Below are positions 1-64,000 of a stretch of DNA of 64,000 nucleotides, in pieces (position 1 is the first letter of the stretch; the number at the start of each line of letters is the position of its first letter). Source of the stretch: Nitrospira sp. (GTDB lineage: Bacteria > Nitrospirota > Nitrospiria > Nitrospirales > Nitrospiraceae). The notes under the pieces are model-generated. The model did not search any database, was not told the DNA's origin, and worked only from the letters and a program-made list of their open reading frames with translations. The translations under genes and the position numbers were made by a program. The stretch lies in the NCBI GenBank assembly GCA_024760545.1, contig CP060501.1, positions 1 through 64,000 of the forward strand, read 5' to 3'.

Positions 1-730
1 CCACGAACATGTCGTTGATGGGGATGTTCGTGGCCACGAGAACCGAATGAGCCGTGATGGCGTGCCCGGGTCGGGTTTCAATGTGCGATGGGGTCCCGCT
101 CTTTACGTCCTCGACGTGGCAGTCTGTGAAGATCTGCCCACCCCGCCGTTCAATGGCCTGCGCCAGACCAGTCAGGTACTTTAAGGGATGGAATTGGGCC
201 TGCCGTGGAAAGCGAAGGCATACGCCAGGTTCCAGAACAGGAACCGACGGATTATTGTCAATTCGTATGACATCGACGCCTGCACGAAGTGCCGCCAATT
301 GTTCTTGCTCTAGTAGTTCTTCTGATTGTTCAGGGGCTTGAAAAAGGTAGCCGTCGACTCGCTCGAAATCGCAATCAATACGTTCGGTGGTCACGACCGT
401 TTCGATGCGATCGATCGCGGCCGTATGGCTGTCGGCCGCCAGGCGAGCGCCTTCCTCGCCATGCAGGCGTTCGATCTCAACATAGCCCTCGTCAATGACA
501 TTCGAGAGATGTGCCGTCGTCCGTTCCGTCATCCCGCCACCGATCGGTCCGTCGTCAACCACCACGACCGATTTACCCTCGCAAACCAGACAATAGGCGG
601 TGGACAGTCCGGCGATGCCGGCTCCCACAATACAGACCTCTGTTTCTAAGGATTGACTCAAGCGACGCGAGGAGGGCTTTGGCCTGGCTGCGGTCCAGAC
701 CGACTGAGTCCCGCTGGATTCGTCTTTCAT
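1..730 (-). CDS. FAD-dependent oxidoreductase (DAO family), 3' part outside window
   Basis: Reading the minus strand from an ATG at 730 gives 243 codons with no stop before the window edge, so the C-terminus is missing. After about 30 variable residues there is an FAD/NAD dinucleotide-binding fold: VCIVGAGIAGLSTAY, then a hydrophobic strand ending VVVVDD, typical of the DAO/glycine oxidase family. The following GGGMTERTTAHLSN segment resembles the FAD-domain proteins that often carry a C-terminal Rieske domain; whether this one does cannot be seen. Substrate unknown. It points away from the XRE/recombinase pair and is probably native chromosome flanking the integration site. Confidence 0.8.
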   Translation of the reverse strand, partial: MKDESSGTQSVWTAARPKPSSRRLSQSLETEVCIVGAGIAGLSTAYCLVCEGKSVVVVDDGPIGGGMTERTTAHLSNVIDEGYVEIERLHGEEGARLAADSHTAAIDRIETVVTTERIDCDFERVDGYLFQAPEQSEELLEQEQLAALRAGVDVIRIDNNPSVPVLEPGVCLRFPRQAQFHPLKYLTGLAQAIERRGGQIFTDCHVEDVKSGTPSHIETRPGHAITAHSVLVATNIPINDMFV

Positions 731-1242
731 GATTGCCATTCATGCCCCTGTGTTCCCATTACGGCAATACGGGAAAGCTCTAGTTTTATCTATTCCGTTC
801 GAGATTCACAGGCCAGAGGGCTTTGGTGGGTTGATGGCTTGCGACCAGGAGAGTCCAGAACACGGGAGTTGCCATTGCTATACCAAGCCAGAGCTTCAAC
901 TGAAGACTACCTCCACTGCTTGGCCGATTCGAGAGCGAGGCATAGGGAATCACCGGCAGCCGACAAAGAGTCCACCCTCCGTCCTGTCGGCACCGCCACG
1001 GCCTCTTCCTTGTTTGACTTCCCCTCTGTGACGGGAGAAAAGATGATGATCCCTTCGTTCTTCGCCCCTTGCTGACTTCGCCATGCGAACCGAGGGACCA
1101 GCCGCTACTAATGCTTCGGCGCATCGCGCTGATCGAGCTACTCGCCGAAGACGCGGCGTTTCGATTCATGAACGAGGCCAGGCATCCCGGCCTATAAACT
1201 AAGTAGAGCATACCTTTACGATATATACTCAATAGGTATATA
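731..1242. other. Intergenic stretch with no convincing gene
   Basis: About 510 bases between the divergent oxidoreductase and XRE genes. Frames are open in places on both strands but match no family I recognise. A short plus-strand frame at about 1108-1194 (LRRIALIELLAEDAAF...) looks protein-like and could be a gene relic next to an integration site, but I cannot name it. Confidence 0.4.
1222..1242. promoter_or_regulatory. Perfect 7-bp inverted repeat, candidate operator of the XRE gene
   Basis: TATATAC (1222-1228) and GTATATA (1236-1242) are exact reverse complements separated by 7 bp, and the right arm abuts the ATG at 1243. The area also holds a TTTACG (1215-1220) and a TATAAT (1239-1244) 18 bp apart. 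Small XRE repressors commonly autoregulate through such dyads, so autorepression is a reasonable inference. Confidence 0.45.
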
Positions 1243-1446
1243 ATGAATGTTGTGAAAACATTTTCAGTACAACTGAAGCGTTTACGACAGAAGGAAGGTT
1301 TAACTCAAGCCCGACTCGCACATAAGACCAAGCTTAGTCTTGGTTATGTAGCTCGGCTTGAACAGGGTCGCCATGATCCACCACTTAGCACGCTTTTGAG
1401 GATCGCGAAGGCGTTACGAGTCACTGTTGCGGAGCTGGTTGAATGA
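1243..1446 (+). CDS. Small XRE-family HTH transcriptional regulator
   Basis: A 67-residue protein that is almost entirely one Cro/C1-type helix-turn-helix domain (about residues 8-64): LKRLRQKEGLTQARLAHKT, then the recognition-helix region LGYVARLEQGRHDPPLSTLLRIAKAL. No other domain is present. It lies 79 bp upstream of a serine recombinase on the same strand, so it probably controls the recombinase or a mobile element now lost. The AT-rich 5' region and the palindrome touching the start codon support autoregulation. A few related proteins start slightly downstream (GTG at 1252), which would suit the position of the -10-like box. Confidence 0.85.
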   Translation: MNVVKTFSVQLKRLRQKEGLTQARLAHKTKLSLGYVARLEQGRHDPPLSTLLRIAKALRVTVAELVE

Positions 1447-1525
1447 CCGATGAGGTCTAAAGAGAACTGGAGTAGCGCACGAAAAAAAGACGCTAAGGCA
1501 GTAAGGATCACGGGAGGGGGCAACC

Positions 1526-3247
1526 ATGAGAGTCGCATTCTACGGACGCTTTAGCAGCGACAAGCAGAAGGACTCCAGCATCGACCAGCAATATCGCAAC
1601 TGCGAGCGGTTCGCCGACTGCGAAGGCTGGACCATCGCACAACGGTATGAGGATCGCGCGATTTCCGGCAGCAAGGGGGAAGAGGGGCGACCTGGGTACA
1701 AGCAGATGCTCGCAGACCTGAAGGCCAAGGTTTTCGACGTGCTGTTGATTGACGACATGAGCCGCCTGTCGCGGGACTCCGATGAAGCCAACAAGACTCG
1801 TAAACGCTTCTTGTTCCACGGCGCGCGGCTGATCGCGGTGAGCGATGGCATAGACACCGATCAGAAGGCCCACAAGCTCCAGGCCAAGGCGAAGGAATTG
1901 ACCAACGAGATCTTTCTCGATCAGCTCAAAAACCAGATCAAGCGCGGCATGATCGACCAAGCGGAACGCTGCTTTTGGAACGGTGGGCGGGTGTATGGCT
2001 ATAAACTCGTCCCCGTCCTTGACCAAACCAAAAAGGACCCTTATGGCAATCCGGCGAAGATTGGGACACGCTTAGAGATCGATTCGGAACAGGCGAGGTG
2101 GGTCAAGTGGATCTTTGAACAGTATGCCAATGGTCGATCGCCGTGGAACATCGTGACCGAACTGAATGAACGTGGGGTTCTACCGCCGGGCGCCGCGTAC
2201 AAGCGACACCGCAGCCGTCCTCCAACTTGGAGCGCCGCCGCACTACATGGTGAGCTGCAACGTGGCACGGGGCTTTTGAACAACCAGCTCTATCGTGGCC
2301 TGTATCGGTGGAACCGCTCCTATCGCGTAACAGACCCAGATGACGGTTCTGAAACTAACCGCTGGCGTGACCAGAGCGAGTGGGTCAACAAAGAGATACA
2401 GGAACTGCGGATCATCGACGAAGATCTGTGGGAGCGCGCTCACACCAAACGAATCGCGGTGAGCCAGCAGGCTCAGGCTCTTAACACGGTGAAAGGATGC
2501 CGAGGTGCGGGAACCGGTCGCCGTCCGAAATACCTATTGTCGGGCTTATTGGCGTGTGGCCGGTGCGGAAGCAATATGGTCATTCACAGCACTACGGACT
2601 ATGCTTGTTCCTTGTGGCGTAGCGGCGGCGCGACGAAGCGGACCTGCACCAGCAGCCTTACCGTCAAGCGTACTCTGGTGGAATCGCTCTTGCTCAAAGC
2701 CATTCAGGAGGACTTGTTCACGGAGGAAGGGTTCGAGATCTTTAAGCAGGAGTTCGAGCGGTATCTGATCGAACAACGTAAGGCCAAGGCAACGGACAAG
2801 GATCACATTCAGGCGAGGCTGGGGGATGTCGAGCGGGAGATCAGCAACATCATGGCCGCGATTAAGGCGGGAATTATCACACCCACGACGAAAGATATGC
2901 TGACACAAGCTGAGGCGGAGCGGGAAGAACTACGCCAAGTCCTACGCGTTCCTACGCACAAGCTTAACCAACTGATGACAGCATTGCCGGATCTGGTTAA
3001 TCGATTCCGGCGGATGCTGGATGACCTGGCGAGGGTGACTTGCCACGAAATCGACAAGGCAAGGAGCATTATCTATGGGCTGGTAGGAGAAAAAAAGATT
3101 GTGCTACATCCAACCGAAGACCAGCGGGGAGGCTACTTCATCGCAGAGCTAGCGGGCGACTATGCTGGACTGATCCCATTGGTTTTTCAGGGAAAAATAA
3201 AGTTGGTGGCGGTGGGCCGGATCGAACGGCCGACCCGCGGCTTATGA
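1526..3247 (+). CDS. Large serine recombinase (site-specific integrase/resolvase family)
   Basis: 573 residues. The N-terminal resolvase domain (about 1-150) starts YGRFSSDKQ, with Ser10 in the position of the nucleophile, followed by the DMSRLSRD motif. Next come a recombinase domain (about 165-290, GGRVYGYKL), a zinc ribbon near residues 340-380 (CGRCG...C...C), and a lysine/glutamate-rich coiled coil (about 400-480). A strong RBS (GGGAGGGGG) precedes the ATG at 1526. The reading frame does not stop before the tRNA-Met: about the last 14 residues are antisense tRNA, and the TGA lies at 3245-3247. This suggests either that the recombinase targets this tRNA or that its native stop was lost when the junction formed. 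Confidence 0.9.
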   Translation: MRVAFYGRFSSDKQKDSSIDQQYRNCERFADCEGWTIAQRYEDRAISGSKGEEGRPGYKQMLADLKAKVFDVLLIDDMSRLSRDSDEANKTRKRFLFHGARLIAVSDGIDTDQKAHKLQAKAKELTNEIFLDQLKNQIKRGMIDQAERCFWNGGRVYGYKLVPVLDQTKKDPYGNPAKIGTRLEIDSEQARWVKWIFEQYANGRSPWNIVTELNERGVLPPGAAYKRHRSRPPTWSAAALHGELQRGTGLLNNQLYRGLYRWNRSYRVTDPDDGSETNRWRDQSEWVNKEIQELRIIDEDLWERAHTKRIAVSQQAQALNTVKGCRGAGTGRRPKYLLSGLLACGRCGSNMVIHSTTDYACSLWRSGGATKRTCTSSLTVKRTLVESLLLKAIQEDLFTEEGFEIFKQEFERYLIEQRKAKATDKDHIQARLGDVEREISNIMAAIKAGIITPTTKDMLTQAEAEREELRQVLRVPTHKLNQLMTALPDLVNRFRRMLDDLARVTCHEIDKARSIIYGLVGEKKIVLHPTEDQRGGYFIAELAGDYAGLIPLVFQGKIKLVAVGRIERPTRGL

Positions 3248-3279
3248 GTCCGCTGCTCTGCCAACTGAGCTACACCGCC
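3204..3279 (-). tRNA. tRNA-Met (CAT), elongator type
   Basis: The minus strand folds into a 76-nt cloverleaf with encoded 3' CCA: acceptor GGCGGTG pairing with the 3' CACCGCC, D-arm with AGCTCAGTTGGCAGAGC, anticodon loop CTCATAA (anticodon CAT), and T-arm GGTCGG/CCGGCC with TTCGATC. The G1-C72 acceptor closure and the D-arm fit elongator rather than initiator Met. It is the only complete tRNA in the window and is an integration target on both sides. Confidence 0.95.
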
Positions 3280-3283
3280 ACGC
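3238..3283 (-). repeat. 46-bp direct repeat, copy A (attachment core inside tRNA-Met)
   Basis: This segment covers the 5' 42 nt of tRNA-Met plus 4 nt upstream. It is repeated exactly at 4542-4587 in the same orientation. The pair brackets a tyrosine-integrase stub, the signature of tRNA-targeted integration. Confidence 0.9.
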
Positions 3284-3288
3284 CAAAG

Positions 3289-3317
3289 AAATTAACGAGT
3301 TACGGTGCTGGAGTCAA
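3289..3317 (-). promoter_or_regulatory. Sigma70-like promoter for tRNA-Met, supplied by the inserted element
   Basis: On the minus strand TTGACT (3312-3317) is followed after exactly 17 bp by TAATTT (3289-3294), ending 9 bp before the tRNA 5' end. It lies between the two copies of the 46-bp repeat, so it belongs to the inserted DNA and would restore expression of the reconstituted tRNA. Confidence 0.65.
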
Positions 3318-3554
3318 GGAGGATTCGCGCACTGTGCCCGTGTTTGTGCCCGTCAGCGCTCGCGCCGCATCCTGCAGATCCGTTGGACTGACAATATGAT
3401 AGTGGTCAAACACCGCTCGCGTTTGGTGTCCGGTGATCTTCATGGCAACGCGTCCAGGGACACCAACATTCACCATGTTACGGACGGCCGTACGCCGAAA
3501 GTCATGGCGTAACATCCTACCAATCCCGTATCTAATATTCTTTGCTAGGCCCAT
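3300..3554 (-). pseudogene. Tyrosine recombinase (integrase), C-terminal remnant
   Basis: 84 residues, far shorter than the usual 300-400. From about residue 16 it matches the catalytic C-terminus of phage-type integrases: [10 protein letters not shown] (box II His/Arg), GHQTR (second conserved His) and the nucleophile tyrosine in FDHYHIV. The box I arginine and the DNA-binding domains are absent, so it cannot be active. It ends 21 bp from the tRNA-embedded repeat copy, the normal place for an integrase gene next to its attachment site. The first 15 residues do not look like integrase and probably reflect a deletion junction. It overlaps the 3' end of the next minus-strand gene by 23 bp. Confidence 0.8.
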
Positions 3555-4206
3555 TAGGCTTACGTTCAGTCGATCGTGGATGCCGACCTTCTATAGCCTT
3601 GTCATCCTTCGTGATCGGTTCAATCGCCTCTAAACCTACACACTGCCCTTCCCCAATAAATTCCATCGTGAGTGGCGAAAGGGTTGAGTCACTTCCAGTC
3701 GTTCCGAACTGATGGGCTTGTCGTACAGTATCAATCCGCGCCGCTACTAGGTATTTAGGGTCCATAAAGGGGTGGCGCCCTACGGTTCGCCTGTGAGTCT
3801 CCACCCCTGAAACTGAACACTGAAGATCGAGAACGAGATGCTGTCTTTGAAGAACATTGTCCCCAACATGCGGCACGTAGAATAAGACACGCATTGCCCC
3901 ATTACGGTTTTCAATGTCTAGAATATTTGCCATCGCCAAGATTGGCCGATGATTGGCCCGGATTAAGGACTGCTGTAGCTTCAAGGTGGAGATAGTTGTA
4001 TCTCTGAGGCCATACATCCATTCGTAGTCGGCATGATACTTAGTTGAAAATGAGTCAATGAGCATATTCAAGTGCGCTTGTTTTTGTGCGGCGCTTGCCT
4101 CGACGGCGTGCTGTTGTCGGGCGTCCTTCTCTTCATACGATTCCCTATCGCAAGAGGTGTGCAGCAGGCCAAGCACAAGCACACAGATGGCGAGGACCGC
4201 TACCAT
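3532..4206 (-). CDS. Hypothetical exported protein or lipoprotein in the tRNA-Met element
   Basis: I do not recognise a family. The frame is open from 4275, but the start chosen is the ATG at 4206: it follows AGAGGGAG and gives a classic signal sequence ([18 protein letters not shown]), whose cysteine could be lipidated although the -3 residue is not ideal. The mature part (about 205 residues) begins with a charged, glutamine-rich, probably coiled-coil segment and continues as a mixed soluble domain. It is the only intact gene inside the 1.26-kb element and is therefore its cargo. The C-terminus overlaps the integrase remnant, so its end may also have been altered. Confidence 0.55.
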
Positions 4207-4541
4207 TCTCCCTCTTATCCTCAATGTGCCCGTAATTGAGCCCGCGAATGACTCTATATCACTGCCCATCACCACTCAGCAACCAACCAGACAATAAAAA
4301 CCCCTGACGTCTTTCGGCTCCATGGGGCATCCGATCAGTCCTCACCTGCCTCGCGAAAGTAGTTTCTACTTCGGCCGTTGCCTCTCCATAAATTGTGCAC
4401 CATGGTTCAGGTGTTCTTCACGCGTCAATAGTTCCAAGCTGGAGAAGGCTGAGCGAGATTTCCGAACGAGTTCACGACCAACGAGGCAAAAGAAAACCCC
4501 TTATAACCATTGAAGATCACAAGGGGTATTGAGTGTCTGGT
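4207..4541. other. Non-coding part of the tRNA-Met element
   Basis: About 335 bases between the exported-protein gene and the far repeat copy. I see no gene I can support. Open frames here, including one running across the tRNA fragment, are tRNA-antisense or chance frames. Confidence 0.4.
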
Positions 4542-4587
4542 CGGCTTATGAGTCCGCTGCTCTGCCAACTGAGCTACACCGCCACGC
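4542..4587 (-). repeat. 46-bp direct repeat, copy B (orphan 5' half of tRNA-Met)
   Basis: Identical to 3238-3283, but the rest of the tRNA (anticodon-stem 3' strand onward) is missing, so this is the displaced original 5' half left by integration. It marks the outer boundary of the element. Confidence 0.9.
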
Positions 4588-4805
4588 GAGAATTTTCGAC
4601 GAATGGTGACTGTAGCATGCTGCCTAGGCACTGTATAGATCGCCGAGGCAGAGCGGTCTGATAGCGGACGAGAAGACCTCTTTGTTACGGGGGTGTGAGG
4701 GTCTTCAAGGGGTTCAGCCAGTACGGGTAGGAGGACAAACAATATAGTCTGGTAGCCTCGACTACGCCCTACTGTGGCTGTACATGAAATTATCGTGAGA
4801 TTGTA

Positions 4806-6182
4806 ATGGACTTTCATCATTTCATCCTTCTTGGAGCCGGTTCAGATGTGGCCTGCCGTTATGTCTTTCCTGCCCTGGCTGAGCTGGAAGCGGCAAATCA
4901 ACTGCCTCAGGAATTTGTGATCTTGGGGATCACGAGAAAAGTCTGGCAGGATGACGGAACCTTCCGCCGTCACATTGAGGCGCGTGTCAAGGAATGCGGG
5001 AGTACCGCAAATCTGAGCGCCTTGCCGAAATTATTGACGCGGGTGAATCAGGCATCAGTGGACCTCTCGGATATTCGTCGGTTCAAGAACGTGATCGGAA
5101 CGATACGGGATCCTGTGGTGCTCTATTTGGGACTCCCGCCGGCGATTTCAGAAGGAATCGTTGGACGGCTCGGTGAACTGGGCTTGTCTGCGGAAAGCCG
5201 AATCATGATAGAAAAGCCGTTCGGTCACAACCTGCAGTCGGCGCAGGACCTCAACCGCGGAGTGCATAAGATTTTTCCCGAAGACCATATTTTTCGTGTC
5301 GACCATTTCTTGGCCAAACAGACGGTGCAGAATATATTGGGCATTCGATTCGCCAACCGGGTCTTGGAGTCGGTATGGGATCATCAGCACGTGGAGAGAG
5401 TCGAAATCGTGTGGGAAGAGACGAATTCTCTGGAGGGAAGGATTGGGTACTATGACGCTGCCGGCGCTCTCAAAGATATGATTCAAAACCACCTGTTACA
5501 GTTGATGTGTTTGCTGGCACTGGAACCTCCCTCGGAGCTTACAGAACCCGAGCTGCATGATCGAAAAATTGAGCTGTTGAAGGCAGTCCGGCCATTCACC
5601 GAGGAGGAAATCGCCGCGAACACGACCCGAAGTCGGTATACGGCCGGTCAGATAGCGGGGCGTGCTGTAAAGGGATATGTGGATGAGCCGGGAGTCGATA
5701 CGAAGCGACGTACGGAAACATTCGCAGAAGTTCGGTTCTTCATCGATAATCCGCGATGGAGCAATGTCCCATTCGTCCTACGAACCGGGAAGGCGTTGAA
5801 GGAAGATCGGCAAGGAATCTCGGTATTTTTCAAGCCTCCCCGGCACTCAACGTTTGTGTCGTCTCAGGTCCTGAGATCGAATGAGTTACGATTGAGCCTC
5901 AAGCCTGATCAGGTCGGATTGGTCATAAATGTGAATGGCCCCGGCAATCCCTTGGAAGCGGAACCGGTCGAACTTCATACGGATCTTGCGCCGGAGCCGA
6001 TGTCTCCATATGCAAGCCTTATCAGGGATGTGCTCATGGGAAACTCGATGTTTTTTATCAGAGACGATGAGGCAGAGGAAGCCTGGAAGGTCATCGACCC
6101 AATCGTGGCCGCTTGGAAGAAAGACCTTGTTCCGCTCCAATCCTACCCAGCAGGTTCCCTTGGGCCGCCTGCTCTTGGATAG
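4806..6182 (+). CDS. zwf: Glucose-6-phosphate 1-dehydrogenase
   Basis: 458 residues, slightly short for the family (about 480-500). It oxidises glucose-6-phosphate to 6-phosphogluconolactone with reduction of NAD(P)+, entering the oxidative pentose phosphate pathway in the cytosol. Family marks: EKPFG (136-140), the substrate-site RVDHFLAK (164-171, catalytic His167), ALKDMIQNHLLQL, and RTGKAL near 330. The nucleotide-binding loop reads GAGSDVACRYVFPAL instead of the usual GASGDLxKRxLxPAL, so cofactor binding may be altered. It stands alone, just outside the tRNA-Met element. No gnd or pgl gene is adjacent. Confidence 0.9.
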   Translation: MDFHHFILLGAGSDVACRYVFPALAELEAANQLPQEFVILGITRKVWQDDGTFRRHIEARVKECGSTANLSALPKLLTRVNQASVDLSDIRRFKNVIGTIRDPVVLYLGLPPAISEGIVGRLGELGLSAESRIMIEKPFGHNLQSAQDLNRGVHKIFPEDHIFRVDHFLAKQTVQNILGIRFANRVLESVWDHQHVERVEIVWEETNSLEGRIGYYDAAGALKDMIQNHLLQLMCLLALEPPSELTEPELHDRKIELLKAVRPFTEEEIAANTTRSRYTAGQIAGRAVKGYVDEPGVDTKRRTETFAEVRFFIDNPRWSNVPFVLRTGKALKEDRQGISVFFKPPRHSTFVSSQVLRSNELRLSLKPDQVGLVINVNGPGNPLEAEPVELHTDLAPEPMSPYASLIRDVLMGNSMFFIRDDEAEEAWKVIDPIVAAWKKDLVPLQSYPAGSLGPPALG

Positions 6183-6215
6183 AGGACACATCGTGCGGTC
6201 GATTATAGGGAGCAC

Positions 6216-7022
6216 CTAACCGTGACTCATGCTCGTCTTATCGCGGTGTTCTCCATATTTCTGAATAGCGAGAGAATACCCTTGTAGACTCCCGGCTTGA
6301 TTTCGGATCGGTTTGATCACGATGCTCACGTGACAGAGGGACCCATTGGAACGAGGGCACACGGCTTCATAGACAGCCCGCTCCTCGGTACGCGCTTTTC
6401 GATAGGCCTGTGCCCAACGGACAGTCCCGATTTCTCGACGCTGGAAGATGCGAAAGACCGGTCGTCCGATCATCTGCTCAATGGAGTAACCGGTAAGATG
6501 TTGTGCGGACTGATTCCATTCGGTCACTCGTCCCCGGCTGTCGCTCAGGACAACAGCCGCCCTCTTCAATCTATTAACAAAAAACCGTAGTCGGTTGAGA
6601 CGCGACGCTGTTGTCGCGAGTGCTTTCCGTTGCTTGTGTCGTCGCCAGTCAATATATAGGCATGCCAAGGCAAGGGCCGTCACGGTTGCGGCCCCGATCG
6701 CTCGATTGGTTGTCTCGGTCTGAAAATCTCCGAGCGGTCTCAACAAGAATCCTACAACCATCAAGATCAAGGCCGCTGCCGTGACGGGCACAATGGTAGC
6801 AGCTCCTCTCCATTGCAGCGCAAGGACAATGGCAATGCAGTAGGGCACCCATGTCGCCATTCCGTCCGGTGCTCCGATATCGACCAAGAATGTACCTAAG
6901 AGAATGATACTCGTGATGGCTCCAAGCACGATTGGTTGTACACGGATTGGTTTCGACTGATCGTATGGGAAAACACCATTCATGATTTTGCCTAATACAT
7001 CCGGAACCGCGCCGATGGTCAT
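6216..7022 (-). CDS. Membrane PAS-domain protein without an output domain
   Basis: 268 residues. Four predicted membrane segments occupy about residues 28-125 (for example IVLGAITSIILLGTFLVDIG and IVPVTAAALILMVVGFLL). A short linker leads to one PAS domain (about 145-250): AVVLSDSRGRVTEWNQSAQHLTGYS...GRPVFRIF. No histidine kinase, GGDEF, EAL or HTH region follows. The layout is that of a sensor input half, and its partner is not in this neighbourhood. It converges on zwf and is followed upstream by an unrelated lipoprotein gene. Likely role: membrane-anchored redox or ligand sensing, by inference from the PAS fold only. Confidence 0.7.
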   Translation of the reverse strand: MTIGAVPDVLGKIMNGVFPYDQSKPIRVQPIVLGAITSIILLGTFLVDIGAPDGMATWVPYCIAIVLALQWRGAATIVPVTAAALILMVVGFLLRPLGDFQTETTNRAIGAATVTALALACLYIDWRRHKQRKALATTASRLNRLRFFVNRLKRAAVVLSDSRGRVTEWNQSAQHLTGYSIEQMIGRPVFRIFQRREIGTVRWAQAYRKARTEERAVYEAVCPRSNGSLCHVSIVIKPIRNQAGSLQGYSLAIQKYGEHRDKTSMSHG

Positions 7023-7084
7023 GACCGCTATCTTGAGCCAGCCATGACAAGGTCATGGCTCATTTCCCAATTAGCGTGTACTCC

Positions 7085-7537
7085 TCACTTTGAGGGAGAG
7101 GGGGAAACCTTCCCAACCTGTATGCTGCCCGTGCGTATGATTTCACCCCCGGGTACACTCGAAGTCATCCTCACGGTGTAGCTATAAAAACCAGGTTTCT
7201 TGAAACAGACACTGGCCGCCTCTCCTGAAGAGATCTTGGCGGTTTCTCGCATAAGGCCCATAGACCGGAACCCTCGCTGGCAGGACACTTTGTCCAGATC
7301 GCCCTCGAGGAATTGGACCTTTATGGCAGCCGTTCGATGATTCACGAAGCGCACTTCATCTCCTACGCTTGCACTGGCCTCGCTTGGAGCGTTTTCCTGT
7401 TCGATGTTGATGTCGTGAATGGATCCGGTTCTGCTCGTATCGGGCAAGCTCATCGCGCATCCCGCCCCGAAAAGCGCCACGCCTAACGCAAGTGCTGCCT
7501 GTGTCAATGCGCCGTGAGTTGTTTGAGTGTGTGACAT
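7085..7537 (-). CDS. Lipoprotein with cupredoxin-like architecture (paralog of 35110-35568)
   Basis: The start is the ATG at 7537 preceded by GGAGGGG, 14 codons inside the longest frame. A signal sequence ends in a lipobox, FGAGC, giving a lipidated protein of about 150 residues. The mature part carries RTGSIHDINIE, VGDEVRFVNHRTAAIKVQFL and SVCFKKPGFYSYTVR, resembling the beta-sandwich edges of cupredoxin-like proteins, although type-1 copper ligands are not complete. The same framework recurs in the lipoprotein at 35110-35568. Function unknown; an envelope location is likely. Confidence 0.7.
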   Translation of the reverse strand: MSHTQTTHGALTQAALALGVALFGAGCAMSLPDTSRTGSIHDINIEQENAPSEASASVGDEVRFVNHRTAAIKVQFLEGDLDKVSCQRGFRSMGLMRETAKISSGEAASVCFKKPGFYSYTVRMTSSVPGGEIIRTGSIQVGKVSPSPSK

Positions 7538-7726
7538 ATATCCCCTCCAATGGTGGATCACCGTGGTTGCCAGCACCATAGTGCCAGCTCACGTCTTGAG
7601 AAGAAGCTGGCAAAGACCCCAGGGCATGACGCTTCAATGCAAGGGTTCTGACCAGTAGGAGTCCCGTGCGTATCCGGATAGGTTGTGGACAAATATTCGT
7701 TCTACTCAACATTTCATCAGGACCCG

Positions 7727-9685
7727 ATGATGACTGAGAGGTTTGTCCCCACGTCCGGTTTACTTGCAGATGCGCCGCCGAAGTCCATGTCAGAATCAAA
7801 GCCTCAAAGGAAAATCCTCGGAGCCTGTGTGGCCGAAGGGGGCGTGCAGTTCAGGGTTTGGGCCCCAAAGGTCGAACGTGTAGACGTACTATTCGGGAAC
7901 GGCCCCACGTTCTCGCTGGAAAAGGATGAGGGTGGTTACTTCAGCCGAACGATTTCATCCGCCATCCCCGGGATGATGTATCGCTATCGATTGAACGGTG
8001 GAAGTGATTTTCCCGACCCTTGTTCACGCTTCCAACCGGAGGGCCCTCACGGTCCTTCGCAGATCGTCGATTCCTCCACCTATCGCTGGCGAGATCAGGG
8101 TTGGCCCGGTGTTAGGATGGCGGGACAAGTCCTGTACGAATTGCATATTGGGGCATTTACTAAGGAAGGCACGTTCGATGCAGCTATTCAGGAATTGGAC
8201 GGGCTGAAGCGTCTTGGGATCACCCTGCTCGAACTCATGCCCGTTGCCGAATTTCCCGGACGTTGGAATTGGGGATATGACGGCGTCTGTCTGTTCGCTC
8301 CGTCGCACAGGTATGGAGATTATGATGCCTTGAAACGCTTCGTGGATGCCGCCCACATGAGGGGAATCGGTGTCATTCTAGACGTCGTCTATAACCATTT
8401 CGGGCCGGATGGAAACTATTTGTCGGCATTCAGCGATGACTATGTGACCGACCGGTATCCGAATGAGTGGGGCCAAGCCCTCAATTTCGATGGGCCCAGG
8501 TCAGAGGGTATGCGCGACATGGTGATTCAGAACGCATGCTATTGGATCCAGGAGTTTCGACTGGACGGCCTTCGGCTCGATGCAACCCACGCGATTCATG
8601 ATGCCGGTGCAATGCATGTCTTAGGGGAGTTATCCCTGGAGACTCGGCGTACAGCGGGGCAACGGTCGATCGTGCTGATCGCCGAAAGTGAGCAGCAAGA
8701 CATGCGGGCTCTTCGATCGGTCGATGAAGGCGGGTGGGGACTCGATGCCATTTGGAGTGACGACTTTCATCACACCTGTCGCGTTGCTGCGACCGGCCGG
8801 CGGGAGGCCTATTACACGGATTATCTCGGGGCGCCTCAGGAATTGGTGTCGGCCGTGAAACGAGGGTTCTTGTATCAAGGACAGCGGTATCACTGGCAAG
8901 ACAAGGCCCGGGGGACGGTAGTCGGCGCCGAACCGGCGAGCAGTTTTGTCTTTTATTTGCAGAATCATGATCAAATCGGGAACTCGTTGATGGGAGGCCG
9001 GCTCCACACGATGACCAGTCCAGGTCGGTACCGGGCGATAACTGCCTTCTGGCTGCTCGCGCCTCAGACCCCCATGCTGTTCATGGGGCAGGAATTCGCC
9101 TCCTCGGCCAACTTTCGCTACTTCGTGGATTTTGCTGGGCACGACCTCGGCCCTAAGGTGCGCAAAGGGCGACAAGAGTTCTTAAGCCAGTTTCCCAGTT
9201 ACGCTTCGGAGGATGCCCAAGCAGCTATGTTGGATCCGAGTGATCCTTCGGTCTTTGAGCAATCGAAACTGGATCGGCATGAGCGGCAAGAACACGCGCC
9301 GCTGTATCGTCTGCACCGCGATTTACTACGCTTGCGCCGCGAAGACGCGGTGTTCTCGGCGCAAGCACGGGATCGGCTCGACGGCGCCGTATTGGGTTCT
9401 CATGCGTTTGTAATCAGATACTATGAAGAAACGGGCTGCGATCGCCTCCTTGTCGTCAATCTTGGTGCCGATCTCCATCTGGTTCCCGCCCCTGAGCCGA
9501 TGCTGGCGCCGCAGCAGACGGGGTCTTGGAGCCTGGTGTGGTCGAGCAATCACCCTCAGTATGACGGTCCCGGTACGGTGAATCCGTTGACCAAAAAAGG
9601 GTGGCATATACCGGCCGAGTCCGCGTCGGTGCTTCGAATCGAGCACGATGTTGGTGCCACAGTGCGCGAGCAGGACCATGGGTGA
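7727..9685 (+). CDS. treZ: Malto-oligosyltrehalose trehalohydrolase
   Basis: Releases trehalose from the maltooligosyl-trehalose made by TreY. The ATG at 7727 follows AGGA; the frame opens from a GTG at 7685 but without a good RBS. The protein has an N-terminal CBM48-type beta domain (GGVQFRVWAPKVERVDVLF), then a GH13 (beta/alpha)8 barrel with VILDVVYNHFGPDG, the nucleophile Asp in DGLRLDATHAI, the acid/base Glu in LIAESE, and QNHDQIGN. About 652 residues, a little longer than usual because of the N-terminal extension. It overlaps the next gene by 8 bp, so the pair is translationally coupled. Its partner treY lies at 56.8-59.7 kb. Confidence 0.93.
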   Translation: MMTERFVPTSGLLADAPPKSMSESKPQRKILGACVAEGGVQFRVWAPKVERVDVLFGNGPTFSLEKDEGGYFSRTISSAIPGMMYRYRLNGGSDFPDPCSRFQPEGPHGPSQIVDSSTYRWRDQGWPGVRMAGQVLYELHIGAFTKEGTFDAAIQELDGLKRLGITLLELMPVAEFPGRWNWGYDGVCLFAPSHRYGDYDALKRFVDAAHMRGIGVILDVVYNHFGPDGNYLSAFSDDYVTDRYPNEWGQALNFDGPRSEGMRDMVIQNACYWIQEFRLDGLRLDATHAIHDAGAMHVLGELSLETRRTAGQRSIVLIAESEQQDMRALRSVDEGGWGLDAIWSDDFHHTCRVAATGRREAYYTDYLGAPQELVSAVKRGFLYQGQRYHWQDKARGTVVGAEPASSFVFYLQNHDQIGNSLMGGRLHTMTSPGRYRAITAFWLLAPQTPMLFMGQEFASSANFRYFVDFAGHDLGPKVRKGRQEFLSQFPSYASEDAQAAMLDPSDPSVFEQSKLDRHERQEHAPLYRLHRDLLRLRREDAVFSAQARDRLDGAVLGSHAFVIRYYEETGCDRLLVVNLGADLHLVPAPEPMLAPQQTGSWSLVWSSNHPQYDGPGTVNPLTKKGWHIPAESASVLRIEHDVGATVREQDHG

Positions 9686-11738
9686 AGCTCCCGAGCCATC
9701 TCTGCCCGTTATCACCCTGCCGTGGACGCGAAGTGGGGATATCAACGCCCTGCTGTCGCGCGAATGGCTCGTGACGAACGGACTTGGGGGGTACTCGTCG
9801 ACGACGCTCATGCAAGTGGCAACGCGCCGCTATCACGGCATATTTGTCCCGGATTTGCCTTCCCCCAGAGGCCGCACGATAGTTATCCCGCGCCTGGACG
9901 AGGAACTGCAGATAGGAAGTGCCACCGTGCGCTTGAGCGGAGCCGAGTATGCAGACGGACGTCTGGATACCGACATTGTCGACCACCTCACAAGCTTTCG
10001 CCGAGAGTGGCAAACGCCGACCTGGCGGTTTTCATTTCAAGGCCGGGATTTGGTCAAGCGGATCGTCATGCCCTATGGGCAGAATTCCGTGTATGTGGAA
10101 TATCGATTGGAAGCGGGAGAACCGGTCACCCTTCGTCTGCGGCCGTTCGTCACCTTTCGCATGCCCGACGCCCCCCTCAGCGAGACGCGTAAGGCGCCGT
10201 TCCTCCTGACCATGGTCAGAGGACGATATGAGATGCCGCTCTGCGAAGGAGTGTCTCCATTGAAGCTTTGCCTGAGGCCGCAAGCGGGCGTGTTTGTGGC
10301 CGATGCCTCCATCAGCCATGGCGTGTCGTATCGAGTGGATCGCGATCGAGGTTCTCCGCATGTCGAGGACCTGGAGAGTCCCGGATACTTCACCGTGCGG
10401 TTGGATCGGGAACATCCGATATCCTTCGTGGCAAGCATGGAAGCTTGGGAGAATCTTCAATACGATGCCGATGCCATATTTGCCGCCGAACAAGAGCGGC
10501 TGCACAAACTTGTCGTTCAAGCGGATCGGCTTCCCACCGACCGTCATGAAACGCTTCTGACGTTGGCGGCGGATCAGTTCATCGTGTTTCCCGGAAGCCG
10601 GATGGAAGAGCATGCGTTGGCGCAGGCCTCCGGAGATGAAGCGCGGACGGTCATTGCAGGGTATCACTGGTTCACCGACTGGGGGCGAGACACGATGATC
10701 AGTTTGGAGGGACTCACCTTGTGCACCGGTCGGTATCGAGAGGGCCGCGCGATTTTGCGTACCTTTGCGCGGTACATCAAGGACGGGCTCATCCCCAATC
10801 TGTTCCCCGAAGGCGAGCGCACCGGACTGTATCATACGGCGGATGCCACCTTGTGGTTCTTCCATGCCCTCGATCGGTATTACGAGGTGACGGGTGACCG
10901 GGATACCCTGATGGTGCTGTATCCGGCCTTGAAAGAGGTGGTCGAGCATCATTTGAGGGGAACCCATTTTGGAATCGGCGTCGACGAGCGCGACGGTCTC
11001 TTGAAGACCGGAGCGCCGGGCTATGCGTTGACCTGGATGGATGCCAAAGTAGAGGACTGGGTGGTCACACCACGGCGCGGCAAGCCGGTGGAGATACAAG
11101 CGCTATGGTACAACGCGATTCGACTGATGGGGCGGTGGGCCGAGGATTTGAGAGAGCGATCGGACCGTTGGGACGGCTTGGCGAAACACATCGAGGATTC
11201 GTTCAATGATCGTTTTTGGTACGCAACCGGTGGGTATCTGTACGATGTCGTGGACGGTGAGGCGGGCGATGATGCGAGTCTCCGGCCCAATCAGGTGTTC
11301 ACCATGTCCCTTCGATATCCTATCTTGCGGAAAGCGCGATGGATGCCGGTCTTGACCGTCGTCCGTGAGAAATTGCTGACGCCGTTCGGACTCCGTAGTT
11401 TGGCGCCGGGTCACCGCGACTATAAGCCGATGTATTTCGGAGATCTTCGCGCGCGTGACGCGGCCTACCATCAAGGGACGGTATGGGCATGGTTGATCGG
11501 CCATTTCATCGATGCGTCGTTGAAGGCGGGTGTGGACCGGGCAGAGTGCCGGCGATTCTTGGACGCCTTTGACGTCTACTTGTTCGACGACGGGATGGGA
11601 ACCGTGAGCGAGATATTCGATGCCGAGGCGCCCTTCGCCCCGCGTGGATGTGTCGCGCAGGCCTGGAGTGTGGCGGAGATACTGCGGGCCTACCATGCCA
11701 CGCAACCCGAAAATATCAGCGGCATAAACAGAGGCTAA
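9678..11738 (+). CDS. Amylo-alpha-1,6-glucosidase (glycogen debranching enzyme, GDE N/C type)
   Basis: 686 residues from the ATG at 9678 (RBS AGGA). The N-terminal domain starts REWLVTNGLGGYSSTT...RRYHGIFV, the hallmark of bacterial GDE_N. The C-terminal (alpha/alpha)6 barrel has GYHWFTDWGRDTMISLEGL, a catalytic-type Asp-rich segment GYALTWMDAKVEDW, and YHQGTVWAWLIGHF. It hydrolyses alpha-1,6 branches of glycogen or maltodextrins, feeding linear chains to TreY/TreZ. Coupling to treZ supports that role. A second debrancher of a different family (GlgX) lies at 16.9-19.1 kb. Confidence 0.9.
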   Translation: MGEAPEPSLPVITLPWTRSGDINALLSREWLVTNGLGGYSSTTLMQVATRRYHGIFVPDLPSPRGRTIVIPRLDEELQIGSATVRLSGAEYADGRLDTDIVDHLTSFRREWQTPTWRFSFQGRDLVKRIVMPYGQNSVYVEYRLEAGEPVTLRLRPFVTFRMPDAPLSETRKAPFLLTMVRGRYEMPLCEGVSPLKLCLRPQAGVFVADASISHGVSYRVDRDRGSPHVEDLESPGYFTVRLDREHPISFVASMEAWENLQYDADAIFAAEQERLHKLVVQADRLPTDRHETLLTLAADQFIVFPGSRMEEHALAQASGDEARTVIAGYHWFTDWGRDTMISLEGLTLCTGRYREGRAILRTFARYIKDGLIPNLFPEGERTGLYHTADATLWFFHALDRYYEVTGDRDTLMVLYPALKEVVEHHLRGTHFGIGVDERDGLLKTGAPGYALTWMDAKVEDWVVTPRRGKPVEIQALWYNAIRLMGRWAEDLRERSDRWDGLAKHIEDSFNDRFWYATGGYLYDVVDGEAGDDASLRPNQVFTMSLRYPILRKARWMPVLTVVREKLLTPFGLRSLAPGHRDYKPMYFGDLRARDAAYHQGTVWAWLIGHFIDASLKAGVDRAECRRFLDAFDVYLFDDGMGTVSEIFDAEAPFAPRGCVAQAWSVAEILRAYHATQPENISGINRG

Positions 11739-11758
11739 GTAGGAATGGGTGGCAGGCC

Positions 11759-11916
11759 ATGACAGTTACGGTTGCGGATATCTAGGTGGAACGCCTCATT
11801 GATTGGAACGTCGACACGATCTTCGCCTTGCCGGGAGATGGGATCAACGGTCTCTATGAAGCGCTACGGACGCATCAGCAGTCCATCCGGTTGATCCAGG
11901 TTCGTCATGAGGAAGC
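11759..11916 (+). pseudogene. TPP-dependent enzyme (PoxB/acetolactate synthase-like) N-terminal fragment
   Basis: From an ATG at 11759 the frame reads MTVTVADI, then an in-frame TAG at 11783-11785, then VERLIDWNVDTIFALPGDGINGLYEALR...LIQVRHEEA. This is the standard N-terminus of pyruvate oxidase-type TPP enzymes, including the conserved Glu of the TPP site (RHEEA). Similarity ends abruptly near 11916 and no TPP or FAD domains follow. Both the nonsense codon and the truncation make it non-functional. An intact relative is at 53726-55363. Confidence 0.8.
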
Positions 11917-11981
11917 AAGACCTAAGGCGACGACGCCATGCCGCTGTCTTATCCGAAACACTCATACAGAATGTCCCTTGT

Positions 11982-12033
11982 CAGACAGAATGTCTGCGGT
12001 CACGTGGAGAAATGGGGATGGTTCTCCACGTGA
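11982..12033. other. Two adjacent perfect hairpins upstream of the ferritin-like gene
   Basis: CAGACA/TGTCTG (11982-11996, loop GAA) is followed by a 12-bp perfect stem: TCACGTGGAGAA (12000-12011) and TTCTCCACGTGA (12022-12033) with a 10-nt loop. No T-run follows, so a simple terminator is not supported. They may be leader-RNA structures or an operator-type dyad. Confidence 0.6.
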
Positions 12034-12151
12034 ACCGGTGTTCTCACGCGGAAAAGAAGCCTCAGACCAACGGAATCCGATCGGCAGGCTTTGTGCACTC
12101 CTTAGTGTGAATAGCGTCCCTCATATCGAGGGAAGAAGGTGAGGAAATCTT

Positions 12152-12760
12152 ATGCAGTTTGCCAACAACATTCAGGCCATCCGAGACCGGGCACGTAAGC
12201 ATATCGAAGAGGGGTCCATGACCGAAGGGTATGGACTGGATCGGGAGCAGGCTATCAAAATTTTGAACGAGGCGCTGGCCACGGAGTATATGTGCGTGCT
12301 TCGTTATCGGTTTCATTATTTCATGGCCACTGGCATCAATTCTTCCGCGGTCAAGGAAGAATTCATGGAGCATGCGGAGGAGGAGCAGGGCCATGCAGAT
12401 GAACTCGCGGAACGAATCAAGCAGCTGGGAGGCAAGCCGGAACTCCATCCTTCCGTTATTGCGGAACGTAGCCACAGCGAATATCGGGAAGGCACCTCGT
12501 TAGCCGATATGATCCGTGAAGATTTGATCGCCGAGCGCATTGCCATCGAGAGCTACAGGGAGATGGTGCGATACTTCGGCGACAAGGACTCCACTTCGCG
12601 AGTCATGTTGGAAGGCATCCTGGCCAAAGAAGAGGAGCATGCGGATGAAATGGCGGACCTACTGTTTGCCGTGCAGCCGGATACAAACCGGAATTCGAAG
12701 CAGCAGTACTTTAGCGATGAGGTCCCGGGAAAAGCCAAACAAACTAAGGTTAAGTCCTGA
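12152..12760 (+). CDS. Ferritin-like di-iron protein (bacterioferritin/DPS-like)
   Basis: 202 residues. Two helix pairs carry the di-iron ligands: Glu45 (ALATEYMC), ExxH at 78-81 (EEEQGHADE), then a Glu in LIAERIAIESY and a second ExxH-like motif in LAKEEEHADEM. This is the four-helix bundle of the ferritin-like superfamily, in the subgroup often annotated bacterioferritin. It probably stores iron or oxidises Fe(II) with peroxide, limiting oxidative damage. The C-terminal 30 residues are polar and lysine-rich. It is monocistronic, about 490 bp from the next gene, with two hairpins in its upstream region. Confidence 0.85.
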   Translation: MQFANNIQAIRDRARKHIEEGSMTEGYGLDREQAIKILNEALATEYMCVLRYRFHYFMATGINSSAVKEEFMEHAEEEQGHADELAERIKQLGGKPELHPSVIAERSHSEYREGTSLADMIREDLIAERIAIESYREMVRYFGDKDSTSRVMLEGILAKEEEHADEMADLLFAVQPDTNRNSKQQYFSDEVPGKAKQTKVKS

Positions 12761-13252
12761 CGGGGCGCAACAGGACAATTTGCGCACGGGAGAGAAATTC
12801 TTAATAGCGGAAATTGAATGGGAACAACTGGGTCAGAAAGCCTGGCCATCAAGGAACGAGTGAAGCCAAAATCTTCACGTAAGCAACAAAGGGCCGCATA
12901 GACGACTCTCAAGGCAAGCCGGGGCGTGCGCTATAAGAGCCGCGCCCCACGAGAGAGTCGTCGGCCAACCTCGCTTCTTCCAGACTGGAACACAAGAAGA
13001 GTCCCCAAGCCACGAATCACGCAGTCGGATATCCGCTACAGACTCTTGATCGACACGTTGAGCATCTCGCAGATTGCGCGATACGTGCCCCTCGATACAT
13101 CTGGGGAACATGCTAGTCGCCAGCGACACGCCATTGAGGGATAGATAAAAGCACACATGCTGGCCCATGGTCAGCGCCCACAAGAGCCTCAACGAGGATC
13201 TTGAGTGAAGAGCGGATAGCGGGATGGAACAAACGAGAACTGGAGACGAAGT
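12761..13252. other. Intergenic stretch with no supported gene
   Basis: About 490 bases. A 27-codon frame at 12818-12901 (basic C-terminus, SRKQQRAA) has no good RBS. Longer frames on the minus strand look like chance. I see no RNA gene, repeat or terminator with a T-run. Confidence 0.4.
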
Positions 13253-14428
13253 ATGATGCAATCAATTCTTCTTATGGCCCTGCTGTTCGGCCTGCAGACC
13301 CTTACCGGCTGCCAAACGTCACAAACAGAAACCTATGGCGGCGGCTATCGCAAAGTGGAGACTCCTCCCGCCAAGGAAGTGAGGCAGGAGATGGCGGCTA
13401 CGAAAGCACGAGCCGATAAAGATATGGCCGTGGTACTCACCGAGCTTCAAGGGTTGAATCCCAAACACATCGCTTCGCTATCAGCTGAGGACGCTCGATC
13501 GCAACCGACGCCGGCCGATGCCGTCGCGGCGTTACTGCGGGAAAGGAATCAGAATATGGCCCCTCTATCGACCGGAAAGACCAAGGATCGAGCGATTCCA
13601 GGTCCTGGTGGTACGCTGCCGATCCGTATCTACACACCCGAAGGACGAGGACCTTTCCCCGTCATCGTGTATTTTCATGGGGGTGGGTGGGTAATTGCGA
13701 CGATCGATACCTACGATTCTTCGGCGTGGGCTCTTGCGAAGGCCGCGCGTGCCATCGTGGTCTCTGTCGAATATCGTAAAGCTCCGGAGCATAAGTTTCC
13801 GGCAGCCCATGAGGATGCCTACGCAGCCTATCAATGGGTGCTGCGCAACGCCGAAAGCTTCGGTGGAGATCCGGCGATGGTTGCTGTGGCCGGTGAAAGC
13901 GCCGGCGGCAATCTGGCGGCTGCGGTATGTCTGATGGCTCGCGGGCGCGGGGAACTGCTACCGGTGCATCAGGCGCTTATCTATCCTGTAGCCGGATACG
14001 ACCTCAACACCCCGTCCTACCAAGAAAATGCTCAAGCCAAACCGTTGGACAAGTCGATGATGGTCTGGTTCTTCGAAAAATACTTAAATAACCCCAGCGA
14101 TGGCAGAAATCCATGGATTGATCTCGTGAATGTCCAGGATCTGAAAGGGCTGCCGCCGGCCACCATCATCACGGCAGAAATCGACCCACTCCGGTCGGAG
14201 GGAGAACGGTATGCCGAGCGCCTGCTCCAAGCGGGCGTCCCCGTGACCTATCACAATTACGAAGGAGTCACACACGAGTTTTTTGGGATGGGAGCGGTGG
14301 TCGGCGATGCCAAGAAGGCCGTGCGATTGGTTGCGAGGGATATGAACGGGTCGTTCGACGATCCTGTGTTGGGACGTTATGACGACCGCTCAGGGCGCCC
14401 AGTACCAGTAGAACCGCTTCAGGAGTAG
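13253..14428 (+). CDS. Exported alpha/beta-hydrolase (HSL-type esterase/lipase), lipoprotein
   Basis: 391 residues. The signal sequence ends LTGC (Cys20), so it is probably lipid-anchored in the envelope. After a helical linker, the alpha/beta-hydrolase_3 domain shows the oxyanion HGGGW (142-146), nucleophile elbow GESAGG (Ser216), Asp311 in EIDPLRSEG and His341 in GVTHEF: the full triad of the hormone-sensitive lipase (acetyl esterase) family. It should hydrolyse short-chain esters; the natural substrate is unknown. It starts a plus-strand run with the DUF4142, cytochrome and repeat genes (gaps of 49, 25 and 14 bp), suggesting one transcript. Confidence 0.88.
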   Translation: MMQSILLMALLFGLQTLTGCQTSQTETYGGGYRKVETPPAKEVRQEMAATKARADKDMAVVLTELQGLNPKHIASLSAEDARSQPTPADAVAALLRERNQNMAPLSTGKTKDRAIPGPGGTLPIRIYTPEGRGPFPVIVYFHGGGWVIATIDTYDSSAWALAKAARAIVVSVEYRKAPEHKFPAAHEDAYAAYQWVLRNAESFGGDPAMVAVAGESAGGNLAAAVCLMARGRGELLPVHQALIYPVAGYDLNTPSYQENAQAKPLDKSMMVWFFEKYLNNPSDGRNPWIDLVNVQDLKGLPPATIITAEIDPLRSEGERYAERLLQAGVPVTYHNYEGVTHEFFGMGAVVGDAKKAVRLVARDMNGSFDDPVLGRYDDRSGRPVPVEPLQE

Positions 14429-14477
14429 AGCGCGTCAGAGATATGAGCAATGCGTACATTAAACAAAGGATAATTCT

Positions 14478-15008
14478 ATGCCGCGCTTCGTTTTGATCTA
14501 TCTCGCCATGCTTGCAGCGGTGGCAAGCTTCTCTTCAGGCGATGTGTTCGGAGCAACATCTGAAGCCCAAGCAAACGCTCAGTCATTTCTGAACAAAGCG
14601 GCGGAAGAGCACCAGATCGAAATATCCTTGGGCCAACTTGCGGCTCAACGCGCGACAAACGAGCGAGTCAAGGAATTTGGACAGCAAATGGTCGATGACC
14701 ACAAAAAGGCCGGTCAGCAAGTCGAACAACTGGCCATGAAGGACGGCGTGCAGCTCTCCGCCGGGGTCAACCAGGAACACAAGCAGCGGGTGAACGAATT
14801 GTCTCAACTCGCCGGTCATGCCTTCGATCGCGCCTACATGAATTACATTCTGCAGAACCACGAGACGACTGTGGAGGAGTTCCAACGTGAGGCAAAGACG
14901 GTGCAAGACCAAGACATCAAGCAGTGGATCATCTCTATTGTGCCGATTTTAGAGGCCCATCGGGAAAAGGCGCGACAAGTGAAATATTCGCTGCAGACGA
15001 ATCCATAA
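14478..15008 (+). CDS. DUF4142 periplasmic protein
   Basis: 176 residues with an N-terminal signal peptide (LIYLAMLAAVASFSSGDVFGA) and then an all-helical DUF4142 domain: FLNKAAEEHQIEISLGQLA, VKEFGQQMVDDHKKAGQQ, YMNYILQNHETTVEEFQ. The fold is a ferritin-like four-helix bundle of unknown function, usually periplasmic and linked to envelope or general stress. It lies 49 bp after the esterase and 25 bp before the di-haem cytochrome in the same run of genes. Confidence 0.85.
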   Translation: MPRFVLIYLAMLAAVASFSSGDVFGATSEAQANAQSFLNKAAEEHQIEISLGQLAAQRATNERVKEFGQQMVDDHKKAGQQVEQLAMKDGVQLSAGVNQEHKQRVNELSQLAGHAFDRAYMNYILQNHETTVEEFQREAKTVQDQDIKQWIISIVPILEAHREKARQVKYSLQTNP

Positions 15009-15033
15009 CCTTGCAATAGGTGGAGATGAACGT

Positions 15034-16491
15034 ATGAAACGCGGACCCAGCCATACAACGGTGTCATTCGGAGCAGCCTTAGTCCTCACGGCTGCAGTCG
15101 CGGCGCTGCTCGTTCGTTCCGGTCATGCACAGATCTCGCCCGAAGGGCGGCATCAGATGAGCCAAGACACGTCTATCGAGCAGACAAAAGCCAAGGGCTT
15201 TGACGGAGTGGATTTTTATTACGACGTGTTCGGCGCTCCGCCGGGGCAAGACCCGCAGAAGATGGCCGAACAGGTCATGAAGAAAGACATTGCGGAAAAG
15301 CCGGAGGTCATGACCAAACAACGGAAACTGTTGGAAGAACGATACGATCTCTCGTGTAAGCGCATGTCCGGCCAGACGATGACCAAAGGAAAACCGCAAC
15401 CGGTCGGACCTGTCGTCAAATTGCCCTCGAATGTCACGTGGGAATCTCTGGGTCGCTCATCGGCCGAGGACATCAAGCGTCGGCATCTCTTTCCCGCAGG
15501 GTTCGATCGCTTACCCCACCCGAAACATGCGGTGGGGGGGCAGGTGTTCCCCCAAGTACAAGTCAAACAATTCCCCAGACTGGAACGGGTCGACGTTGAC
15601 TTTGATTTGCCCGAATGTTGGCTCCCTGAATTTCCGCCGCCGATTTTTCTGACGACGCACCCTGAGCTTGGCGACGTGTCGCAGGGGGAGGTGTTGAATG
15701 CCGATAATTTCGATCGTCTGTTTCGGGGCTTGGTCACACACACGCAACTGGACGGACTGCGCTTGCTCGTGACCCAGTTTCCACAGGAGGAATTCAATCT
15801 CACGCACGACCGAAAGACGGCGAACCCGAGTCTTGGAGTCACCTGCTTGGATTGCCATGTCAACTTCCATACCACCGGACAATTCCATTTGAATCCGGAC
15901 ACACGGCCGCAGATGCAGCGGTTCCGGCTCGACACCACCAGCCTGCGCGGAATGTACAACCAGCAGATTCACGGCTCGAAACGAGCCATCCGATCTCTGG
16001 AGGACTTTACCGAATTTGAGCAGCGCACGGCCTATTTCAACGGCGATCCGATTCGCGCCATGAAAAAAGGGATTAACATGATCGATCGTCTGCAAGTCGC
16101 TCACATGGGCCAAATGCAGAGCATCATTGATTTCCCGCCGGCCCCGCATCTGGATCCCATGACCGGACGGTTGGATCGAACGCAGGCGACTCAACTGGAA
16201 GCGCGCGGCGAAGATCTATTTTTGGGAAAAGCCAAATGTGCGGCCTGTCACATGCCGCCCTCCTATGCGGATCATCAAATGCACGATCTGCATCTGGAAC
16301 GGTTCGGCGCGACTGCCGACGGGCCGATCAAAACATTCGTGTTGCGCGGGATTAAGGATTCGCCGCCGTATCTACATGACGGCCGATTGCCGACTTTGGA
16401 AGACACGGTGGAGTTTTTCAACGTCGTCGGAGGCCTTCAACTCGACCCGGAGGAGAAGAAGGCGCTGGCGGCATTTTTACGGGCGCTATAA
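15034..16491 (+). CDS. Di-haem c-type cytochrome, MauG/cytochrome c peroxidase-like
   Basis: 485 residues with a Sec signal (VLTAAVAALLVRSGHA) for the periplasm. There are two haem c sites: CLDCH (271-275) and CAACH (402-406). The C-terminal part (FVLRGIKDSPPYLHDGRLPTLEDTVEFFN and the end EEKKALAAFLRAL) is characteristic of the di-haem peroxidase/MauG superfamily. The roughly 240-residue region before the first haem is longer than in classical CCP. It may reduce peroxides or carry out an oxidation with electrons passed to or from other cytochromes. It is in the esterase-DUF4142 run of genes and is followed after 14 bp by the repeat protein. Confidence 0.85.
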   Translation: MKRGPSHTTVSFGAALVLTAAVAALLVRSGHAQISPEGRHQMSQDTSIEQTKAKGFDGVDFYYDVFGAPPGQDPQKMAEQVMKKDIAEKPEVMTKQRKLLEERYDLSCKRMSGQTMTKGKPQPVGPVVKLPSNVTWESLGRSSAEDIKRRHLFPAGFDRLPHPKHAVGGQVFPQVQVKQFPRLERVDVDFDLPECWLPEFPPPIFLTTHPELGDVSQGEVLNADNFDRLFRGLVTHTQLDGLRLLVTQFPQEEFNLTHDRKTANPSLGVTCLDCHVNFHTTGQFHLNPDTRPQMQRFRLDTTSLRGMYNQQIHGSKRAIRSLEDFTEFEQRTAYFNGDPIRAMKKGINMIDRLQVAHMGQMQSIIDFPPAPHLDPMTGRLDRTQATQLEARGEDLFLGKAKCAACHMPPSYADHQMHDLHLERFGATADGPIKTFVLRGIKDSPPYLHDGRLPTLEDTVEFFNVVGGLQLDPEEKKALAAFLRAL

Positions 16492-16505
16492 AGGTCGGAA
16501 TTGTC

Positions 16506-16871
16506 ATGAGCATGACTCCTACAACCCTCGCAATAGTATTATCGGCTTGGTTGGTGGTGTTCGCAGTTTCACCTGGAGCAGCTGAGACCTCGCTTCCCAC
16601 CGCCGGCAAACAGACGGAGAAATCTGGGTTAACCAATACACCGGCCGGAGGTACACTGCCTGGGGGTACACTTCCGGGTGGAACAGTTCCTGGAGGGACC
16701 GTTCCAGGGGGTACACTCCCCGGTGGGACAGTTCCGGGTGGAACGGTTCCGGGTGGGACCGTTCCAGGGGGAACCTTGCCAGGCGGGACGGTGCCCGGCG
16801 GCACGCTTCCGGGCGGCCCTGTCCCGGGTGGTACCGTGCCGAGCAAGAAGCTGCCTGGTGAAGGAGGGTAG
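16506..16871 (+). CDS. Secreted low-complexity protein with (GGT[LV]P)13 repeats
   Basis: 121 residues. A signal peptide (about 1-26, ending SPGAA) is followed by a short polar linker and then 13 consecutive pentapeptides GGTLP/GGTVP (one GGPVP) at residues 48-112, ending SKKLPGEGG. The repeat resembles elastin-like VPG motifs and should be extended and flexible in the periplasm or outside the cell. Codons within the repeat differ freely while the amino acids are kept, which argues for selection on the protein. It starts 14 bp after the cytochrome gene. Function unknown; a spacer, a surface or matrix component, or a metal/haem-protein partner are guesses. Confidence 0.75.
   Translation: MSMTPTTLAIVLSAWLVVFAVSPGAAETSLPTAGKQTEKSGLTNTPAGGTLPGGTLPGGTVPGGTVPGGTLPGGTVPGGTVPGGTVPGGTLPGGTVPGGTLPGGPVPGGTVPSKKLPGEGG
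16647..16841 (+). repeat. 13 x 15-bp tandem coding repeat
   Basis: Thirteen in-frame 15-bp units encode GGT[LV]P. Units vary mainly at third codon positions, so the array is old or under protein-level selection rather than a fresh slippage expansion. Confidence 0.9.
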
Positions 16872-16906
16872 ACCGGCGCGAGACTTACGAGCGATTCGGG
16901 CCGGTC
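16871..16906. terminator. Candidate bidirectional hairpin between convergent genes
   Basis: GACCGGC (16871-16877) pairs with GCCGGTC (16900-16906) across a 22-nt loop, in the gap between the convergent repeat-protein and glgX genes. No clear T-run, so this is only a weak terminator candidate. Confidence 0.3.
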
Positions 16907-16918
16907 ACGCGAAGAAGG

Positions 16919-19054
16919 TTAACGCGTCTTATGCAGCCGTAGCACGGCGATGGAACGAGCATTGAGGTCATACGTTTTGCCGCCTCGCAATTGCCTGTGA
17001 TCGTCCAATGATTCCGGATCACTCGTATCGAGAATTCTTTCCCATCGAACACCACGTTGATGCGCTGGGAGGACAAAGGGGAGCTGTTCGTGGTGGGCAT
17101 TGAACAGCAGCAGTAAGGTATCGCCGTGGATAGGCCGTCCTTTGTAGTCCTTCTCATGGATGGCATCACCAGACAGGCGTACGCCGAGGGAGCGGGCGTG
17201 CGCATCTTGCCAATCTTGGTCCGTCATCTCATGGCCGTCCGGTCGGAACCAGGCGATGTCTTTGATTTCCGATCCGCGGATACGCCGTCCTTGAAAAAAC
17301 CGGCGTCGGCGCAGTACGGGCTGCTCGCGCCGTAATCGAATCAGTCGCTGGACAAACGCCAACAGCTGACGATCCCGTTCTTTCAGGTCCCAGTCGAACC
17401 AGCTGGTCTCATTGTCCTGACAGTAGGCATTATTGTTCCCTCCCTGCGTGCGGCCGAGCTCATCGCCGCCGCACAGCATGGGGACACCCTGGGAGAAGAG
17501 CAGTGTCGTGAGGAAGTTGCGCTTCTGCTGTTCGCGCAAGGCCATGATAGCCGGATCATTGGTCGGGCCTTCCACGCCGCAGTTCCAGCTTTGGTTATTG
17601 TCGGTTCCGTCCCGGTTCTCTTCCCCGTTCGCCTCATTGTGCTTTTCGTTGTATGACACGAGATCGTTGAGCGTGAAGCCGTCATGGGCGGTCACGAAGT
17701 TGATGCTCGCGTACGGCCGTTTGCCGCTGCGTTCGTACAGGTCGCTGCTGCCTGAAAGCCGGTAGCCCAATTCGGACACTTGTCCGCCATCGCCCTTCCA
17801 ATAACGGCGGATGGTATCACGGTACTTGTCGTTCCATTCGGCCCAGCCCAAAGGAAAGTTCCCGACCTGATACCCACCTGAGGCCAAATCCCATGGCTCG
17901 GCGATCAGCTTGACACGGGAGAGGACCGGATCTTGATGAATGATGTCGAAGAACGCACCCAAGCGGTTCACGTCATGCAGCTCTCGCGCGAGGGTAGACG
18001 CAAGATCGAAGCGAAACCCGTCGACGTGCATCTCTTCGACCCAGTAGCGCAGGCTGTCCATGATGAGCTGGAGCACGCGCGGGTGGTTCATGTTGAGTGT
18101 ATTGCCGCATCCGGTGTAGTCCATGTAGTAGCGTTTGTCGTTGTCCACCAGACGATAGTAGGCGGCGTTGTCGATGCCCCGGAAGCACAGTGTCGGGCCC
18201 AGCTGATTGCCTTCCGCGGTATGGTTGTAGACCACGTCGAGAATGACTTCGATGCCCTCGCTGTGGAGCGTCTTCACCATGGTCTTGAATTCGCGCACCT
18301 GCTCCCCGCGTTTTTGGGAATGCGCGTATCGAATGTCGGGCGCGAAAAACCCGATCGAATTGTAACCCCAGTAGTTTGTGAGCCCGCGATCGTGCAGATG
18401 CTGATCGCGAACGAAGTGATGAACGGGCAACAACTCGACGGCGGTCACACCGAGGGTTTTGAGATGATCCAGAACAGCGGGTGATGTCATGCCCAGATAG
18501 GTCCCTCGCAGGGCTTCCGGGACATCCGGATGACGGGCGGTCAGTCCCTTGACGTGCACCTCATAGATCACCGTCTCATCCCAGGGAGTGCAGAGCAGCT
18601 TGTCGGCGCCCCATGTGAATGAGGAATCGACCGCGACACTTTTGGGAATAAACTCGGCATCGTCTCGATCGTCCATGGACAGATCGGCTTCTGGGTCGCC
18701 GATTCGATAGCCGAACATGCGGCCTTCGGACCAGTGCACGTTACCCGCCACCGCTTTGGCGTAAGGATCGATGAGCAGTTTCGAGGGATTGAAGCGATGC
18801 CCTTGCTTCGGATCGTAGGGACCATGGACGCGGTAGCCATAATGCTGCCCGGGAAAAATCTCCGGCAAGTAAATGTGCCACACCTGATTTGTCTGTTCTT
18901 CGATCGGGATACAAACGGATGGTTTGGGATCATCAGCACGGTCGAATAGACAGAGCTCGACCTTCGTCGCATTTTCCGAAAACAAGGCAAAGTTGATTCC
19001 CTGGCCGTCCCAATTGGCGCCTAATGGGAATGGAGTTCCAGACCATGTACGCAT
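16919..19054 (-). CDS. glgX: Glycogen debranching protein GlgX (isoamylase type)
   Basis: 711 residues, normal for GlgX/TreX. An N-terminal CBM48 domain (GTPFPLGANWDGQGINFALFSENA) precedes a GH13_11 barrel: VILDVVYNHTAEGN, nucleophile Asp in DGFRFDLAS, acid/base Glu in LIAEPWD, and NFVTAHDGFTL. It cleaves alpha-1,6 branch points of limit dextrins or glycogen, producing malto-oligosaccharides for TreY. A CTAGGG-type element lies 65 bp upstream of the start. It is convergent with the repeat-protein gene. Confidence 0.95.
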   Translation of the reverse strand: MRTWSGTPFPLGANWDGQGINFALFSENATKVELCLFDRADDPKPSVCIPIEEQTNQVWHIYLPEIFPGQHYGYRVHGPYDPKQGHRFNPSKLLIDPYAKAVAGNVHWSEGRMFGYRIGDPEADLSMDDRDDAEFIPKSVAVDSSFTWGADKLLCTPWDETVIYEVHVKGLTARHPDVPEALRGTYLGMTSPAVLDHLKTLGVTAVELLPVHHFVRDQHLHDRGLTNYWGYNSIGFFAPDIRYAHSQKRGEQVREFKTMVKTLHSEGIEVILDVVYNHTAEGNQLGPTLCFRGIDNAAYYRLVDNDKRYYMDYTGCGNTLNMNHPRVLQLIMDSLRYWVEEMHVDGFRFDLASTLARELHDVNRLGAFFDIIHQDPVLSRVKLIAEPWDLASGGYQVGNFPLGWAEWNDKYRDTIRRYWKGDGGQVSELGYRLSGSSDLYERSGKRPYASINFVTAHDGFTLNDLVSYNEKHNEANGEENRDGTDNNQSWNCGVEGPTNDPAIMALREQQKRNFLTTLLFSQGVPMLCGGDELGRTQGGNNNAYCQDNETSWFDWDLKERDRQLLAFVQRLIRLRREQPVLRRRRFFQGRRIRGSEIKDIAWFRPDGHEMTDQDWQDAHARSLGVRLSGDAIHEKDYKGRPIHGDTLLLLFNAHHEQLPFVLPAHQRGVRWERILDTSDPESLDDHRQLRGGKTYDLNARSIAVLRLHKTR

Positions 19055-19118
19055 ATCGGAAACCTCAGTAAAATGAATAGAATCAACGCATAGTATGGCA
19101 AACGGCGCAATTTAACTA

Positions 19119-19134
19119 CCCTGGATATCCCTAG
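19119..19134 (-). promoter_or_regulatory. CTAGGG-type element upstream of glgX (degenerate second half)
   Basis: Minus strand reads CTAG-GGATATCC-AGGG, 65 bp before the glgX ATG. The first half matches the recurring motif; the second half is degenerate. Confidence 0.4.
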
Positions 19135-19344
19135 TACAGGTGGTCATAACTTATCCCCTCGGACAGTCGGACTGACACCGATCATATGCGTCACCTCGCA
19201 GCGCAGACGGTTGGCTTCGCGTTCGTTCAATCTAGGAACGTTACCAGTGTGGACATCGTGGAAATCTCGCTAGAATGACTGAGTAACAAGATAGATAGTG
19301 AGTTGGAGAAAATTGGATGAGCGACCCACCCGTTTGTCCATCTC

Positions 19345-19800
19345 ATGAACAAGCTGCTCCAAATCCCTTGTACTCATTGCCGTAGCCTGAACCGTGTACC
19401 AAACACTCGGCTGACCGATCGGCCAATTTGCGGACATTGTCATGCGCCGTTGTTTACCGGCCAGCCATTTGTACTTACTACTGACAACTTTGAACTTCAC
19501 GCATCCCGCAGTGATATTCCACTAGTCGTGGATTTTTGGGCTGCTTGGTGCGGACCTTGTCAGGTGATGGCGCCTGCCTATCACAAGGCAGCCAAAATGC
19601 TGGAACCGGAAGTTCGAGCAGGCAAGATCAATTCGGACGAGGAGCGAAGTCTGGCGGCGAGATTCGAGATTGTGAGCATTCCGACGTTGATCATCTTCCG
19701 GGAAGGGCGCGAACTGGGCAGGAAGCCGGGGATCATGGAGACGCACGAGATCGTCCGATGGGTACGCAGCTTCGCAGATTCCAACTATAAGTCGGATTAG
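19345..19800 (+). CDS. trxC: Thioredoxin 2 (TrxC-like, N-terminal zinc finger)
   Basis: 151 residues. An N-terminal zinc-binding segment has paired cysteines Cys9/Cys12 and Cys29/Cys32 (CTHC, CGHC), as in TrxC. The thioredoxin fold follows with VDFWAAWCGPCQ (active-site Cys69/Cys72) and the cis-proline loop SIPTLIIF. It reduces cytosolic protein disulfides and is usually induced by oxidative stress. No clear Shine-Dalgarno precedes the ATG. The next plus-strand gene (YihY-like) is 166 bp away, so co-transcription is uncertain. Confidence 0.92.
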   Translation: MNKLLQIPCTHCRSLNRVPNTRLTDRPICGHCHAPLFTGQPFVLTTDNFELHASRSDIPLVVDFWAAWCGPCQVMAPAYHKAAKMLEPEVRAGKINSDEERSLAARFEIVSIPTLIIFREGRELGRKPGIMETHEIVRWVRSFADSNYKSD

Positions 19801-19966
19801 TACTATGTGTGGCCCTGAAACCAGTTTTTTAGCTTCTGGTCTCATGCATGAGCCTCGAAGTCCGGCTATTCAGGGGAATCCCAGTCCCTCCTCAATCGGC
19901 TTTCGTATGAATAATCAATGGATCTATGGCTCGCAATGGCCGAGCCCCAGAGTTTGAAGGGCGCAC

Positions 19967-20890
19967 ATGAGTCGAACATCAGCCGAATCGTCGCTCACAA
20001 GGGGATCGCCGCTGTACAATCCCTGGAGGCTCGGAGGGTTGTCGATCCGAGAACTGAGCCGGAGACTTTGGCGCGAAAGTCTTCAGGACGAACTGCTGGG
20101 TCGCGCTGCCCAACTGTCCTACTACATCCTGCTGGCGCTGTTTCCCGCGCTGATTTTTCTCACGGCGTTCATGGGCGTCTTCTCAGTGCACAATTACATG
20201 CCCGAACTGATGAGTTACCTGCGGCAGGTATTGCCCAATGACGTGCTTTCCATGGTTGAACGATTCTTGAAGCAAGTCGCGGAGGGCAGCGGTATCGATA
20301 TCCTTTCACTAGGGGGGTTGGGCGCGATCTGGGCGTCATCGAGCGGTGTGACGGCCATCATGGAGGCGCTGAATGTCGTATATGGCGTCAAGACGGATAG
20401 TCGACCATATTGGAAGGTGCGCGTCACGGCGATACTACTCACCATCGGATTGGCGGGGTTCGTCATTCTCTCCTTGACCTTGGTGCTGTATGGACCCCGC
20501 CTTGGCGGATGGATTGCCGATCTGGTCGGACTGGACCGGGTCTTTGTCGTGGCATGGAATCTCCTGCAATGGCCTGTCGTAGCCGCCATCATGCTGGCAG
20601 TCGTCGGCGTGATCTATTACGTATGCCCCGATATCCGGCAGGATTGGCGTTGGATCTCGCCTGGATCGGCGTTCGCCGTGGCCATGTGGTTTATGGTTTC
20701 GCTTGGGTTCAAACTTTATGTTGATAACTTCGGCGACTACAACAAAGTCTATGGGTCCATCGCCGGTGTCATCGTGCTCATGCTGTGGCTCTATTGGAGC
20801 GGCATGGTGCTCTTGGTAGGGGGCGAGATCAATTCCGAGATCGATAAAGCCGCCACGTTAGGTAACCCCGGACGGGAAGCGGCCGTATAG
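19967..20890 (+). CDS. YihY/BrkB-family membrane protein
   Basis: 307 residues with six predicted membrane helices (for example YYILLALFPALIFLTAFMGVF, VTAILLTIGLAGFVILSLTLVLYG and VIVLMLWLYWSGMVLLVGGEINSEI). The C-terminal YWSGMVLLVGGEIN is the family signature. Older annotations call this ribonuclease BN, which is incorrect for this family. It is an inner-membrane protein of unknown activity, sometimes linked to envelope integrity or transport. No operon partner is clear. Confidence 0.9.
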   Translation: MSRTSAESSLTRGSPLYNPWRLGGLSIRELSRRLWRESLQDELLGRAAQLSYYILLALFPALIFLTAFMGVFSVHNYMPELMSYLRQVLPNDVLSMVERFLKQVAEGSGIDILSLGGLGAIWASSSGVTAIMEALNVVYGVKTDSRPYWKVRVTAILLTIGLAGFVILSLTLVLYGPRLGGWIADLVGLDRVFVVAWNLLQWPVVAAIMLAVVGVIYYVCPDIRQDWRWISPGSAFAVAMWFMVSLGFKLYVDNFGDYNKVYGSIAGVIVLMLWLYWSGMVLLVGGEINSEIDKAATLGNPGREAAV

Positions 20891-21051
20891 ACCGCCCGCC
20901 ATCTCCTCAAACCTAGAAGTCCGTAACCCGCTAAGGCGTATACGTCACAGCGCCGCAAACCGAGTTATTGCAAAGTGATTGCCCAGGGAACCTGATAGGT
21001 GGCACGTTTACTCGTGCGTGCTATCGTGATCATCGGTAGGATTAAAAAAAC

Positions 21052-22212
21052 ATGGGAGACAAAAACATTATTGCGAATAGTGCAGGAGAGCCTCGCATGC
21101 GCTCTCGCGCAAGGTCAAAGCGTGTCCGATATGCAGTGGTAGGGCTCGGCCATATCGCCCAGGTGGCGGTCCTTCCCGCTTTTGCTCACGCCGGCAGGAA
21201 CTCCGTGCTCACTACATTGGTCTCCGACGATCCCGATAAGCTGAAGCAAATAGCCAAGCGATACGATGTGCCCCATCGATATTCGTATCGGCAATACGAC
21301 CAATGTCTGAAAGAGCGCGCGTTCGATGCTGTGTACATCGCGCTTCCCAACAGTTTGCATTGTGACTTCGCAGTCCGCGCCGCACGGGCGGAAATCCATG
21401 TGCTCTGCGAAAAGCCCATGGCCGTCACGGAACAGGAATGCCGGCGCATGATTCAGGCCTCGGAGAAAGCGCGCGTCAAACTCATGGTCGCCTATCGGCT
21501 TCATTTCGAAGAAGCCAATATGAGCACGGTGGATCTGGCACAATCCGGAAAGCTTGGCGATCTGCGGTTGTTCAACTCGCTCTTCACGATGCAGGTGCGT
21601 CCCGGTGATATTCGTGTCAGAGCCGGGCTTGGCGGCGGATCATTGTATGATATCGGGGTCTACTGCATTAACGCCGCCCGGTACGTTTTCAAGGACAACC
21701 CCGTCGAAGCGAGCGCCTCGATTGTGCGAGGCACCGATCGGAGATTTCGTGAGGTCGATGAAATGGCCGCCGTCTGGCTCCGTTTCCCCGATGACCGGTT
21801 GGCCACATTCATCTGCAGTTTTGGGGCGGTCGATGCTTCATCGTACGAAGTGATAGGGACCAAAGGGCGGGTAAGGTTGTGCCCAGCCTTCGAATATGCC
21901 GGACCTCTTGAGCAACAGCGGGTGTTGAACGGAACAAGCCGATCGCATCGTTACAAGGCCGCCGATCAATTTGCGCCCGAGCTGCTCCATTTTTCAGATT
22001 GCATTCTCCGGAACACCATGCCGGAGCCATCCGGCCGGGAAGGGCTCATTGATGTGATGATCGTTCAGGCCCTCTACCGTTCGGCGCGAACCGGCCGCCC
22101 AGTCCGGTTGTCGTTACCGAAAAAGAAGGAGTGGCCTTCTTCCGATCAGGTCATATGGCGGCCGCCGATTTCCAAGCCGAAGCTGATCAATGTCGAATCT
22201 CCTTCGCTGTAG
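21052..22212 (+). CDS. Gfo/Idh/MocA-family NAD(P)-dependent oxidoreductase
   Basis: 386 residues. The N-terminal Rossmann domain begins VRYAVVGLGHIAQVAVLPAF; the EKPMAVT motif (the conserved Glu-Lys of the family) comes at about residue 123, and the C-terminal alpha/beta domain contains GGGSLYDIGVYCINAARY. Such enzymes oxidise or reduce sugars, often glucose, glucose-6-phosphate or inositol derivatives. It ends 8 bp before the ROK kinase gene, so the two probably form an operon in sugar metabolism. Confidence 0.9.
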   Translation: MGDKNIIANSAGEPRMRSRARSKRVRYAVVGLGHIAQVAVLPAFAHAGRNSVLTTLVSDDPDKLKQIAKRYDVPHRYSYRQYDQCLKERAFDAVYIALPNSLHCDFAVRAARAEIHVLCEKPMAVTEQECRRMIQASEKARVKLMVAYRLHFEEANMSTVDLAQSGKLGDLRLFNSLFTMQVRPGDIRVRAGLGGGSLYDIGVYCINAARYVFKDNPVEASASIVRGTDRRFREVDEMAAVWLRFPDDRLATFICSFGAVDASSYEVIGTKGRVRLCPAFEYAGPLEQQRVLNGTSRSHRYKAADQFAPELLHFSDCILRNTMPEPSGREGLIDVMIVQALYRSARTGRPVRLSLPKKKEWPSSDQVIWRPPISKPKLINVESPSL

Positions 22213-22220
22213 TGAGCCAC

Positions 22221-22982
22221 ATGAACAGTAAGGTCCGCAACATCAATGCGAAGAAAACACCAAGTCCTGCACATGTCTCTTCCGCGCCCATCCGCACGTT
22301 CGTGGTAGATATCGGTGGGACCGGTATCAAAGCGCTGGTCCTCAATGAAATCGGCGAACCGATGTGCGAGCGCCTCCGAGTTCCTACCCCGGAGACCACG
22401 ACACCTGCGGCCGTCATTAAAGTCATCAAGAGGTTGGCCAAGCAGGCAGGGAAATTTGATCGCGTATCGGTAGGAGTTCCCGGAACCGTACGTTCGGGTG
22501 TCACTACCGGCGTGGTGAACTTGGGGCCGGAATGGGACCACTTTCATCTGACAAAGACACTCAGCGCCATTTTCGGCAAGCCGGTGCGAGCGGCGAACGA
22601 TGCGGATATGCAAGGCTTTGGGGCCATATCCGGGAATGGACTCGAGCTTGTTCTCACACTGGGTACAGGAGTCGGGTCGTCGCTGTTCGTCGATGGACGG
22701 CTCGTCCCGAACGTGAGAGTCGGAAAGAACAGACTTCGCAAAGAAGAATTGGAGCGCATCGGCAAAAAACGATGGAATCGGCGCCTGGGAAAAGTAGTCG
22801 CCAAACTGGAGCGCATGTTTCAGTATGATCGACTCTATATCGGTGGAGGCAATGCCGCCATGGTCGATATCAGACTTCTTCCCGGGAATGTCACGATCGT
22901 GTCCAATCTCAACGGAGTCCTTGGCGGCATTGCCCTCTGGCAGGAGTCGCACATTACCAAAGAATCGGCAGCCAGTAAGTGA
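22221..22982 (+). CDS. ROK-family sugar kinase, possibly polyphosphate glucokinase-like
   Basis: 253 residues from the ATG at 22221, 8 bp after the Gfo/Idh gene. ATP/phosphate-binding motifs of the ROK/ASKHA fold are present: VVDIGGTGIKALVL, the catalytic NDAD (AANDADMQGFG), and LTLGTGVGSSLFVDG. The classical ROK zinc motif (CGxxGC) is absent, as in polyphosphate glucokinases. The short length and the LGTGVGSS form also suit PpgK. It would phosphorylate glucose to glucose-6-phosphate with polyphosphate or ATP; phosphate-donor choice cannot be told from sequence. Confidence 0.8.
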   Translation: MNSKVRNINAKKTPSPAHVSSAPIRTFVVDIGGTGIKALVLNEIGEPMCERLRVPTPETTTPAAVIKVIKRLAKQAGKFDRVSVGVPGTVRSGVTTGVVNLGPEWDHFHLTKTLSAIFGKPVRAANDADMQGFGAISGNGLELVLTLGTGVGSSLFVDGRLVPNVRVGKNRLRKEELERIGKKRWNRRLGKVVAKLERMFQYDRLYIGGGNAAMVDIRLLPGNVTIVSNLNGVLGGIALWQESHITKESAASK

Positions 22983-23152
22983 TCAAGGTATTGTGCTTAT
23001 CCGTTTCTCATAGGTATGTAACGCGAGCACGACTGATGACATGACCCTCGCCAATGATTCACCCTGTGATCAATAGGACGCGACGTTGGTCAGGAGTAAT
23101 AACAAGGGTGGCGATCTCCGCCGCTCCGGCAACAATTCCGGAATCATCAACC

Positions 23153-23434
23153 CTAATCCTTCATTTTTTCCTTCAATGATTTGGCTTGCCCTTTTCCCTT
23201 CTCCACCGCACCTTTAACATTGCCCTTCGCCCGTTCCCCCGTTGCCTTCATGTCATTGCCTTTGGCTTCTTCCGTGAGAGCCTTCATCTCCCCCTTGGCC
23301 TCTTCCATCTCGCCCTTGACCTCTCCTTTGGCCTTTTCCATCTTGGCCTTTGTCTCACCGGCATGCCCGATCGTCACAAAACTCAAAAGAGATACGAATG
23401 CAACCGCCAAACCCAGCAACATTTTCGTCTTCAT
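23153..23434 (-). CDS. Exported Lys/Glu-rich helical protein
   Basis: 93 residues from the ATG at 23434 (RBS GGAGACGG); the frame extends further upstream without a better start. A signal peptide (MLLGLAVAFVSLLSFVTIGHA) is followed by imperfect 11-residue repeats rich in KAKGEVKGEMEEAKGEMK, an amphipathic helix pattern like late-embryogenesis-abundant or YtxH-type proteins. Periplasmic, function unknown; desiccation or osmotic protection is plausible by analogy. Confidence 0.7.
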   Translation of the reverse strand: MKTKMLLGLAVAFVSLLSFVTIGHAGETKAKMEKAKGEVKGEMEEAKGEMKALTEEAKGNDMKATGERAKGNVKGAVEKGKGQAKSLKEKMKD

Positions 23435-23533
23435 TACCGTCTCCATTCTGTTAAAGGATATTGTCGACTCTCTGCACCATACGCGCATCAAACGCCATCA
23501 TGCACTGGGACTGTCCCGAGGTGTACTAATCGC

Positions 23534-23549
23534 CTAGGGGAAAACCCAG
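23534..23549 (+). promoter_or_regulatory. CTAGGG-type element upstream of the hybrid kinase gene (degenerate second half)
   Basis: Plus strand CTAG-GGGAAAAC-CCAG, 138 bp before the ATG at 23687. The second half differs from CTAG by one base. Confidence 0.4.
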
Positions 23550-23686
23550 TGGTAACTCAGACGGATTGTGTGGACCGAAGCATGAGCGTAAGATGCCGTT
23601 ACCCGTACTCACCGAATTATTTGGTGAGGGATCCTTCACTGCCGGGGAAAGTCAGAGAGCGGCGAGATGCCGAGAGGGGCTCGGAC

Positions 23687-26170
23687 ATGAGCACCAAGGA
23701 CTTTCTAACCGAAGACGGCGCATATCCAGACCCCACCCATCTCACTGCCGGGGCCGATGGCAACCCACCGATGGTTGTTCCTGCAGGTCGATCCCATCGA
23801 TCCATTTTCCAAAGAGCGGCGGCAATCCCTCCCGCCCTGCTTACGGCAGGCGTGCTCGCGATAGCCACGTTGCTGCGCATCGCGCTCACACCCGTGTTTG
23901 GGAGCGGCTATACCTTTATCACGTTCTATCCTGCCACGATGTTCAGCACAGTCATCGCCGGCTGGCGATACGGACTTGCAACGGCCTTGGCCGCTGCGAT
24001 TTTGTCGACACTATTGTTTATCGATCCCTTCAGCAATGTCGAGCATGCGGCGGCAATCGGGGTGTTTCTCGCAGTCGATGGACTCATGATCGTCATCGCG
24101 GATTGGACTCGCAGGGCCCGGCGACAATCGGAGCTGGAAGCCTCCCTGATCCGAGCGCGGGAAGGCGAACTGCGCGAAGAATTCCGGAAGCGGACGGAAG
24201 TGGCAGCGCGGACCAGCGGGGAGCAACTGCGCTCCATACTTGATCGGGCGCCGGCAACGATTTTTTTGAAGGATCGCGCAGGACGCTATCTCTTTTTCAA
24301 CGACCAGTTCGGCCATTTATTCCACCTTGGGAGAGAGCACGCTTATGGCAAGACTGATAGAGAGCTGCTTCCCACCGAGTTGGCGGACCAATTTGTCGAA
24401 AACGATAGACACGTTTGGGAATCCGGCACATTGCTGACCATCGAAGAATATGTTCCGCAAATGGACGGGCGGCATACCTCGCTGGTTCAGAAGTTCCTGC
24501 TGCGCGATGCCGACGGCCATCCTTACGCGTTATGCGGGATTGCGCTGGACATCACCGATCGTCTGAAGATGGAAGCAGCGATCCGTGCCGGTGAGGAACG
24601 GCTGCAATTGGCGCAGACGGCCGGAGGCGTCGGCACCTTCGATTGGGATATCGTGGCGCAGCGCGGGGTGTGGTCCCCTGAGCTGGAACGAATATGGGGT
24701 TTGCCACCCGGAAGCTTCGAGGGAAGTTATGCCGCGTGGCGTCGCTTGGTTTATCCGGAAGATCTCGCGGCCGCTGAAGCGGGAGCGGCAAGATCCATGG
24801 AAGATCCTAGCAAGGCTCAGGAATATGAGTATCGCATCATGCGCCCGGATGGAGCCCTTCGATGGATCTACGCGAAGGCCAAGACGTTATGTGATGCAGA
24901 GGGCCGGCGGATTCGCATGGTAGGCGTCAACATGGATATTACCGACAGAAAAGAAGCCCAATTGCGCCTTGAACGGTCCACTGAAGAATTGGAACGAGAG
25001 GTCGAGGTGCGCACGAAGGAACTCGTGCAGTCGCAGAACCGGCTGCGTGCCATGGCGACCGAACTGAACCTGACCGAGCAGCGTGAACGCAAACGACTTG
25101 CCACAGAGCTGCATGATCATCTGCAACAGATGCTCGTCTTCGGTAAGTTGACCATTGGACAGGGTAAGCAGGCGGCAATCGGGATACCCGCCTGCGAAAA
25201 AGTTCTCAATAAAGTCGACGAAATGTTGTCTGATGCTCTGAGCTATACCCGCACGCTCGTCTCGGAACTCAGTCCTCCGGTGCTGCGTGACCATGGGCTC
25301 ATTGCCGGACTCAAATGGCTGGGCGAGTCCATGAAGAAACATGAGCTATCGGTGGCGGTCATCGTTCCGGAGGACAATGGGCTCAAGCTGCCGGAGGACC
25401 AAGAGATCCTTTTGTTTCAATCCGTGCGGGAACTGTTGATCAATTCGTCCAAGCATGCGGGAGTAGGGCATGCCACAGTGAGGCTAGTCCAGTATGATGA
25501 CTGTTTGGAGATTACGGTGCGCGACGAGGGAAAAGGTTTCGACCTCACTGCTGCTGGCACTCCTGGCAGCGGACTCTCCTCCAAGTTTGGGCTCTTCAGC
25601 ATTAGAGAACGTATGAGGGCGCTGGGAGGGTCTTTCGCGATTGACTCGGCACCGGGCCACGGGACGACGGCAACGATCATGCTGCGTGTGACCAGACATG
25701 CTGAGACAGCAGTGCTGAATCCTGCAGCCCTGGAAGTGCAAGATCGGGCCTTTGGCATTCAACTCTCAACGCACCAGAAGAGCACCGCCACTCGCGTTCT
25801 GCTGGTGGACGACCACGCCATGGTTCGGCAGGGCCTTCGTTCCGTGCTGGATGCCTACAAGGATCTTCAAGTAGTCGGGGAGGCGCGGGATGGGGAAGAA
25901 GCTGTGAAATTGGTCCAAGATCTGCGGCCTAGAGTCGTCGTGATGGACATCAACATGCCGAAGATGAACGGGATTGATGCCACGGCGCGCATTAAAGCCA
26001 AGTGGCCCGGGACCATCGTCATCGGCATCTCGGTCAACACCGGCGACGACAACAGCGACGCCATGAAACGAGCCGGAGCAACCACCGTCCTCACCAAAGA
26101 CAAGGCTGTTGACCAGCTTCACGATGCGATTATTCACGAAGTCGGCGCATCAACCTTCAATCTCACGTGA
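23687..26170 (+). CDS. Hybrid sensor histidine kinase: DUF4118-like TM, 2 PAS, HisKA_3, HATPase, receiver
   Basis: 827 residues. The start is the ATG at 23687 (RBS GAGAGGGG); the open frame runs 167 codons further upstream with no typical coding content. Order: hydrophobic KdpD-like sensor region (45-140), PAS1 (about 180-295), PAS2 (300-425), coiled coil, HisKA_3 with the phospho-His in ELHDHLQQ (His476), HATPase_c of the NarX/DegS type (575-672), and a C-terminal NarL-like receiver with Asp754 in VVMDINMPKMNG. It should autophosphorylate and pass phosphate to its own receiver and then to separate proteins. No LuxR output is attached. A degraded copy of the same architecture lies at 52774-53562. 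Confidence 0.92.
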   Translation: MSTKDFLTEDGAYPDPTHLTAGADGNPPMVVPAGRSHRSIFQRAAAIPPALLTAGVLAIATLLRIALTPVFGSGYTFITFYPATMFSTVIAGWRYGLATALAAAILSTLLFIDPFSNVEHAAAIGVFLAVDGLMIVIADWTRRARRQSELEASLIRAREGELREEFRKRTEVAARTSGEQLRSILDRAPATIFLKDRAGRYLFFNDQFGHLFHLGREHAYGKTDRELLPTELADQFVENDRHVWESGTLLTIEEYVPQMDGRHTSLVQKFLLRDADGHPYALCGIALDITDRLKMEAAIRAGEERLQLAQTAGGVGTFDWDIVAQRGVWSPELERIWGLPPGSFEGSYAAWRRLVYPEDLAAAEAGAARSMEDPSKAQEYEYRIMRPDGALRWIYAKAKTLCDAEGRRIRMVGVNMDITDRKEAQLRLERSTEELEREVEVRTKELVQSQNRLRAMATELNLTEQRERKRLATELHDHLQQMLVFGKLTIGQGKQAAIGIPACEKVLNKVDEMLSDALSYTRTLVSELSPPVLRDHGLIAGLKWLGESMKKHELSVAVIVPEDNGLKLPEDQEILLFQSVRELLINSSKHAGVGHATVRLVQYDDCLEITVRDEGKGFDLTAAGTPGSGLSSKFGLFSIRERMRALGGSFAIDSAPGHGTTATIMLRVTRHAETAVLNPAALEVQDRAFGIQLSTHQKSTATRVLLVDDHAMVRQGLRSVLDAYKDLQVVGEARDGEEAVKLVQDLRPRVVVMDINMPKMNGIDATARIKAKWPGTIVIGISVNTGDDNSDAMKRAGATTVLTKDKAVDQLHDAIIHEVGASTFNLT

Positions 26171-26268
26171 GTTCTCGGGGTTGAAACCACGACGACCACC
26201 CTTTCAATCCCATTCCAACACGCGGCGTGCAATTGCTCATCCTGAAGCCGGGCAACGAGTCGGCGCTC

Positions 26269-27306
26269 TCAGGATTTGAACTGTGCCGGGTGCGAGATCA
26301 CGTTTCCCTTGAACAAGTTATACAAGTAAAACAGAAAGGGAAAAAGGACGACGGATCCCAACAGCAGGCTCTCCAGCAAGATGTCCAATGTTCCTTGCGG
26401 GGCGGCATCATAGATGGTGACAGATGGCTCAACCAGGTACGGATATTGTGACAGCGCCCAACCCCAAAGGATGGCGACTGCTCCTGTCCCCGCAAGAAAT
26501 CGAGCCAACAGATCACGTTGAGTGATGAGCGCCCACAAGGCCGCAAGATGCACCAGCGCGGTGGCGATTATGGTTGCACGACCCACCGCAGTTTTCGCCA
26601 AGCCTCGATAGATTTCCGGGGCTCCGTCGCGGACAAGGAACAGGGCGATGGCGGCCAACATGATGACGAGCACACCGCTGAGTATGGCGCGGTGGCGAAA
26701 GAGTCGGCTTAAGGACGGGTCCCGACTCTCCACGATGAGATACACGGCGGCGAGATAGGCGACCAATGCTGTCGCGAGGAGGCCGACCGAGAAGGGGAAT
26801 GGTGCCAGCCACGGATCGACGAACGTTTCTCGGATGGTGTCGGTCGGTCCTGCAGCGCGGCCCGATGCGATCGCTCCAAGGACGATTCCCAGCATGGTGG
26901 GCGTGATCACGCTGGACCATGCGAATATCCTGTGCCAAATCGGCGGCGCACCCGTGAATCCGTTCGGACGCGATGTGATGTCGTGAGTCCGGATCGCGAA
27001 CGCGGTGCCTCGCAGGACGATCCCGATCAGCATCAGGGTCAGGGGGATGTGCAGCCGTATGGAGATCACCGCAAAGGCCGGAGGAAAGGCCGTAAAAAGA
27101 ATCACGACGGCAATGATGAGCCAGACGTGGTTGGCCTCCCAAATGGGACCGATGGCCTGGTCGATCAAAGCACGCTGAGGCTGCCCGCGCGGCCCCATTG
27201 CGAAGAGCGTCCAGATCCCTGCCCCGAAATCCGCGCCACCGAACAGCAGATAAAAGGTGAGGGCCCCGACCAGCGCGACGGCGAGTATGAGTTCATACGG
27301 GGGCAT
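26269..27306 (-). CDS. cydB: Cytochrome bd-type quinol oxidase subunit II
   Basis: 345 residues, nine or so membrane helices, starting YELILAVALVGALTFYLLFGGADFGAGIW, the CydB/CioB signature, and later WEANHVWLIIAVVILFTAFP. With CydA it oxidises quinol and reduces oxygen to water in the inner membrane. The gene follows cydA after 2 bp. No cydX-like small ORF follows, and cydDC are not nearby. Confidence 0.93.
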   Translation of the reverse strand: MPPYELILAVALVGALTFYLLFGGADFGAGIWTLFAMGPRGQPQRALIDQAIGPIWEANHVWLIIAVVILFTAFPPAFAVISIRLHIPLTLMLIGIVLRGTAFAIRTHDITSRPNGFTGAPPIWHRIFAWSSVITPTMLGIVLGAIASGRAAGPTDTIRETFVDPWLAPFPFSVGLLATALVAYLAAVYLIVESRDPSLSRLFRHRAILSGVLVIMLAAIALFLVRDGAPEIYRGLAKTAVGRATIIATALVHLAALWALITQRDLLARFLAGTGAVAILWGWALSQYPYLVEPSVTIYDAAPQGTLDILLESLLLGSVVLFPFLFYLYNLFKGNVISHPAQFKS

Positions 27307-27308
27307 CG

Positions 27309-28640
27309 TTAGGCCGCGTTCCTTTCCGCCTTCCGCTCACGAGAGACGACAGCTGCAGCTGCGATGTGACGCCACATCGCCCAGACGACGACTCCGGCCA
27401 GGACGATGTACAAGGCGGAGAAAGTCACCATGGGAATCCAAAGGCCGGGCATAGGAGTCACGGCCTGGGAGGTGCGCATGAGTCCTTGTATGATCCACGG
27501 TTGCCGCCCCACTTCAGTCACCACCCAACCGGCCTGGATGGCGATGAAGCCAAGCGGAGACATGGCGACCAATGTGCGTAAGAGTCTTCGGTCCGTTTCC
27601 AGGTGTCCTTTCCATAAGCGCCACGCGCCCCACACAGCTGTTCCGGCCATCATCAATCCGCAGGCGACCATGAGTTGAAAGGCGATATGGACAACGGCGA
27701 CGGGCGGCCAATCTTGACGAGGAATCCGATCGAGCCCCGGAACCACGGTCTGCGGATCTCCATGCAGAAGGAGGCTCAATCCGTTGGGAATATGCACCGC
27801 GTAGTCGACGGTTTGCGTGGAAACATCAGGAAGTCCGAAGAGTATGAAATCCGCTCCCGTTTCTGTAATGAACAGTGATTCCATCGCAGCCAGTTTAGCG
27901 GGCTGGTGATCGGCGACTGCACGAGCGATAAAGTCTCCGCTCAACGGTTGAAGGACGGCTGGAATGCCTCCGACCAGAAGTGCAATGACGAGCGCGTTCC
28001 GGTGGAAGCGATCCAAAGGACGGCGCAGGAGGAGAAATGCATGGACCCCGGCCACGAGAAATCCGCTCGCTGCGAATGCCGCCAACAGCATGTGCAATGT
28101 TTCATGAAATGCAACCGGGTGTAACAACGTGGATAAGGGTGTGACATTGGTGAACGTCCCGTCGACGAGATCAAACCCGCTGGGTACGTTCATCCACGCA
28201 TTGACCGTGACGACGAAGACGGCAGAGGCGGTTCCGCTCGCCGCAACAATCAACCCGGCGATGAAGTGTGCGCGCGGCGAAATGCGCGACCATCCATAGA
28301 GGTAAATCCCAAGAAAAATCGCTTCCGTGAAGAATGCGAATCCCTCGAGCCCGAACAGAGGCCCAATGATGGGACCGGCCCGCTCCATGAACGAAGGCCA
28401 GAGCAAGCCCAACTCGAAGGAGAGAACGGTCCCCGATACAGCGCCGACAGCGAACAGAATCGCAGTGCCTTTCGACCATCGCTTCGCCAATACGAGGTAT
28501 TGTTCATCCTTCGTTTTCAGCCAGTGCCACTCAGCAACAGCGGTCAATACCGGCATGGCGATGCCCAGCGCGGCAAAGACGATGTGAAATCCCAGCGACA
28601 TGGCCATCTGAGATCGAGCGGCAAGGATGTCCGAGATCAT
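27309..28640 (-). CDS. cydA: Cytochrome bd-type quinol oxidase subunit I (short Q-loop, CIO-like)
   Basis: 443 residues. His19 in MAMSLGFHIVFA is the haem b595 ligand position; GLEGFAFFTEAIFLGIYLYGW and EVGRQPWIIQGLMRT (GRQPW) are family signatures. The length and the absence of a long periplasmic Q-loop place it with cyanide-insensitive (CioA) oxidases rather than E. coli CydA. High-affinity or stress-tolerant oxygen reduction is the expected role. A CTAG..CTTG element lies 100 bp upstream. Confidence 0.93.
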   Translation of the reverse strand: MISDILAARSQMAMSLGFHIVFAALGIAMPVLTAVAEWHWLKTKDEQYLVLAKRWSKGTAILFAVGAVSGTVLSFELGLLWPSFMERAGPIIGPLFGLEGFAFFTEAIFLGIYLYGWSRISPRAHFIAGLIVAASGTASAVFVVTVNAWMNVPSGFDLVDGTFTNVTPLSTLLHPVAFHETLHMLLAAFAASGFLVAGVHAFLLLRRPLDRFHRNALVIALLVGGIPAVLQPLSGDFIARAVADHQPAKLAAMESLFITETGADFILFGLPDVSTQTVDYAVHIPNGLSLLLHGDPQTVVPGLDRIPRQDWPPVAVVHIAFQLMVACGLMMAGTAVWGAWRLWKGHLETDRRLLRTLVAMSPLGFIAIQAGWVVTEVGRQPWIIQGLMRTSQAVTPMPGLWIPMVTFSALYIVLAGVVVWAMWRHIAAAAVVSRERKAERNAA

Positions 28641-29088
28641 ACGTGCCTCTCATCAGATAATGTCGAGGAGGTCAGAAGGATAAGATGGTGTCCCAAGAAA
28701 AAGCACCGCAAACCGACCGGACTAATTGTCTCTCTGAAGACAAGATAGTCCTCTAGCGAGCCAAGATCGTAAGTCCAGTAATTCTGAATTTACATAAGAT
28801 CCCAGTGCAGCTTTTCGCGAGAGAACAATTTCCTTCGAGGATTACTGCAACCGGTTGCCGTGTAAGGTTTGTTCAGACGCAATATCGATACCCGCATAAG
28901 TGAGTAATCAGCCACTGGTCCCATGCCAAACGATCCTCATGCAGACATCCTGTCTCTGGTATGGCCTTTGCGAAATTTGCTCTTCATCACACAGCAACGG
29001 TGATCGAGCATCCACTATGTAATAGACGGTTGCCCCGTCAGCAGGAAAACAGGGTGCATATTCACTGCTCCAATAATGGGAAGAGAAC
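28641..29088. other. Divergent intergenic region between cydA and the PRC-barrel gene
   Basis: About 450 bases with no gene I can support. It should hold the promoters of both flanking genes. The only pattern I can point to is the CTAG-type element at 28741-28756. Confidence 0.4.
28741..28756 (-). promoter_or_regulatory. CTAG-N8-CTTG element upstream of cydA
   Basis: Minus strand CTAG-AGGACTAT-CTTG, 100 bp before the cydA ATG. It shares the spacing of the recurring motif, with one mismatch in the second half. Confidence 0.35.
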
Positions 29089-29835
29089 ATGAAACAATTC
29101 AGACGTGTGCGGGAAATCACCGAATTGACGCTATGCGCGATAGATGGCCAAGTGGGAAGCGTGCAAGAACTCTATTTTGACGATCACAGCTGGGCTGTCC
29201 GATATCTCATCGTAAAGACAGGCAATTGGCTTTTTGGCAGGAACGTGCTCATTGCTCCGATCGCAGTGGCTGGTATCGACGATACCAACGCATCCATGAA
29301 ATTCAATCTGCGGAAAGAACAGATCGAACACGCTCCACCGATCGATGACGTAAAACCGATATCACGACAGTATGAGGAGGCGTACTATCGGCACTTTCGG
29401 TGGGCACCGTACTGGCAACCCGGCACGACGGTGTGGGGAAGTCCGGTTCCAGATTCAGAAATGGCTACGGCGGGTCTGGATGAGCCTCTCCTTTCGGAAC
29501 CTTCCGAGCTGACACATCTTCGCAGCAGTGCCGAAGTGACCGGTTATGCAATCCATGCGCGAGACGGGGAAATCGGCCACATCGAGGACCTGGTCGTAGA
29601 TGATGAGGACTGGATTGTTCGGTATGCGGAGATCGACACGAGAAATTGGCTGCCGGGCAAGAAGGTGTTGGTGCAAACCGGACGGATAGAACGAATCGAT
29701 TGGCCCAGCCGAGCGGTTACCATGTCGCTCACCCGGCATGCTATCCAGTCGGCGCCGGACTATGATCCATCGAAACTTATTACGCCGGACTATGAAATTG
29801 AGCTCTTTAAGCACTACGGAAAAGAGTCGGTTTAG
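29089..29835 (+). CDS. Tandem PRC-barrel domain protein
   Basis: 248 residues. Two PRC-barrel domains: residues 8-80 (TLCAIDGQVGSVQELYFDDHSWAVRYL, NWLFGRNVLIAP) and about 150-215 (YAIHARDGEIGHIEDLVVDDEDWIVRYAEIDT, NWLPGKKVLV), joined by a linker rich in Tyr, Trp and Pro. No signal sequence, so it is cytosolic. PRC-barrels bind protein or RNA partners; these stand-alone tandem forms are common in environmental bacteria near stress genes. Precise role unknown. Confidence 0.88.
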   Translation: MKQFRRVREITELTLCAIDGQVGSVQELYFDDHSWAVRYLIVKTGNWLFGRNVLIAPIAVAGIDDTNASMKFNLRKEQIEHAPPIDDVKPISRQYEEAYYRHFRWAPYWQPGTTVWGSPVPDSEMATAGLDEPLLSEPSELTHLRSSAEVTGYAIHARDGEIGHIEDLVVDDEDWIVRYAEIDTRNWLPGKKVLVQTGRIERIDWPSRAVTMSLTRHAIQSAPDYDPSKLITPDYEIELFKHYGKESV

Positions 29836-29924
29836 GGCCCGTAGGTGTCAATTCGTCGATTCGTAAGACGGGGCTCTGCAGGCGTCGGAGGAGAAGCGCC
29901 GACAGGTCATACCGCTCGGTACTG

Positions 29925-29951
29925 CTAGGGAACGATAGACCCTGTACCTAG
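29925..29951 (+). promoter_or_regulatory. CTAGGG element and second CTAG upstream of gap
   Basis: CTAG-GGAACGAT at 29925-29936, with a further CTAG at 29948-29951 (start-to-start 23 bp, roughly twice the usual 12), just before the gap ATG at 29967. Confidence 0.4.
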
Positions 29952-29966
29952 AGAAAGGGCAATGGA

Positions 29967-30980
29967 ATGATGCGAGTCGCTATTGACGGGTTGGGGCGAA
30001 TCGGGCGCGCCACGTTCAAGATTCTCGCGACCATACCGGAGCTTGAGCTGGCCGCGATCAACGATCTGACTTCCCCCGACGAGTTGGCCTACCTGATCAA
30101 TCATGACACGGTGTATGGCCGCTATCCCAATCGAGTAGGAGCCGATCGGAAGGGGATCACGATGGTCGACCGGGTGTATCCCGTGTTTGCGGAACGCGAC
30201 CCGCTTCATCTTCCATGGAAGGAACTGGGAGTCGATGTGGTTTTCGAATGTTCGGGGCAGTTCAATACCAGAACCGCGCTCTCAAAACATCTCGAAGCCG
30301 GAGCGAAGCGGGTCATCCTCTCGGCGCCGGCCAAGGACGAGGATATTCCCACCGTCATCTATGGTGTGAATGCGTATGACGAAAAGGCCGGGCCGATTCT
30401 GTCATGCGCCAGTTGCACGACGAATTGCGTGACACCGGTCGTGGAAATCATTCACCGCCATCTCGGGGTGGTGAAGGCGGTGATGACGGCTACGCACGCC
30501 TACACCGCCAGTCATGCATTGGTCGATGGGCAGCATACGAGGAAACGCCGCGGGCGAGCGGCGGCCGCCAACCTTGTGCCGTCGTCGACGGGGGCCGCTC
30601 TCACGGCAACCCGCGTCTTGCCCGTTCTCAAAGGGCGATTTCAGGGAGCGGCCATCCATGTTCCCATCCCGATCTGTTCGCTCTCCGACATCGTGATGCT
30701 GACGGAACGGGAGACGAGTGTCGGGGAGGTGAACGCGATGTTCTTGGAGGAGGCGCGTAGTGACCGGTATGCAGGAGTTGTGGGGGTGACGGAAGATCCG
30801 GTGGTGTCTTCCGACATCGTCCAGGATCCGCGCGCCTCGATCGTTGATGTGGACATGACTCAAGTTGTGGACGGCAATCTGGTCAAGGTCATGAGTTGGT
30901 ACGACAATGAGTGGGGTTATGCGAGCCAGATGGTTCGGCAAGCTCTTTCGATGGCCCTCATCGTCCCCGTCGAGGTCTAG
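29967..30980 (+). CDS. gap: Glyceraldehyde-3-phosphate dehydrogenase, type I
   Basis: 337 residues. Rossmann start MRVAIDGLGRIGR, Asp33 in the AINDL strand end (NAD preference), the catalytic ASCTTNC with Cys150, the relay His in ATHAYT, and the C-terminal SWYDNEWGYASQM. It converts glyceraldehyde-3-phosphate to 1,3-bisphosphoglycerate in glycolysis or gluconeogenesis. There is no adjacent pgk, so it is not the usual gap-pgk cluster; it may be a secondary isozyme. CTAG-type sequence lies immediately upstream. Confidence 0.95.
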   Translation: MMRVAIDGLGRIGRATFKILATIPELELAAINDLTSPDELAYLINHDTVYGRYPNRVGADRKGITMVDRVYPVFAERDPLHLPWKELGVDVVFECSGQFNTRTALSKHLEAGAKRVILSAPAKDEDIPTVIYGVNAYDEKAGPILSCASCTTNCVTPVVEIIHRHLGVVKAVMTATHAYTASHALVDGQHTRKRRGRAAAANLVPSSTGAALTATRVLPVLKGRFQGAAIHVPIPICSLSDIVMLTERETSVGEVNAMFLEEARSDRYAGVVGVTEDPVVSSDIVQDPRASIVDVDMTQVVDGNLVKVMSWYDNEWGYASQMVRQALSMALIVPVEV

Positions 30981-31063
30981 AGGAGCAGGAGTCGAGCCTG
31001 CTCCAACGTATCGGCGAGACTCTGCCCATACATCGGTTGCTTGCACTCGGGTCTGAACATTTT

Positions 31064-33715
31064 ATGAGTTTGACACGATACAGGAAGAAAAGAAATTTCT
31101 CTCAGACGCCTGAACCACGAGGCTCACAGTCGAGAGAAAAGCCTCCCTCACAGCTGCTCTACGTCGTCCAGAAGCACGCTGCAAGCCGGCTGCACTATGA
31201 TTTCCGGCTTGAATTGGATGGCACGCTGAAAAGCTGGGCGGTTCCCAAGGGACCCAGTCTGAATCCGGACGACAAGCGGCTTGCAGTGCACGTCGAAGAC
31301 CATCCCATGGAATATGCCGCTTTCGAGGGCATCATCCCGCCGAAACAGTATGGCGCCGGCACGGTCATGGTATGGGATCAAGGTCAGTGGGAATCGGATG
31401 GAGATCCCCGAGCGGCCTATCACAAGGGGCGGATGAAATTTGCCCTGTTCGGGAAAAAGTTGCAGGGCCGCTGGACACTGGTGCGGATGAGCGGAACAGA
31501 CAACGCAGACGGTAAGAACTGGCTTCTGATCAAGGAACGAGACGAGTATGCGCGGACTGCGACTAGATCGAATTCAAGTCTCGCGTCGTCCCACAGTGTC
31601 AAGAGCGGAAGAAGCATGGATGAGATTACAAAGGCCAAGTCCGATGTATGGCACTCTCATCGTACGTCCGGTGGCGTAGAGCGGATCAAGATCTCCCGGG
31701 ACCTCAAGACGAAACGGGGATCGGTAACCAGTATGGGTACGGTCACATGTCCCGCATGGATATCGCCTCAGCTGGCAACGCTCGTTGATAAGATTCCGGA
31801 GGGAGAAGGTTGGATCCACGAACTCAAGTATGACGGGTATCGCATGCTGTGCAGAATTGAGCAGGGCGTTGTGCAACTCTTCTCAAGAAACGGTCGGGAA
31901 TGGACCCAAAAGCTGCCCGAGCACGTGAAGGCGGCCCGCCGATTCTCCGTTGAAAATGCATGGCTGGACGGTGAACTCGTTGCCATGAAATCGGACGGGT
32001 CGATGAGCTTTCAGGCATTGCAAAATGCCTTTGACGGTGGATGGGATGGCCGGCTTGTGTACTATGTCTTCGATCTCCTATTTTTCAATGGGAGAGACCT
32101 CAGATCGTCCCCTTTGCACGAACGCAAGCGACTTTTAGCGTCGCTTCTATGCGGGCAGCCGGAGAGCGGCCTGTTGCAATACAGCGCCCATATCCTTGGT
32201 AAGGGACCTACCGTCTTTGAGACGGCTTGTCGCCGAGGACTCGAAGGAGTGATCGCCAAACGAGTGGACGGGCGATATACCGAAGGCCGAAATCGAAACT
32301 GGGTCAAAGTAAAGTGTCAACGCCGCCAAGAATTCGTCATTGGCGGCTATACCGAGCCATCGGGCTCCCGGCGCGGATTCGGAGCGCTCTTGCTCGGTGT
32401 ATATGAGAAACCGGGACGATTGGTCTATGTTGGACGAGTCGGGACGGGATTCTCAGAGAATCGATTGTCTCAACTCTATCGGATCTTGCAGCGGCATGAA
32501 CGACCCCGGCCGCCATTTGTCGATCCTCCGACGGGTGGGGATACAAAAGGAGTCCACTGGGTTAAACCGGAATTAGTCGCTGAAGTACGTTTTGCGGAAT
32601 GGACACAGGAAGGTCTCCTCCGCCAGGCGGCGTTCCTGGGTCTGCGCGACGACAAGCCGGCCAAGGCCATTGTCCGTGAGTCGGCGGTCCATGCATCGGC
32701 GAATCGGGAGCAGAAAAATAGATCGGCTGACGAGCCGGATCGCGAATCGAAGCGTGCAGCTGCCCGGGTGCACCGCGCGAGACCTCTCCGTCAAGATCGG
32801 AAGCCGACACATGCGGCGATTGTGGCGGGTATCGAGATCACGAATCCCTATCGAGTGTTGTTTCCACATGACGGCATCACGAAACTCGAGCTGGCGCAGT
32901 ACTATGATCGAATCGGGGACACGATCTTGCCTCATGTTCGTGGGCGTCCATTGACGTTGGTCCGTTGCCCGGAAGGACACGACACAGGATGCTTTTATCA
33001 GAGACACGCGACGGACCAGATTCATGAGGCGATCGATCGAGTCGAGGTTGAAGAATCGGATGGACGCGCCAGCTACATGGTGGCGAACACAACCGCTGCC
33101 TTGGTTGCACTCGTGCAACTCGGCGTCCTCGAATTCCACACCTGGGGAGCGAGGCGAGAGCGGCTGGATCGTCCCGACCGTATGACGCTGGATTTGGATC
33201 CGGCTCCGGATGTGCCGTGGCGTGAAGTCGTCGAAGCCGCATTTCTTATCAGAACCCTGCTCGAAGAGTTGCGTTTGACGTCATTCGTCAAGACCACAGG
33301 TGGGAAAGGATTGCATGTCGTGGTGCCATTACAGCGACGGCACTCATGGGACGAGGTGAAGGACTTCGCGAAGTCAGTGGCCGGACATATGGTACGAACG
33401 ATACCTGCCAGATTTACGGACAACATGTCGAAACGAGTGCGCAAAGGCAAGGTGTATATCGATTATCTCAGGAACGGGCGAGGGGCGACGACCGTGGCAG
33501 CTTACTCGACGCGTGCCAAACCGCGAGCTCCGCTCTCTGCTCCGTTGGGGTGGGATGAGTTAACTCCATCGCTGCGCTCAGATCAGTTCAACGTGCACAA
33601 CATCGAGGAACGACTGTCAGAGCTTGCCAAAGATCCGTGGGCTGGGTATGAGACGGTCCAACAGCATTTGACGACGAGTATGATGACCGGTCTCGGTACC
33701 TCCCGCCAACTCTAG
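31064..33715 (+). CDS. ligD: ATP-dependent DNA ligase D (PE-ligase-polymerase)
   Basis: 883 residues from the ATG at 31064. Domain order: 3'-phosphoesterase (about 30-155, YVVQKHAASRLHYDFRLEL), ATP-dependent ligase with the adenylated Lys255 in ELKYDGYR and its OB-fold (about 235-545, GGYTEPSGSRRGFGALLLG), then an archaeo-eukaryotic primase-type polymerase (about 590-870) with the catalytic DLDP motif in MTLDLDPAPD. With Ku it repairs double-strand breaks by non-homologous end joining. The ku gene is at 60800-61681, unusually distant. The linker between PE and ligase and that between ligase and polymerase are both long and basic. Confidence 0.95.
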   Translation: MSLTRYRKKRNFSQTPEPRGSQSREKPPSQLLYVVQKHAASRLHYDFRLELDGTLKSWAVPKGPSLNPDDKRLAVHVEDHPMEYAAFEGIIPPKQYGAGTVMVWDQGQWESDGDPRAAYHKGRMKFALFGKKLQGRWTLVRMSGTDNADGKNWLLIKERDEYARTATRSNSSLASSHSVKSGRSMDEITKAKSDVWHSHRTSGGVERIKISRDLKTKRGSVTSMGTVTCPAWISPQLATLVDKIPEGEGWIHELKYDGYRMLCRIEQGVVQLFSRNGREWTQKLPEHVKAARRFSVENAWLDGELVAMKSDGSMSFQALQNAFDGGWDGRLVYYVFDLLFFNGRDLRSSPLHERKRLLASLLCGQPESGLLQYSAHILGKGPTVFETACRRGLEGVIAKRVDGRYTEGRNRNWVKVKCQRRQEFVIGGYTEPSGSRRGFGALLLGVYEKPGRLVYVGRVGTGFSENRLSQLYRILQRHERPRPPFVDPPTGGDTKGVHWVKPELVAEVRFAEWTQEGLLRQAAFLGLRDDKPAKAIVRESAVHASANREQKNRSADEPDRESKRAAARVHRARPLRQDRKPTHAAIVAGIEITNPYRVLFPHDGITKLELAQYYDRIGDTILPHVRGRPLTLVRCPEGHDTGCFYQRHATDQIHEAIDRVEVEESDGRASYMVANTTAALVALVQLGVLEFHTWGARRERLDRPDRMTLDLDPAPDVPWREVVEAAFLIRTLLEELRLTSFVKTTGGKGLHVVVPLQRRHSWDEVKDFAKSVAGHMVRTIPARFTDNMSKRVRKGKVYIDYLRNGRGATTVAAYSTRAKPRAPLSAPLGWDELTPSLRSDQFNVHNIEERLSELAKDPWAGYETVQQHLTTSMMTGLGTSRQL

Positions 33716-33762
33716 GTCTGAGTTGTCGTTCCGGCAGAGTGTGGCCATAGTCAATCTGCACA

Positions 33763-34851
33763 CTAGACATCGGATATTGCGACGACGTCGTTGTTCGGAG
33801 AGGAGCTTTGGGTGACGAGCTGATCCTCTTGCTTGAGCGCTAAGAGCTGATACTGAGCCAGATAATTATCGGTCATGCGCTCGACGGTAAACCGCTTCTC
33901 AAAAGCTGCCCGGCATTGGTGTCGATCGAGAGTCGATACGCGCGTAATGGCTTTCCCCATCTCGCTCAGCGTATCGCATACATAGCCGGTGTATCCATCA
34001 TCCACGATTTCCAACGCGGTTCCCCGCCGATAGGCAAGCACAGGTGTGCCGCAAGCGAGTGCTTCGATGATGACCAAGCCGAAGGGCTCCGGTCCCTCGT
34101 ACGGGCAGGTCAACGCAAAGGCCTCACCAAGAAAATCATTCTTCTCTTCGTCCGTGATTTCGCCGACGTACTCCACGAGTGGATGTTCCAACAGAGGCGC
34201 GATGTGCTGAAAGTAATCGCGATCTGCCGGATCTACCCTAGCCGCGATGCGAATCGGCATATCGGCTCGTTTGGCCAATTGAATAGCTTGCTCCAGTCCA
34301 CTCTCAGGCGAGATGCGGCCCAAGAAGGCGAGGTACGTGCCGGGCCCGGCATGCATAGAATACAGATCTCGAGGCAGTCCGTGATGGATGGTAGCCTGCC
34401 AATTGCCCAACGGCATCGCATGCCGTTGGGCATCCGATACTGAAACCAGCGGGAGTTCGCAGAACTGTCGAAATGCCGGAACCAGTTCCGGCAGGTCAAG
34501 CCGACCGTACAATGTCGTCAGCACCGGTGTAGGGCACCGGCGCGTGAGCGGAAAACCCAGGAACTCGATATGTGAGTGGATCAGGTCAAAACTTCCCGCG
34601 TGGGTCCCGAATACACGCTCTAAGAGAAGAGAAACCACCGCATCAGGAAACAATAAGCGATTGGCCCGCAAAGATGATGGGCAGATGGCATGCAAGGTGG
34701 CTGATGTCGATGAATCACCGGCGGCAAACAGTGTCACCTCATGACCGCGTCGAACGAGCTCTTCAGTCAAATACGATACGACACGTTCTGTGCCTCCGTA
34801 TCGCTGGGGAGGAATGCTTTCCCACAATGGGGCCACTTGTGCGATCTTCAT
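33763..34851 (-). CDS. GT4-family glycosyltransferase
   Basis: 362 residues with the GT-B fold: N-terminal MKIAQVAPLWESIPPQRYGGTERVVSYLTEELVRRGHEVTLF and C-terminal GT1 domain with AFLGRISPESGLEQAIQLAKR and the EPFGLVIIEALACGTPVLAYRRG donor-site motif. It transfers a sugar from a nucleotide donor; the acceptor is not predictable. It resembles the stand-alone GT4 proteins seen near stress and polysaccharide genes. It ends 48 bp from the end of ligD (convergent). Confidence 0.88.
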   Translation of the reverse strand: MKIAQVAPLWESIPPQRYGGTERVVSYLTEELVRRGHEVTLFAAGDSSTSATLHAICPSSLRANRLLFPDAVVSLLLERVFGTHAGSFDLIHSHIEFLGFPLTRRCPTPVLTTLYGRLDLPELVPAFRQFCELPLVSVSDAQRHAMPLGNWQATIHHGLPRDLYSMHAGPGTYLAFLGRISPESGLEQAIQLAKRADMPIRIAARVDPADRDYFQHIAPLLEHPLVEYVGEITDEEKNDFLGEAFALTCPYEGPEPFGLVIIEALACGTPVLAYRRGTALEIVDDGYTGYVCDTLSEMGKAITRVSTLDRHQCRAAFEKRFTVERMTDNYLAQYQLLALKQEDQLVTQSSSPNNDVVAISDV

Positions 34852-34944
34852 ATCAGATTTTCCCTTTCTAAAGACGAGTATGTTCGGAAGAACTGTCGGT
34901 GTGAATGACTCCGTCGACTTGTGTGCACGGAAGAGCGCCGGTGT

Positions 34945-34960
34945 CTAGGGGACGAACATT
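34945..34960 (+). promoter_or_regulatory. CTAGGGG half-site near the GT4 gene
   Basis: CTAG-GGGACGAA followed by CATT, 94 bp from the GT4 start and in opposite orientation to it. Only the first half matches. Confidence 0.25.
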
Positions 34961-35109
34961 CTCGATGCATGCTGAAACTTTATGCGTGAAGCCAGTTAAA
35001 GATTATACGAGGGAACTCCCTAGCTCGAGTGGGACACAGGGGTTCAACGCGAGTCTGTCTGTGCACGAGCTGTTATTCTCCGCTTGGGCGGACATCCGCA
35101 TCGGATATC

Positions 35110-35568
35110 TCACCGTCCTGTCCTGCCTGCCGCAGATTTGTCTTCCGCTGATGGATGCGCAAAAGCTGCTTCGATTTGAACCTGCCCGGATCGCGAGACC
35201 TCTGCGTTTGTCGATGCCGAATATATTCTGACGATGTAGGGAATCGTTGCGTGATCTCCAAAGCACAGGCTGGCGCTTTGATCGGGTTTCAGTGTCGTGT
35301 CAACGCCGCCGGTAAAATACCCCTCAAAATTATTCCGGCATAACAACTGATCCGATATCCGGTCCAAGAAGGTTATCCGAACCGATGCCGTGCGCTTGTT
35401 GGTCCACCGGATTTCGTCTCCGACCACGCCCTGCACATACGTAGCGGCCGATTGTGTGTCTTCAATGTAGATGTCCTTGACGTCGCCGCTGCGCGTCACG
35501 GTGGGTAGAGTCTGACATGCTGCGATCGCCAGCACGAACGTCGCCGCTGCGCCGATGTATCGTTTCAT
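35110..35568 (-). CDS. Lipoprotein with cupredoxin-like architecture (paralog of 7085-7537)
   Basis: 152 residues. Signal sequence ending AIAAC (lipobox Cys19). The mature part runs RSGDVKDIYIEDT...VVGDEIRWTNKRTASVRITFLD...ASLCFGD...YIVRIYSA, which follows the 7085-7537 lipoprotein almost position by position (RTGSIHDINIE, VGDEVRFVNHRTAAIKVQFL, SVCFKKPG). The shared core looks like a small beta-sandwich in the envelope. Function unknown. A perfect CTAG-N8-CTAG element lies 92 bp upstream. Confidence 0.75.
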   Translation of the reverse strand: MKRYIGAAATFVLAIAACQTLPTVTRSGDVKDIYIEDTQSAATYVQGVVGDEIRWTNKRTASVRITFLDRISDQLLCRNNFEGYFTGGVDTTLKPDQSASLCFGDHATIPYIVRIYSASTNAEVSRSGQVQIEAAFAHPSAEDKSAAGRTGR

Positions 35569-35660
35569 TCAGGCCCTTCTTTCTTTTACCCTGCTTTATC
35601 ATGACCTAACGAGCGAGGGGAGATAACTCGTACTTATCCGAGGCGCGACAACGATCTTAG

Positions 35661-35676
35661 CTAGGTTGTCTCCTAG
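35661..35676 (-). promoter_or_regulatory. CTAG-N8-CTAG element (perfect) between lipoprotein and DUF2934 genes
   Basis: Minus strand CTAG-GAGACAAC-CTAG. A further CTAGGG half-site in plus orientation sits at 35700-35705. Divergent promoters are expected here. Confidence 0.55.
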
Positions 35677-35800
35677 TTCTGAACAGTTCGAGCATTGAGC
35701 TAGGGTGCATGAAATGGAGGGCGAAAACCCAAGCAGATCAAATGCCCTGAGGGCAGAACTGGGCGGTCAACCATTACCTTAATGGGGGCACATAGAGATC

Positions 35801-36127
35801 ATGGCACGCACTCGATCGACCAAGCAGACGACCCAGAAACCGTCGGCACCCAAAGAGCCGACGCCAGACAATCCTCCGCGAGAGTCTGAAAGGGCGGACT
35901 CTATCACCGGGGGAACTGCGAAACGGGATGGGCCGTCATTGCGCGGCTCAACGAACGCACGACAGACAATGTCTACCGCTGAGGAAGAATCCAGCTACAG
36001 CGAAGATATGTCGACGCACCGCCGCATCGCGGTAAGGGCTTTTATTCTGTACCTGGAAAGCGGATGCAGGCACGGCAACGACTTGGAACATTGGTTTGAG
36101 GCAGAACGCGAAGTCAAGATGCAGTGA
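35801..36127 (+). CDS. DUF2934 protein
   Basis: 108 residues. The first 70 are low-complexity, rich in Thr, Pro, Glu and Arg, and likely disordered. The C-terminal 35 (THRRIAVRAFILYLESG...DLEHWFEAEREV) are the DUF2934 motif, a short helix pair with conserved W-x-x-A-E. Cytosolic, function unknown, commonly found near stress proteins. It is followed 46 bp later by the YtxH gene. Confidence 0.8.
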   Translation: MARTRSTKQTTQKPSAPKEPTPDNPPRESERADSITGGTAKRDGPSLRGSTNARQTMSTAEEESSYSEDMSTHRRIAVRAFILYLESGCRHGNDLEHWFEAEREVKMQ

Positions 36128-36173
36128 ACGTGAGATAAACACAAGATTTTATTCATCAGAGGAGGACTCGACC

Positions 36174-36515
36174 ATGAACAGCAGGAATTATTACGATGAA
36201 GAAATGGGCGAAGCGACCGGGTGGTCGGCCTTCATGGCCGGAGCCTTGATTGGGGCCGGTGTCGCGCTGTTATTCGCCCCGCAGACGGGGACCGAACTCC
36301 GCGGCATGCTTCGCGGCTATGCCGACCGCACGAAAGACGATATACTCGAGCGCGGCCAGGAAGCCTGGGATACGGCGGTGGAGCGAGGTAAGGAGTATTA
36401 CGACAAAGGCCAGGAGGCTGTCCATGAAGCCGGGCGTTCGGCGAAGGAATTCGCCAAACAGGCTCAGGATTCGATGACGGAAACGGCGAAGGAAGCTGCA
36501 CGATCTCGCGGTTGA
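36174..36515 (+). CDS. YtxH-domain membrane-anchored stress protein
   Basis: 113 residues from the ATG at 36174, preceded by AGAGGAGG. One membrane segment (FMAGALIGAGVALLFAPQTGTELR) is the YtxH signature; the rest is a long amphipathic helix (GQEAWDTAVERGKEYYDKGQEAVHEAGRSAKEFAKQ), likely a coiled coil. YtxH-type proteins are induced by general stress in several bacteria. It follows DUF2934 closely and precedes the DUF5752-TreT pair. Confidence 0.85.
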   Translation: MNSRNYYDEEMGEATGWSAFMAGALIGAGVALLFAPQTGTELRGMLRGYADRTKDDILERGQEAWDTAVERGKEYYDKGQEAVHEAGRSAKEFAKQAQDSMTETAKEAARSRG

Positions 36516-36618
36516 TCGACTCCTAGAGAGGCGCAGTGTATTCACATGAGCGAGGATCGACGATGCGAATCGTAGAGAAGGGAATGTTAACGAACGGGGA
36601 GCCGGCGGGCTGAACGTC

Positions 36619-37311
36619 ATGATGCCGGAATACCATCGCGCCGTACGTCCGTTTCAGTTCGTCAGCTGTATGGAATTGCGCGAAGTCTTGGGGAAACGCG
36701 CGACGGATGTGGGACGTCTGTTGGAGCTGATGGAAGAAGTTCCATCCGATGCCATTTATTATCATACGCACAGTTTTTACCTGCGCCATGCGTATGTCCA
36801 AACGCTGTACCCCAACGACTTCGCCACGTGGGCGGCCCTGTACGCCCATGATCGCGTCCTCGGTGAGCGTCTGGGTGTGCTGGATCCTTTCGCGTATCTT
36901 TCTCTTGAAGCTCTACGCCAGGACATTGTCACCGTTCTCGATGACCATTTGAGCTCTCACCCTACGGTTTCTCGCGCGATGAGTGCGGAACCGTTCGACT
37001 TCATACGGTCCCACGTGATTGAAGCGCCATTGGACCGCCATGCGTGGACGCTTTTGGAGTTTCGTCACGCCGTGCATGAGGTCGAAGCCGGCGCGCTCTA
37101 TTTCCATCTCTGCGAGGCGCGTATGCGCAAGACACCAGGTTTTGACGATTTTTCTCATTGGCTGTCTGCGGAAGACGGTTTGAACATGCCGGAGTTGGCG
37201 GCTCACATCCAACGCGTGGTGCGCTTGGGCCTTAATCTGGAAGGTATGAGAGCTCGGATTGTCGCCTTATGCGACGCCGAGTTGATGAGGACGCATGGCG
37301 GAACTGCTTGA
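36619..37311 (+). CDS. DUF5752-like protein, coupled to TreT
   Basis: 230 residues, no signal or membrane segment. The pattern RPFQFVSCMELREVLG...YYHTHSFYLRHAYVQ...NDFATWAA and a helical rest fit DUF5752, a family I recall only as uncharacterised and often beside GT4 trehalose synthases. It overlaps the next start by 17 bp, so the two proteins are translated together and probably interact or share a pathway. No catalytic motif is obvious; the His-rich HTHSFYLRH segment could bind metal. Confidence 0.7.
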   Translation: MMPEYHRAVRPFQFVSCMELREVLGKRATDVGRLLELMEEVPSDAIYYHTHSFYLRHAYVQTLYPNDFATWAALYAHDRVLGERLGVLDPFAYLSLEALRQDIVTVLDDHLSSHPTVSRAMSAEPFDFIRSHVIEAPLDRHAWTLLEFRHAVHEVEAGALYFHLCEARMRKTPGFDDFSHWLSAEDGLNMPELAAHIQRVVRLGLNLEGMRARIVALCDAELMRTHGGTA

Positions 37312-38503
37312 ACAATATCGGGCGGTCACGCCGCCCGGTACGGTGGAATTTCTTCGTCAGCTGGGTCGGCGGTTGGAAGGGAGACGGATGCTCCATATCA
37401 ATTCCACCCGCTACGGCGGGGGAGTGGCTGAAATGCTGCATCGGCTGCTGCCCCTATTCGAGGAATTGGGAATTCGGACGCGCTGGGAAGTGATGACCGG
37501 CTCGGACGTCTTTTATCACACGACGAAGAGTTTCCATAACGCCTTGCAAGGAACGTCGCAGCACATCACCAAAGCCATGTTCGAGGCGTATCTCGAGATC
37601 AATCGCGAGCACGCCAAGCATCTGAACTTCGATGCCGACTTCGCCATGATCCATGATCCCCAGCCGGCGGCGCTCATCGGCTCACGTCCGAAGGGCGCGC
37701 GATGGTTATGGCGGTGCCACATCGATGTGTCCACTCCCCAGCCGACGGTGTGGCAGTTTTTGCGCCCGTTCGTGTCGCAGTACGATGCGGCTATTGTGTC
37801 GCTTCCGAAGTTTGCTCGTCGCTTGCCGGTGCCGCAATTCGTCGTGTACCCGTCCATCGATCCATTCAGCGACAAAAACCGTGAGCTCGCGCCTGAAGAA
37901 ATCTCATCGATATTGGAGAAGCTCGGAGTGCCGACCGATAAGCCGATCTTGCTGCAAGTATCCCGGTTCGATCGGTTTAAAGACCCACTTGGAGTAGTTG
38001 CCGCCTACCGTATCGTCAAGCAGAGTCACGATTGCCGGCTGGTGCTGGCAGGCGGCACGGCGACCGACGATCCCGAAGGTGCGGCCGTTCTGGCCGAGGT
38101 GCAGGAGGCGGTGGGTATAGACCCCGATGTCCAACTCCTGTTGCTGCCACCCACGGCCAACCTGGAAATCAATGCCCTGCAGCGGGCGGCGACCATCATC
38201 ATTCAGAAATCAGTGCGCGAAGGGTTTGGCCTGACGGTGACCGAGGCCATGTGGAAAGGCAAGCCCGTCATCGGCGGCGATACCGGAGGCATCACTGTGC
38301 AATTGATACACGGCTACACCGGCTACACCGTCAATTCTCCGGCCGGTACGGCATTCTATATCAAACGTTTGCTCAATGAGCCGGAGCGGATGGAAGCGAT
38401 CGGTCGCCAAGCAAAAGAATTTGCGCGCAATCGTTTCCTGGTCACACGGCATGTGCAGGATTACTTGGGCATAATGATTCACTTGGCCCGAGGTACCGCA
38501 TAG
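37295..38503 (+). CDS. treT: Trehalose glycosyltransferring synthase (TreT-like GT4)
   Basis: 402 residues, GT-B fold. The N-terminal HINSTRYGGGVAEMLHRLLPL is diagnostic for TreT/trehalose-synthase GT4 proteins; the C-terminal SVREGFGLTVTEAMWKGKPVIGG is the donor-binding E-x7-E motif. TreT joins nucleotide-glucose (ADP- or UDP-glucose) and glucose to trehalose. GlgC at 55563 could supply ADP-glucose and the ROK kinase links to glucose pools. This would be a second, maltodextrin-independent trehalose route beside TreY/TreZ. It overlaps the DUF5752 gene by 17 bp. Confidence 0.85.
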   Translation: MAELLEQYRAVTPPGTVEFLRQLGRRLEGRRMLHINSTRYGGGVAEMLHRLLPLFEELGIRTRWEVMTGSDVFYHTTKSFHNALQGTSQHITKAMFEAYLEINREHAKHLNFDADFAMIHDPQPAALIGSRPKGARWLWRCHIDVSTPQPTVWQFLRPFVSQYDAAIVSLPKFARRLPVPQFVVYPSIDPFSDKNRELAPEEISSILEKLGVPTDKPILLQVSRFDRFKDPLGVVAAYRIVKQSHDCRLVLAGGTATDDPEGAAVLAEVQEAVGIDPDVQLLLLPPTANLEINALQRAATIIIQKSVREGFGLTVTEAMWKGKPVIGGDTGGITVQLIHGYTGYTVNSPAGTAFYIKRLLNEPERMEAIGRQAKEFARNRFLVTRHVQDYLGIMIHLARGTA

Positions 38504-38610
38504 AGTCTATCTTATGGCATCGATACTACTGTACCTCTCAAACGCGCTGCGCAGAATATTCGCTGAAGCTCAGCACTGAGCAAGCCTGGTGACTCATCCA
38601 TTAGGTTGAG

Positions 38611-39255
38611 TCATTGTGAAACGGGCGTCGGCACATGGGCGCGATTCAACCGCTGCTCCACCGTCTTCCAATTGATATTGGAGAAGAATGCCTCGATATA
38701 TGAGGGGCGCTCAGCCGGTTTGTAGTCTAATAGAAAGGCATGCTCCCAGACGTCCATGACCAAGACCGGAACGAAACCGGCGATATGGCCTGTCTCGTGG
38801 AGGGTAATCCAGTGGTTGGAGAGCCTGCCATTATGCGGATTCAAATAACATATGGCCCAGCCGACTCCGCGCATCTTCCCGACACTCACAAAGTCGAGTT
38901 TCCACGCGTCATACGTTCCGAAGCTCTCTTCCGTCGCCTCTCTAAAGGGTGAATGCGCACCGGGGTCGGGCGATCCCTGGATCGTGAGATTGTCGAAGTA
39001 GTATTCGTGCAGCACCATGCCGTTGTATTCGAAGCCGCATTGACGCTTGAGTTCCGAATACGCCGGCATTCCCTCCTGATCCGCCCTGCCGCTCTCAAGG
39101 ATGTCTCGTATTTGGGCGGTCAACGTATTGGTTTCTTTGACATAGCCTTCGTAGAGATGGACGTGTGCATCGAGGGTACGATCTGAAATACCGTGGAGAC
39201 CATGAAGGTCATAGGGTCGTGGTTCATAGATCCGGTCCGGCAGTGGTGCATACAT
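38611..39255 (-). CDS. sodB: Superoxide dismutase, Fe/Mn family
   Basis: 214 residues. Metal ligands can be placed: His in DAHVHLYEGYV, His in LHEYYFDNL, and Asp/His in VLVMDVWEHAFLLDYK. The second helix has Phe where many family members have Trp (HxxFWxxL), so it belongs to a divergent subgroup. No signal peptide, so cytosolic. It dismutates superoxide to oxygen and peroxide. Metal type (Fe or Mn) is not decidable by eye. It stands alone between TreT and the proline-rich gene. Confidence 0.9.
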   Translation of the reverse strand: MYAPLPDRIYEPRPYDLHGLHGISDRTLDAHVHLYEGYVKETNTLTAQIRDILESGRADQEGMPAYSELKRQCGFEYNGMVLHEYYFDNLTIQGSPDPGAHSPFREATEESFGTYDAWKLDFVSVGKMRGVGWAICYLNPHNGRLSNHWITLHETGHIAGFVPVLVMDVWEHAFLLDYKPAERPSYIEAFFSNINWKTVEQRLNRAHVPTPVSQ

Positions 39256-39426
39256 GGGGAAGCTCCATCAATAAGATTGATATTGGTATAGACATCCACG
39301 TTGCTGCGAAGCGTCTGATATCAAGGAGGCGCATTAACACCCTTGCCATCCCGTGACGAAGAATGATTCGTCCCATCTGAATTGATACTCATATCATGGT
39401 GTCATCGAAGCCCTCCAATCATGATG

Positions 39427-39783
39427 CTACTGAGAACCATGGCCAGACGATGATGGCGGATGCGATGGTTTCGGAGTTGGAACGGGAGGCTGGGGAACCG
39501 GAATCGGCCCTGAGGGTTTCGGAGTCGGGTCGGTCGGCCCCGGACTTGGATCTGTCGGTGGAGTCGGCATTGGGCCGGACGGCTTCGGATCAGGATTTGC
39601 CTGTTCGGCGTTAAGATCGGTCAATAGAGCGATCTGGAACGGAGCCATGGCTGGGGCCTCCGTCGGTAAGGCACTCACAACGATAACCAGCACCACCATA
39701 ACCAAGAAGCAATCCCGTATCCAGTAGAGTGGGAAGGCCGAGGCTTCAATACCTTTCCGCTCTTCGTGACAATATGTCATCAT
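39427..39783 (-). CDS. Membrane-anchored proline-rich protein
   Basis: 118 residues. One hydrophobic segment (CFLVMVVLVIVVSALPTEAPA, about 24-44) is followed by an extracytoplasmic proline-rich tail (NPDPKPSGPMPTPP..., PTDPSPGPTDPTPKPSGP). The ATG overlaps the stop of the copper-protein gene by 4 bp, so the two are co-translated. It may be a spacer or periplasm-spanning stalk. The opposite strand is also open here, but operon overlap and the signal-anchor favour this reading. Confidence 0.55.
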   Translation of the reverse strand: MMTYCHEERKGIEASAFPLYWIRDCFLVMVVLVIVVSALPTEAPAMAPFQIALLTDLNAEQANPDPKPSGPMPTPPTDPSPGPTDPTPKPSGPIPVPQPPVPTPKPSHPPSSSGHGSQ

Positions 39784-40151
39784 GTCGTGTGGGCCCCACT
39801 TCCTACGATCTCACGACAGCTCTCCGCACACCGCCGGCACGCCTCCGCGCAAGGACCGCACAATGGATGATCGGGCGCATGACGTTCGCATACCTCCGCG
39901 CATTGATCGCAGATTTCCGCGCAGAGACGACAAAGAGACTGAGTTTGCAGAGACGATCGACTCATCCATTGGGCGGACAGGATACAGATACTTGCGCAAT
40001 CGCGGCAAAGCCGGATGCAGCGTGTCATTAAGTCATCGTGGCTCTGATGAGTCATGCCGATCATGTCGTCCGCGCATCTCTCGCACATTTGGGCGCACGA
40101 GAAGCAGGCATTGATACAGTCTTGTTGGTCTGATACGGGCTGGTTTTGCAT
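39780..40151 (-). CDS. Four-helix-bundle copper-binding protein (Csp-like, DUF326)
   Basis: 123 residues with about 17 cysteines in CxxxC spacing along helices (CINACFSCAQMCERCAD, CIRLCRDCASIC, CRLCAEICDQCAEVC, CGPCAEACRRCAESC). This is the copper-storage/four-helix cupro-protein pattern, in which Cys line the bundle core and bind many Cu(I). No signal peptide, so a cytosolic Csp3-like store is likely. Translationally coupled to the proline-rich membrane protein; a CTAGGG element lies 105 bp upstream. Confidence 0.88.
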   Translation of the reverse strand: MQNQPVSDQQDCINACFSCAQMCERCADDMIGMTHQSHDDLMTRCIRLCRDCASICILSAQWMSRSSLQTQSLCRLCAEICDQCAEVCERHAPDHPLCGPCAEACRRCAESCREIVGSGAHTT

Positions 40152-40255
40152 ATCATCGTCTCCTTGCTTGAAGGATCAACGCATTCGCTTCCGTTTCGAT
40201 CGAATGCGACCACCTCGTACTTATGAATCTACGCCGATTCCTCACCGTCCCTGTA

Positions 40256-40271
40256 CTCGGATAGTCCCTAG
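40256..40271 (-). promoter_or_regulatory. CTAGGG-N6-CGAG element upstream of the copper protein
   Basis: Minus strand CTAG-GGACTATC-CGAG. One mismatch in the second half. Confidence 0.4.
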
Positions 40272-40301
40272 AGAGATCAGCCAGCGGTCACTATCATGAC
40301 C

Positions 40302-41483
40302 CTAGGCCTCGCGCACCCATCGAAGCCACCGCGGTCTGACAAATTCATCGACCACGATCTTGAGACATGCCGCGACGGGAATCGCAAAGATCAGTCCAAA
40401 CAGTCCGCCGACGGCGCCTCCCATGAAGACGACGATCAGAATGGTCGCGGCGCTCATGTCGGTGGAATGACGTTGCAACCAGGGAGTCAGGACCCAGCCT
40501 TCGACAAATTGCACAATCAGGTAGGCCACGCTCGGCCATAACACGATCGTCATCCAATCGGTCGTGGCCCATTGGCCGGTAGTGAGGGCATCGGCATATT
40601 TGAGTGCCACCGCCACCGGCCATCCGATGGCGGAAAGATAGGGGACGAGGGACGCCAAGCCTGTGACAATGCCGAGAAGGAACCAATAGGGGACCCCGGC
40701 AAACGACCAGCCTCCCGCATACAACACACCGGTGATCACCGCGATGAGGAGCCGCTCAAAAAAGAAGCCTCGCACGACCGTATCCATTCGACGCAAGACG
40801 TGCAGCGTGTGCGGTCGATGCGAGACGGGGACGAGGCGAACGATGGTCCGGCTCATGCTTTCGAAATTCCATGCAAAAAAGAAAAAGTAGACTGGAATCA
40901 AGATCGCATAAAGCGCGACATTGGCAGTGATCCCTAGCAGCTGCCCCAGGAGGCCAAATGCCTGACCGGTTCCTGAGAGAAGCGGTTGGATCGTCGCTAG
41001 GGGATCATCGTGCAGACGACCGAGAAAGTCTCCTAGACTGATCGACCAGCTGCCGAACATGGTCTCATAGCGCTGTGAGAAGTTCCTGGCATAGACGGGG
41101 ATTTTCTGTATCAACGTCTCGGCTTGCTCCACCAAAAGCGGAATGAGCCAAAGACCAATGCCGACCCCGGCAAGAGCCAGGAACAGCATCAGTATTCCCA
41201 CCGTGACGGGACGCGGAGTCTTCCAGCGTGTGAATGCGTAGTCCACAAACGGATTGACCAAATAGGCCAATAGAAGCGCGACAAACACGGGTAAAAAGAC
41301 CTGGTGTAGTGCGAAGAGAAACCAGAGCAAGCCGACCATTGCGCCGAGGATAAAAAGGTCGCGAATCGGGCGGATTTCCCATAGGTGCCTGTCGATGCCC
41401 GCCTTGTGCGGAGTGGATTCAGTCGGTGGTGGAGTGGGTACCGGGGGAGTCCGGGGTACCGGTGCGGGATGAAGAGAACTCAT
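40302..41483 (-). CDS. AI-2E family transporter (permease)
   Basis: 393 residues. A proline-rich cytosolic N-terminus precedes about eight membrane helices. Signatures: LHQVFLPVFVALLLAYLVNPFVDY near the N-terminus and ATILIVVFMGGAVGGLFGLIFAIPVAACLKIVVDE at the C-terminus. Families include TqsA-like exporters and Na+/H+ antiporters, so the name AI-2E is formal; the substrate is unknown. It ends 150 bp from the copper-protein gene on the same strand. Confidence 0.9.
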   Translation of the reverse strand: MSSLHPAPVPRTPPVPTPPPTESTPHKAGIDRHLWEIRPIRDLFILGAMVGLLWFLFALHQVFLPVFVALLLAYLVNPFVDYAFTRWKTPRPVTVGILMLFLALAGVGIGLWLIPLLVEQAETLIQKIPVYARNFSQRYETMFGSWSISLGDFLGRLHDDPLATIQPLLSGTGQAFGLLGQLLGITANVALYAILIPVYFFFFAWNFESMSRTIVRLVPVSHRPHTLHVLRRMDTVVRGFFFERLLIAVITGVLYAGGWSFAGVPYWFLLGIVTGLASLVPYLSAIGWPVAVALKYADALTTGQWATTDWMTIVLWPSVAYLIVQFVEGWVLTPWLQRHSTDMSAATILIVVFMGGAVGGLFGLIFAIPVAACLKIVVDEFVRPRWLRWVREA

Positions 41484-41895
41484 GGAGTCAATGCGTCTCC
41501 GGCTTCTGCGAAGGTAATTTGATTCATCACATTCACTCCACTCCTATCCTTACGGCTCCTTGGTCTGCAAGCACAGTGCCCGCATATCTGCAGGAACATA
41601 TCGCCGTGACGAAGTTCACAGTCCTTTTCCGAGGATGAGTTGTCTTGGATCAGACATCTTGTCCGGCAGCACTGCATATCTTGTGTCGAGTCGCTCATGC
41701 ACACGTAGAATATCAACAACAAGCAGGTGATACACCCGAGCCGCTGAGGTCGGAAGGGACGCGCTAGGTGAGAACGGGTCTGTGTTTTGCAGACCAAACA
41801 AAGTGGAGCGGTGGTGAATGATCGTCGGCACTTCTGCCCGACGGCGCCCCGTTTATGAAGGTGATCAACCGAGCAGTAAACTGTAAAGGTGATGT
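41484..41895. other. Divergent intergenic region, no gene supported
   Basis: About 410 bases between the AI-2E transporter and the Slp lipoprotein genes. Open frames on both strands have no recognisable content. It should contain the promoters of both flanks. Confidence 0.4.
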
Positions 41896-42465
41896 ATGAA
41901 GGTCACGCCTGGATTGTGTGTCGCGTATGCGGTTCTCATCGTCTTCCTTGGCGGATGCAACCGGTATCAGGTCATTCCAGATCGGTTGGCGGCCCAGGTC
42001 AACCATAAGTTGACGTATGAGGAAGTCAAAGCTTCTCCCGATACGTATAAAGGGCAGATAGTGGTATGGGGCGGAGAAGTGCTCACTGCGGCGCGTGAGA
42101 CGGATCGTACAAAAGTCGAAGTGCTCCAGTTGCCTCTGAACAAGGATCACATTCCGCTCGATAACCGGGCATCGTCACGAGGACGATTTCTCGCAGTGGA
42201 CAGTCGTGGTGAAATCATCGATCCCGCAATCTTTGAGGAAGGCTCACGAATCACGGTGATTGGTGAGATCGTAGGCTCCCGGACAGAAACACGTGACAAG
42301 GCGACGTATGACTATCCGGTCATCGTCATACGTGACATGACCGTCTGGGACGGGCGTGCCAAGTCGAACTATCCATTCGCCGGCTATTACAGTTATTACG
42401 GGTACGGCTACTATGGAAACCGGCCATATACGTTTTGGGAAGGTACCCGTGTTTCGGGGAGTTAA
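41896..42465 (+). CDS. Slp-family outer-membrane lipoprotein
   Basis: 189 residues. Signal sequence ending FLGGC (Cys21), then the Slp core: KASPDTYKGQIVVWGGEVLTA, GRFLAVDSRGEIIDPAIFEEGSRITVIGEIVG, YDYPVIVIRDMTVWD. The C-terminus is Tyr/Gly-rich (YYSYYGYGYYG). In E. coli, Slp is a starvation-induced outer-membrane lipoprotein. It stands alone here, next to the HAD-ATPase gene. Confidence 0.85.
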   Translation: MKVTPGLCVAYAVLIVFLGGCNRYQVIPDRLAAQVNHKLTYEEVKASPDTYKGQIVVWGGEVLTAARETDRTKVEVLQLPLNKDHIPLDNRASSRGRFLAVDSRGEIIDPAIFEEGSRITVIGEIVGSRTETRDKATYDYPVIVIRDMTVWDGRAKSNYPFAGYYSYYGYGYYGNRPYTFWEGTRVSGS

Positions 42466-42649
42466 GCGTTATATAGATATCAGGTTATGGCTCTGAGGAA
42501 GTACCGGCCGCGCGTTGTGGTGATGGGTCGCACGTTTCGACCGTCGTTCTGAGCCGCAATTCGAGCATCGTGCGTGTCTCGCATCAGTACTCCTTCACAA
42601 TTATTCCTATCCATCTCAGAGGAGATCCTGTTGATATGGTCCAATTCCT

Positions 42650-44371
42650 ATGAAATATGTGGCACTCGCAACGGATTATGACAGCACGCTGGCAAGTGCC
42701 GGACGGGTGAAACCTGAGACGATCACGGCACTCGAACGTCTTATCCAATCCAGGCGGAAACTCGTTCTGGTCACCGGGCGTTTGCTGCCGGATATCCTCG
42801 ATATCTTTCCTGAAATCGCGCTGTGCGAGCGAGTTGTCGCTGACAATGGCGCCGTCCTCTATAGGCCCGCTACACGCGAACAGATATCGTTGGCTCCTCG
42901 GATTCCTGCGGCGTTTGTGGACGAGCTGCGGCGCCGGAAGGTGCCGGAACTCTCGGTTGCGGAGTCGATCGTGAGCACGGTTCGACCGCACGAACTGACG
43001 CTCCTAGCGGCCATTCGCGATTTGGGACTTGAGCTGCAAGTCATCTTCAATCGAGATGCGGTCATGGTCGTTCCGGCTGGCATCAACAAAGCCAGTGGTC
43101 TCGTGGCCGCCTTGAGCGAGATGGGATTGTCGCCGCGCAATGTCGTTGCGATCGGTGATGCGGAAAACGACCATGCCTTGCTGAATCAGTGTGAGTATGC
43201 GGTGGCGGTGGCCAATGCCGTACCGATGCTCAAGGAAAGCGCCGATTGGGTCACCAACGGTGCGGAAGGATGTGGAGTTTCCGAAATCATCGATGAACTC
43301 GTCAAGCATGACATGCAGGTGTCTCCGTTCAGCACGAGCCGCCGCAATATCCTGATCGGTACACGGCAGAACGGCGCAGAAGTCGCCATTCCCGCTACCG
43401 GATTAAATCTCTTACTGGCCGGCTCTTCCGGAAGCGGAAAATCGACCTTGGCCACTGGGATTCTGGAGCGGGTGATGGAGCAGGGCTATCAGTTTTGTAT
43501 TATCGATCCGGAGGGAGATTATGAGGGATTTGCCGGAGCGGTCATGTTTGGAACTTCTCAGCGAGGTCCCAGCGTGACGGAAATTCTCACAGCCCTTGAA
43601 GGCTCAAGCACGAATGTGGTCGTCAATCTTGTGGGAGTACCGCTGCACGATCGACCGGCTTTTTTCTTGGCCCTCTTGCCAGCCCTTCAGGAGCGTCGAG
43701 CCAAGTTCGGACGACCTCATTGGATACTCGTCGACGAAGCGCACCATTTGATGCCGCGCGAATGGCAACCGGTTCAGGCAGTCCTAGCGCAAGACTTGAC
43801 CGGTATGGTCTACGTCACGGTGCATCCGGACCAGGTTGCGAAATCGGTGCTGCGCACGGCGGATATAGTGGTGTCCTTGGGAGAGGATCCGGCGGGCACG
43901 ATCAGGAGGTTTTGTCAGACGCTTGATTTGCCTATGCCCTCGGAGGAACTTCCGGCACTGGATCATGGTGAAGCGGTGTTTTGGGATCGACGGTCAACAG
44001 AGCCACCCCACCGGGTACGCATTGCTCCCTGTGAAGCGGACCATCAACGTCATCGCCGGAAATATGCCGAAGGCGAGTTGCCCACCGATCGAAGCTTCTA
44101 CTTCCGGGGTCCTGAAAATGCATTGAACCTGCGCGCGCACAACCTGATCCAATTCATGCAGCTGGCGGAGGGTGTGGATAAGAAGACGTGGTTGCATCAC
44201 CTTCGACGGGGGGATTACAGCACATGGATGTTGGAAGGCATTAAGGATCCGCAGTTGGCCGATGCCGCTCGGCAGATTGAACAGCAGCCGTCTCTCAGCG
44301 CCGAACGCAGCCGCCAATTGATACGGTCTGCGATCGAGGAGCGGTACACCGTTCCCTCGACGGGTCTATGA
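42650..44371 (+). CDS. HAD-superfamily phosphatase fused to a HerA/VirB4-like ATPase
   Basis: 573 residues. The first 220 form a HAD-IIB phosphatase: DYDSTLA (Asp9/Asp11), VTGR (Thr42), Lys147 and GDAEND (169-174), like sucrose- or trehalose-phosphatases. The second half is a P-loop ATPase with Walker A GSSGSGKS (258-265), IIDPEGDYEGF, and Walker B ILVDEAHHLM (359-368), as in HerA/DUF87 ATPases. The C-terminal 110 residues are helical and unassigned. Such a fusion is not one of the common architectures. A phosphatase whose sugar-phosphate or other substrate is coupled to an ATPase is possible; the function is unknown. Confidence 0.85.
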   Translation: MKYVALATDYDSTLASAGRVKPETITALERLIQSRRKLVLVTGRLLPDILDIFPEIALCERVVADNGAVLYRPATREQISLAPRIPAAFVDELRRRKVPELSVAESIVSTVRPHELTLLAAIRDLGLELQVIFNRDAVMVVPAGINKASGLVAALSEMGLSPRNVVAIGDAENDHALLNQCEYAVAVANAVPMLKESADWVTNGAEGCGVSEIIDELVKHDMQVSPFSTSRRNILIGTRQNGAEVAIPATGLNLLLAGSSGSGKSTLATGILERVMEQGYQFCIIDPEGDYEGFAGAVMFGTSQRGPSVTEILTALEGSSTNVVVNLVGVPLHDRPAFFLALLPALQERRAKFGRPHWILVDEAHHLMPREWQPVQAVLAQDLTGMVYVTVHPDQVAKSVLRTADIVVSLGEDPAGTIRRFCQTLDLPMPSEELPALDHGEAVFWDRRSTEPPHRVRIAPCEADHQRHRRKYAEGELPTDRSFYFRGPENALNLRAHNLIQFMQLAEGVDKKTWLHHLRRGDYSTWMLEGIKDPQLADAARQIEQQPSLSAERSRQLIRSAIEERYTVPSTGL

Positions 44372-44469
44372 TAAATGGCATGGGCACCAGGCGCTCACGG
44401 ATCCGGATCTCAGCGGATCACGGGATTGAAAGTCCGTTGCGTGAATGCTGAGGTACTTTCTGGGAGGGG

Positions 44470-44862
44470 CTACGCTGTTCCGACGATCGGCTGCGGTTCT
44501 CTACAGGCTTGGTTGACGAGCGCAAGCAGCTCGGACAACTCAAAGGGTTTGGCCACGCACGTGTACGCGCCGTCTACCTCATCGAAATGTTCCGTCAGAT
44601 ACGTATCACCGGACATCAAAATGATGGGCGTCGTCGACCACATGGCACGGCAGCGTTCGATGAACTGTAAGCCGTTCAATCGTGGCATGTGGTAATCCAC
44701 GAGAACCACGTCGTAGCGACGTTTTTTCATTTCCTCGGATCCCTCGAATCCGTCGGATGCCGGGTAGACATTATATCCGGCATCCATCAACGCCATTCCC
44801 GTCAAGAAGCGAATATCATGATCGTCATCGATGATCAGCACCCGTTTGCCGTACCCATCCAT
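44470..44862 (-). CDS. Single-domain response regulator (CheY-like)
   Basis: 130 residues, one receiver domain. Phospho-acceptor Asp56 in DVVLVDYHMP, acidic pair Asp12-Asp14 (IIDDD), Thr/Ser in LMSGD, and Lys in VAKPFELSE. No output domain. It lies 63 bp from the end of the NtrC-type regulator on the same strand and may be co-transcribed or take phosphate from one of the hybrid kinases. Confidence 0.92.
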   Translation of the reverse strand: MDGYGKRVLIIDDDHDIRFLTGMALMDAGYNVYPASDGFEGSEEMKKRRYDVVLVDYHMPRLNGLQFIERCRAMWSTTPIILMSGDTYLTEHFDEVDGAYTCVAKPFELSELLALVNQACREPQPIVGTA

Positions 44863-44925
44863 ATCGCGTCTCCCGCGTTAAGCCGACTCACTTATAAGAA
44901 CATTAGCAAAGAACGGTCCATCCGC

Positions 44926-46383
44926 TTATGAAGGTGAATAGTCCAATTCATGTGGTTTGTGATTTGTCGACAAAGATTCTGTCGATATCGTTTCAGACAT
45001 CATGTCCGGGGCCAGATATGTTGTCCGCGGTTGATCCGCTAGGCCAAATTGCCTGAGCTTCCGTAGAAGTGTCTTGCGGTGGATTCCCAAAATTGCGGCG
45101 GATTGGCCGAGGTCTTGATGGTGATGTTTCAAGACGCGTACGATATGTTCCCGTTCCAATTCCGCCAAGGTCAACCATCCTCGGGCGTGAGCCACGGCCT
45201 GTATGGGGGCTGCCTGGACGACCTGAGGCAGATCTTGAGGACAGATAATTGGATGGGGAGTCAGGGCCACTGCCCGTTCGATGGCATTCTCCAACTCACG
45301 CACGTTTCCCGGCCACCAGTAGCGGGTCAGCACGTTCATGGCCTCGGTGGAAAACCCTGTGACCGGCTTTGATTTGGACGCGCCGTACATCCGTACAAAG
45401 TACTGAGCCAGGAGTGGTATGTCTTCCATGCGTTCTCGCAACGGAGGAATGCCGATCGCTACCACGTTGAGTCGGTAGTACAGGTCCTCGCGAAACGTTC
45501 CAGCTTGAACAAGAGAACTTAGGTTCTTTTTGGATGCGGCGATGATGCGAACGTCGACTGTCAGGGTTGCAGTACCGCCGACGCGCCGGAATTCTCGTTC
45601 CTGGATCACGCGAAGCAGCTTGCCTTGCAGTGCAGGCGAGAGGTCCGCGACTTCATCGAGAAAGCATGTGCCGAGATGGGCTTTCTCCAGCAGTCCTTTC
45701 TTAACCCCGACTGCGCCGGTGAACGAGCCGCGTTCGTGGCCGAACAGTTCGGACTCGAGCAGGGTTTCGGTCAACGCTCCTCCATCTACCGTGACGAAGG
45801 GCCCCGCACTGCGTGCGCTGTTGGCATGAATGGCGCGGGCAATGAGCTCTTTGCCGGTTCCGCTTTCTCCCTCGAGCAACACGGTGCTATCCGTTTGTGC
45901 CACTCGGGCGACGGACTTGTAGACGGAAACGACAGCCGGACTGCTGCCCACCAGATGATCGGAGAGGGAGAGATTGTGAAGCTGCTCTTTCAATTCATGG
46001 TCTTGGCGGGATACTTGCGTATGCTCGAGCGCCCGGCGGACCACCAGCCGCACATCTTCCTGGATAAACGGTTTGCTGATGTAGTCGAACGCGCCCGCTC
46101 GAATGCCGTCTACCGCGGTTTTGAGGCTGCCGTACGCCGTCATCAGGATGACCGGCATCTCAAGTCCACGAGAGCGCAACTCTCCAAGCAGAGAGAGACC
46201 ATCGAGTTTCGGCATGTTGATATCGGACAGAACAAGATCAGGCGCCTGTCTGCTGACAGCACCTAAGGCGGCCTGTCCGTTGGAGGCCGTGTCGACTTCG
46301 TACCCTTCTTTTGACAGGATTCCGCGAAGCTGAGTTTGGGTATCGGCGTCGTCGTCGACGATCAGGATATTCGGATTGTGCAT
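44926..46383 (-). CDS. NtrC-family sigma54-dependent response regulator
   Basis: 485 residues. Receiver (1-120, Asp54 in VLSDINMPKLDG), AAA+ sigma54 activator with Walker A GESGTGKE (172-179), and a C-terminal Fis-type HTH (HHQDLGQSAAILGIHRKTLLRKLRQFG). The sigma54-contact loop reads GSFTGA (219-224) instead of GAFTGA, a tolerated but less common variant. No histidine kinase is adjacent, so it is an orphan. It should activate sigma54 promoters elsewhere. Confidence 0.95.
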   Translation of the reverse strand: MHNPNILIVDDDADTQTQLRGILSKEGYEVDTASNGQAALGAVSRQAPDLVLSDINMPKLDGLSLLGELRSRGLEMPVILMTAYGSLKTAVDGIRAGAFDYISKPFIQEDVRLVVRRALEHTQVSRQDHELKEQLHNLSLSDHLVGSSPAVVSVYKSVARVAQTDSTVLLEGESGTGKELIARAIHANSARSAGPFVTVDGGALTETLLESELFGHERGSFTGAVGVKKGLLEKAHLGTCFLDEVADLSPALQGKLLRVIQEREFRRVGGTATLTVDVRIIAASKKNLSSLVQAGTFREDLYYRLNVVAIGIPPLRERMEDIPLLAQYFVRMYGASKSKPVTGFSTEAMNVLTRYWWPGNVRELENAIERAVALTPHPIICPQDLPQVVQAAPIQAVAHARGWLTLAELEREHIVRVLKHHHQDLGQSAAILGIHRKTLLRKLRQFGLADQPRTTYLAPDMMSETISTESLSTNHKPHELDYSPS

Positions 46384-46702
46384 GTCTCAACCTCCCAATA
46401 AGAATAAGAGGGATTTAGCAGCTATATCATGTCTCCGGACGTCCTCCGGAATCGGCTCGATGGACGACCATAGATTCCTAATCTCACTATTACAGTGACC
46501 TCTCCATGCCTCTCTATCTCGCGAAGGACAAGTTGTCCACTGTGCTCATACGTCATTGTTGATACCACTCGTTGCGAAATTGCTGAATAGTCAATGAGTT
46601 ATCTCCATAGCTCCGCGTGGCAGTTTTTGTGCTTAGCATGAAGTACGTCGGGAGATTGATCCCGAGTCCGGCGTTACCACACTTAAAAGAAGGAGTACTC
46701 TC
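46384..46702. other. Intergenic region upstream of the NtrC-type gene, no gene supported
   Basis: About 320 bases with several short chance frames. It should contain the promoter of the NtrC-type gene and that of the zinc-ribbon gene. Confidence 0.4.
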
Positions 46703-46897
46703 ATGGTATGCGAACGATGCGGTGGATTTAAGGTCCATGATTATTTCTACGGCGCCACAGATTACTTTGCGTGGCAATGTTACGGCCTGCGGTGTATCAA
46801 TTGTGGGGCGATTACCAAGATTCACCCTATGAATTCCAGCGAGCCTAGCGCCAGGCAAGCGACAAAGCGGACACGTCAGGTCAATGCAAGGGTTTAA
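46703..46897 (+). CDS. Small zinc-ribbon protein
   Basis: 64 residues preceded by AAGGAG at ideal spacing. MVCERCGGFKVHDYFYG and LRCINCGAITKI give two CxxC knuckles 25-30 residues apart, a classic zinc ribbon, followed by a basic tail. It probably binds nucleic acid or protein. No partner is evident; family not named. Confidence 0.75.
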   Translation: MVCERCGGFKVHDYFYGATDYFAWQCYGLRCINCGAITKIHPMNSSEPSARQATKRTRQVNARV

Positions 46898-47130
46898 CGG
46901 CTTGTGGCGGCGTGCTATCCACCCCCACGCACGAGTGCGCGCAAACAGGTGTCGTTCACCGTCTTTACGGCCTTGTGACTAACCGGGCGGTGGCGACACC
47001 AGGGGACGAGCACCCCGGCCATCAACAACCACGAGCTCAATGTTGTGACCTGATATCTGCGCATAGTATGTCTCATCGCCAGCCCACCGCTTTTACGCGA
47101 TAGTGTGATCGAAGACATAGCGATCGCCTA

Positions 47131-47146
47131 CTAGTGGATTCCCTAG
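47131..47146 (-). promoter_or_regulatory. CTAGGG-N6-CTAG element (perfect)
   Basis: Minus strand CTAG-GGAATCCA-CTAG. Nearest downstream gene on that strand is far away, so it may act on flanking plus-strand genes or mark a lost unit. Confidence 0.5.
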
Positions 47147-47368
47147 CGAATGACTGCAGTCGTGATGCAGTCCAACCGGTTTACGGTAGAACACGTCAAG
47201 CCGTGCAGCGCTGCTGAATAATGGATCTCACATCCACGCGGCGAGCTCCGTCGCCAATCAACAACACCCTTTTACGATCCGTTCTTCGTGGCCCGCCATT
47301 TCATCTCCGGGCGCGCTGCAATGTCCGGGTCAACTCCCGCAACGTCAGGTATCTCAAAAGGAGGATTT

Positions 47369-47384
47369 CTAGAGTCCTTCCTAG
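47369..47384 (-). promoter_or_regulatory. CTAG-N8-CTAG element (perfect) upstream of 47457
   Basis: Minus strand CTAG-GAAGGACT-CTAG, ending 72 bp before the ATG at 47457. Confidence 0.5.
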
Positions 47385-47456
47385 GTATCAGAATGCCGCA
47401 GATTAACTAGAGTACGTCAGTACTTGGGTCGGGCATTACTCGAGGAGGAAGCCACA

Positions 47457-47936
47457 ATGAATGTGAACGAGTTGAACTCCAAGAATCGGGTTAAGTCGGT
47501 TGCCGGGTCGGTCTGTGATGGGAGCCTAGGATGGTTGAGTCATTCCAGAACGCTCGAGCCATTCGACAGGAGGCTGAACCCATCGTGGAAACTAATCTGT
47601 GTCTGTCTCGCTTTACTCGTGGGGCACATCGGTCATGCGGAATATGGCCTTGCTGCGGAGACAGCTGGAGCGTCACGAGACAGTGATGATCCACGGGTGG
47701 ACCATGTGGTGTCGGGCACATTGGACCAGTTGGATTTCTCGACGAGGAAGGGGCTGTTAAAAACCGATCTTGGCAAGCCGGTCTTTTTTGAAATGGTGCG
47801 CCCCGAATTGTTCAAGCGTTTCTCAGTCGGTCAACGAGTGACAATTGAGATAAATGAACAGGGGCAAGCGGTGAAAGTCATTGAAACTCCACCGGTCGAA
47901 CTGCCGAATCCACCATCTTCTTCAGCAGGACAATAG
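47457..47936 (+). CDS. Exported or membrane-anchored hypothetical protein
   Basis: 159 residues from the ATG at 47457 (RBS GAGGAGGAA). A roughly 40-residue N-terminal region precedes a hydrophobic segment (LICVCLALLVGHIGHAEYGLA). The mature part has a small beta domain, VVSGTLDQLDFSTRKGLLKTD...VFFEMVRPELFKRFSVGQRVTIEIN, resembling an OB-like or SH3-like binding fold, then a proline-rich end. Family not recognised. Likely periplasmic. Confidence 0.6.
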   Translation: MNVNELNSKNRVKSVAGSVCDGSLGWLSHSRTLEPFDRRLNPSWKLICVCLALLVGHIGHAEYGLAAETAGASRDSDDPRVDHVVSGTLDQLDFSTRKGLLKTDLGKPVFFEMVRPELFKRFSVGQRVTIEINEQGQAVKVIETPPVELPNPPSSSAGQ

Positions 47937-48043
47937 CGGCTATTCAGACAACAGACTGCCAAATGTCAGATGAAGTGAGGTGAGTGGTCGCCCATAGGGA
48001 TTGAAGTAAGCGTCCCAATGCCGGTGAAGTATTGATCTGCATT

Positions 48044-48069
48044 CCGGAGGGGGAGCGGACCCCCTCCGG
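48044..48069. terminator. Perfect 10-bp hairpin between convergent genes
   Basis: CCGGAGGGGG (48044-48053) and CCCCCTCCGG (48060-48069) with a 6-nt loop, between the convergent 47457 and DUF1328 genes. Very stable, but no T-run follows on either strand, so a factor-assisted or RNA-stabilising role is also possible. Confidence 0.55.
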
Positions 48070-48084
48070 TGTGAACAGCACCGA

Positions 48085-48252
48085 CTAGGTGACAGGCGGT
48101 CTTCGTCCCATGACCAGACCAATCACGGCAAAAATCAGAAAAACGACGAAAAGGATATAAGCGATAGAGGTGGCCGTTCCTGCGACCCCCGAGAGTCCCA
48201 AGACTCCGGCTATGATAGCGATGACGAGAAAAGTTACAGCCCAGCTCAGCAT
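48085..48252 (-). CDS. Small DUF1328 membrane protein
   Basis: 55 residues. [20 protein letters not shown] and [22 protein letters not shown] form two membrane helices with the GxxGxxG-like spacing typical of DUF1328 proteins. A very strong RBS (GAAGGAGG) precedes the ATG at 48252. Inner membrane, function unknown, often induced by stress. Confidence 0.85.
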
Positions 48253-48283
48253 GGTAGACCTCCTTCAGGTCAGTGGTGGAATG

Positions 48284-49033
48284 TCATTTCAACAGGGCAC
48301 TATCACAGTTCGAATCGACGCCTTTAGGCACTTCAGTTGGAGCAGTCGTTCTTTGGCGGATTCTGTTGAGGCGCGACTTCAGTTGTTCGGCCTCAGGTTC
48401 GCGATGCATGATCGACAGAAGCTTAATCATCATTTCCATGCTTAAGGTGGTTTCCGGATGCCGTTCTCCAAGCGCGTGCTCGAATACGGAGATTGAGTTG
48501 GCCGCCAATCGTTTCGCTTCCTGAAAGTTCCCCTCCAGGGCGTACACTGTCGCGAACGTTCGAAGAGTTGAACCGATACGCGGATGGGTAGTACCAAAGA
48601 CGAGCAGTGAGATTCCGAGACTTTCCCTCAAGACATCATGTGCTTCTGAGAAATTGCCTTGTGCGGCATAGATGATCCCTAGATTCTGAAGCGTTAATGC
48701 CACAGCGGGGTGTTGCCATCCCAATGCCTTTTCATTGATAGCCAATGCACGCTGAAGCAGGGGCTCGGCCTCTACTTCCCGGTTTTGTGTGCCGTATAAG
48801 ACAGCCAAGTTGTTCAGCGTCTTAGCCAATCGAGGGTCTTCGGAGTTCACCATCTCAATATGTCTGACGGCGGCAAGCAATAAGCGTTCAGCATCCGCTG
48901 CCCGCTGCTCCTGAACTGCTTGATTGCCGGCCGACTGATAGGTTTCCCAGAGCGTCACTTGCGCCCAGCTGGGACTGCAGTTGAACACCGTGATCATCGC
49001 CCCAAGTTGTAGTGCGAGTAAGATGCGGATCAT
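48284..49033 (-). CDS. Exported TPR-repeat protein
   Basis: 249 residues from the ATG at 49033, which starts a signal peptide (MIRILLALQLGAMITVFNCSPSWAQ). The frame is open for 40 codons further upstream with no better start. Tetratricopeptide repeats follow (LAKTLNNLAVLYGTQNREVEAEPLLQRAL, VALTLQNLGIIYAAQGNFSEAHDVLRESL, IGSTLRTFATVYALEGNFQEAKRLA), so it is a periplasmic scaffold for protein-protein contacts. No partner identified. It follows the DUF1207 remnant on the same strand. Confidence 0.8.
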   Translation of the reverse strand: MIRILLALQLGAMITVFNCSPSWAQVTLWETYQSAGNQAVQEQRAADAERLLLAAVRHIEMVNSEDPRLAKTLNNLAVLYGTQNREVEAEPLLQRALAINEKALGWQHPAVALTLQNLGIIYAAQGNFSEAHDVLRESLGISLLVFGTTHPRIGSTLRTFATVYALEGNFQEAKRLAANSISVFEHALGERHPETTLSMEMMIKLLSIMHREPEAEQLKSRLNRIRQRTTAPTEVPKGVDSNCDSALLK

Positions 49034-49119
49034 AATTATGACGCTACCGTGCTTCTGACAGGGCAGGTACTCGGAAGACCCCTTGGGCAAAAAGCTTGGT
49101 TTGCGAAAAAGCGGTGCAG

Positions 49120-49340
49120 TCAAAAATAGAAGTGAAACCCGATTCCAAACCATTGTAGATGCTGTGTATAGAACTGGCCATCGAAGGGAAGCCCTGCGAC
49201 ATATTCCGCCAAAAGTTGTAGTTGACGGTTGCCGATCCGCGCGTTTTCAAATCTCAGGCGCGTCTGCCCGGAGACTATTGGACGACGGGAGACTGCGTAC
49301 AGTCCACCCGTCGTCGCTGTTCGGTCGCCGTTAAACCGGC
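49120..49340 (-). pseudogene. DUF1207-like outer-membrane protein, C-terminal remnant
   Basis: The minus-strand frame downstream of the beta-barrel gene stop reads GGLYAVSRRPIVSGQ...RQLQLLAEYVAGLPFDGQFYTQHLQWFGIGFHFYF and then stops at 49120. The last strands, ending in Phe, look like the C-terminus of DUF1207 outer-membrane proteins as I remember them. There is no start codon or N-terminal part. The frame is the same as that of the upstream gene 49348-49956, separated from it by that gene's stop codon, suggesting a deletion joined two outer-membrane genes. Confidence 0.4.
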
Positions 49341-49347
49341 ATGAGTG

Positions 49348-49956
49348 CTAGAAGTGAACGTTGAGGCCGATCGTGACCATGTGACCATTATCGTTGAATT
49401 TCTTGTCGTCGAGGTTTGCTCCCTTGGATTCGATTCGTTCCAGCCAGATGTGGCGATAGGTGCTGTCGATGGATATGTGGTTGGTAATAAAAAATTGTAA
49501 GCCTCCACCCACATGACCTCCAAAGCGATTTTGCGTGTCGGAAAAACCTCCGGGGCCTTCAATCGTCGAATAGTACCAACCACCGCCGCCCAGTATGAAA
49601 GGCGCGATACGTGTTGTTCCTAATGGATAGAACAGCAACGATCCTTGCACGGGATACGTATGGGACTTTGTTCCCCCGGCGAACTCCTCCCGTCGATAAT
49701 CGGCCGAGCCCTCGATCGCGAGGTACCGCAAAGGATGAATGCGAAGTTGCGCGCCGCCGAACCACTTCGCATCGCCTTCTTTGGGATCAAAGTAGGTTGC
49801 ACGGCCGCCCACAGAGAAGAAACCGATATCGACTTGGGGCATGCCGGCCCAGTTCACAGTGCCGTCTTCGGCCTGTGCCGAACCGATGAATGGAAAGGCA
49901 GTGAAGATGGCGAATATTGTGGCGGCTGCGAAGGCTTTACCCAGAAGTGCATACAT
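49348..49956 (-). CDS. Outer-membrane beta-barrel (porin-like) protein
   Basis: 202 residues from the ATG at 49956 (RBS AAGGAG); the frame extends upstream without signal content. Signal peptide FAAATIFAIFTAFPFIGSAQA, then alternating strands (VDIGFFSVGGRATYFD, AQLRIHPLRYLAIEGSADYR, GGHVGGGLQFFITNHISIDSTYRHIW) ending MVTIGLNVHF, with C-terminal Phe as the barrel-insertion signal. Eight-stranded OmpA/OmpW-like family. Substrate or role unknown. Confidence 0.85.
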   Translation of the reverse strand: MYALLGKAFAAATIFAIFTAFPFIGSAQAEDGTVNWAGMPQVDIGFFSVGGRATYFDPKEGDAKWFGGAQLRIHPLRYLAIEGSADYRREEFAGGTKSHTYPVQGSLLFYPLGTTRIAPFILGGGGWYYSTIEGPGGFSDTQNRFGGHVGGGLQFFITNHISIDSTYRHIWLERIESKGANLDDKKFNDNGHMVTIGLNVHF

Positions 49957-50023
49957 ACGTGGTGCTCCTTGGCTATAGTAGGGCAGTTGTATTGTCGTCA
50001 GGGGCCATGGCTTTGCGTCGCGG

Positions 50024-50263
50024 CTATTTTCGAGGATTGATTGCGGACGATCCTCCGGCAGGGGCTGTTTGACCGCCGTACCATTTATCTGTCCAAGCCT
50101 CGAGATCCTCCTTGCGGTCACCATAACGTTCCTGGACTTTCCCTTTGAACTTGTCGTAATTCCCTTCGATTTGCATAAGGTCGTCCTCGGTAAATTGCCC
50201 CCACTGCCGCTTGAGCTCTCCCTTGAACTGATTCCACTTGCCTTTGAATATGTCTGCATTCAT
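50024..50263 (-). CDS. CsbD-family stress protein
   Basis: 79 residues from the ATG at 50263 (RBS AAGGAGGG); the longer frame has no better start. MNADIFKGKWNQFKGELKRQWGQFTEDDLMQIEGNYDKFKGKVQERYG is the CsbD motif. Small, hydrophilic and helical; in Bacillus it belongs to the general stress regulon. A perfect CTAG-N8-CTAG element lies 122 bp upstream. Confidence 0.9.
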   Translation of the reverse strand: MNADIFKGKWNQFKGELKRQWGQFTEDDLMQIEGNYDKFKGKVQERYGDRKEDLEAWTDKWYGGQTAPAGGSSAINPRK

Positions 50264-50385
50264 GTCAGGACCCTCCTTGTGATTTGATGAACAGTGATGG
50301 ATTGAACAGAAATCGCTCCTTCCAATTTCGTCCCAATTTCGTCGCACCCTTGTCAGTTCATAACGAATGGAATGGTGTGGATCGA

Positions 50386-50401
50386 CTAGCTTGTTCCCTA
50401 G
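50386..50401 (-). promoter_or_regulatory. CTAGGG-N6-CTAG element (perfect) upstream of csbD-like gene
   Basis: Minus strand CTAG-GGAACAAG-CTAG, 122 bp before the ATG at 50263. Confidence 0.55.
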
Positions 50402-50617
50402 TGAGAATCCGATAAAGCGACGAATACACACCAAAAATGGAGTTGAGAATCATTGAAACGAGAAAAATCCATGCAAACAGAAACATGACAATGCATGCTT
50501 TCTGGAGGAGGGAATGCATTGAAAGTCGTATTGACCCGATATCGTAAGCACGAATGGGTAGGGGCGGAATCTAAGCCCACCAATTGCTGACAAGGAAGGG
50601 TAGCGGATGCGATCAAC

Positions 50618-50633
50618 CTAGGGACATCTCTAG
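50618..50633 (+). promoter_or_regulatory. CTAGGG-N6-CTAG element (perfect) upstream of LuxR regulator
   Basis: Plus strand CTAG-GGACATCT-CTAG, about 150 bp before the ATG at 50783. Confidence 0.55.
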
Positions 50634-50782
50634 TCTGATGGTTTCATCAGTGATGCCATAATCGGCATCAGATTCTTAGCAGAGCTCGAACGAGTCCTGG
50701 CCGTTGAATATGAGCCTTGGATGTACGATGATGGACGAGGCGAGGTTGTACCTGACCGTCCGGATAGACCGAAGGAGTTCCA

Positions 50783-51424
50783 ATGTATAGTGCACATATT
50801 TTGCTCGCCGACGATCACCCCCTTGTACTGGAGAGCATGAAGCAATTGCTCGAGCCGACCTTTTCAGTGGTGGGAACCGCGCGCACAGGACAGGAGGTGC
50901 TCGATGCCGCTAAGGAGTTGCGACCGGATATCGTGCTCCTCGACGCGAATATGCCGGGAATGAGCGGATTTGAAGCGGCGCGAAAGCTCAAGTCCCTGGT
51001 TCCCACCGTGAAGGTCATATTTGTGACGATGCTTACCGAGGCTGTGTATGTGAGCGAAGCATTTCGTGCGGGAGCGGTGGGCTATGTGCTGAAGCAGTCG
51101 GCCTCGGATGAACTGCACGAGGCGGTCAAGAGCGCCATGATGAACCGGCGGTACGTGTCTACCAAGCTCAACGTGGAGATTCGCGAAGCCATGGAGTGCG
51201 AATGGTCGAGGCCGGAAGGGTATACGACCGACTTAACCCAGCGACAACGTCAAATTCTTGTCCTGCTTGCGAATGGATGTACCACCAAGAGTATCGCCAA
51301 AGATCTTAATATTTCGATGAAGACCGTCGAGTTTCACAAGGCCAACATTACCCGCAAACTTGGTGTCCGTACCACATCCGATCTGATTCGCTTTGCGCTC
51401 GCCTCGGGTATAACGGAATTGTAA
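50783..51424 (+). CDS. NarL/FixJ-family response regulator (orphan)
   Basis: 213 residues. Receiver with Asp54 (VLLDANMPGM) and acidic pair Asp10-Asp11; LuxR-type HTH at about 150-205 (LTQRQRQILVLLANGCTTKSIAKDLNISMKTVEFHKANITRKLG). No kinase adjacent. It converges on a second NarL-type regulator 61 bp away (51486-52148) with the same layout, a paralogous pair. Confidence 0.95.
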   Translation: MYSAHILLADDHPLVLESMKQLLEPTFSVVGTARTGQEVLDAAKELRPDIVLLDANMPGMSGFEAARKLKSLVPTVKVIFVTMLTEAVYVSEAFRAGAVGYVLKQSASDELHEAVKSAMMNRRYVSTKLNVEIREAMECEWSRPEGYTTDLTQRQRQILVLLANGCTTKSIAKDLNISMKTVEFHKANITRKLGVRTTSDLIRFALASGITEL

Positions 51425-51485
51425 TCCGGCATTCCCTCATCACGTGCAAAATCCTATCGATCTCGAATCTTTCATATTAGTGACA

Positions 51486-52148
51486 TTAGTGAATGGTGAT
51501 GAGACCGTTTGCAATGGCATATTTCGTCAGCTGAGCAGCGGACCGCATACCAAGCTGTCTCATGATCCGTGTCTTGTGAAACTCAACAGTCTTGGTCGAT
51601 AGGTTCAGCACCGCCGCGACTTCCTTGATGGACTTGCCTTCGGCCACGAGCTGCAGCACTTCCCGTTGGCGCAGGCTGAGGGTATGCGAGAAACCTCCCT
51701 CCTCTGCCTCGCTTTCAGTGGGGAGCGGATGCATCGCTTGCTCGACTACGCTTTGCGGGACGATGGGGGAGATATAAGTATTGCCTTTGAGCACCTCCTT
51801 GATGGCCTGTACCAGCTCATCTCCGACCGACTGCTTGAGCACATAGCCTGACACCCCGATGCGTAACGCTTCCATCACATAACTCGACTCCGAGTGCATC
51901 GTGAGAACGATAACTTTGACGGATGGGTGGTGCTTCCGGATTTGACGAGACGCGTCCAATCCATTGAGCAGCGGTAGGGAAATGTCCACGATCGCGATGT
52001 CCGGCGGACATTCCTCGATGGCTTTCAGCAGCGCTCGGCCGTCCGAAAGGATGCCTAAAAGGGCAAATTCAGGCTCTAACAGTTTCTGAAGGCCTTCCGC
52101 GACAAGGACGTGATCATCCGCCAGTAGGATGGTTGGACGTGTATTCAT
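51486..52148 (-). CDS. NarL/FixJ-family response regulator (orphan)
   Basis: 220 residues. Receiver with Asp55 (IAIVDISLPLLNG), a variant of the usual D-x-x-M/L-P, and a C-terminal LuxR HTH (LSLRQREVLQLVAEGKSIKEVAAVLNLSTKTVEFHKTRIMRQLG). Orphan. Convergent paralog of 50783-51424. A CTAG..CTTG element lies 57 bp upstream. Confidence 0.95.
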   Translation of the reverse strand: MNTRPTILLADDHVLVAEGLQKLLEPEFALLGILSDGRALLKAIEECPPDIAIVDISLPLLNGLDASRQIRKHHPSVKVIVLTMHSESSYVMEALRIGVSGYVLKQSVGDELVQAIKEVLKGNTYISPIVPQSVVEQAMHPLPTESEAEEGGFSHTLSLRQREVLQLVAEGKSIKEVAAVLNLSTKTVEFHKTRIMRQLGMRSAAQLTKYAIANGLITIH

Positions 52149-52204
52149 TGCTGTACCTCATCGATGATGGTTTGACGCTTCACAGAAGCTATGCGGTCGA
52201 TGTT

Positions 52205-52220
52205 CAAGGGACTCTCCTAG
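52205..52220 (-). promoter_or_regulatory. CTAG-N8-CTTG element upstream of NarL-type gene
   Basis: Minus strand CTAG-GAGAGTCC-CTTG, 57 bp before the ATG at 52148. One mismatch in the second half. Confidence 0.4.
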
Positions 52221-52255
52221 ATGAATGAAAAAGATAAGATTGCTACAGTGCAATC

Positions 52256-52513
52256 ATGATATCGATTGATTGTCGGATCACAGATCTGCAACAGCCCAGG
52301 CACAATCCGGGACCCGATCCTGATCCGGATCCTATCCCCCCGGATCCCAATCCGTTTCCGTCACCACAACCCCCATTACCGCCCCCATGTCCTGCACCTG
52401 TACCGCCGGCTCGCCCCCCAATTCCAGAAATCCGGACGGAGACCGGCATCGGTGACCAGGGAAACCGGTATCAGGATGCCATACATCATACAGTGTTGGG
52501 TCACAGTTGTTGA
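52256..52513 (+). CDS. Possible proline-rich small protein
   Basis: 85 residues: a short leader, then a Pro/Asp-rich stretch (PGPDPDPDPIPPDPNPFPSP, PPLPPPCPAPVPPARPP), then a polar end. It has no signal or strong RBS, and the opposite strand is also open as a Gly-rich frame. It ends 12 bp before a well-supported small ORF. The resemblance to the proline-rich protein at 39427-39783 keeps it in consideration. Confidence 0.3.
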   Translation: MISIDCRITDLQQPRHNPGPDPDPDPIPPDPNPFPSPQPPLPPPCPAPVPPARPPIPEIRTETGIGDQGNRYQDAIHHTVLGHSC

Positions 52514-52525
52514 AGGGAGGACGAG

Positions 52526-52603
52526 ATGCGATATTTCATCCTTTGGCTATTAGGGGTACCAGTCAGTGTGCTGGTCCTCTTGTACGTATTCGGAATTTTA
52601 TAA
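52526..52603 (+). CDS. 25-residue membrane peptide
   Basis: MRYFILWLLGVPVSVLVLLYVFGIL, one membrane helix (written in full it is 25 residues; key features are the W-LLGVP core and C-terminal FGIL). Preceded by GGGAGGA at good spacing. Short membrane peptides of this GVP type occur widely in Proteobacteria and are often missed. Function unknown. Confidence 0.6.
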   Translation: MRYFILWLLGVPVSVLVLLYVFGIL

Positions 52604-52773
52604 GAAAGCGGTGATTGATGTATGAGAACCCACGCCCGGTCTTTTCGGAAAACGCCCACCGTCACTCTCCCTTATATCCTGGCACGACTGCGGATGAACT
52701 CCCGATCACTGAAGGGGTTCGTCCAGACCGCTGGATGATCAAGTGCAAACGACACGTTATCGACTTGGTGCTG

Positions 52774-53562
52774 TCATGGTTTGGCTGCCAGGGCTTGATG
52801 AATCATGTCGTACAACTGATCTACCGCGGCTTCTTTCGTGAGGAGGGCCGACGCGCCTGCCTGAGTCATCGCTGCGTAGTTGTCGTGACCCGCGTTCACC
52901 GACAATCCAAGAACGATCGTCTGGGGATATCGCGATTTGATAACTGCGGTGGCATCGACCCCATTCATTTTCGGCATATTCAGGTCCATGACGACAACCG
53001 AAGGCCGTAAGTGTTCGACATAATCAAGCGATTCCTGCCCGTCGGCCGCCTCACCCACCACTTCGATATCGGAATAGCCCTCCAAAAGGCTGCGTAAACC
53101 TTGCCGCACCATCGAGTGATCGTCCACCAACAAAACACGGATGGGTGGCTTCTGATGGGGCACGTCAGTGCTAAATTCAGAACTGCTCGGTGGTGTGGCA
53201 AGCTGAGTGTCTGAGGCCGTCGTGCTTGGCTCGTCGCCGGGTGTTAAGCGCGCATCACTATTGCCTGGGGCAAGCACCGGCCCATACAGGTCATGACTTG
53301 GTGTGATCAGGGATACCGTCGCGCGATCTGTCGGCGGCTGTAGTTCAACGACCAAGGACCGTGTGTAGTTCAGCGCTTGTATCAGAGCCTGATCGAGATC
53401 ATTCAGAAGCCCTGCAGCCTTCTTGTCAGGCACCAACGGCGCAGCCTGGCGGAGCTGCATGCGCATCACAATGAGCGATTGAGTCAACTGGTCATGCGGA
53501 GCAGGAATCCGATCCTGTGATTGCACATGTTCCCTGGTTTTGATAGTCACAACTTGTTCCAA
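52774..53562 (-). CDS. Response regulator with a relic histidine-kinase dimerisation domain
   Basis: 262 residues. The first 75 match the HisKA_3 helices of the hybrid kinase at 23687-26170: phospho-His position His23 in PHDQLTQSL and ALNYTRSLVVELQPP aligned with ALSYTRTLVSELSPP. The HATPase domain is gone, replaced by a 60-residue low-complexity linker. A NarL-type receiver follows (141-262, Asp193 in VVMDLNMPKMNG) and there is no LuxR output. It cannot autophosphorylate unaided. It may act as a phosphotransfer/receiver module for another kinase, or be a decaying paralog. A perfect CTAG element lies 56 bp upstream. Confidence 0.8.
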   Translation of the reverse strand: MEQVVTIKTREHVQSQDRIPAPHDQLTQSLIVMRMQLRQAAPLVPDKKAAGLLNDLDQALIQALNYTRSLVVELQPPTDRATVSLITPSHDLYGPVLAPGNSDARLTPGDEPSTTASDTQLATPPSSSEFSTDVPHQKPPIRVLLVDDHSMVRQGLRSLLEGYSDIEVVGEAADGQESLDYVEHLRPSVVVMDLNMPKMNGVDATAVIKSRYPQTIVLGLSVNAGHDNYAAMTQAGASALLTKEAAVDQLYDMIHQALAAKP

Positions 53563-53617
53563 CTTTCCGCTGCCTTACCGATAACGTACATTACCGGGTT
53601 TGCTCCGGAAATAGATC

Positions 53618-53633
53618 CTAGGCAAACCCCTAG
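53618..53633 (-). promoter_or_regulatory. CTAGGG-N6-CTAG element (perfect) upstream of 53562
   Basis: Minus strand CTAG-GGGTTTGC-CTAG, 56 bp before the start at 53562. Confidence 0.55.
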
Positions 53634-53725
53634 TCAGGTGGGAGCAATCGAAAAGCGCGAAAGTCGAACAGTGTCGGCCGGAAGATAGTTCATGATGTGC
53701 GTCGCCCGTTACTCAAAAGCCGGTG

Positions 53726-55363
53726 CTACGCAAGTCGGTTCAGGCGTTCGGTCAGCCTGAGATTTTCCTGATAATCAATGGGACAATCGATCACGGCCGG
53801 CACATTCGCCTCGAGGGCTTCGCGAAGAATAGATGGTAACTCCGAGAGATCTGTGACCCGATACCCGGCTGCGCCGAAACTTTGCGCGAAGCGCACAAAG
53901 TCGGGATTAGTGAACTCGACGCTCGACGTTCGGCCATACCGTAGCTGTTGCTTCCAACGGATCACGCCGTATCCGTCGTCCCGCCATACAAGGATGACGA
54001 TCGGCAATTCGAGACGCACCGCCGTTTCCAGCTCTTGCGAATTCATCAGAAACCCTCCGTCGCCGGTGACGGCCACGATCCGACGCTGGGGGAACAGTAA
54101 TTTGGCGGCGACGGCTCCCGGCACCCCGATCCCCATGGCGGCAAACCCGTTTGAGATGATGCAGGAGTTGGGCGCGTCGCACGGGAACATGCGAGCCATC
54201 CAAAGTTTATGGGCGCCGACGTCGCATATCACGACATCATCCGGCCCAAGCGCTGCCCGCAGTTCTCGGATAAGATGTTGTGGACGAATGGGCCATGACG
54301 TAGCTTCGGAAAGTTCCGCTTCGAAACCGTCGAGGACGATTGCGCGGGCATCGCGGACCCAGGAGGGATGAAACGTTGCCAGTTTAGACCCGAGCAAGTC
54401 CAACGACAGGCGCAGATCTCCTAATACGCCGACTTCGGCAATATAATGTTCGTCCACTTCCGCGGGCGATACATCCATATGCACAATCCGCTTGTCACGA
54501 CGAGGATTCCAGAAGCAGGGCGCGTATTCTACGAAGTCATAGCCGAGGGCGAGCACGACGTCGGCCTGCTCCATCACGATCGCGGCGTAGTCTCGGATCT
54601 GAAGGCCGAGGGTATAGAGCGATAGGGGATCAGTGTCCGGCAGGACGCCCTTGGCCATGAAGGTGTGCAGAACGGGAATTTGGAGTCGTCGCGCAAACCG
54701 GCGGACTTCATCGGAGGCTCCTCCACGGATGACGCCGTTCCCTGCAAGGATTACCGGGCGCTTGGCTTCGGCGATAGTTCGAACGGCTCGCGCAACCTGG
54801 CTGGGAGCCGGCTCAGGCATGACCGGCGCTTGCACGAAGAGAGGAGCGACGGCACCGGTGTTCGCAATGTGTTCGTCGGCCACATCCTCAGGCAACTCGA
54901 GATGGGTCGGGCCCGGCTTCTCGGTTTGGGCGATCTTGAACGCTTTGCGAACTGCTTCGGGAGTGACCTCGGGTTTCGAGATGGAGGTGCTCCATTTGGT
55001 CACGGGTTTGAACATCGACATCACATCGATGTACTGATGGGATTCCTTGTGACGCCGGTTCAATGACGCCTGCCCGGTGATGGCCACCAAAGGCGCTCGA
55101 TCCAGGAACGCATCCCCGATCCCGGTCGTGAGATTCGTGGCACCTGGTCCCAGCGTTGAAAGGCAGACACCGGCCTTCCCACTGATCCGCCCATAGACAT
55201 CCGCCATGAACGCGGCCCCTTGTTCGTGCCGAGTTGCAATCACCCGGATCGACGAATCGGTGAGTGCATCCAGCAGTCCGAGGGTCTCTTCGCCAGGGAT
55301 GGTGAACAAGAACCGGACCCCTTCATTCTCGAGACACCTTACGAGTAACTCGGCCACGGTCAT
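53726..55363 (-). CDS. TPP-dependent acetolactate synthase-family enzyme
   Basis: 545 residues from the ATG at 55363 (RBS AGGAG, 6 bp); the longer frame adds no domain. N-terminal TPP domain with Glu in ATRHEQGAAFMADVYGR, central domain, and C-terminal TPP/Mg domain (GDGGFLMNSQELETAVRLELPIVILVW). It looks like the large-subunit ALS type without obvious FAD requirement, as in catabolic AlsS; no small regulatory subunit is adjacent. It would make acetolactate from pyruvate or act on a related 2-oxo acid. Divergent from glgC across a shared CTAG element. Confidence 0.88.
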   Translation of the reverse strand: MTVAELLVRCLENEGVRFLFTIPGEETLGLLDALTDSSIRVIATRHEQGAAFMADVYGRISGKAGVCLSTLGPGATNLTTGIGDAFLDRAPLVAITGQASLNRRHKESHQYIDVMSMFKPVTKWSTSISKPEVTPEAVRKAFKIAQTEKPGPTHLELPEDVADEHIANTGAVAPLFVQAPVMPEPAPSQVARAVRTIAEAKRPVILAGNGVIRGGASDEVRRFARRLQIPVLHTFMAKGVLPDTDPLSLYTLGLQIRDYAAIVMEQADVVLALGYDFVEYAPCFWNPRRDKRIVHMDVSPAEVDEHYIAEVGVLGDLRLSLDLLGSKLATFHPSWVRDARAIVLDGFEAELSEATSWPIRPQHLIRELRAALGPDDVVICDVGAHKLWMARMFPCDAPNSCIISNGFAAMGIGVPGAVAAKLLFPQRRIVAVTGDGGFLMNSQELETAVRLELPIVILVWRDDGYGVIRWKQQLRYGRTSSVEFTNPDFVRFAQSFGAAGYRVTDLSELPSILREALEANVPAVIDCPIDYQENLRLTERLNRLA

Positions 55364-55442
55364 GTAGACTCCTGAATTCTTGTTATGCGATGGCGCCAAT
55401 TCGGACTGCATCGAAGTTGCGCTTTTGTCGATTGAAATGGGA

Positions 55443-55458
55443 CTAGGGTCTAGCCTAG
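55443..55458 (+). promoter_or_regulatory. CTAGGG-N6-CTAG element (perfect) between TPP enzyme and glgC
   Basis: Plus strand CTAG-GGTCTAGC-CTAG, 105 bp before the glgC ATG and 80 bp before the divergent TPP-enzyme start. A third CTAG is embedded at 55450-55453. Confidence 0.55.
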
Positions 55459-55562
55459 TTCCCTTCCACTCCGACAGAAACCAATGACGATCTCGCCAGA
55501 TTGGCAGGCTCGGGATTCTCCCAGTATCGAATGGACGAGCGGAAGCATAGATTGAGCTCGTC

Positions 55563-56801
55563 ATGAGACAAGTCCGGACGTTGGCGATGATTATGGCGGG
55601 CGGCAAGGGCGAGCGCCTTATGCCGCTCACCTCGGTACGCACGAAGCCGGCCATTCCCTTTGGAGGTAAGTATCGAATCATCGACTTTGTCCTCAGCAAC
55701 ATGCTCAATTCCGGCATTACCGCAAACTATGTGCTTGTCCAATATCGTTCGCAATCGCTGATCGAACATCTCCGCGAGTCCTGGCGCATCGCCGGACGGA
55801 TCAGAGATCATTTTATTACCGTTGTGCCTCCTCAGATGCGCGCGCGCGGAGGATGGTACGAGGGCACTGCCGATGCGGTGTATCACAATCTCAACTTGAT
55901 CGCGGACTTTCGGCCCGATGTGGTGGCGGTATTCGGGGCCGACCATATCTATCGGATGGATGTTTCGCAAATGATCCAATTTCATCGGGACTGCGGAGCG
56001 GAGGTGACGGTGGCGGCGTTGCCCGTGCCTATCGGACAAGCGTCCCAATTCGGCATCATCGAGGTCGATGCGAATAACCGAATGATCGGATTCGAGGAGA
56101 AACCCCATCGTGCGAAGCCTCTTTCGGGGCAACCGACGATGGCGCTGTCCTCGATGGGCAACTATATTTTCGACACGTCGGTTTTGTTGCGCACACTCGA
56201 ACGAGATGCCGCCCAGTCCGGAGGCCACGACTTCGGCCGGAATATCATTCCCGACCTCATCGGACGCCAAAAAGTCTATGTCTATGACTTTCTGCGGAAT
56301 GAGGTGCCGGGACTTCGGTCCTACGAAGAAAAAGGGTATTGGCGTGATGTCGGAACCATCGATGCCTACTGGCAGGCGAATATGGACCTCTTGGGGCAAA
56401 CGCCGCGGTTTGATTTGCGGAACAAAGAGTGGCCGATTCTCGCTGCGGGATATGACGGACCGTCCGCGTCGGTGGTGCAAACCCGTGCCGACGAATCAAT
56501 GATCGGAGAAGGAAGCCAAATCGTGGATGCCCAGATCAAACGGTCGGTCATTGGACGTGGGGTCCGCATTGAGCCCGGAGCATTCTTGGACGAATGCGTC
56601 ATCATGGACGGGGTCCATATCGGAGCGCAGGTACGGCTGTCCCGGGTGATTGCGGATCGCTTCAGCAGCATCCCTGCCGAAAGCGATATCGATCATCGCG
56701 AGGCATCTCACGTTCCGGGTTGTCATGTTTCCCCGACAGGCCTCGTCGTCATTCCGCGCAACACAACCGTATCGGCAAGAGCGATGCAGCCTCTCGCATG
56801 A
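55563..56801 (+). CDS. glgC: Glucose-1-phosphate adenylyltransferase
   Basis: 412 residues. N-terminal nucleotidyltransferase with LAMIMAGGKGERLMPLTSVRTKPAIPFGGKYRIIDFVLSN and the AVFGADHIYRMD Mg-site; C-terminal left-handed beta helix. It makes ADP-glucose for glycogen synthase and possibly for TreT. It sits 13 bp before treY, so both genes are probably co-transcribed: glycogen entry and trehalose exit under one promoter. The CTAG element upstream is shared with the divergent TPP enzyme gene. Confidence 0.95.
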   Translation: MRQVRTLAMIMAGGKGERLMPLTSVRTKPAIPFGGKYRIIDFVLSNMLNSGITANYVLVQYRSQSLIEHLRESWRIAGRIRDHFITVVPPQMRARGGWYEGTADAVYHNLNLIADFRPDVVAVFGADHIYRMDVSQMIQFHRDCGAEVTVAALPVPIGQASQFGIIEVDANNRMIGFEEKPHRAKPLSGQPTMALSSMGNYIFDTSVLLRTLERDAAQSGGHDFGRNIIPDLIGRQKVYVYDFLRNEVPGLRSYEEKGYWRDVGTIDAYWQANMDLLGQTPRFDLRNKEWPILAAGYDGPSASVVQTRADESMIGEGSQIVDAQIKRSVIGRGVRIEPGAFLDECVIMDGVHIGAQVRLSRVIADRFSSIPAESDIDHREASHVPGCHVSPTGLVVIPRNTTVSARAMQPLA

Positions 56802-56814
56802 CACGACGAGGGTC

Positions 56815-59721
56815 ATGATGCCAGACCTTCCCGTGCTCGCCACGTACCGACTTCAACTCAACGGAGAATTCGGATTCCGGCACGCCCGATCCGTGACGTC
56901 ATACCTGAACGATCTAGGGATTACCCATTGCTACAGTTCCTCATTACTGGCCGCCGTGCCCGGCAGCACGCACGGGTATGACATCATCGATCCGTCGCGC
57001 TTGAATCCCGAACTTGGGACTGAGGAGGATTTTCGTAACTGGAGCGTAGATCTCCGAGCGCTGGGCATGGGACTGATCCTGGACGTCGTGCCGAATCATA
57101 TGGGTATCGCCCAAGCGTTGAATCGAAGATGGTACGACGTGCTGGAAAATGGGCCGGCGTCCCGTCATGCGCGCGTGTTCGATATCGATTGGCACCCGCT
57201 CAAAAAAGAGCTCAAGAATAAGGTTCTGCTGCCCATCCTACCGGACCAATATGGAAAGGTGCTTGAGCGGGAGCACATTACGTTAGCCTATGACGATGAA
57301 CACCTGGTGGTCCGATGTGGTGCATGCCGTCTGCCCTTGGCGCCCCGGACATGGGGGAAGGTGCTGGCATACAGGCTCGATCAGTGGGTGCAGGAGCATA
57401 GCCAAACCGACCATGGCGAGGCGGTCATGGAGTTGCAGAGCATTTTGACGGCTATTCGCAATCTTCCGGGAATCGATGACACCAGCGAGCCGAAGCTTGA
57501 AGAGCGTGAACGCGAGACAGGGGTTATCCGTAAACGTCTGGCCACCTTGATGCGGGATAGTCCGGTTGTCACCGCATTTGTAGGGGAAAACATCCGCCTC
57601 TTCAATGGCACGCGGGGAATACCCCAGAGCTTTGACTTGCTCGATGAACTGTTGAATGAACAGGCCTACCGATTGGCTTCGTGGGAAGTCGCATCCGAGG
57701 AAATCAACTATCGGCGGTTCTTCGACATCAACGAGTTGGCCGCCATTCGCATGGAAGAAGCCTCGGTCTTCCATGATTCGCATCAGATGGTGTTTCAGCT
57801 CCTACGGGATGGAATCGTGGTTGGCCTGCGCATCGACCATGTCGATGGGCTCTATGATCCACAGGTGTATTTGGAGCAGCTCCAATCCTGGGCCCGCCGC
57901 GAATGGGGGCACGAGGCGACGCACCTTCCGCTCTTTATCGTCGTCGAAAAGATCCTGGCGAATGATGAAACGCTGTCCGAGGCTTGGCCTGTGGAGGGCA
58001 CGACCGGATACGAGTTTCTCAATACCATCAATGGCCTGTTCATCAACCAGGCGCATGAGCGGGCGTTCACCGACCTCTATCACCGGATGACCGGGCGGCG
58101 GCAAAGTTACGCCGAAATGGCCTATGAAGCGAAACAGCTGATCATGCGGGCTTCCATGGCGAGCGAGGTCAACGTCCTCGGCCATCAGCTCAACGTAATC
58201 TCGGAGCGGGATCGAGGATCGAGAGACTTCACGCTTAACAGTTTGACGAACGCGATCCGGGAAATCATCGCCAGCTTCCCGGTCTATCGCACCTATGTGA
58301 GGGAAGGAGCCCAGCCGGTGAGCGAGCGGGATCGGGTATGCATCCAGAAGGCCGTGGCTCACGCCAAACGCCGCAATCCCGTTAGCGGAAGCGAGGTATT
58401 CGACTTCATTCGCGAGTTGCTGCTGAAGCAGCATGACCTCTGCGTGCGGGACAGCGACGAAGTCACGCGTTTCATCATGAAATTTCAGCAGGCGACCAGC
58501 CCGGTGACGGCCAAAGGCATCGAAGACACGGCGTTCTATCGTTACAATCGCTTTCTATCGCTCAATGAGGTCGGAGGCGAGCCGCAGCAATTCGGTCTTT
58601 CTCCGGACCACTTCCATCGCCGAATGACCGAGCGACACGCCAGATGGCCCAAGGCACTGTCCGCCACGGCCACGCATGACACGAAGCGGGGCGAGGATGC
58701 CCGAGCACGGCTGAATGTCCTGTCGGAAATTCCGGACCAATGGAAAGCGAAAGTGAACCGGTGGGCAAAATGGAATGCCAGGCATCGCATCGAAGTCGAC
58801 GGCGAGGCAGTCCCGGATGCCAACGACGAATATCTGTTCTATCAAACCTGCATGGGAGTGTGGCCGCCCGGTGAAATGACGGAGCATGAGCACGGTGATC
58901 TGTGTCGCCGGATCGAACAGTACATGGAGAAGGCCACACGTGAAGCAAAAGTCCACACGAGCTGGGTCAATCCGAATAAGGCCTACGAGGAGGGCGTGCG
59001 CCGATTTGTACAAACCGTATTGTCCCCCGGCCACACCAACAAATTTCTCCCTGATTTTCTCGGATTCAAAGAGCAGGTGACGCGCGCGGGGTTCATCAAT
59101 TCGCTTGCGCAAACGACGATCAAGCTGGCCGCACCCGGCACTCCGGATTTTTACCAAGGAAGTGAACTTTGGGATTGGAATCTGGTCGATCCGGACAATC
59201 GACGACCCGTCGACTATGCGCTTCGAGGAAAATTGCTGGAGGAGCTGCATGCCATCCGATTCCGGAACGACCGTGCGGAATTGGTACGCGGACTCATGGA
59301 TCATGCCAATGACGGCCGCATCAAGCTGTACCTGATCTTGATGGGTCTTCATTGCCGGCGGATACATCCTGAGGTGTTTGTGCATGGTCGATATGTCCCG
59401 CTCGAGTCAGAAGGGCCTGCTGCAAATCATCTCGTGGCGTTTGTGCGTCATCATGGAATGAAGATGGTGATGGCGGTGGTGCCGCGGCTCAACTCTATGC
59501 GGCTGGCTGAATCAGCCGATTCGGTATGGGGTGAAACCTGCATCGTCATGCCTCCGGAGTGGAGACCCCAGCAGCTCCAGGAACTTCTCAGCGGTCGTTC
59601 GATTGATTCCGTGCGCAAGGGAGACCGCTTCGTGGTGCGTGCCGCGGATCTATTCGCTGTCTGTCCTGTAGGGTTACTGGAGGGGGATCTACCGGAACCA
59701 TCCCAATTGGGCTCGCAGTAA
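56815..59721 (+). CDS. treY: Malto-oligosyltrehalose synthase
   Basis: 968 residues from the ATG at 56815 (an ATG at 56818 follows). The start is set by the beginning of the family, VLATYRLQLNGEFGFRHARSVTSYLNDLGITHCYSSSL. GH13 barrel motifs: DVVPNHMG, GLRIDHVDGLYDP, VVEKIL, TATHDTKRGED. It converts the reducing end of maltodextrin to a trehalosyl end, the substrate of TreZ (7727-9685). It is 13 bp after glgC. treY and treZ, usually adjacent, are separated by about 47 kb here. Confidence 0.95.
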   Translation: MMPDLPVLATYRLQLNGEFGFRHARSVTSYLNDLGITHCYSSSLLAAVPGSTHGYDIIDPSRLNPELGTEEDFRNWSVDLRALGMGLILDVVPNHMGIAQALNRRWYDVLENGPASRHARVFDIDWHPLKKELKNKVLLPILPDQYGKVLEREHITLAYDDEHLVVRCGACRLPLAPRTWGKVLAYRLDQWVQEHSQTDHGEAVMELQSILTAIRNLPGIDDTSEPKLEERERETGVIRKRLATLMRDSPVVTAFVGENIRLFNGTRGIPQSFDLLDELLNEQAYRLASWEVASEEINYRRFFDINELAAIRMEEASVFHDSHQMVFQLLRDGIVVGLRIDHVDGLYDPQVYLEQLQSWARREWGHEATHLPLFIVVEKILANDETLSEAWPVEGTTGYEFLNTINGLFINQAHERAFTDLYHRMTGRRQSYAEMAYEAKQLIMRASMASEVNVLGHQLNVISERDRGSRDFTLNSLTNAIREIIASFPVYRTYVREGAQPVSERDRVCIQKAVAHAKRRNPVSGSEVFDFIRELLLKQHDLCVRDSDEVTRFIMKFQQATSPVTAKGIEDTAFYRYNRFLSLNEVGGEPQQFGLSPDHFHRRMTERHARWPKALSATATHDTKRGEDARARLNVLSEIPDQWKAKVNRWAKWNARHRIEVDGEAVPDANDEYLFYQTCMGVWPPGEMTEHEHGDLCRRIEQYMEKATREAKVHTSWVNPNKAYEEGVRRFVQTVLSPGHTNKFLPDFLGFKEQVTRAGFINSLAQTTIKLAAPGTPDFYQGSELWDWNLVDPDNRRPVDYALRGKLLEELHAIRFRNDRAELVRGLMDHANDGRIKLYLILMGLHCRRIHPEVFVHGRYVPLESEGPAANHLVAFVRHHGMKMVMAVVPRLNSMRLAESADSVWGETCIVMPPEWRPQQLQELLSGRSIDSVRKGDRFVVRAADLFAVCPVGLLEGDLPEPSQLGSQ

Positions 59722-59730
59722 CGCCATATG

Positions 59731-59746
59731 CTAGGGCGTTACCGAG
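59731..59746 (+). promoter_or_regulatory. CTAGGG-N6-CGAG element upstream of the small membrane-protein gene
   Basis: Plus strand CTAG-GGCGTTAC-CGAG, 57 bp before the GTG at 59804. One mismatch in the second half. Confidence 0.4.
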
Positions 59747-59803
59747 TGGCCCTTCTGAACGGACTTGCTAGAGTCATTGCCATATGAGGAGTTGGAGGTA
59801 CAC

Positions 59804-60226
59804 GTGACGGCTCAAGAAGAGACGCGCTCGTCGAGGAACGGACTGTTCGGACTTCTCATGGGTCTGGTGGGAGATGTGCGGACTTTGATCCGTCAAGAAC
59901 TTCAGCTCATGCGGGATGAGTTCCATGCGGAGACCAAAAAGGCTTGCCAGGCGGCAGTTTCGATCGGGGTTGGAATAGGCTTGACCCTCATCGGCGGTAT
60001 ATTCGCGCTCATTATGATCGTTCATATGCTGCATCAATTCGCCAATCTTCCATTGTGGGCCTGCTATGGAGCGATCGGGATCGTCCTCTTAGCCGTCGGC
60101 GCGCTGCTTCTGGTCAATGCCACGCAAGCATTACAGAATTTCAATTTAATTCCGCGCCGAACCCTCCATTCACTGAAGGAAGACGCTCAATGTATCAAAG
60201 ATCACATACCGTCGAACAAGATCTAA
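59804..60226 (+). CDS. Phage-holin-like family (DUF1469) membrane protein
   Basis: 140 residues from a GTG start at 59804 (RBS GGAGG); the open frame begins earlier at a weak TTG. An amphipathic N-terminal helix (GLVGDVRTLIRQELQLMRDEFHAE) is followed by two membrane helices (VGIGLTLIGGIFALIMIVHML and IGIVLLAVGALLLVNA), the layout of holin superfamily III/DUF1469 proteins. Despite the name, these are usually not lysis proteins. The next gene overlaps it by 37 bp. Confidence 0.8.
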   Translation: MTAQEETRSSRNGLFGLLMGLVGDVRTLIRQELQLMRDEFHAETKKACQAAVSIGVGIGLTLIGGIFALIMIVHMLHQFANLPLWACYGAIGIVLLAVGALLLVNATQALQNFNLIPRRTLHSLKEDAQCIKDHIPSNKI

Positions 60227-60786
60227 AGGACATCGCCCAAACACGCCTCGAGATCAGCCGTAAAATGCATTTGCTCGACGAGGAAATACGGGCGCAGCTC
60301 CAGGGGATAAAAGTGACGTCGTCCGGTATCGCGGCGATCGCTGCAGAAATTGCCAAGGACGTCGGATATACGACTGCGAGAATGTTGAATCCTGCGCGGC
60401 AGCTGGATAGGCGGCCTTTGGCTGTCCTCGCAGGAGTGGTTCTGTTCGGTTATGCCATCAGCATGTTGGAGAAGAGATTGCGGAGGCCGAAAGTCTATCC
60501 CTACTATCCTCCGGAAACGCAGGGAGTACCGATTATGCCCTCGGAATCGAAAGAGGGTGAAAAGGTGAAATCCGGCGTCTATCCGTATTTCCCGGAGCGT
60601 AGGGGCCGGTCTTCATTTCCAGCAGACGCCTGGGATGAAATCAAGAATAGTTTGCAAACCGAGATCCGGCACTCACAAAAAGCCGTCATGTACAGTCTTC
60701 GTGCATTTGCTCGGAATGCGGCCAAACAGATCGTCCCGGCGCTCCTCGGCTCTCTGCAGCCGAGGTCTCGAATATCCCGCCGATAG
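60190..60786 (+). CDS. DUF3618-like membrane-associated protein
   Basis: 198 residues, starting at the ATG 60190 inside the preceding gene. N-terminal helix pair (VEQDLKDIAQTRLEISRKMHLLDEEI) like DUF3618, a central hydrophobic stretch (RPLAVLAGVVLFGYAISML), then proline/tyrosine-rich and basic segments. Function unknown. Order holin-like, DUF3618-like, ku with overlap and a 13-bp gap suggests co-transcription. Confidence 0.65.
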   Translation: MYQRSHTVEQDLKDIAQTRLEISRKMHLLDEEIRAQLQGIKVTSSGIAAIAAEIAKDVGYTTARMLNPARQLDRRPLAVLAGVVLFGYAISMLEKRLRRPKVYPYYPPETQGVPIMPSESKEGEKVKSGVYPYFPERRGRSSFPADAWDEIKNSLQTEIRHSQKAVMYSLRAFARNAAKQIVPALLGSLQPRSRISRR

Positions 60787-60799
60787 GTCAGCGAGGCAC

Positions 60800-61681
60800 A
60801 TGATGTCACGAGTTCTGTGGAAAGGCGCGATCAGTTTTGGACTGGTCCATATTCCCGTCGGGCTGTACTCAGCCGAACAGCGGAACAGCTTCGACCTGAC
60901 CTTGTTGGATCGCCGCGATATGAAACCTGTCGGATTCAAGCGATACAACAAAGAGACGGAAGAGGAAGTGCCCTGGGATCAAATCGTGAAAGGCTATGAG
61001 TATGAAAAGGACCGGTATGTCGTGCTGACGGATGAAGATTTTCGACGGGCCAACATCGAGGCCACGCAGACGGTGGACATTTTGCGCTTTGTCGACGAAC
61101 AAGAGATCGCTCCGATGTACTTCGAGACGCCCTACTACTTGGCGCCCGAACGGCGCGGAGAAAAAGGCTACGCTCTCCTGCGGCAAACGTTGAAACAGAC
61201 ACGCAAGGTCGGGATCGCCAATGTCGTGATCCGTACGCGCCAATACGTGGCGGCGCTGCTTCCGGTGGACGACATGATCGTGCTGAATACGCTTCGCTAT
61301 GCCAATGAGGTTAAGCCGGCCGAGAAATTGGACGAGCTGCCGAAAAGTCTCAAAACCGTCGGAGTGACGTCCAGAGAAACCGACATGGCCATGAAACTCG
61401 TCGAAGAAATGACGGGAGATTGGAATCCAAGAGACTATCACGATAGCTATCATGAAGACCTGCTCAAGCTGATCGACAAGCGGATCAAGGCAGGACAGAC
61501 CGAAGTCATCACCGCTACGGAGGGCGAAGAAACAGAGGAAGAGCCGAAGCGCGGAGACGTCGTGGATTTGATGGCGTTGCTCAAACGAAGCGTACAGAAT
61601 AAAGCGAAAGGACGTGAGTCTTCCTCCGGTCATCAACGAGCAAGGCCGCACACGGTTCGACCTCGACGTAAGACGGCCTAA
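60800..61681 (+). CDS. ku: Ku DNA end-binding protein
   Basis: 293 residues from the ATG at 60800. MSRVLWKGAISFGLVHIPVGLYSAE is the Ku signature start, followed by the beta-barrel bridge (VGFKRYNKETEEEVPWDQIVKGYEYEKDRYVVLTDEDF) and a basic C-terminus (HQRARPHTVRPRRKTA) seen in extended bacterial Ku proteins. It homodimerises on DNA ends and recruits LigD (31064-33715) for NHEJ. It follows two small membrane-protein genes; being in that transcript is unusual. Confidence 0.95.
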   Translation: MMSRVLWKGAISFGLVHIPVGLYSAEQRNSFDLTLLDRRDMKPVGFKRYNKETEEEVPWDQIVKGYEYEKDRYVVLTDEDFRRANIEATQTVDILRFVDEQEIAPMYFETPYYLAPERRGEKGYALLRQTLKQTRKVGIANVVIRTRQYVAALLPVDDMIVLNTLRYANEVKPAEKLDELPKSLKTVGVTSRETDMAMKLVEEMTGDWNPRDYHDSYHEDLLKLIDKRIKAGQTEVITATEGEETEEEPKRGDVVDLMALLKRSVQNKAKGRESSSGHQRARPHTVRPRRKTA

Positions 61682-61857
61682 GACGCCCATCCGCTCCATC
61701 AGGATCTCATCATTGAGGTCTTTGGGGAGTAGCCCGTAGCCCAAACCTCTCCTTTTCAACGGAACTCACTTAGGAACTGCGTGTTCTTCCGCATCGAGAT
61801 GTGAAGATCCCTGGGCGATGATAGGAAGACGCCCACTTCCACACAGAGAACTCTGCC

Positions 61858-61873
61858 TAGGGAATCTGCTAGT
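61858..61873 (+). promoter_or_regulatory. CTAGGG-N6-CTAG element (perfect) upstream of the hybrid kinase
   Basis: Plus strand CTAG-GGAATCTG-CTAG, 60 bp before the ATG at 61934. Confidence 0.55.
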
Positions 61874-61933
61874 TTTCCGATTTGGGGGGTTACTAGACTC
61901 TCTGTGACCAGTAAGCTGGCATCCCTTTATCCG

Positions 61934-64000
61934 ATGCAAGACAGACCATTTGACCCTCAGAACATCAGTTTTCTCGCCGGCGGCGGCGAGATGGGCGCGC
62001 GGATGCGCGCCTTCGATTTCTCTACGACGCCATTGGGGCCTGTTTCGGCCTGGCCACAAAGCTTGCGCTCGGCCGTGAGTATCTGCCTGAACAGCCGCTT
62101 TCCCATCGTCCTTTATTGGGGCAAAGAATTTGTCTCGCTCTACAACGATGCCTATATTTCTATTTGGGGAGAAAAGCATCCCTGGGCGCTCGGTAAACCG
62201 TTTGAAGTGGCCTGGGCCGACATCTGGGACGCATTGGGGCCCGTGCTCAAAGGTGTCATGGAGACCGGGATTCCTTCCTGGTCCGACGATCAACTGCTCG
62301 TCATGCAGAGGCATGGCTATGTAGAAGAGACCTATTTCACCTTTTCCTTCGGGGCCGGTCGCAACGAACAAGGAGAGGTTGCCGGTATTTTTTGCGCCGT
62401 GGCCGAGACAACGCAGCGCGTGCTGCATGAACGCCGTCTCGCCGTCCTGAGAGAGCTGACCGGTGCTGCGAAAAGTCCTCAGGAGGCGGCTACGCTGGCT
62501 GCTCAGATCCTCGACGGACAGGCCGACATTCCGTTTGCATTGGTATATCTGTTGGAGCAAGAGGGCCGAACTGCGCGGCTCGCCGCCCACACGGGAATTC
62601 CGTCCAACAGTTGTGCTGCGCCGCCGGTCGTGGATATTGCCACCGACGATGCCGGTGCCTGGCCGTTGGCGCTGGCCATCACGGCCGGCGCGCCGACGAT
62701 TGTGACGGACTTGGCCCGGCGATTCGCCCCGCTGCCGGGCCGACCATGGCCTGAACCTGCGCATACCGCCATCGTGTGGCCTCTTCAAAAATCAGGACAA
62801 TCGGAGTCGGCGGGGCTGCTCATCCTCGGAGTCAGCCCGCGACGACGGCTTGATGAGTCGTATCAGCGGTATTTCGAACTGGTCGCGGGCCACGTCGCAA
62901 CCATGCTCGCCAACGGCCGCGCCTACGAAGATGAGAAGAATCGCGCCGAAGCATTGGCCGAGATCGACCGCGCCAAGACCGCATTCTTTTCGAACGTGAG
63001 CCACGAATTGCGCACGCCGCTCACGCTGATGCTCGGACCACTGGAAGATTTGAAAGCGCGGTTTGGCCGATCAACGTCCTCGCTCGACGCCTCGCAGTAT
63101 CAACAGATCGATTTGGTTCATCGCAACGGGCTGCGTCTTCTCAAACTGGTAAACACCCTGCTGGATTTTTCGCGGATCGAGGCCGGCCGGGCGCAGGTGG
63201 TGTATGAAGAGACAGAGCTCGCCGCGTTCACGACCGACCTCGCGAGCGTATTTCGCTCCACCATCGAGAAGGCCGGTTTATCGCTGATTGTCGATTGTCC
63301 TCCCCTGCCTGAGCCCGTGTTTGTGGATCGCGACATGTGGGAAAAGATCGTCTTGAATCTGTTGTCCAATGCCTTCAAGTTCACGTTCAGCGGCGAGATC
63401 GAGATTGCGCTGCGACCAAGCGGAAAACATGTGGAACTTTCCATTCGCGATACAGGAACAGGCATTCCGGACGACCAACTCGGAAAGATCTTCGAGCGGT
63501 TCCATCGCGTCTCCGGCTCACAAGGCCGTACCCACGAAGGCACGGGCATCGGTCTGGCTCTCGTTCAGGAGCTGGCGCAACTTCATGGCGGCTCCGTCTC
63601 AGTAGACAGCGCCTATGGGAAGGGGAGCACGTTCAGAGTGTTCATTCCCCTAGGCAAGAGCCATCTACCGTACAAACATATCGGCGCCGCTCGAGGCAAG
63701 ACATCGACGGCTATGGGCGCTACGCCCTTCGTGGAAGAAGCTGCGCGTTGGCTGCCATCCGAGGAAGTTTCTGAGTCAGGAAGTCAGAATGCTGAGCTCT
63801 CGATCGGGTCTGACTTCTCTCACTCATCACTCACCGCTCGTTCGCGCGTCCTCCTGGCCGACGACAATGCCGACATGCGGGAGTACGTGAGCCGATTGCT
63901 GCGTAGCCGATTCGAAGTACAAACGGTTGCCGATGGACAGGCCGCATTGGACGCGGCGCGTGCCAATCCGCCGGAGGTGGTCCTTACCGACATTATGATG
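61934..64000 (+). CDS. Hybrid sensor histidine kinase (PAS, GAF, HisKA, HATPase, receiver), 3' end outside window
   Basis: At least 689 residues; the frame runs off the window. Order: N-terminal PAS-like domain (LYWGKEFVSLYNDAYISIWGEKHP...), GAF-like domain (about 170-330), HisKA with phospho-His in NVSHELRTPLTLML (about residue 358), HATPase_c (DRDMWEKIVLNLLSNAFKF, RDTGTGIP, GTGIGLALVQELAQLHGG), a low-complexity linker, then a receiver starting RVLLADDNADMREYVS with phospho-Asp in VVLTDIMM at the edge. No signal or TM, so cytosolic. More receiver, kinase or LuxR modules may follow beyond the edge. Confidence 0.93.
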   Translation, partial: MQDRPFDPQNISFLAGGGEMGARMRAFDFSTTPLGPVSAWPQSLRSAVSICLNSRFPIVLYWGKEFVSLYNDAYISIWGEKHPWALGKPFEVAWADIWDALGPVLKGVMETGIPSWSDDQLLVMQRHGYVEETYFTFSFGAGRNEQGEVAGIFCAVAETTQRVLHERRLAVLRELTGAAKSPQEAATLAAQILDGQADIPFALVYLLEQEGRTARLAAHTGIPSNSCAAPPVVDIATDDAGAWPLALAITAGAPTIVTDLARRFAPLPGRPWPEPAHTAIVWPLQKSGQSESAGLLILGVSPRRRLDESYQRYFELVAGHVATMLANGRAYEDEKNRAEALAEIDRAKTAFFSNVSHELRTPLTLMLGPLEDLKARFGRSTSSLDASQYQQIDLVHRNGLRLLKLVNTLLDFSRIEAGRAQVVYEETELAAFTTDLASVFRSTIEKAGLSLIVDCPPLPEPVFVDRDMWEKIVLNLLSNAFKFTFSGEIEIALRPSGKHVELSIRDTGTGIPDDQLGKIFERFHRVSGSQGRTHEGTGIGLALVQELAQLHGGSVSVDSAYGKGSTFRVFIPLGKSHLPYKHIGAARGKTSTAMGATPFVEEAARWLPSEEVSESGSQNAELSIGSDFSHSSLTARSRVLLADDNADMREYVSRLLRSRFEVQTVADGQAALDAARANPPEVVLTDIMM

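Follow-up and report, generated by a model that had tools for sequence, protein, structure and literature searches.

A mirror-image DNA site containing two CTAGs separated by eight nucleotides (N8) is found at dozens of Nitrospira genes, many of them annotated in stress survival or signaling, and judging from its sequence and setting it looks like the operator of an activator. We consider it likely that a NarL/FixJ-type regulator, most plausibly R1 and/or R2, activates stress genes from this inverted-repeat operator near position -43.5. R1 (50783-51424, + strand), which is also a candidate target, and R2 (51486-52148, - strand) are convergent REC-GerE paralogs, both carrying PF00072 (receiver) and PF00196 (GerE) according to Pfam. 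They appear to be the best regulator candidates in the window, by which we mean the whole 64,000-nucleotide stretch of DNA analyzed here. The stress regulon suggested in an earlier note on this DNA fits the annotation of many neighboring genes, but 14 of the 40 scanned neighbor proteins showed no Pfam match.

The eight exact CTAG-N8-CTAG sites that the note had reported in the window were all recovered, the last one beginning at 61857 rather than 61858, versus a mean of 0.14 and a maximum of 2 in 100 shuffles. All eight are located outside called genes; their 12-bp period is shared by 8 CTAG pairs, against at most two for any other period of 60 bp or less. Site CTAGGTTGTCTCCTAG (35661-35676) has a -10-like TAGGGT 24 nt downstream on the + strand, towards a DUF2934 gene at 35801, and CTAGAGTCCTTCCTAG (47369-47384) has a -10-like TAGAGT 23 nt downstream (+), with a called gene start 73 bp off. 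CTAGGCAAACCCCTAG (53618-53633) is followed after 24 nt by TAATGT (-), towards its likely target, the gene for a HisKA_3 remnant plus REC protein (52774-53562, -). CTAGGGACATCTCTAG (50618-50633), with the start of R1 150 bp on, has the -10 hexamer CATAAT 23 nt downstream. Such a hexamer at 22-24 nt is absent from 4 of the 8 exact window sites, including CTAGGGTCTAGCCTAG (55443-55458), which is flanked by a TPP-enzyme gene (-) and a GlgC-like gene (+) and where no clear -10 was found at the standard distance. CTAGCTTGTTCCCTAG (50386-50401) is located between an OMP gene and R1, and a copy identical at 16/16 bases is present in the OMP-R1 interval of two other genomes (G032 and G007). The sites CTAGTGGATTCCCTAG (47131-47146) and CTAGGGAATCTGCTAG (61857-61872) are also exact matches.

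The whole chromosome has 46 N8 pairs. A search of it for CTAG pairs at N1-N30, counting the nearest partner of each CTAG only, gave 270 pairs, so that each spacing other than N8 has ~7.7 on average (p = 7e-21, Poisson), and N8 is enriched approximately sixfold over a background that is slightly too low because of the nearest-partner counting. The same counting splits the N8 pair at 55443 into two shorter pairs, and it recovered 14 of 15 pairs in the window. When the 79 genomes of the genus were pooled, 973 N8 pairs were found versus ~305 per other spacing. The N8 sites are mostly intergenic: 42 of the 46 are outside called genes, and the remaining four are inside ORFs, two of which are long, while those of 21 and 38 aa are probably spurious. 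By one common test, 5/46 N8 sites were coding, in comparison with 18/40 control CTAG pairs of other spacing, hand-picked from 100 listed pairs of the N1-N30 search (p = 5e-4). CTAG is rare in genes, and avoidance there could in principle pile up functionless pairs between genes by chance; control pairs are likewise often non-coding (22/40). The probability of this explanation is practically nil, as avoidance has no way to favor one spacing about sixfold, to set a -10 box 22-24 nt away, or to keep sites across species.

The earlier note had read the motif as a direct repeat, a head-to-tail arrangement of two protomers on the same face of the DNA. That geometry is wrong because CTAG reads the same on both strands and the bases around it are mirror-symmetric, forming the inverted repeat aCTAGGR-WWWW-YCCTAGt. 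G follows the first CTAG in 60 of 92 half-sites and the second in 19 of 92, where T is found in 41 of 92; since G follows the first but not the second CTAG, the halves face each other. The dyad has G at base 5, C at base 12, and A/T outside, and the direct form was not seen. We therefore regard a true direct repeat as very improbable: the 12-bp CTAG period and three tandem CTAGGA units at C1:4187344 would suit it, but the flanks of CTAG pairs mirror each other and show no repeated bases. The sites had also been described as pointing toward genes, but the dyad alone gives no direction.

A matrix built from sites including the eight window sites themselves gave 13 hits above 11 bits in the window, all intergenic, versus 0.6 per shuffle (20 shuffles). 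One of the probable operators, CGAGGGAACTCCCTAG (35008-35023), has one CTAG mismatch, scores 15.3, and is absent from the earlier list. Among the five near matches on that list, two were upheld: CTCGGATAGTCCCTAG (40256-40271; 13.3), a probable operator with one mismatch and a -10-like TAGATT 24 nt downstream (-), towards a DUF326 gene, and CAAGGGACTCTCCTAG (52205-52220; 13.4), a possible operator 57 bp before R2 whose better -10-like hexamer faces away from R2. Two others are marginal, namely CTAGGGCGTTACCGAG (59731-59746; 10.7), with a -10-like TAGAGT 22 nt downstream (+), and CTAGGGGAAAACCCAG (23534-23549; 11.1), which precedes a hybrid kinase gene at 23687 by 153 bp and lacks a -10-like hexamer at the usual distance; the fifth, at 28741, is weak (6.2). 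The scores gave no support to three proposed half-sites at 19119 (4.2), 29925 (-6.2), and 34945 (-6.0). An RNA element was also considered, and Rfam at gathering scores returned one tRNA only in the window (3207-3279).

The distance to the -10 box is fixed at some of the sites. In the own genome, 17 of 92 flanks carry TANNNT at a distance of 22-24 nt from the edge of the site, where 3.2 were expected (p = 5e-8), while control pairs of other spacing had it in 2 of 86 flanks (1.7 expected). At other loci of the genus, taking distinct sites in loci not fetched for R1, it was found in 21 of 107 flanks versus 3.6 expected (p = 3e-10, with genomes treated as independent). In the own genome, 18 of the 46 sites have a -10 hexamer at 22-24 nt and 28 do not, and 14 of 19 flanks with a -10 are turned toward a called gene start within 320 bp, versus 25 of 73 flanks without one (p = 0.003). 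Exactly 23 nt after the R1 site, a YANNAT hexamer is present in 15 of 15 genomes (our own and 14 others), as TGYCATRAT in 11. A -10-like box at this distance would place the site center near -43.5, beside the -35 region, which looks compatible with activation.

Upstream of orthologs, the site is conserved at the R1/R2 locus and its neighbors, the one locus compared. It was present upstream of R1 or R2 in 17/17 other loci (at least 65% identity), although in G031 and G060 it precedes R2 and not R1. In loci from other genera of the family, a site lies within 300 bp upstream of R1 or R2 in 11 of 14, with one mismatch in 8 of these 11 sites. In addition, the pair and the sites co-occur: 23 of 24 genus genomes with R1/R2 are enriched in sites, compared with 16 of the 55 that lack the pair (p = 1e-8, with genomes treated as independent). 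Two genomes with the pair run counter to this: G080 is not significantly enriched, and G086 has no strict site. Outside the genus, where genomes were picked by hand (14 of the 19 site-rich and 2 of the 11 without strict sites), the pair was found in 14/14 of the former, and an R2 match at 1e-55 was absent from 2/2 of the latter. The three outcomes that the earlier note had named as refuting its idea were each looked for and none was seen: the 8-bp spacing is enriched over others, the sites avoid coding sequence, and they are conserved upstream of orthologs at the R1/R2 locus and its neighbors. The idea is supported as regards a shared operator that one type of DNA-binding protein, probably a response regulator, would read, with a good candidate nearby, but the R1/R2 pair cannot be the only reader because the 16 enriched genomes lack it.

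These 16 genomes also favor the alternative that another NarL-type regulator, e.g., R3 or R4 (C1:2732328, kinase-linked), reads the operator, and that R1/R2 is merely a target. We regard this as rather unlikely, but as deserving real weight. The helices of R4 and R3 are nearly identical (KTVEFHK and KTVDFHK, respectively), and both genes come after HisKA_3 kinase genes; in the R3 operons, a HisKA_3 kinase is joined to a REC-GerE regulator. CTAGGTGATCACCTAG is located 70-220 bp upstream of the R3 kinase-regulator operons of G073 and G029, TARACT lies exactly 23 nt from the matching site in G073, G029, G087, G055, and G075, and R3 adjoins variant sites in five genomes. On the other hand, G008, G066, and G067 have almost no sites and yet encode paralogs 44-45% identical to R1, indicating that the presence of such regulators does not follow the number of sites, whereas that of R1/R2 does. 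Also against this alternative, the sixth operator base is T in 31 of 70 half-sites from the five genomes with R3 versus 10% of 132 from four R1 genomes, suggesting that the reader differs between lineages. A binder other than a response regulator, such as a CsoR-type metal repressor with G-tract pseudopalindrome operators, appears improbable. CCCTAG/CTAGGG strings do occur in a paper on CsoR operators (PMC3902906). A neighbor of site 40256 contains DUF326 repeats. In CsoR boxes, however, CTAG is central, between C and G tracts, while it stands at both ends here; moreover, the predicted -43.5 position better suits an activator, and the neighbors are too varied for a single metal.

In the mechanism that we prefer, a NarL/FixJ-type (REC-GerE) response regulator would bind as a dimer to the 16-18 bp operator, next to the -35 region of promoters that the housekeeping sigma factor uses, and the conserved convergent pair R1/R2 (50783-52148) would be the likeliest binder in this Nitrospira. 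R1 and R2 may be phosphorylated by HisKA_3 kinases, presumably upon a stress signal. NarL-type regulators usually pair with kinases of the HisKA_3 type. No complete kinase was found next to R1/R2 within the window; a possible partner is the DUF4118-PAS-PAS-HisKA_3-HATPase-REC hybrid kinase (23687-26170, +), and an exact site lies upstream of each of two complete HisKA_3-REC hybrids, at 155 bp in one and 564 bp in the other. The predicted regulon comprises genes for stress and maintenance functions, kinases, and stand-alone receivers, together with R1 itself, which would amount to a positive feedback. We tentatively extend this to Nitrospiraceae, in which a general-stress-like regulon may operate via R1/R2 rather than an alternative sigma factor, with R3 possibly having taken over in some lineages as the operator changed to CTAGGT-N4-ACCTAG. 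If so, R1/R2 would also drive their own kinases, receivers, and genes, and the takeover would be a visible joint change of regulator and operator.

Nitrospira are among the main nitrite oxidizers, and we know of no global regulator characterized in them. In a literature search mostly covering papers available without subscription, none of the papers listed first reported a Nitrospira regulon with this operator. With the conserved operator, fixed promoter geometry, and candidate regulator, sequence would suffice to predict a large regulon in many uncultured species, and it is testable with purified protein and reporters, so that Nitrospira genetics is not needed.

The operator core, TARG-N6-CYTA, is as in RcsB and UvrY, NarL/FixJ response regulators whose operators match ours in half-site and spacing. 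The RcsAB box, with the consensus TaAGaatatTCcta (PMC4325325), agrees with it in the length and layout of the core, and RcsB contacts the half-sites TTAGGAA/TCTAAGA, with base-contacting K180 and S184 in its recognition helix (PMC5829831). The present operator differs in having CTAGG/CCTAG in both halves, and R1, with the recognition helix SMKTVEFHK, is related to RcsB only remotely (E = 1e-15). On a tentative comparison of helix letters, R1 may retain K180 and lack S184. The best solved structural match of R1 is NarL (1a04), whose half-sites differ from the present operator. The letters of staphylococcal NreC, TAGGG-N4-CCCTA, fit the present core, but its targets are nitrate respiration genes. 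The NreC site is described as a GC-rich palindrome (PMC8139620). The operator of UvrY/SirA (GacA) is the inverted repeat TGTAAG-N6-CTTACA (PMC4682653), with a 6-nt center between TARG and CYTA as here, but its strongest targets, csrB/csrC, are bound far upstream (csrB at -183/-182), whereas many of the genes here would have their site adjacent to the -35 region. CrbR, the LuxR-family response regulator belonging to a hybrid kinase, recognizes the ACTU motif, an inverted repeat at -52 to -36 directly before an RpoD promoter (PMC5715377); our predicted operator, at -51 to -36, resembles it in position and symmetry, while CrbR controls acetate use. Because its operator would lie beside the -35 region, the Nitrospira regulator is predicted to activate, as do CrbR from this position and NarL from its activating site at ogt, centered at -44.5 (PMC7419079).

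The earlier note had claimed eight CTAG-N8-CTAG sites in the window, that is, CTAG pairs 12 bp apart from start to start, and all eight were found (shuffle expectation, 0.14). In the window, eight pairs have the 12-bp period, and every other period up to 60 bp holds at most two. A pattern count over the whole genome (4.81 Mb, consisting of contig C1 of 4,540,909 bp, whose bases 1-64000 are the window, and a second contig of 273 kb) gave 46 N8 pairs vs. ~7.7 per other spacing (p = 7e-21); this background derives from 270 pairs genome-wide across N1-N30 and is slightly low, because each CTAG is paired with its nearest partner alone (14 of 15 window pairs). Of the 46 sites, 36 lie in a region surrounding the window that makes up ~19% of C1, with limits drawn after the sites had been seen. 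CTAGGA is repeated three times in tandem in exact 12-bp steps at C1:4187344-4187371 (L024:4845-4872), forming two overlapping operators. According to gene calls made with a simple custom codon model, 42 of the 46 N8 sites lie outside called genes, while two fall within ORFs of 21 and 38 aa and two (283236 and 4159307) within long ORFs. The proposed intergenic bias was borne out by a single coding test applied to all pairs, with a coding score in 5 of the 46 N8 sites vs. 18 of 40 control pairs (CTAG pairs at other spacings); three of the five (50386, 55443, and 246120) probably reflect overlong ORFs.

Because CTAG is self-complementary, the orientation of the site can be read from neighbouring bases only. 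With the 46 sites counted in both orientations, G directly follows the first CTAG in 60 of 92 readings and, by symmetry, C precedes the second, whereas the second CTAG is followed by T in 41 and by G in 19. An A/T bias is seen in the four bases at the centre. On a single strand, G and C are jointly present in 20 of the 46 sites. The site is an inverted repeat of ~18 bp, aCTAGGR-WWWW-YCCTAGt, and not the direct repeat proposed previously. A 20-column matrix gave 13 window matches above 11 bits, all intergenic, vs. 0.6 per shuffle, which is a consistency check and no independent proof, as the matrix was built from the 46 sites including the eight in the window.

This symmetric, spaced, and mostly intergenic site is conserved and tied to a pair of regulators. 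R1 (50783-51424) and R2 (51486-52148) are convergent genes encoding REC-GerE response regulators; NarL is the best solved-structure match of R1, which shares 100% identity with a protein encoded in the MAG Nitrospira sp. BO4. A search of the other 78 genus genomes gave R1 orthologues with 65% identity or more in 17, including G078 of the same species; of the two R1 copies in G003, one was examined. In each of these 17 loci, R1 and R2 are neighbours. Upstream sites are present before R1 in 15 loci (four with one mismatch) and before at least one of the two genes in 17 of 17, so the proposed conservation upstream of orthologues holds at this locus. At 50386, between an OMP gene and R1, all 16 bases of the site are identical in G032 and G007. 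When distant pairs are counted (R1 down to 51%, R2 down to 55%), the pair is found in 24 of 79 genus genomes, and N8 is enriched (p < 0.01) in 23 of these 24 vs. 16 of the 55 without the pair, kinship being ignored. Outside the genus, the test covered 14 of the 19 family genomes with at least six strict sites and 2 of the 11 that lack strict sites. R2 (54-67%) is present in all 14 site-rich genomes, kinship again being ignored, with R1 as its convergent neighbour in every locus, and neither tested genome without strict sites gave an R2 match at 1e-55. Of the 14 family loci, 11 have a site no more than 300 bp ahead of R1 or R2 (three exact, eight with one mismatch); one further locus has a site 750 bp off, and two have none above 11.5 bits.

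Often, the site also keeps a constant distance to a -10-like box. In an alignment of the R1 upstream regions of our genome and 14 others with an R1 site (omitting G031 and G060, which have no R1 site, and the same-species G078), conservation is clearest in a block that consists of the operator and, after it, the extended -10 TGCCATRAT. A YANNAT hexamer starts exactly 23 nt past the operator in 15 of 15 regions, with TGYCATRAT in 11. Of the 92 flanks in our genome, 17 have a TANNNT that starts 22-24 nt away from the edge of the operator, where 3.2 would be expected (p = 5e-8); for the flanks of control pairs, the count is 2 of 86 (1.7 expected). The counts for other genomes are 29 of 145 flanks (4.4 expected) with R1 regions included, and 21 of 107 (3.6 expected, p = 3e-10) without R1 regions and other phyla, the latter set representing 54 distinct sites that still include orthologous sites of related species. 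When CATAAT and CATGAT are counted too, 19 flanks, at 18 of our 46 sites, carry a -10-like box, and for 14 of these 19 a called gene start lies ahead at 320 bp or less, vs. 25 of the 73 without a box (p = 0.003). Taking the box as the -10 hexamer places the operator at about -51 to -36, centred at -43.5.

The earlier note had inferred one shared binder, probably among the response regulators. The tie of the sites to R1/R2 agrees with this, but the enrichment in pairless genomes, such as G055, G075, G045, G002, G087, and G073, does not. Another REC-GerE regulator, R3, was found in G055, G075, G087, G073, and G029 (loci L084, L087, L121, L122, and L101, respectively), with the helix KTVDFHK (KTVEFHK in G029). 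R3 sits behind a PAS-HisKA_3-HATPase kinase gene in G073 and G029, where CTAGGTGATCACCTAG lies 70-220 bp upstream of these kinase-regulator genes, and in all five R3 genomes TARACT (conserved TATARACT box) starts 23 nt from such a variant site. At the sixth operator position, T occupies 31 of 70 half-sites in the five R3 genomes and 40% of 102 once G013 and G045, in which no R3 was seen, are included with them, vs. 10% of 132 half-sites in four R1 genomes; these counts use strict sites alone and retain orthologous ones. This is most simply read as a family of related regulators, with readers differing by lineage.

Window genes close to sites include R1, an OMP gene, a HisKA_3-REC remnant, and those encoding a GlgC-like nucleotidyl transferase, a TPP enzyme, and a DUF2934 protein. 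Elsewhere, stand-alone receivers, a CHASE3-HisKA_3-REC hybrid kinase, and DUF4142, PP2C, MscS-like, and AI-2E-type transporter proteins are encoded within 200 bp of sites, and a second hybrid kinase and YtxH, PRC-barrel, and hemerythrin proteins within 700 bp. Because 14 of 40 scanned neighbour proteins (three of the 40 from the window) had no Pfam match and others were unremarkable (PurE, a FAD protein), "stress" describes the neighbouring genes and implies no enrichment. The stand-alone receivers at L024:3561-3917 and L026:4441-4926, with an operator and a -10 box upstream, may serve the same network as phosphate sinks or relay components. Proteins of 48-82 aa that form a family (LREEIRQFMVASE.LLDG..KAEELT-like) are encoded at L017:4917-5063, L019:3762-3920, L028:13461-13694, L029:4089-4262, and L030:4202-4450; three scanned copies had no Pfam match. 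Four copies have an operator site no further than ~130 bp away, and the near-identical flanks of three of those sites suggest duplicated regulon modules. The window also encodes a protein fusing a HAD-type phosphatase domain with a HerA/AAA-like ATPase domain (42650-44371), and both a LigD-type ligase (30911-33715) and Ku (60635-61681) of bacterial end joining; a tRNA (3207-3279, minus strand) is its sole Rfam match at gathering scores.

NarL/FixJ regulators act as dimers on such dyads, usually once phosphorylated, and can activate from near -44. R1 and R2 would bind the operator and be fed by HisKA_3 kinases, and the regulatory loop may be positive. No description of the operator, the regulon, or the regulator pair in Nitrospira was found in the literature searched. 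The CrbR operator lies at -52 to -36, directly ahead of an RpoD promoter (PMC5715377), and at ogt the action of NarL is from -44.5 (PMC7419079). The half-site and spacing reported for RcsB (PMC4325325, PMC5829831) and UvrY (PMC4682653) agree with those of the Nitrospira operator, indicating that this kind of operator is already known.
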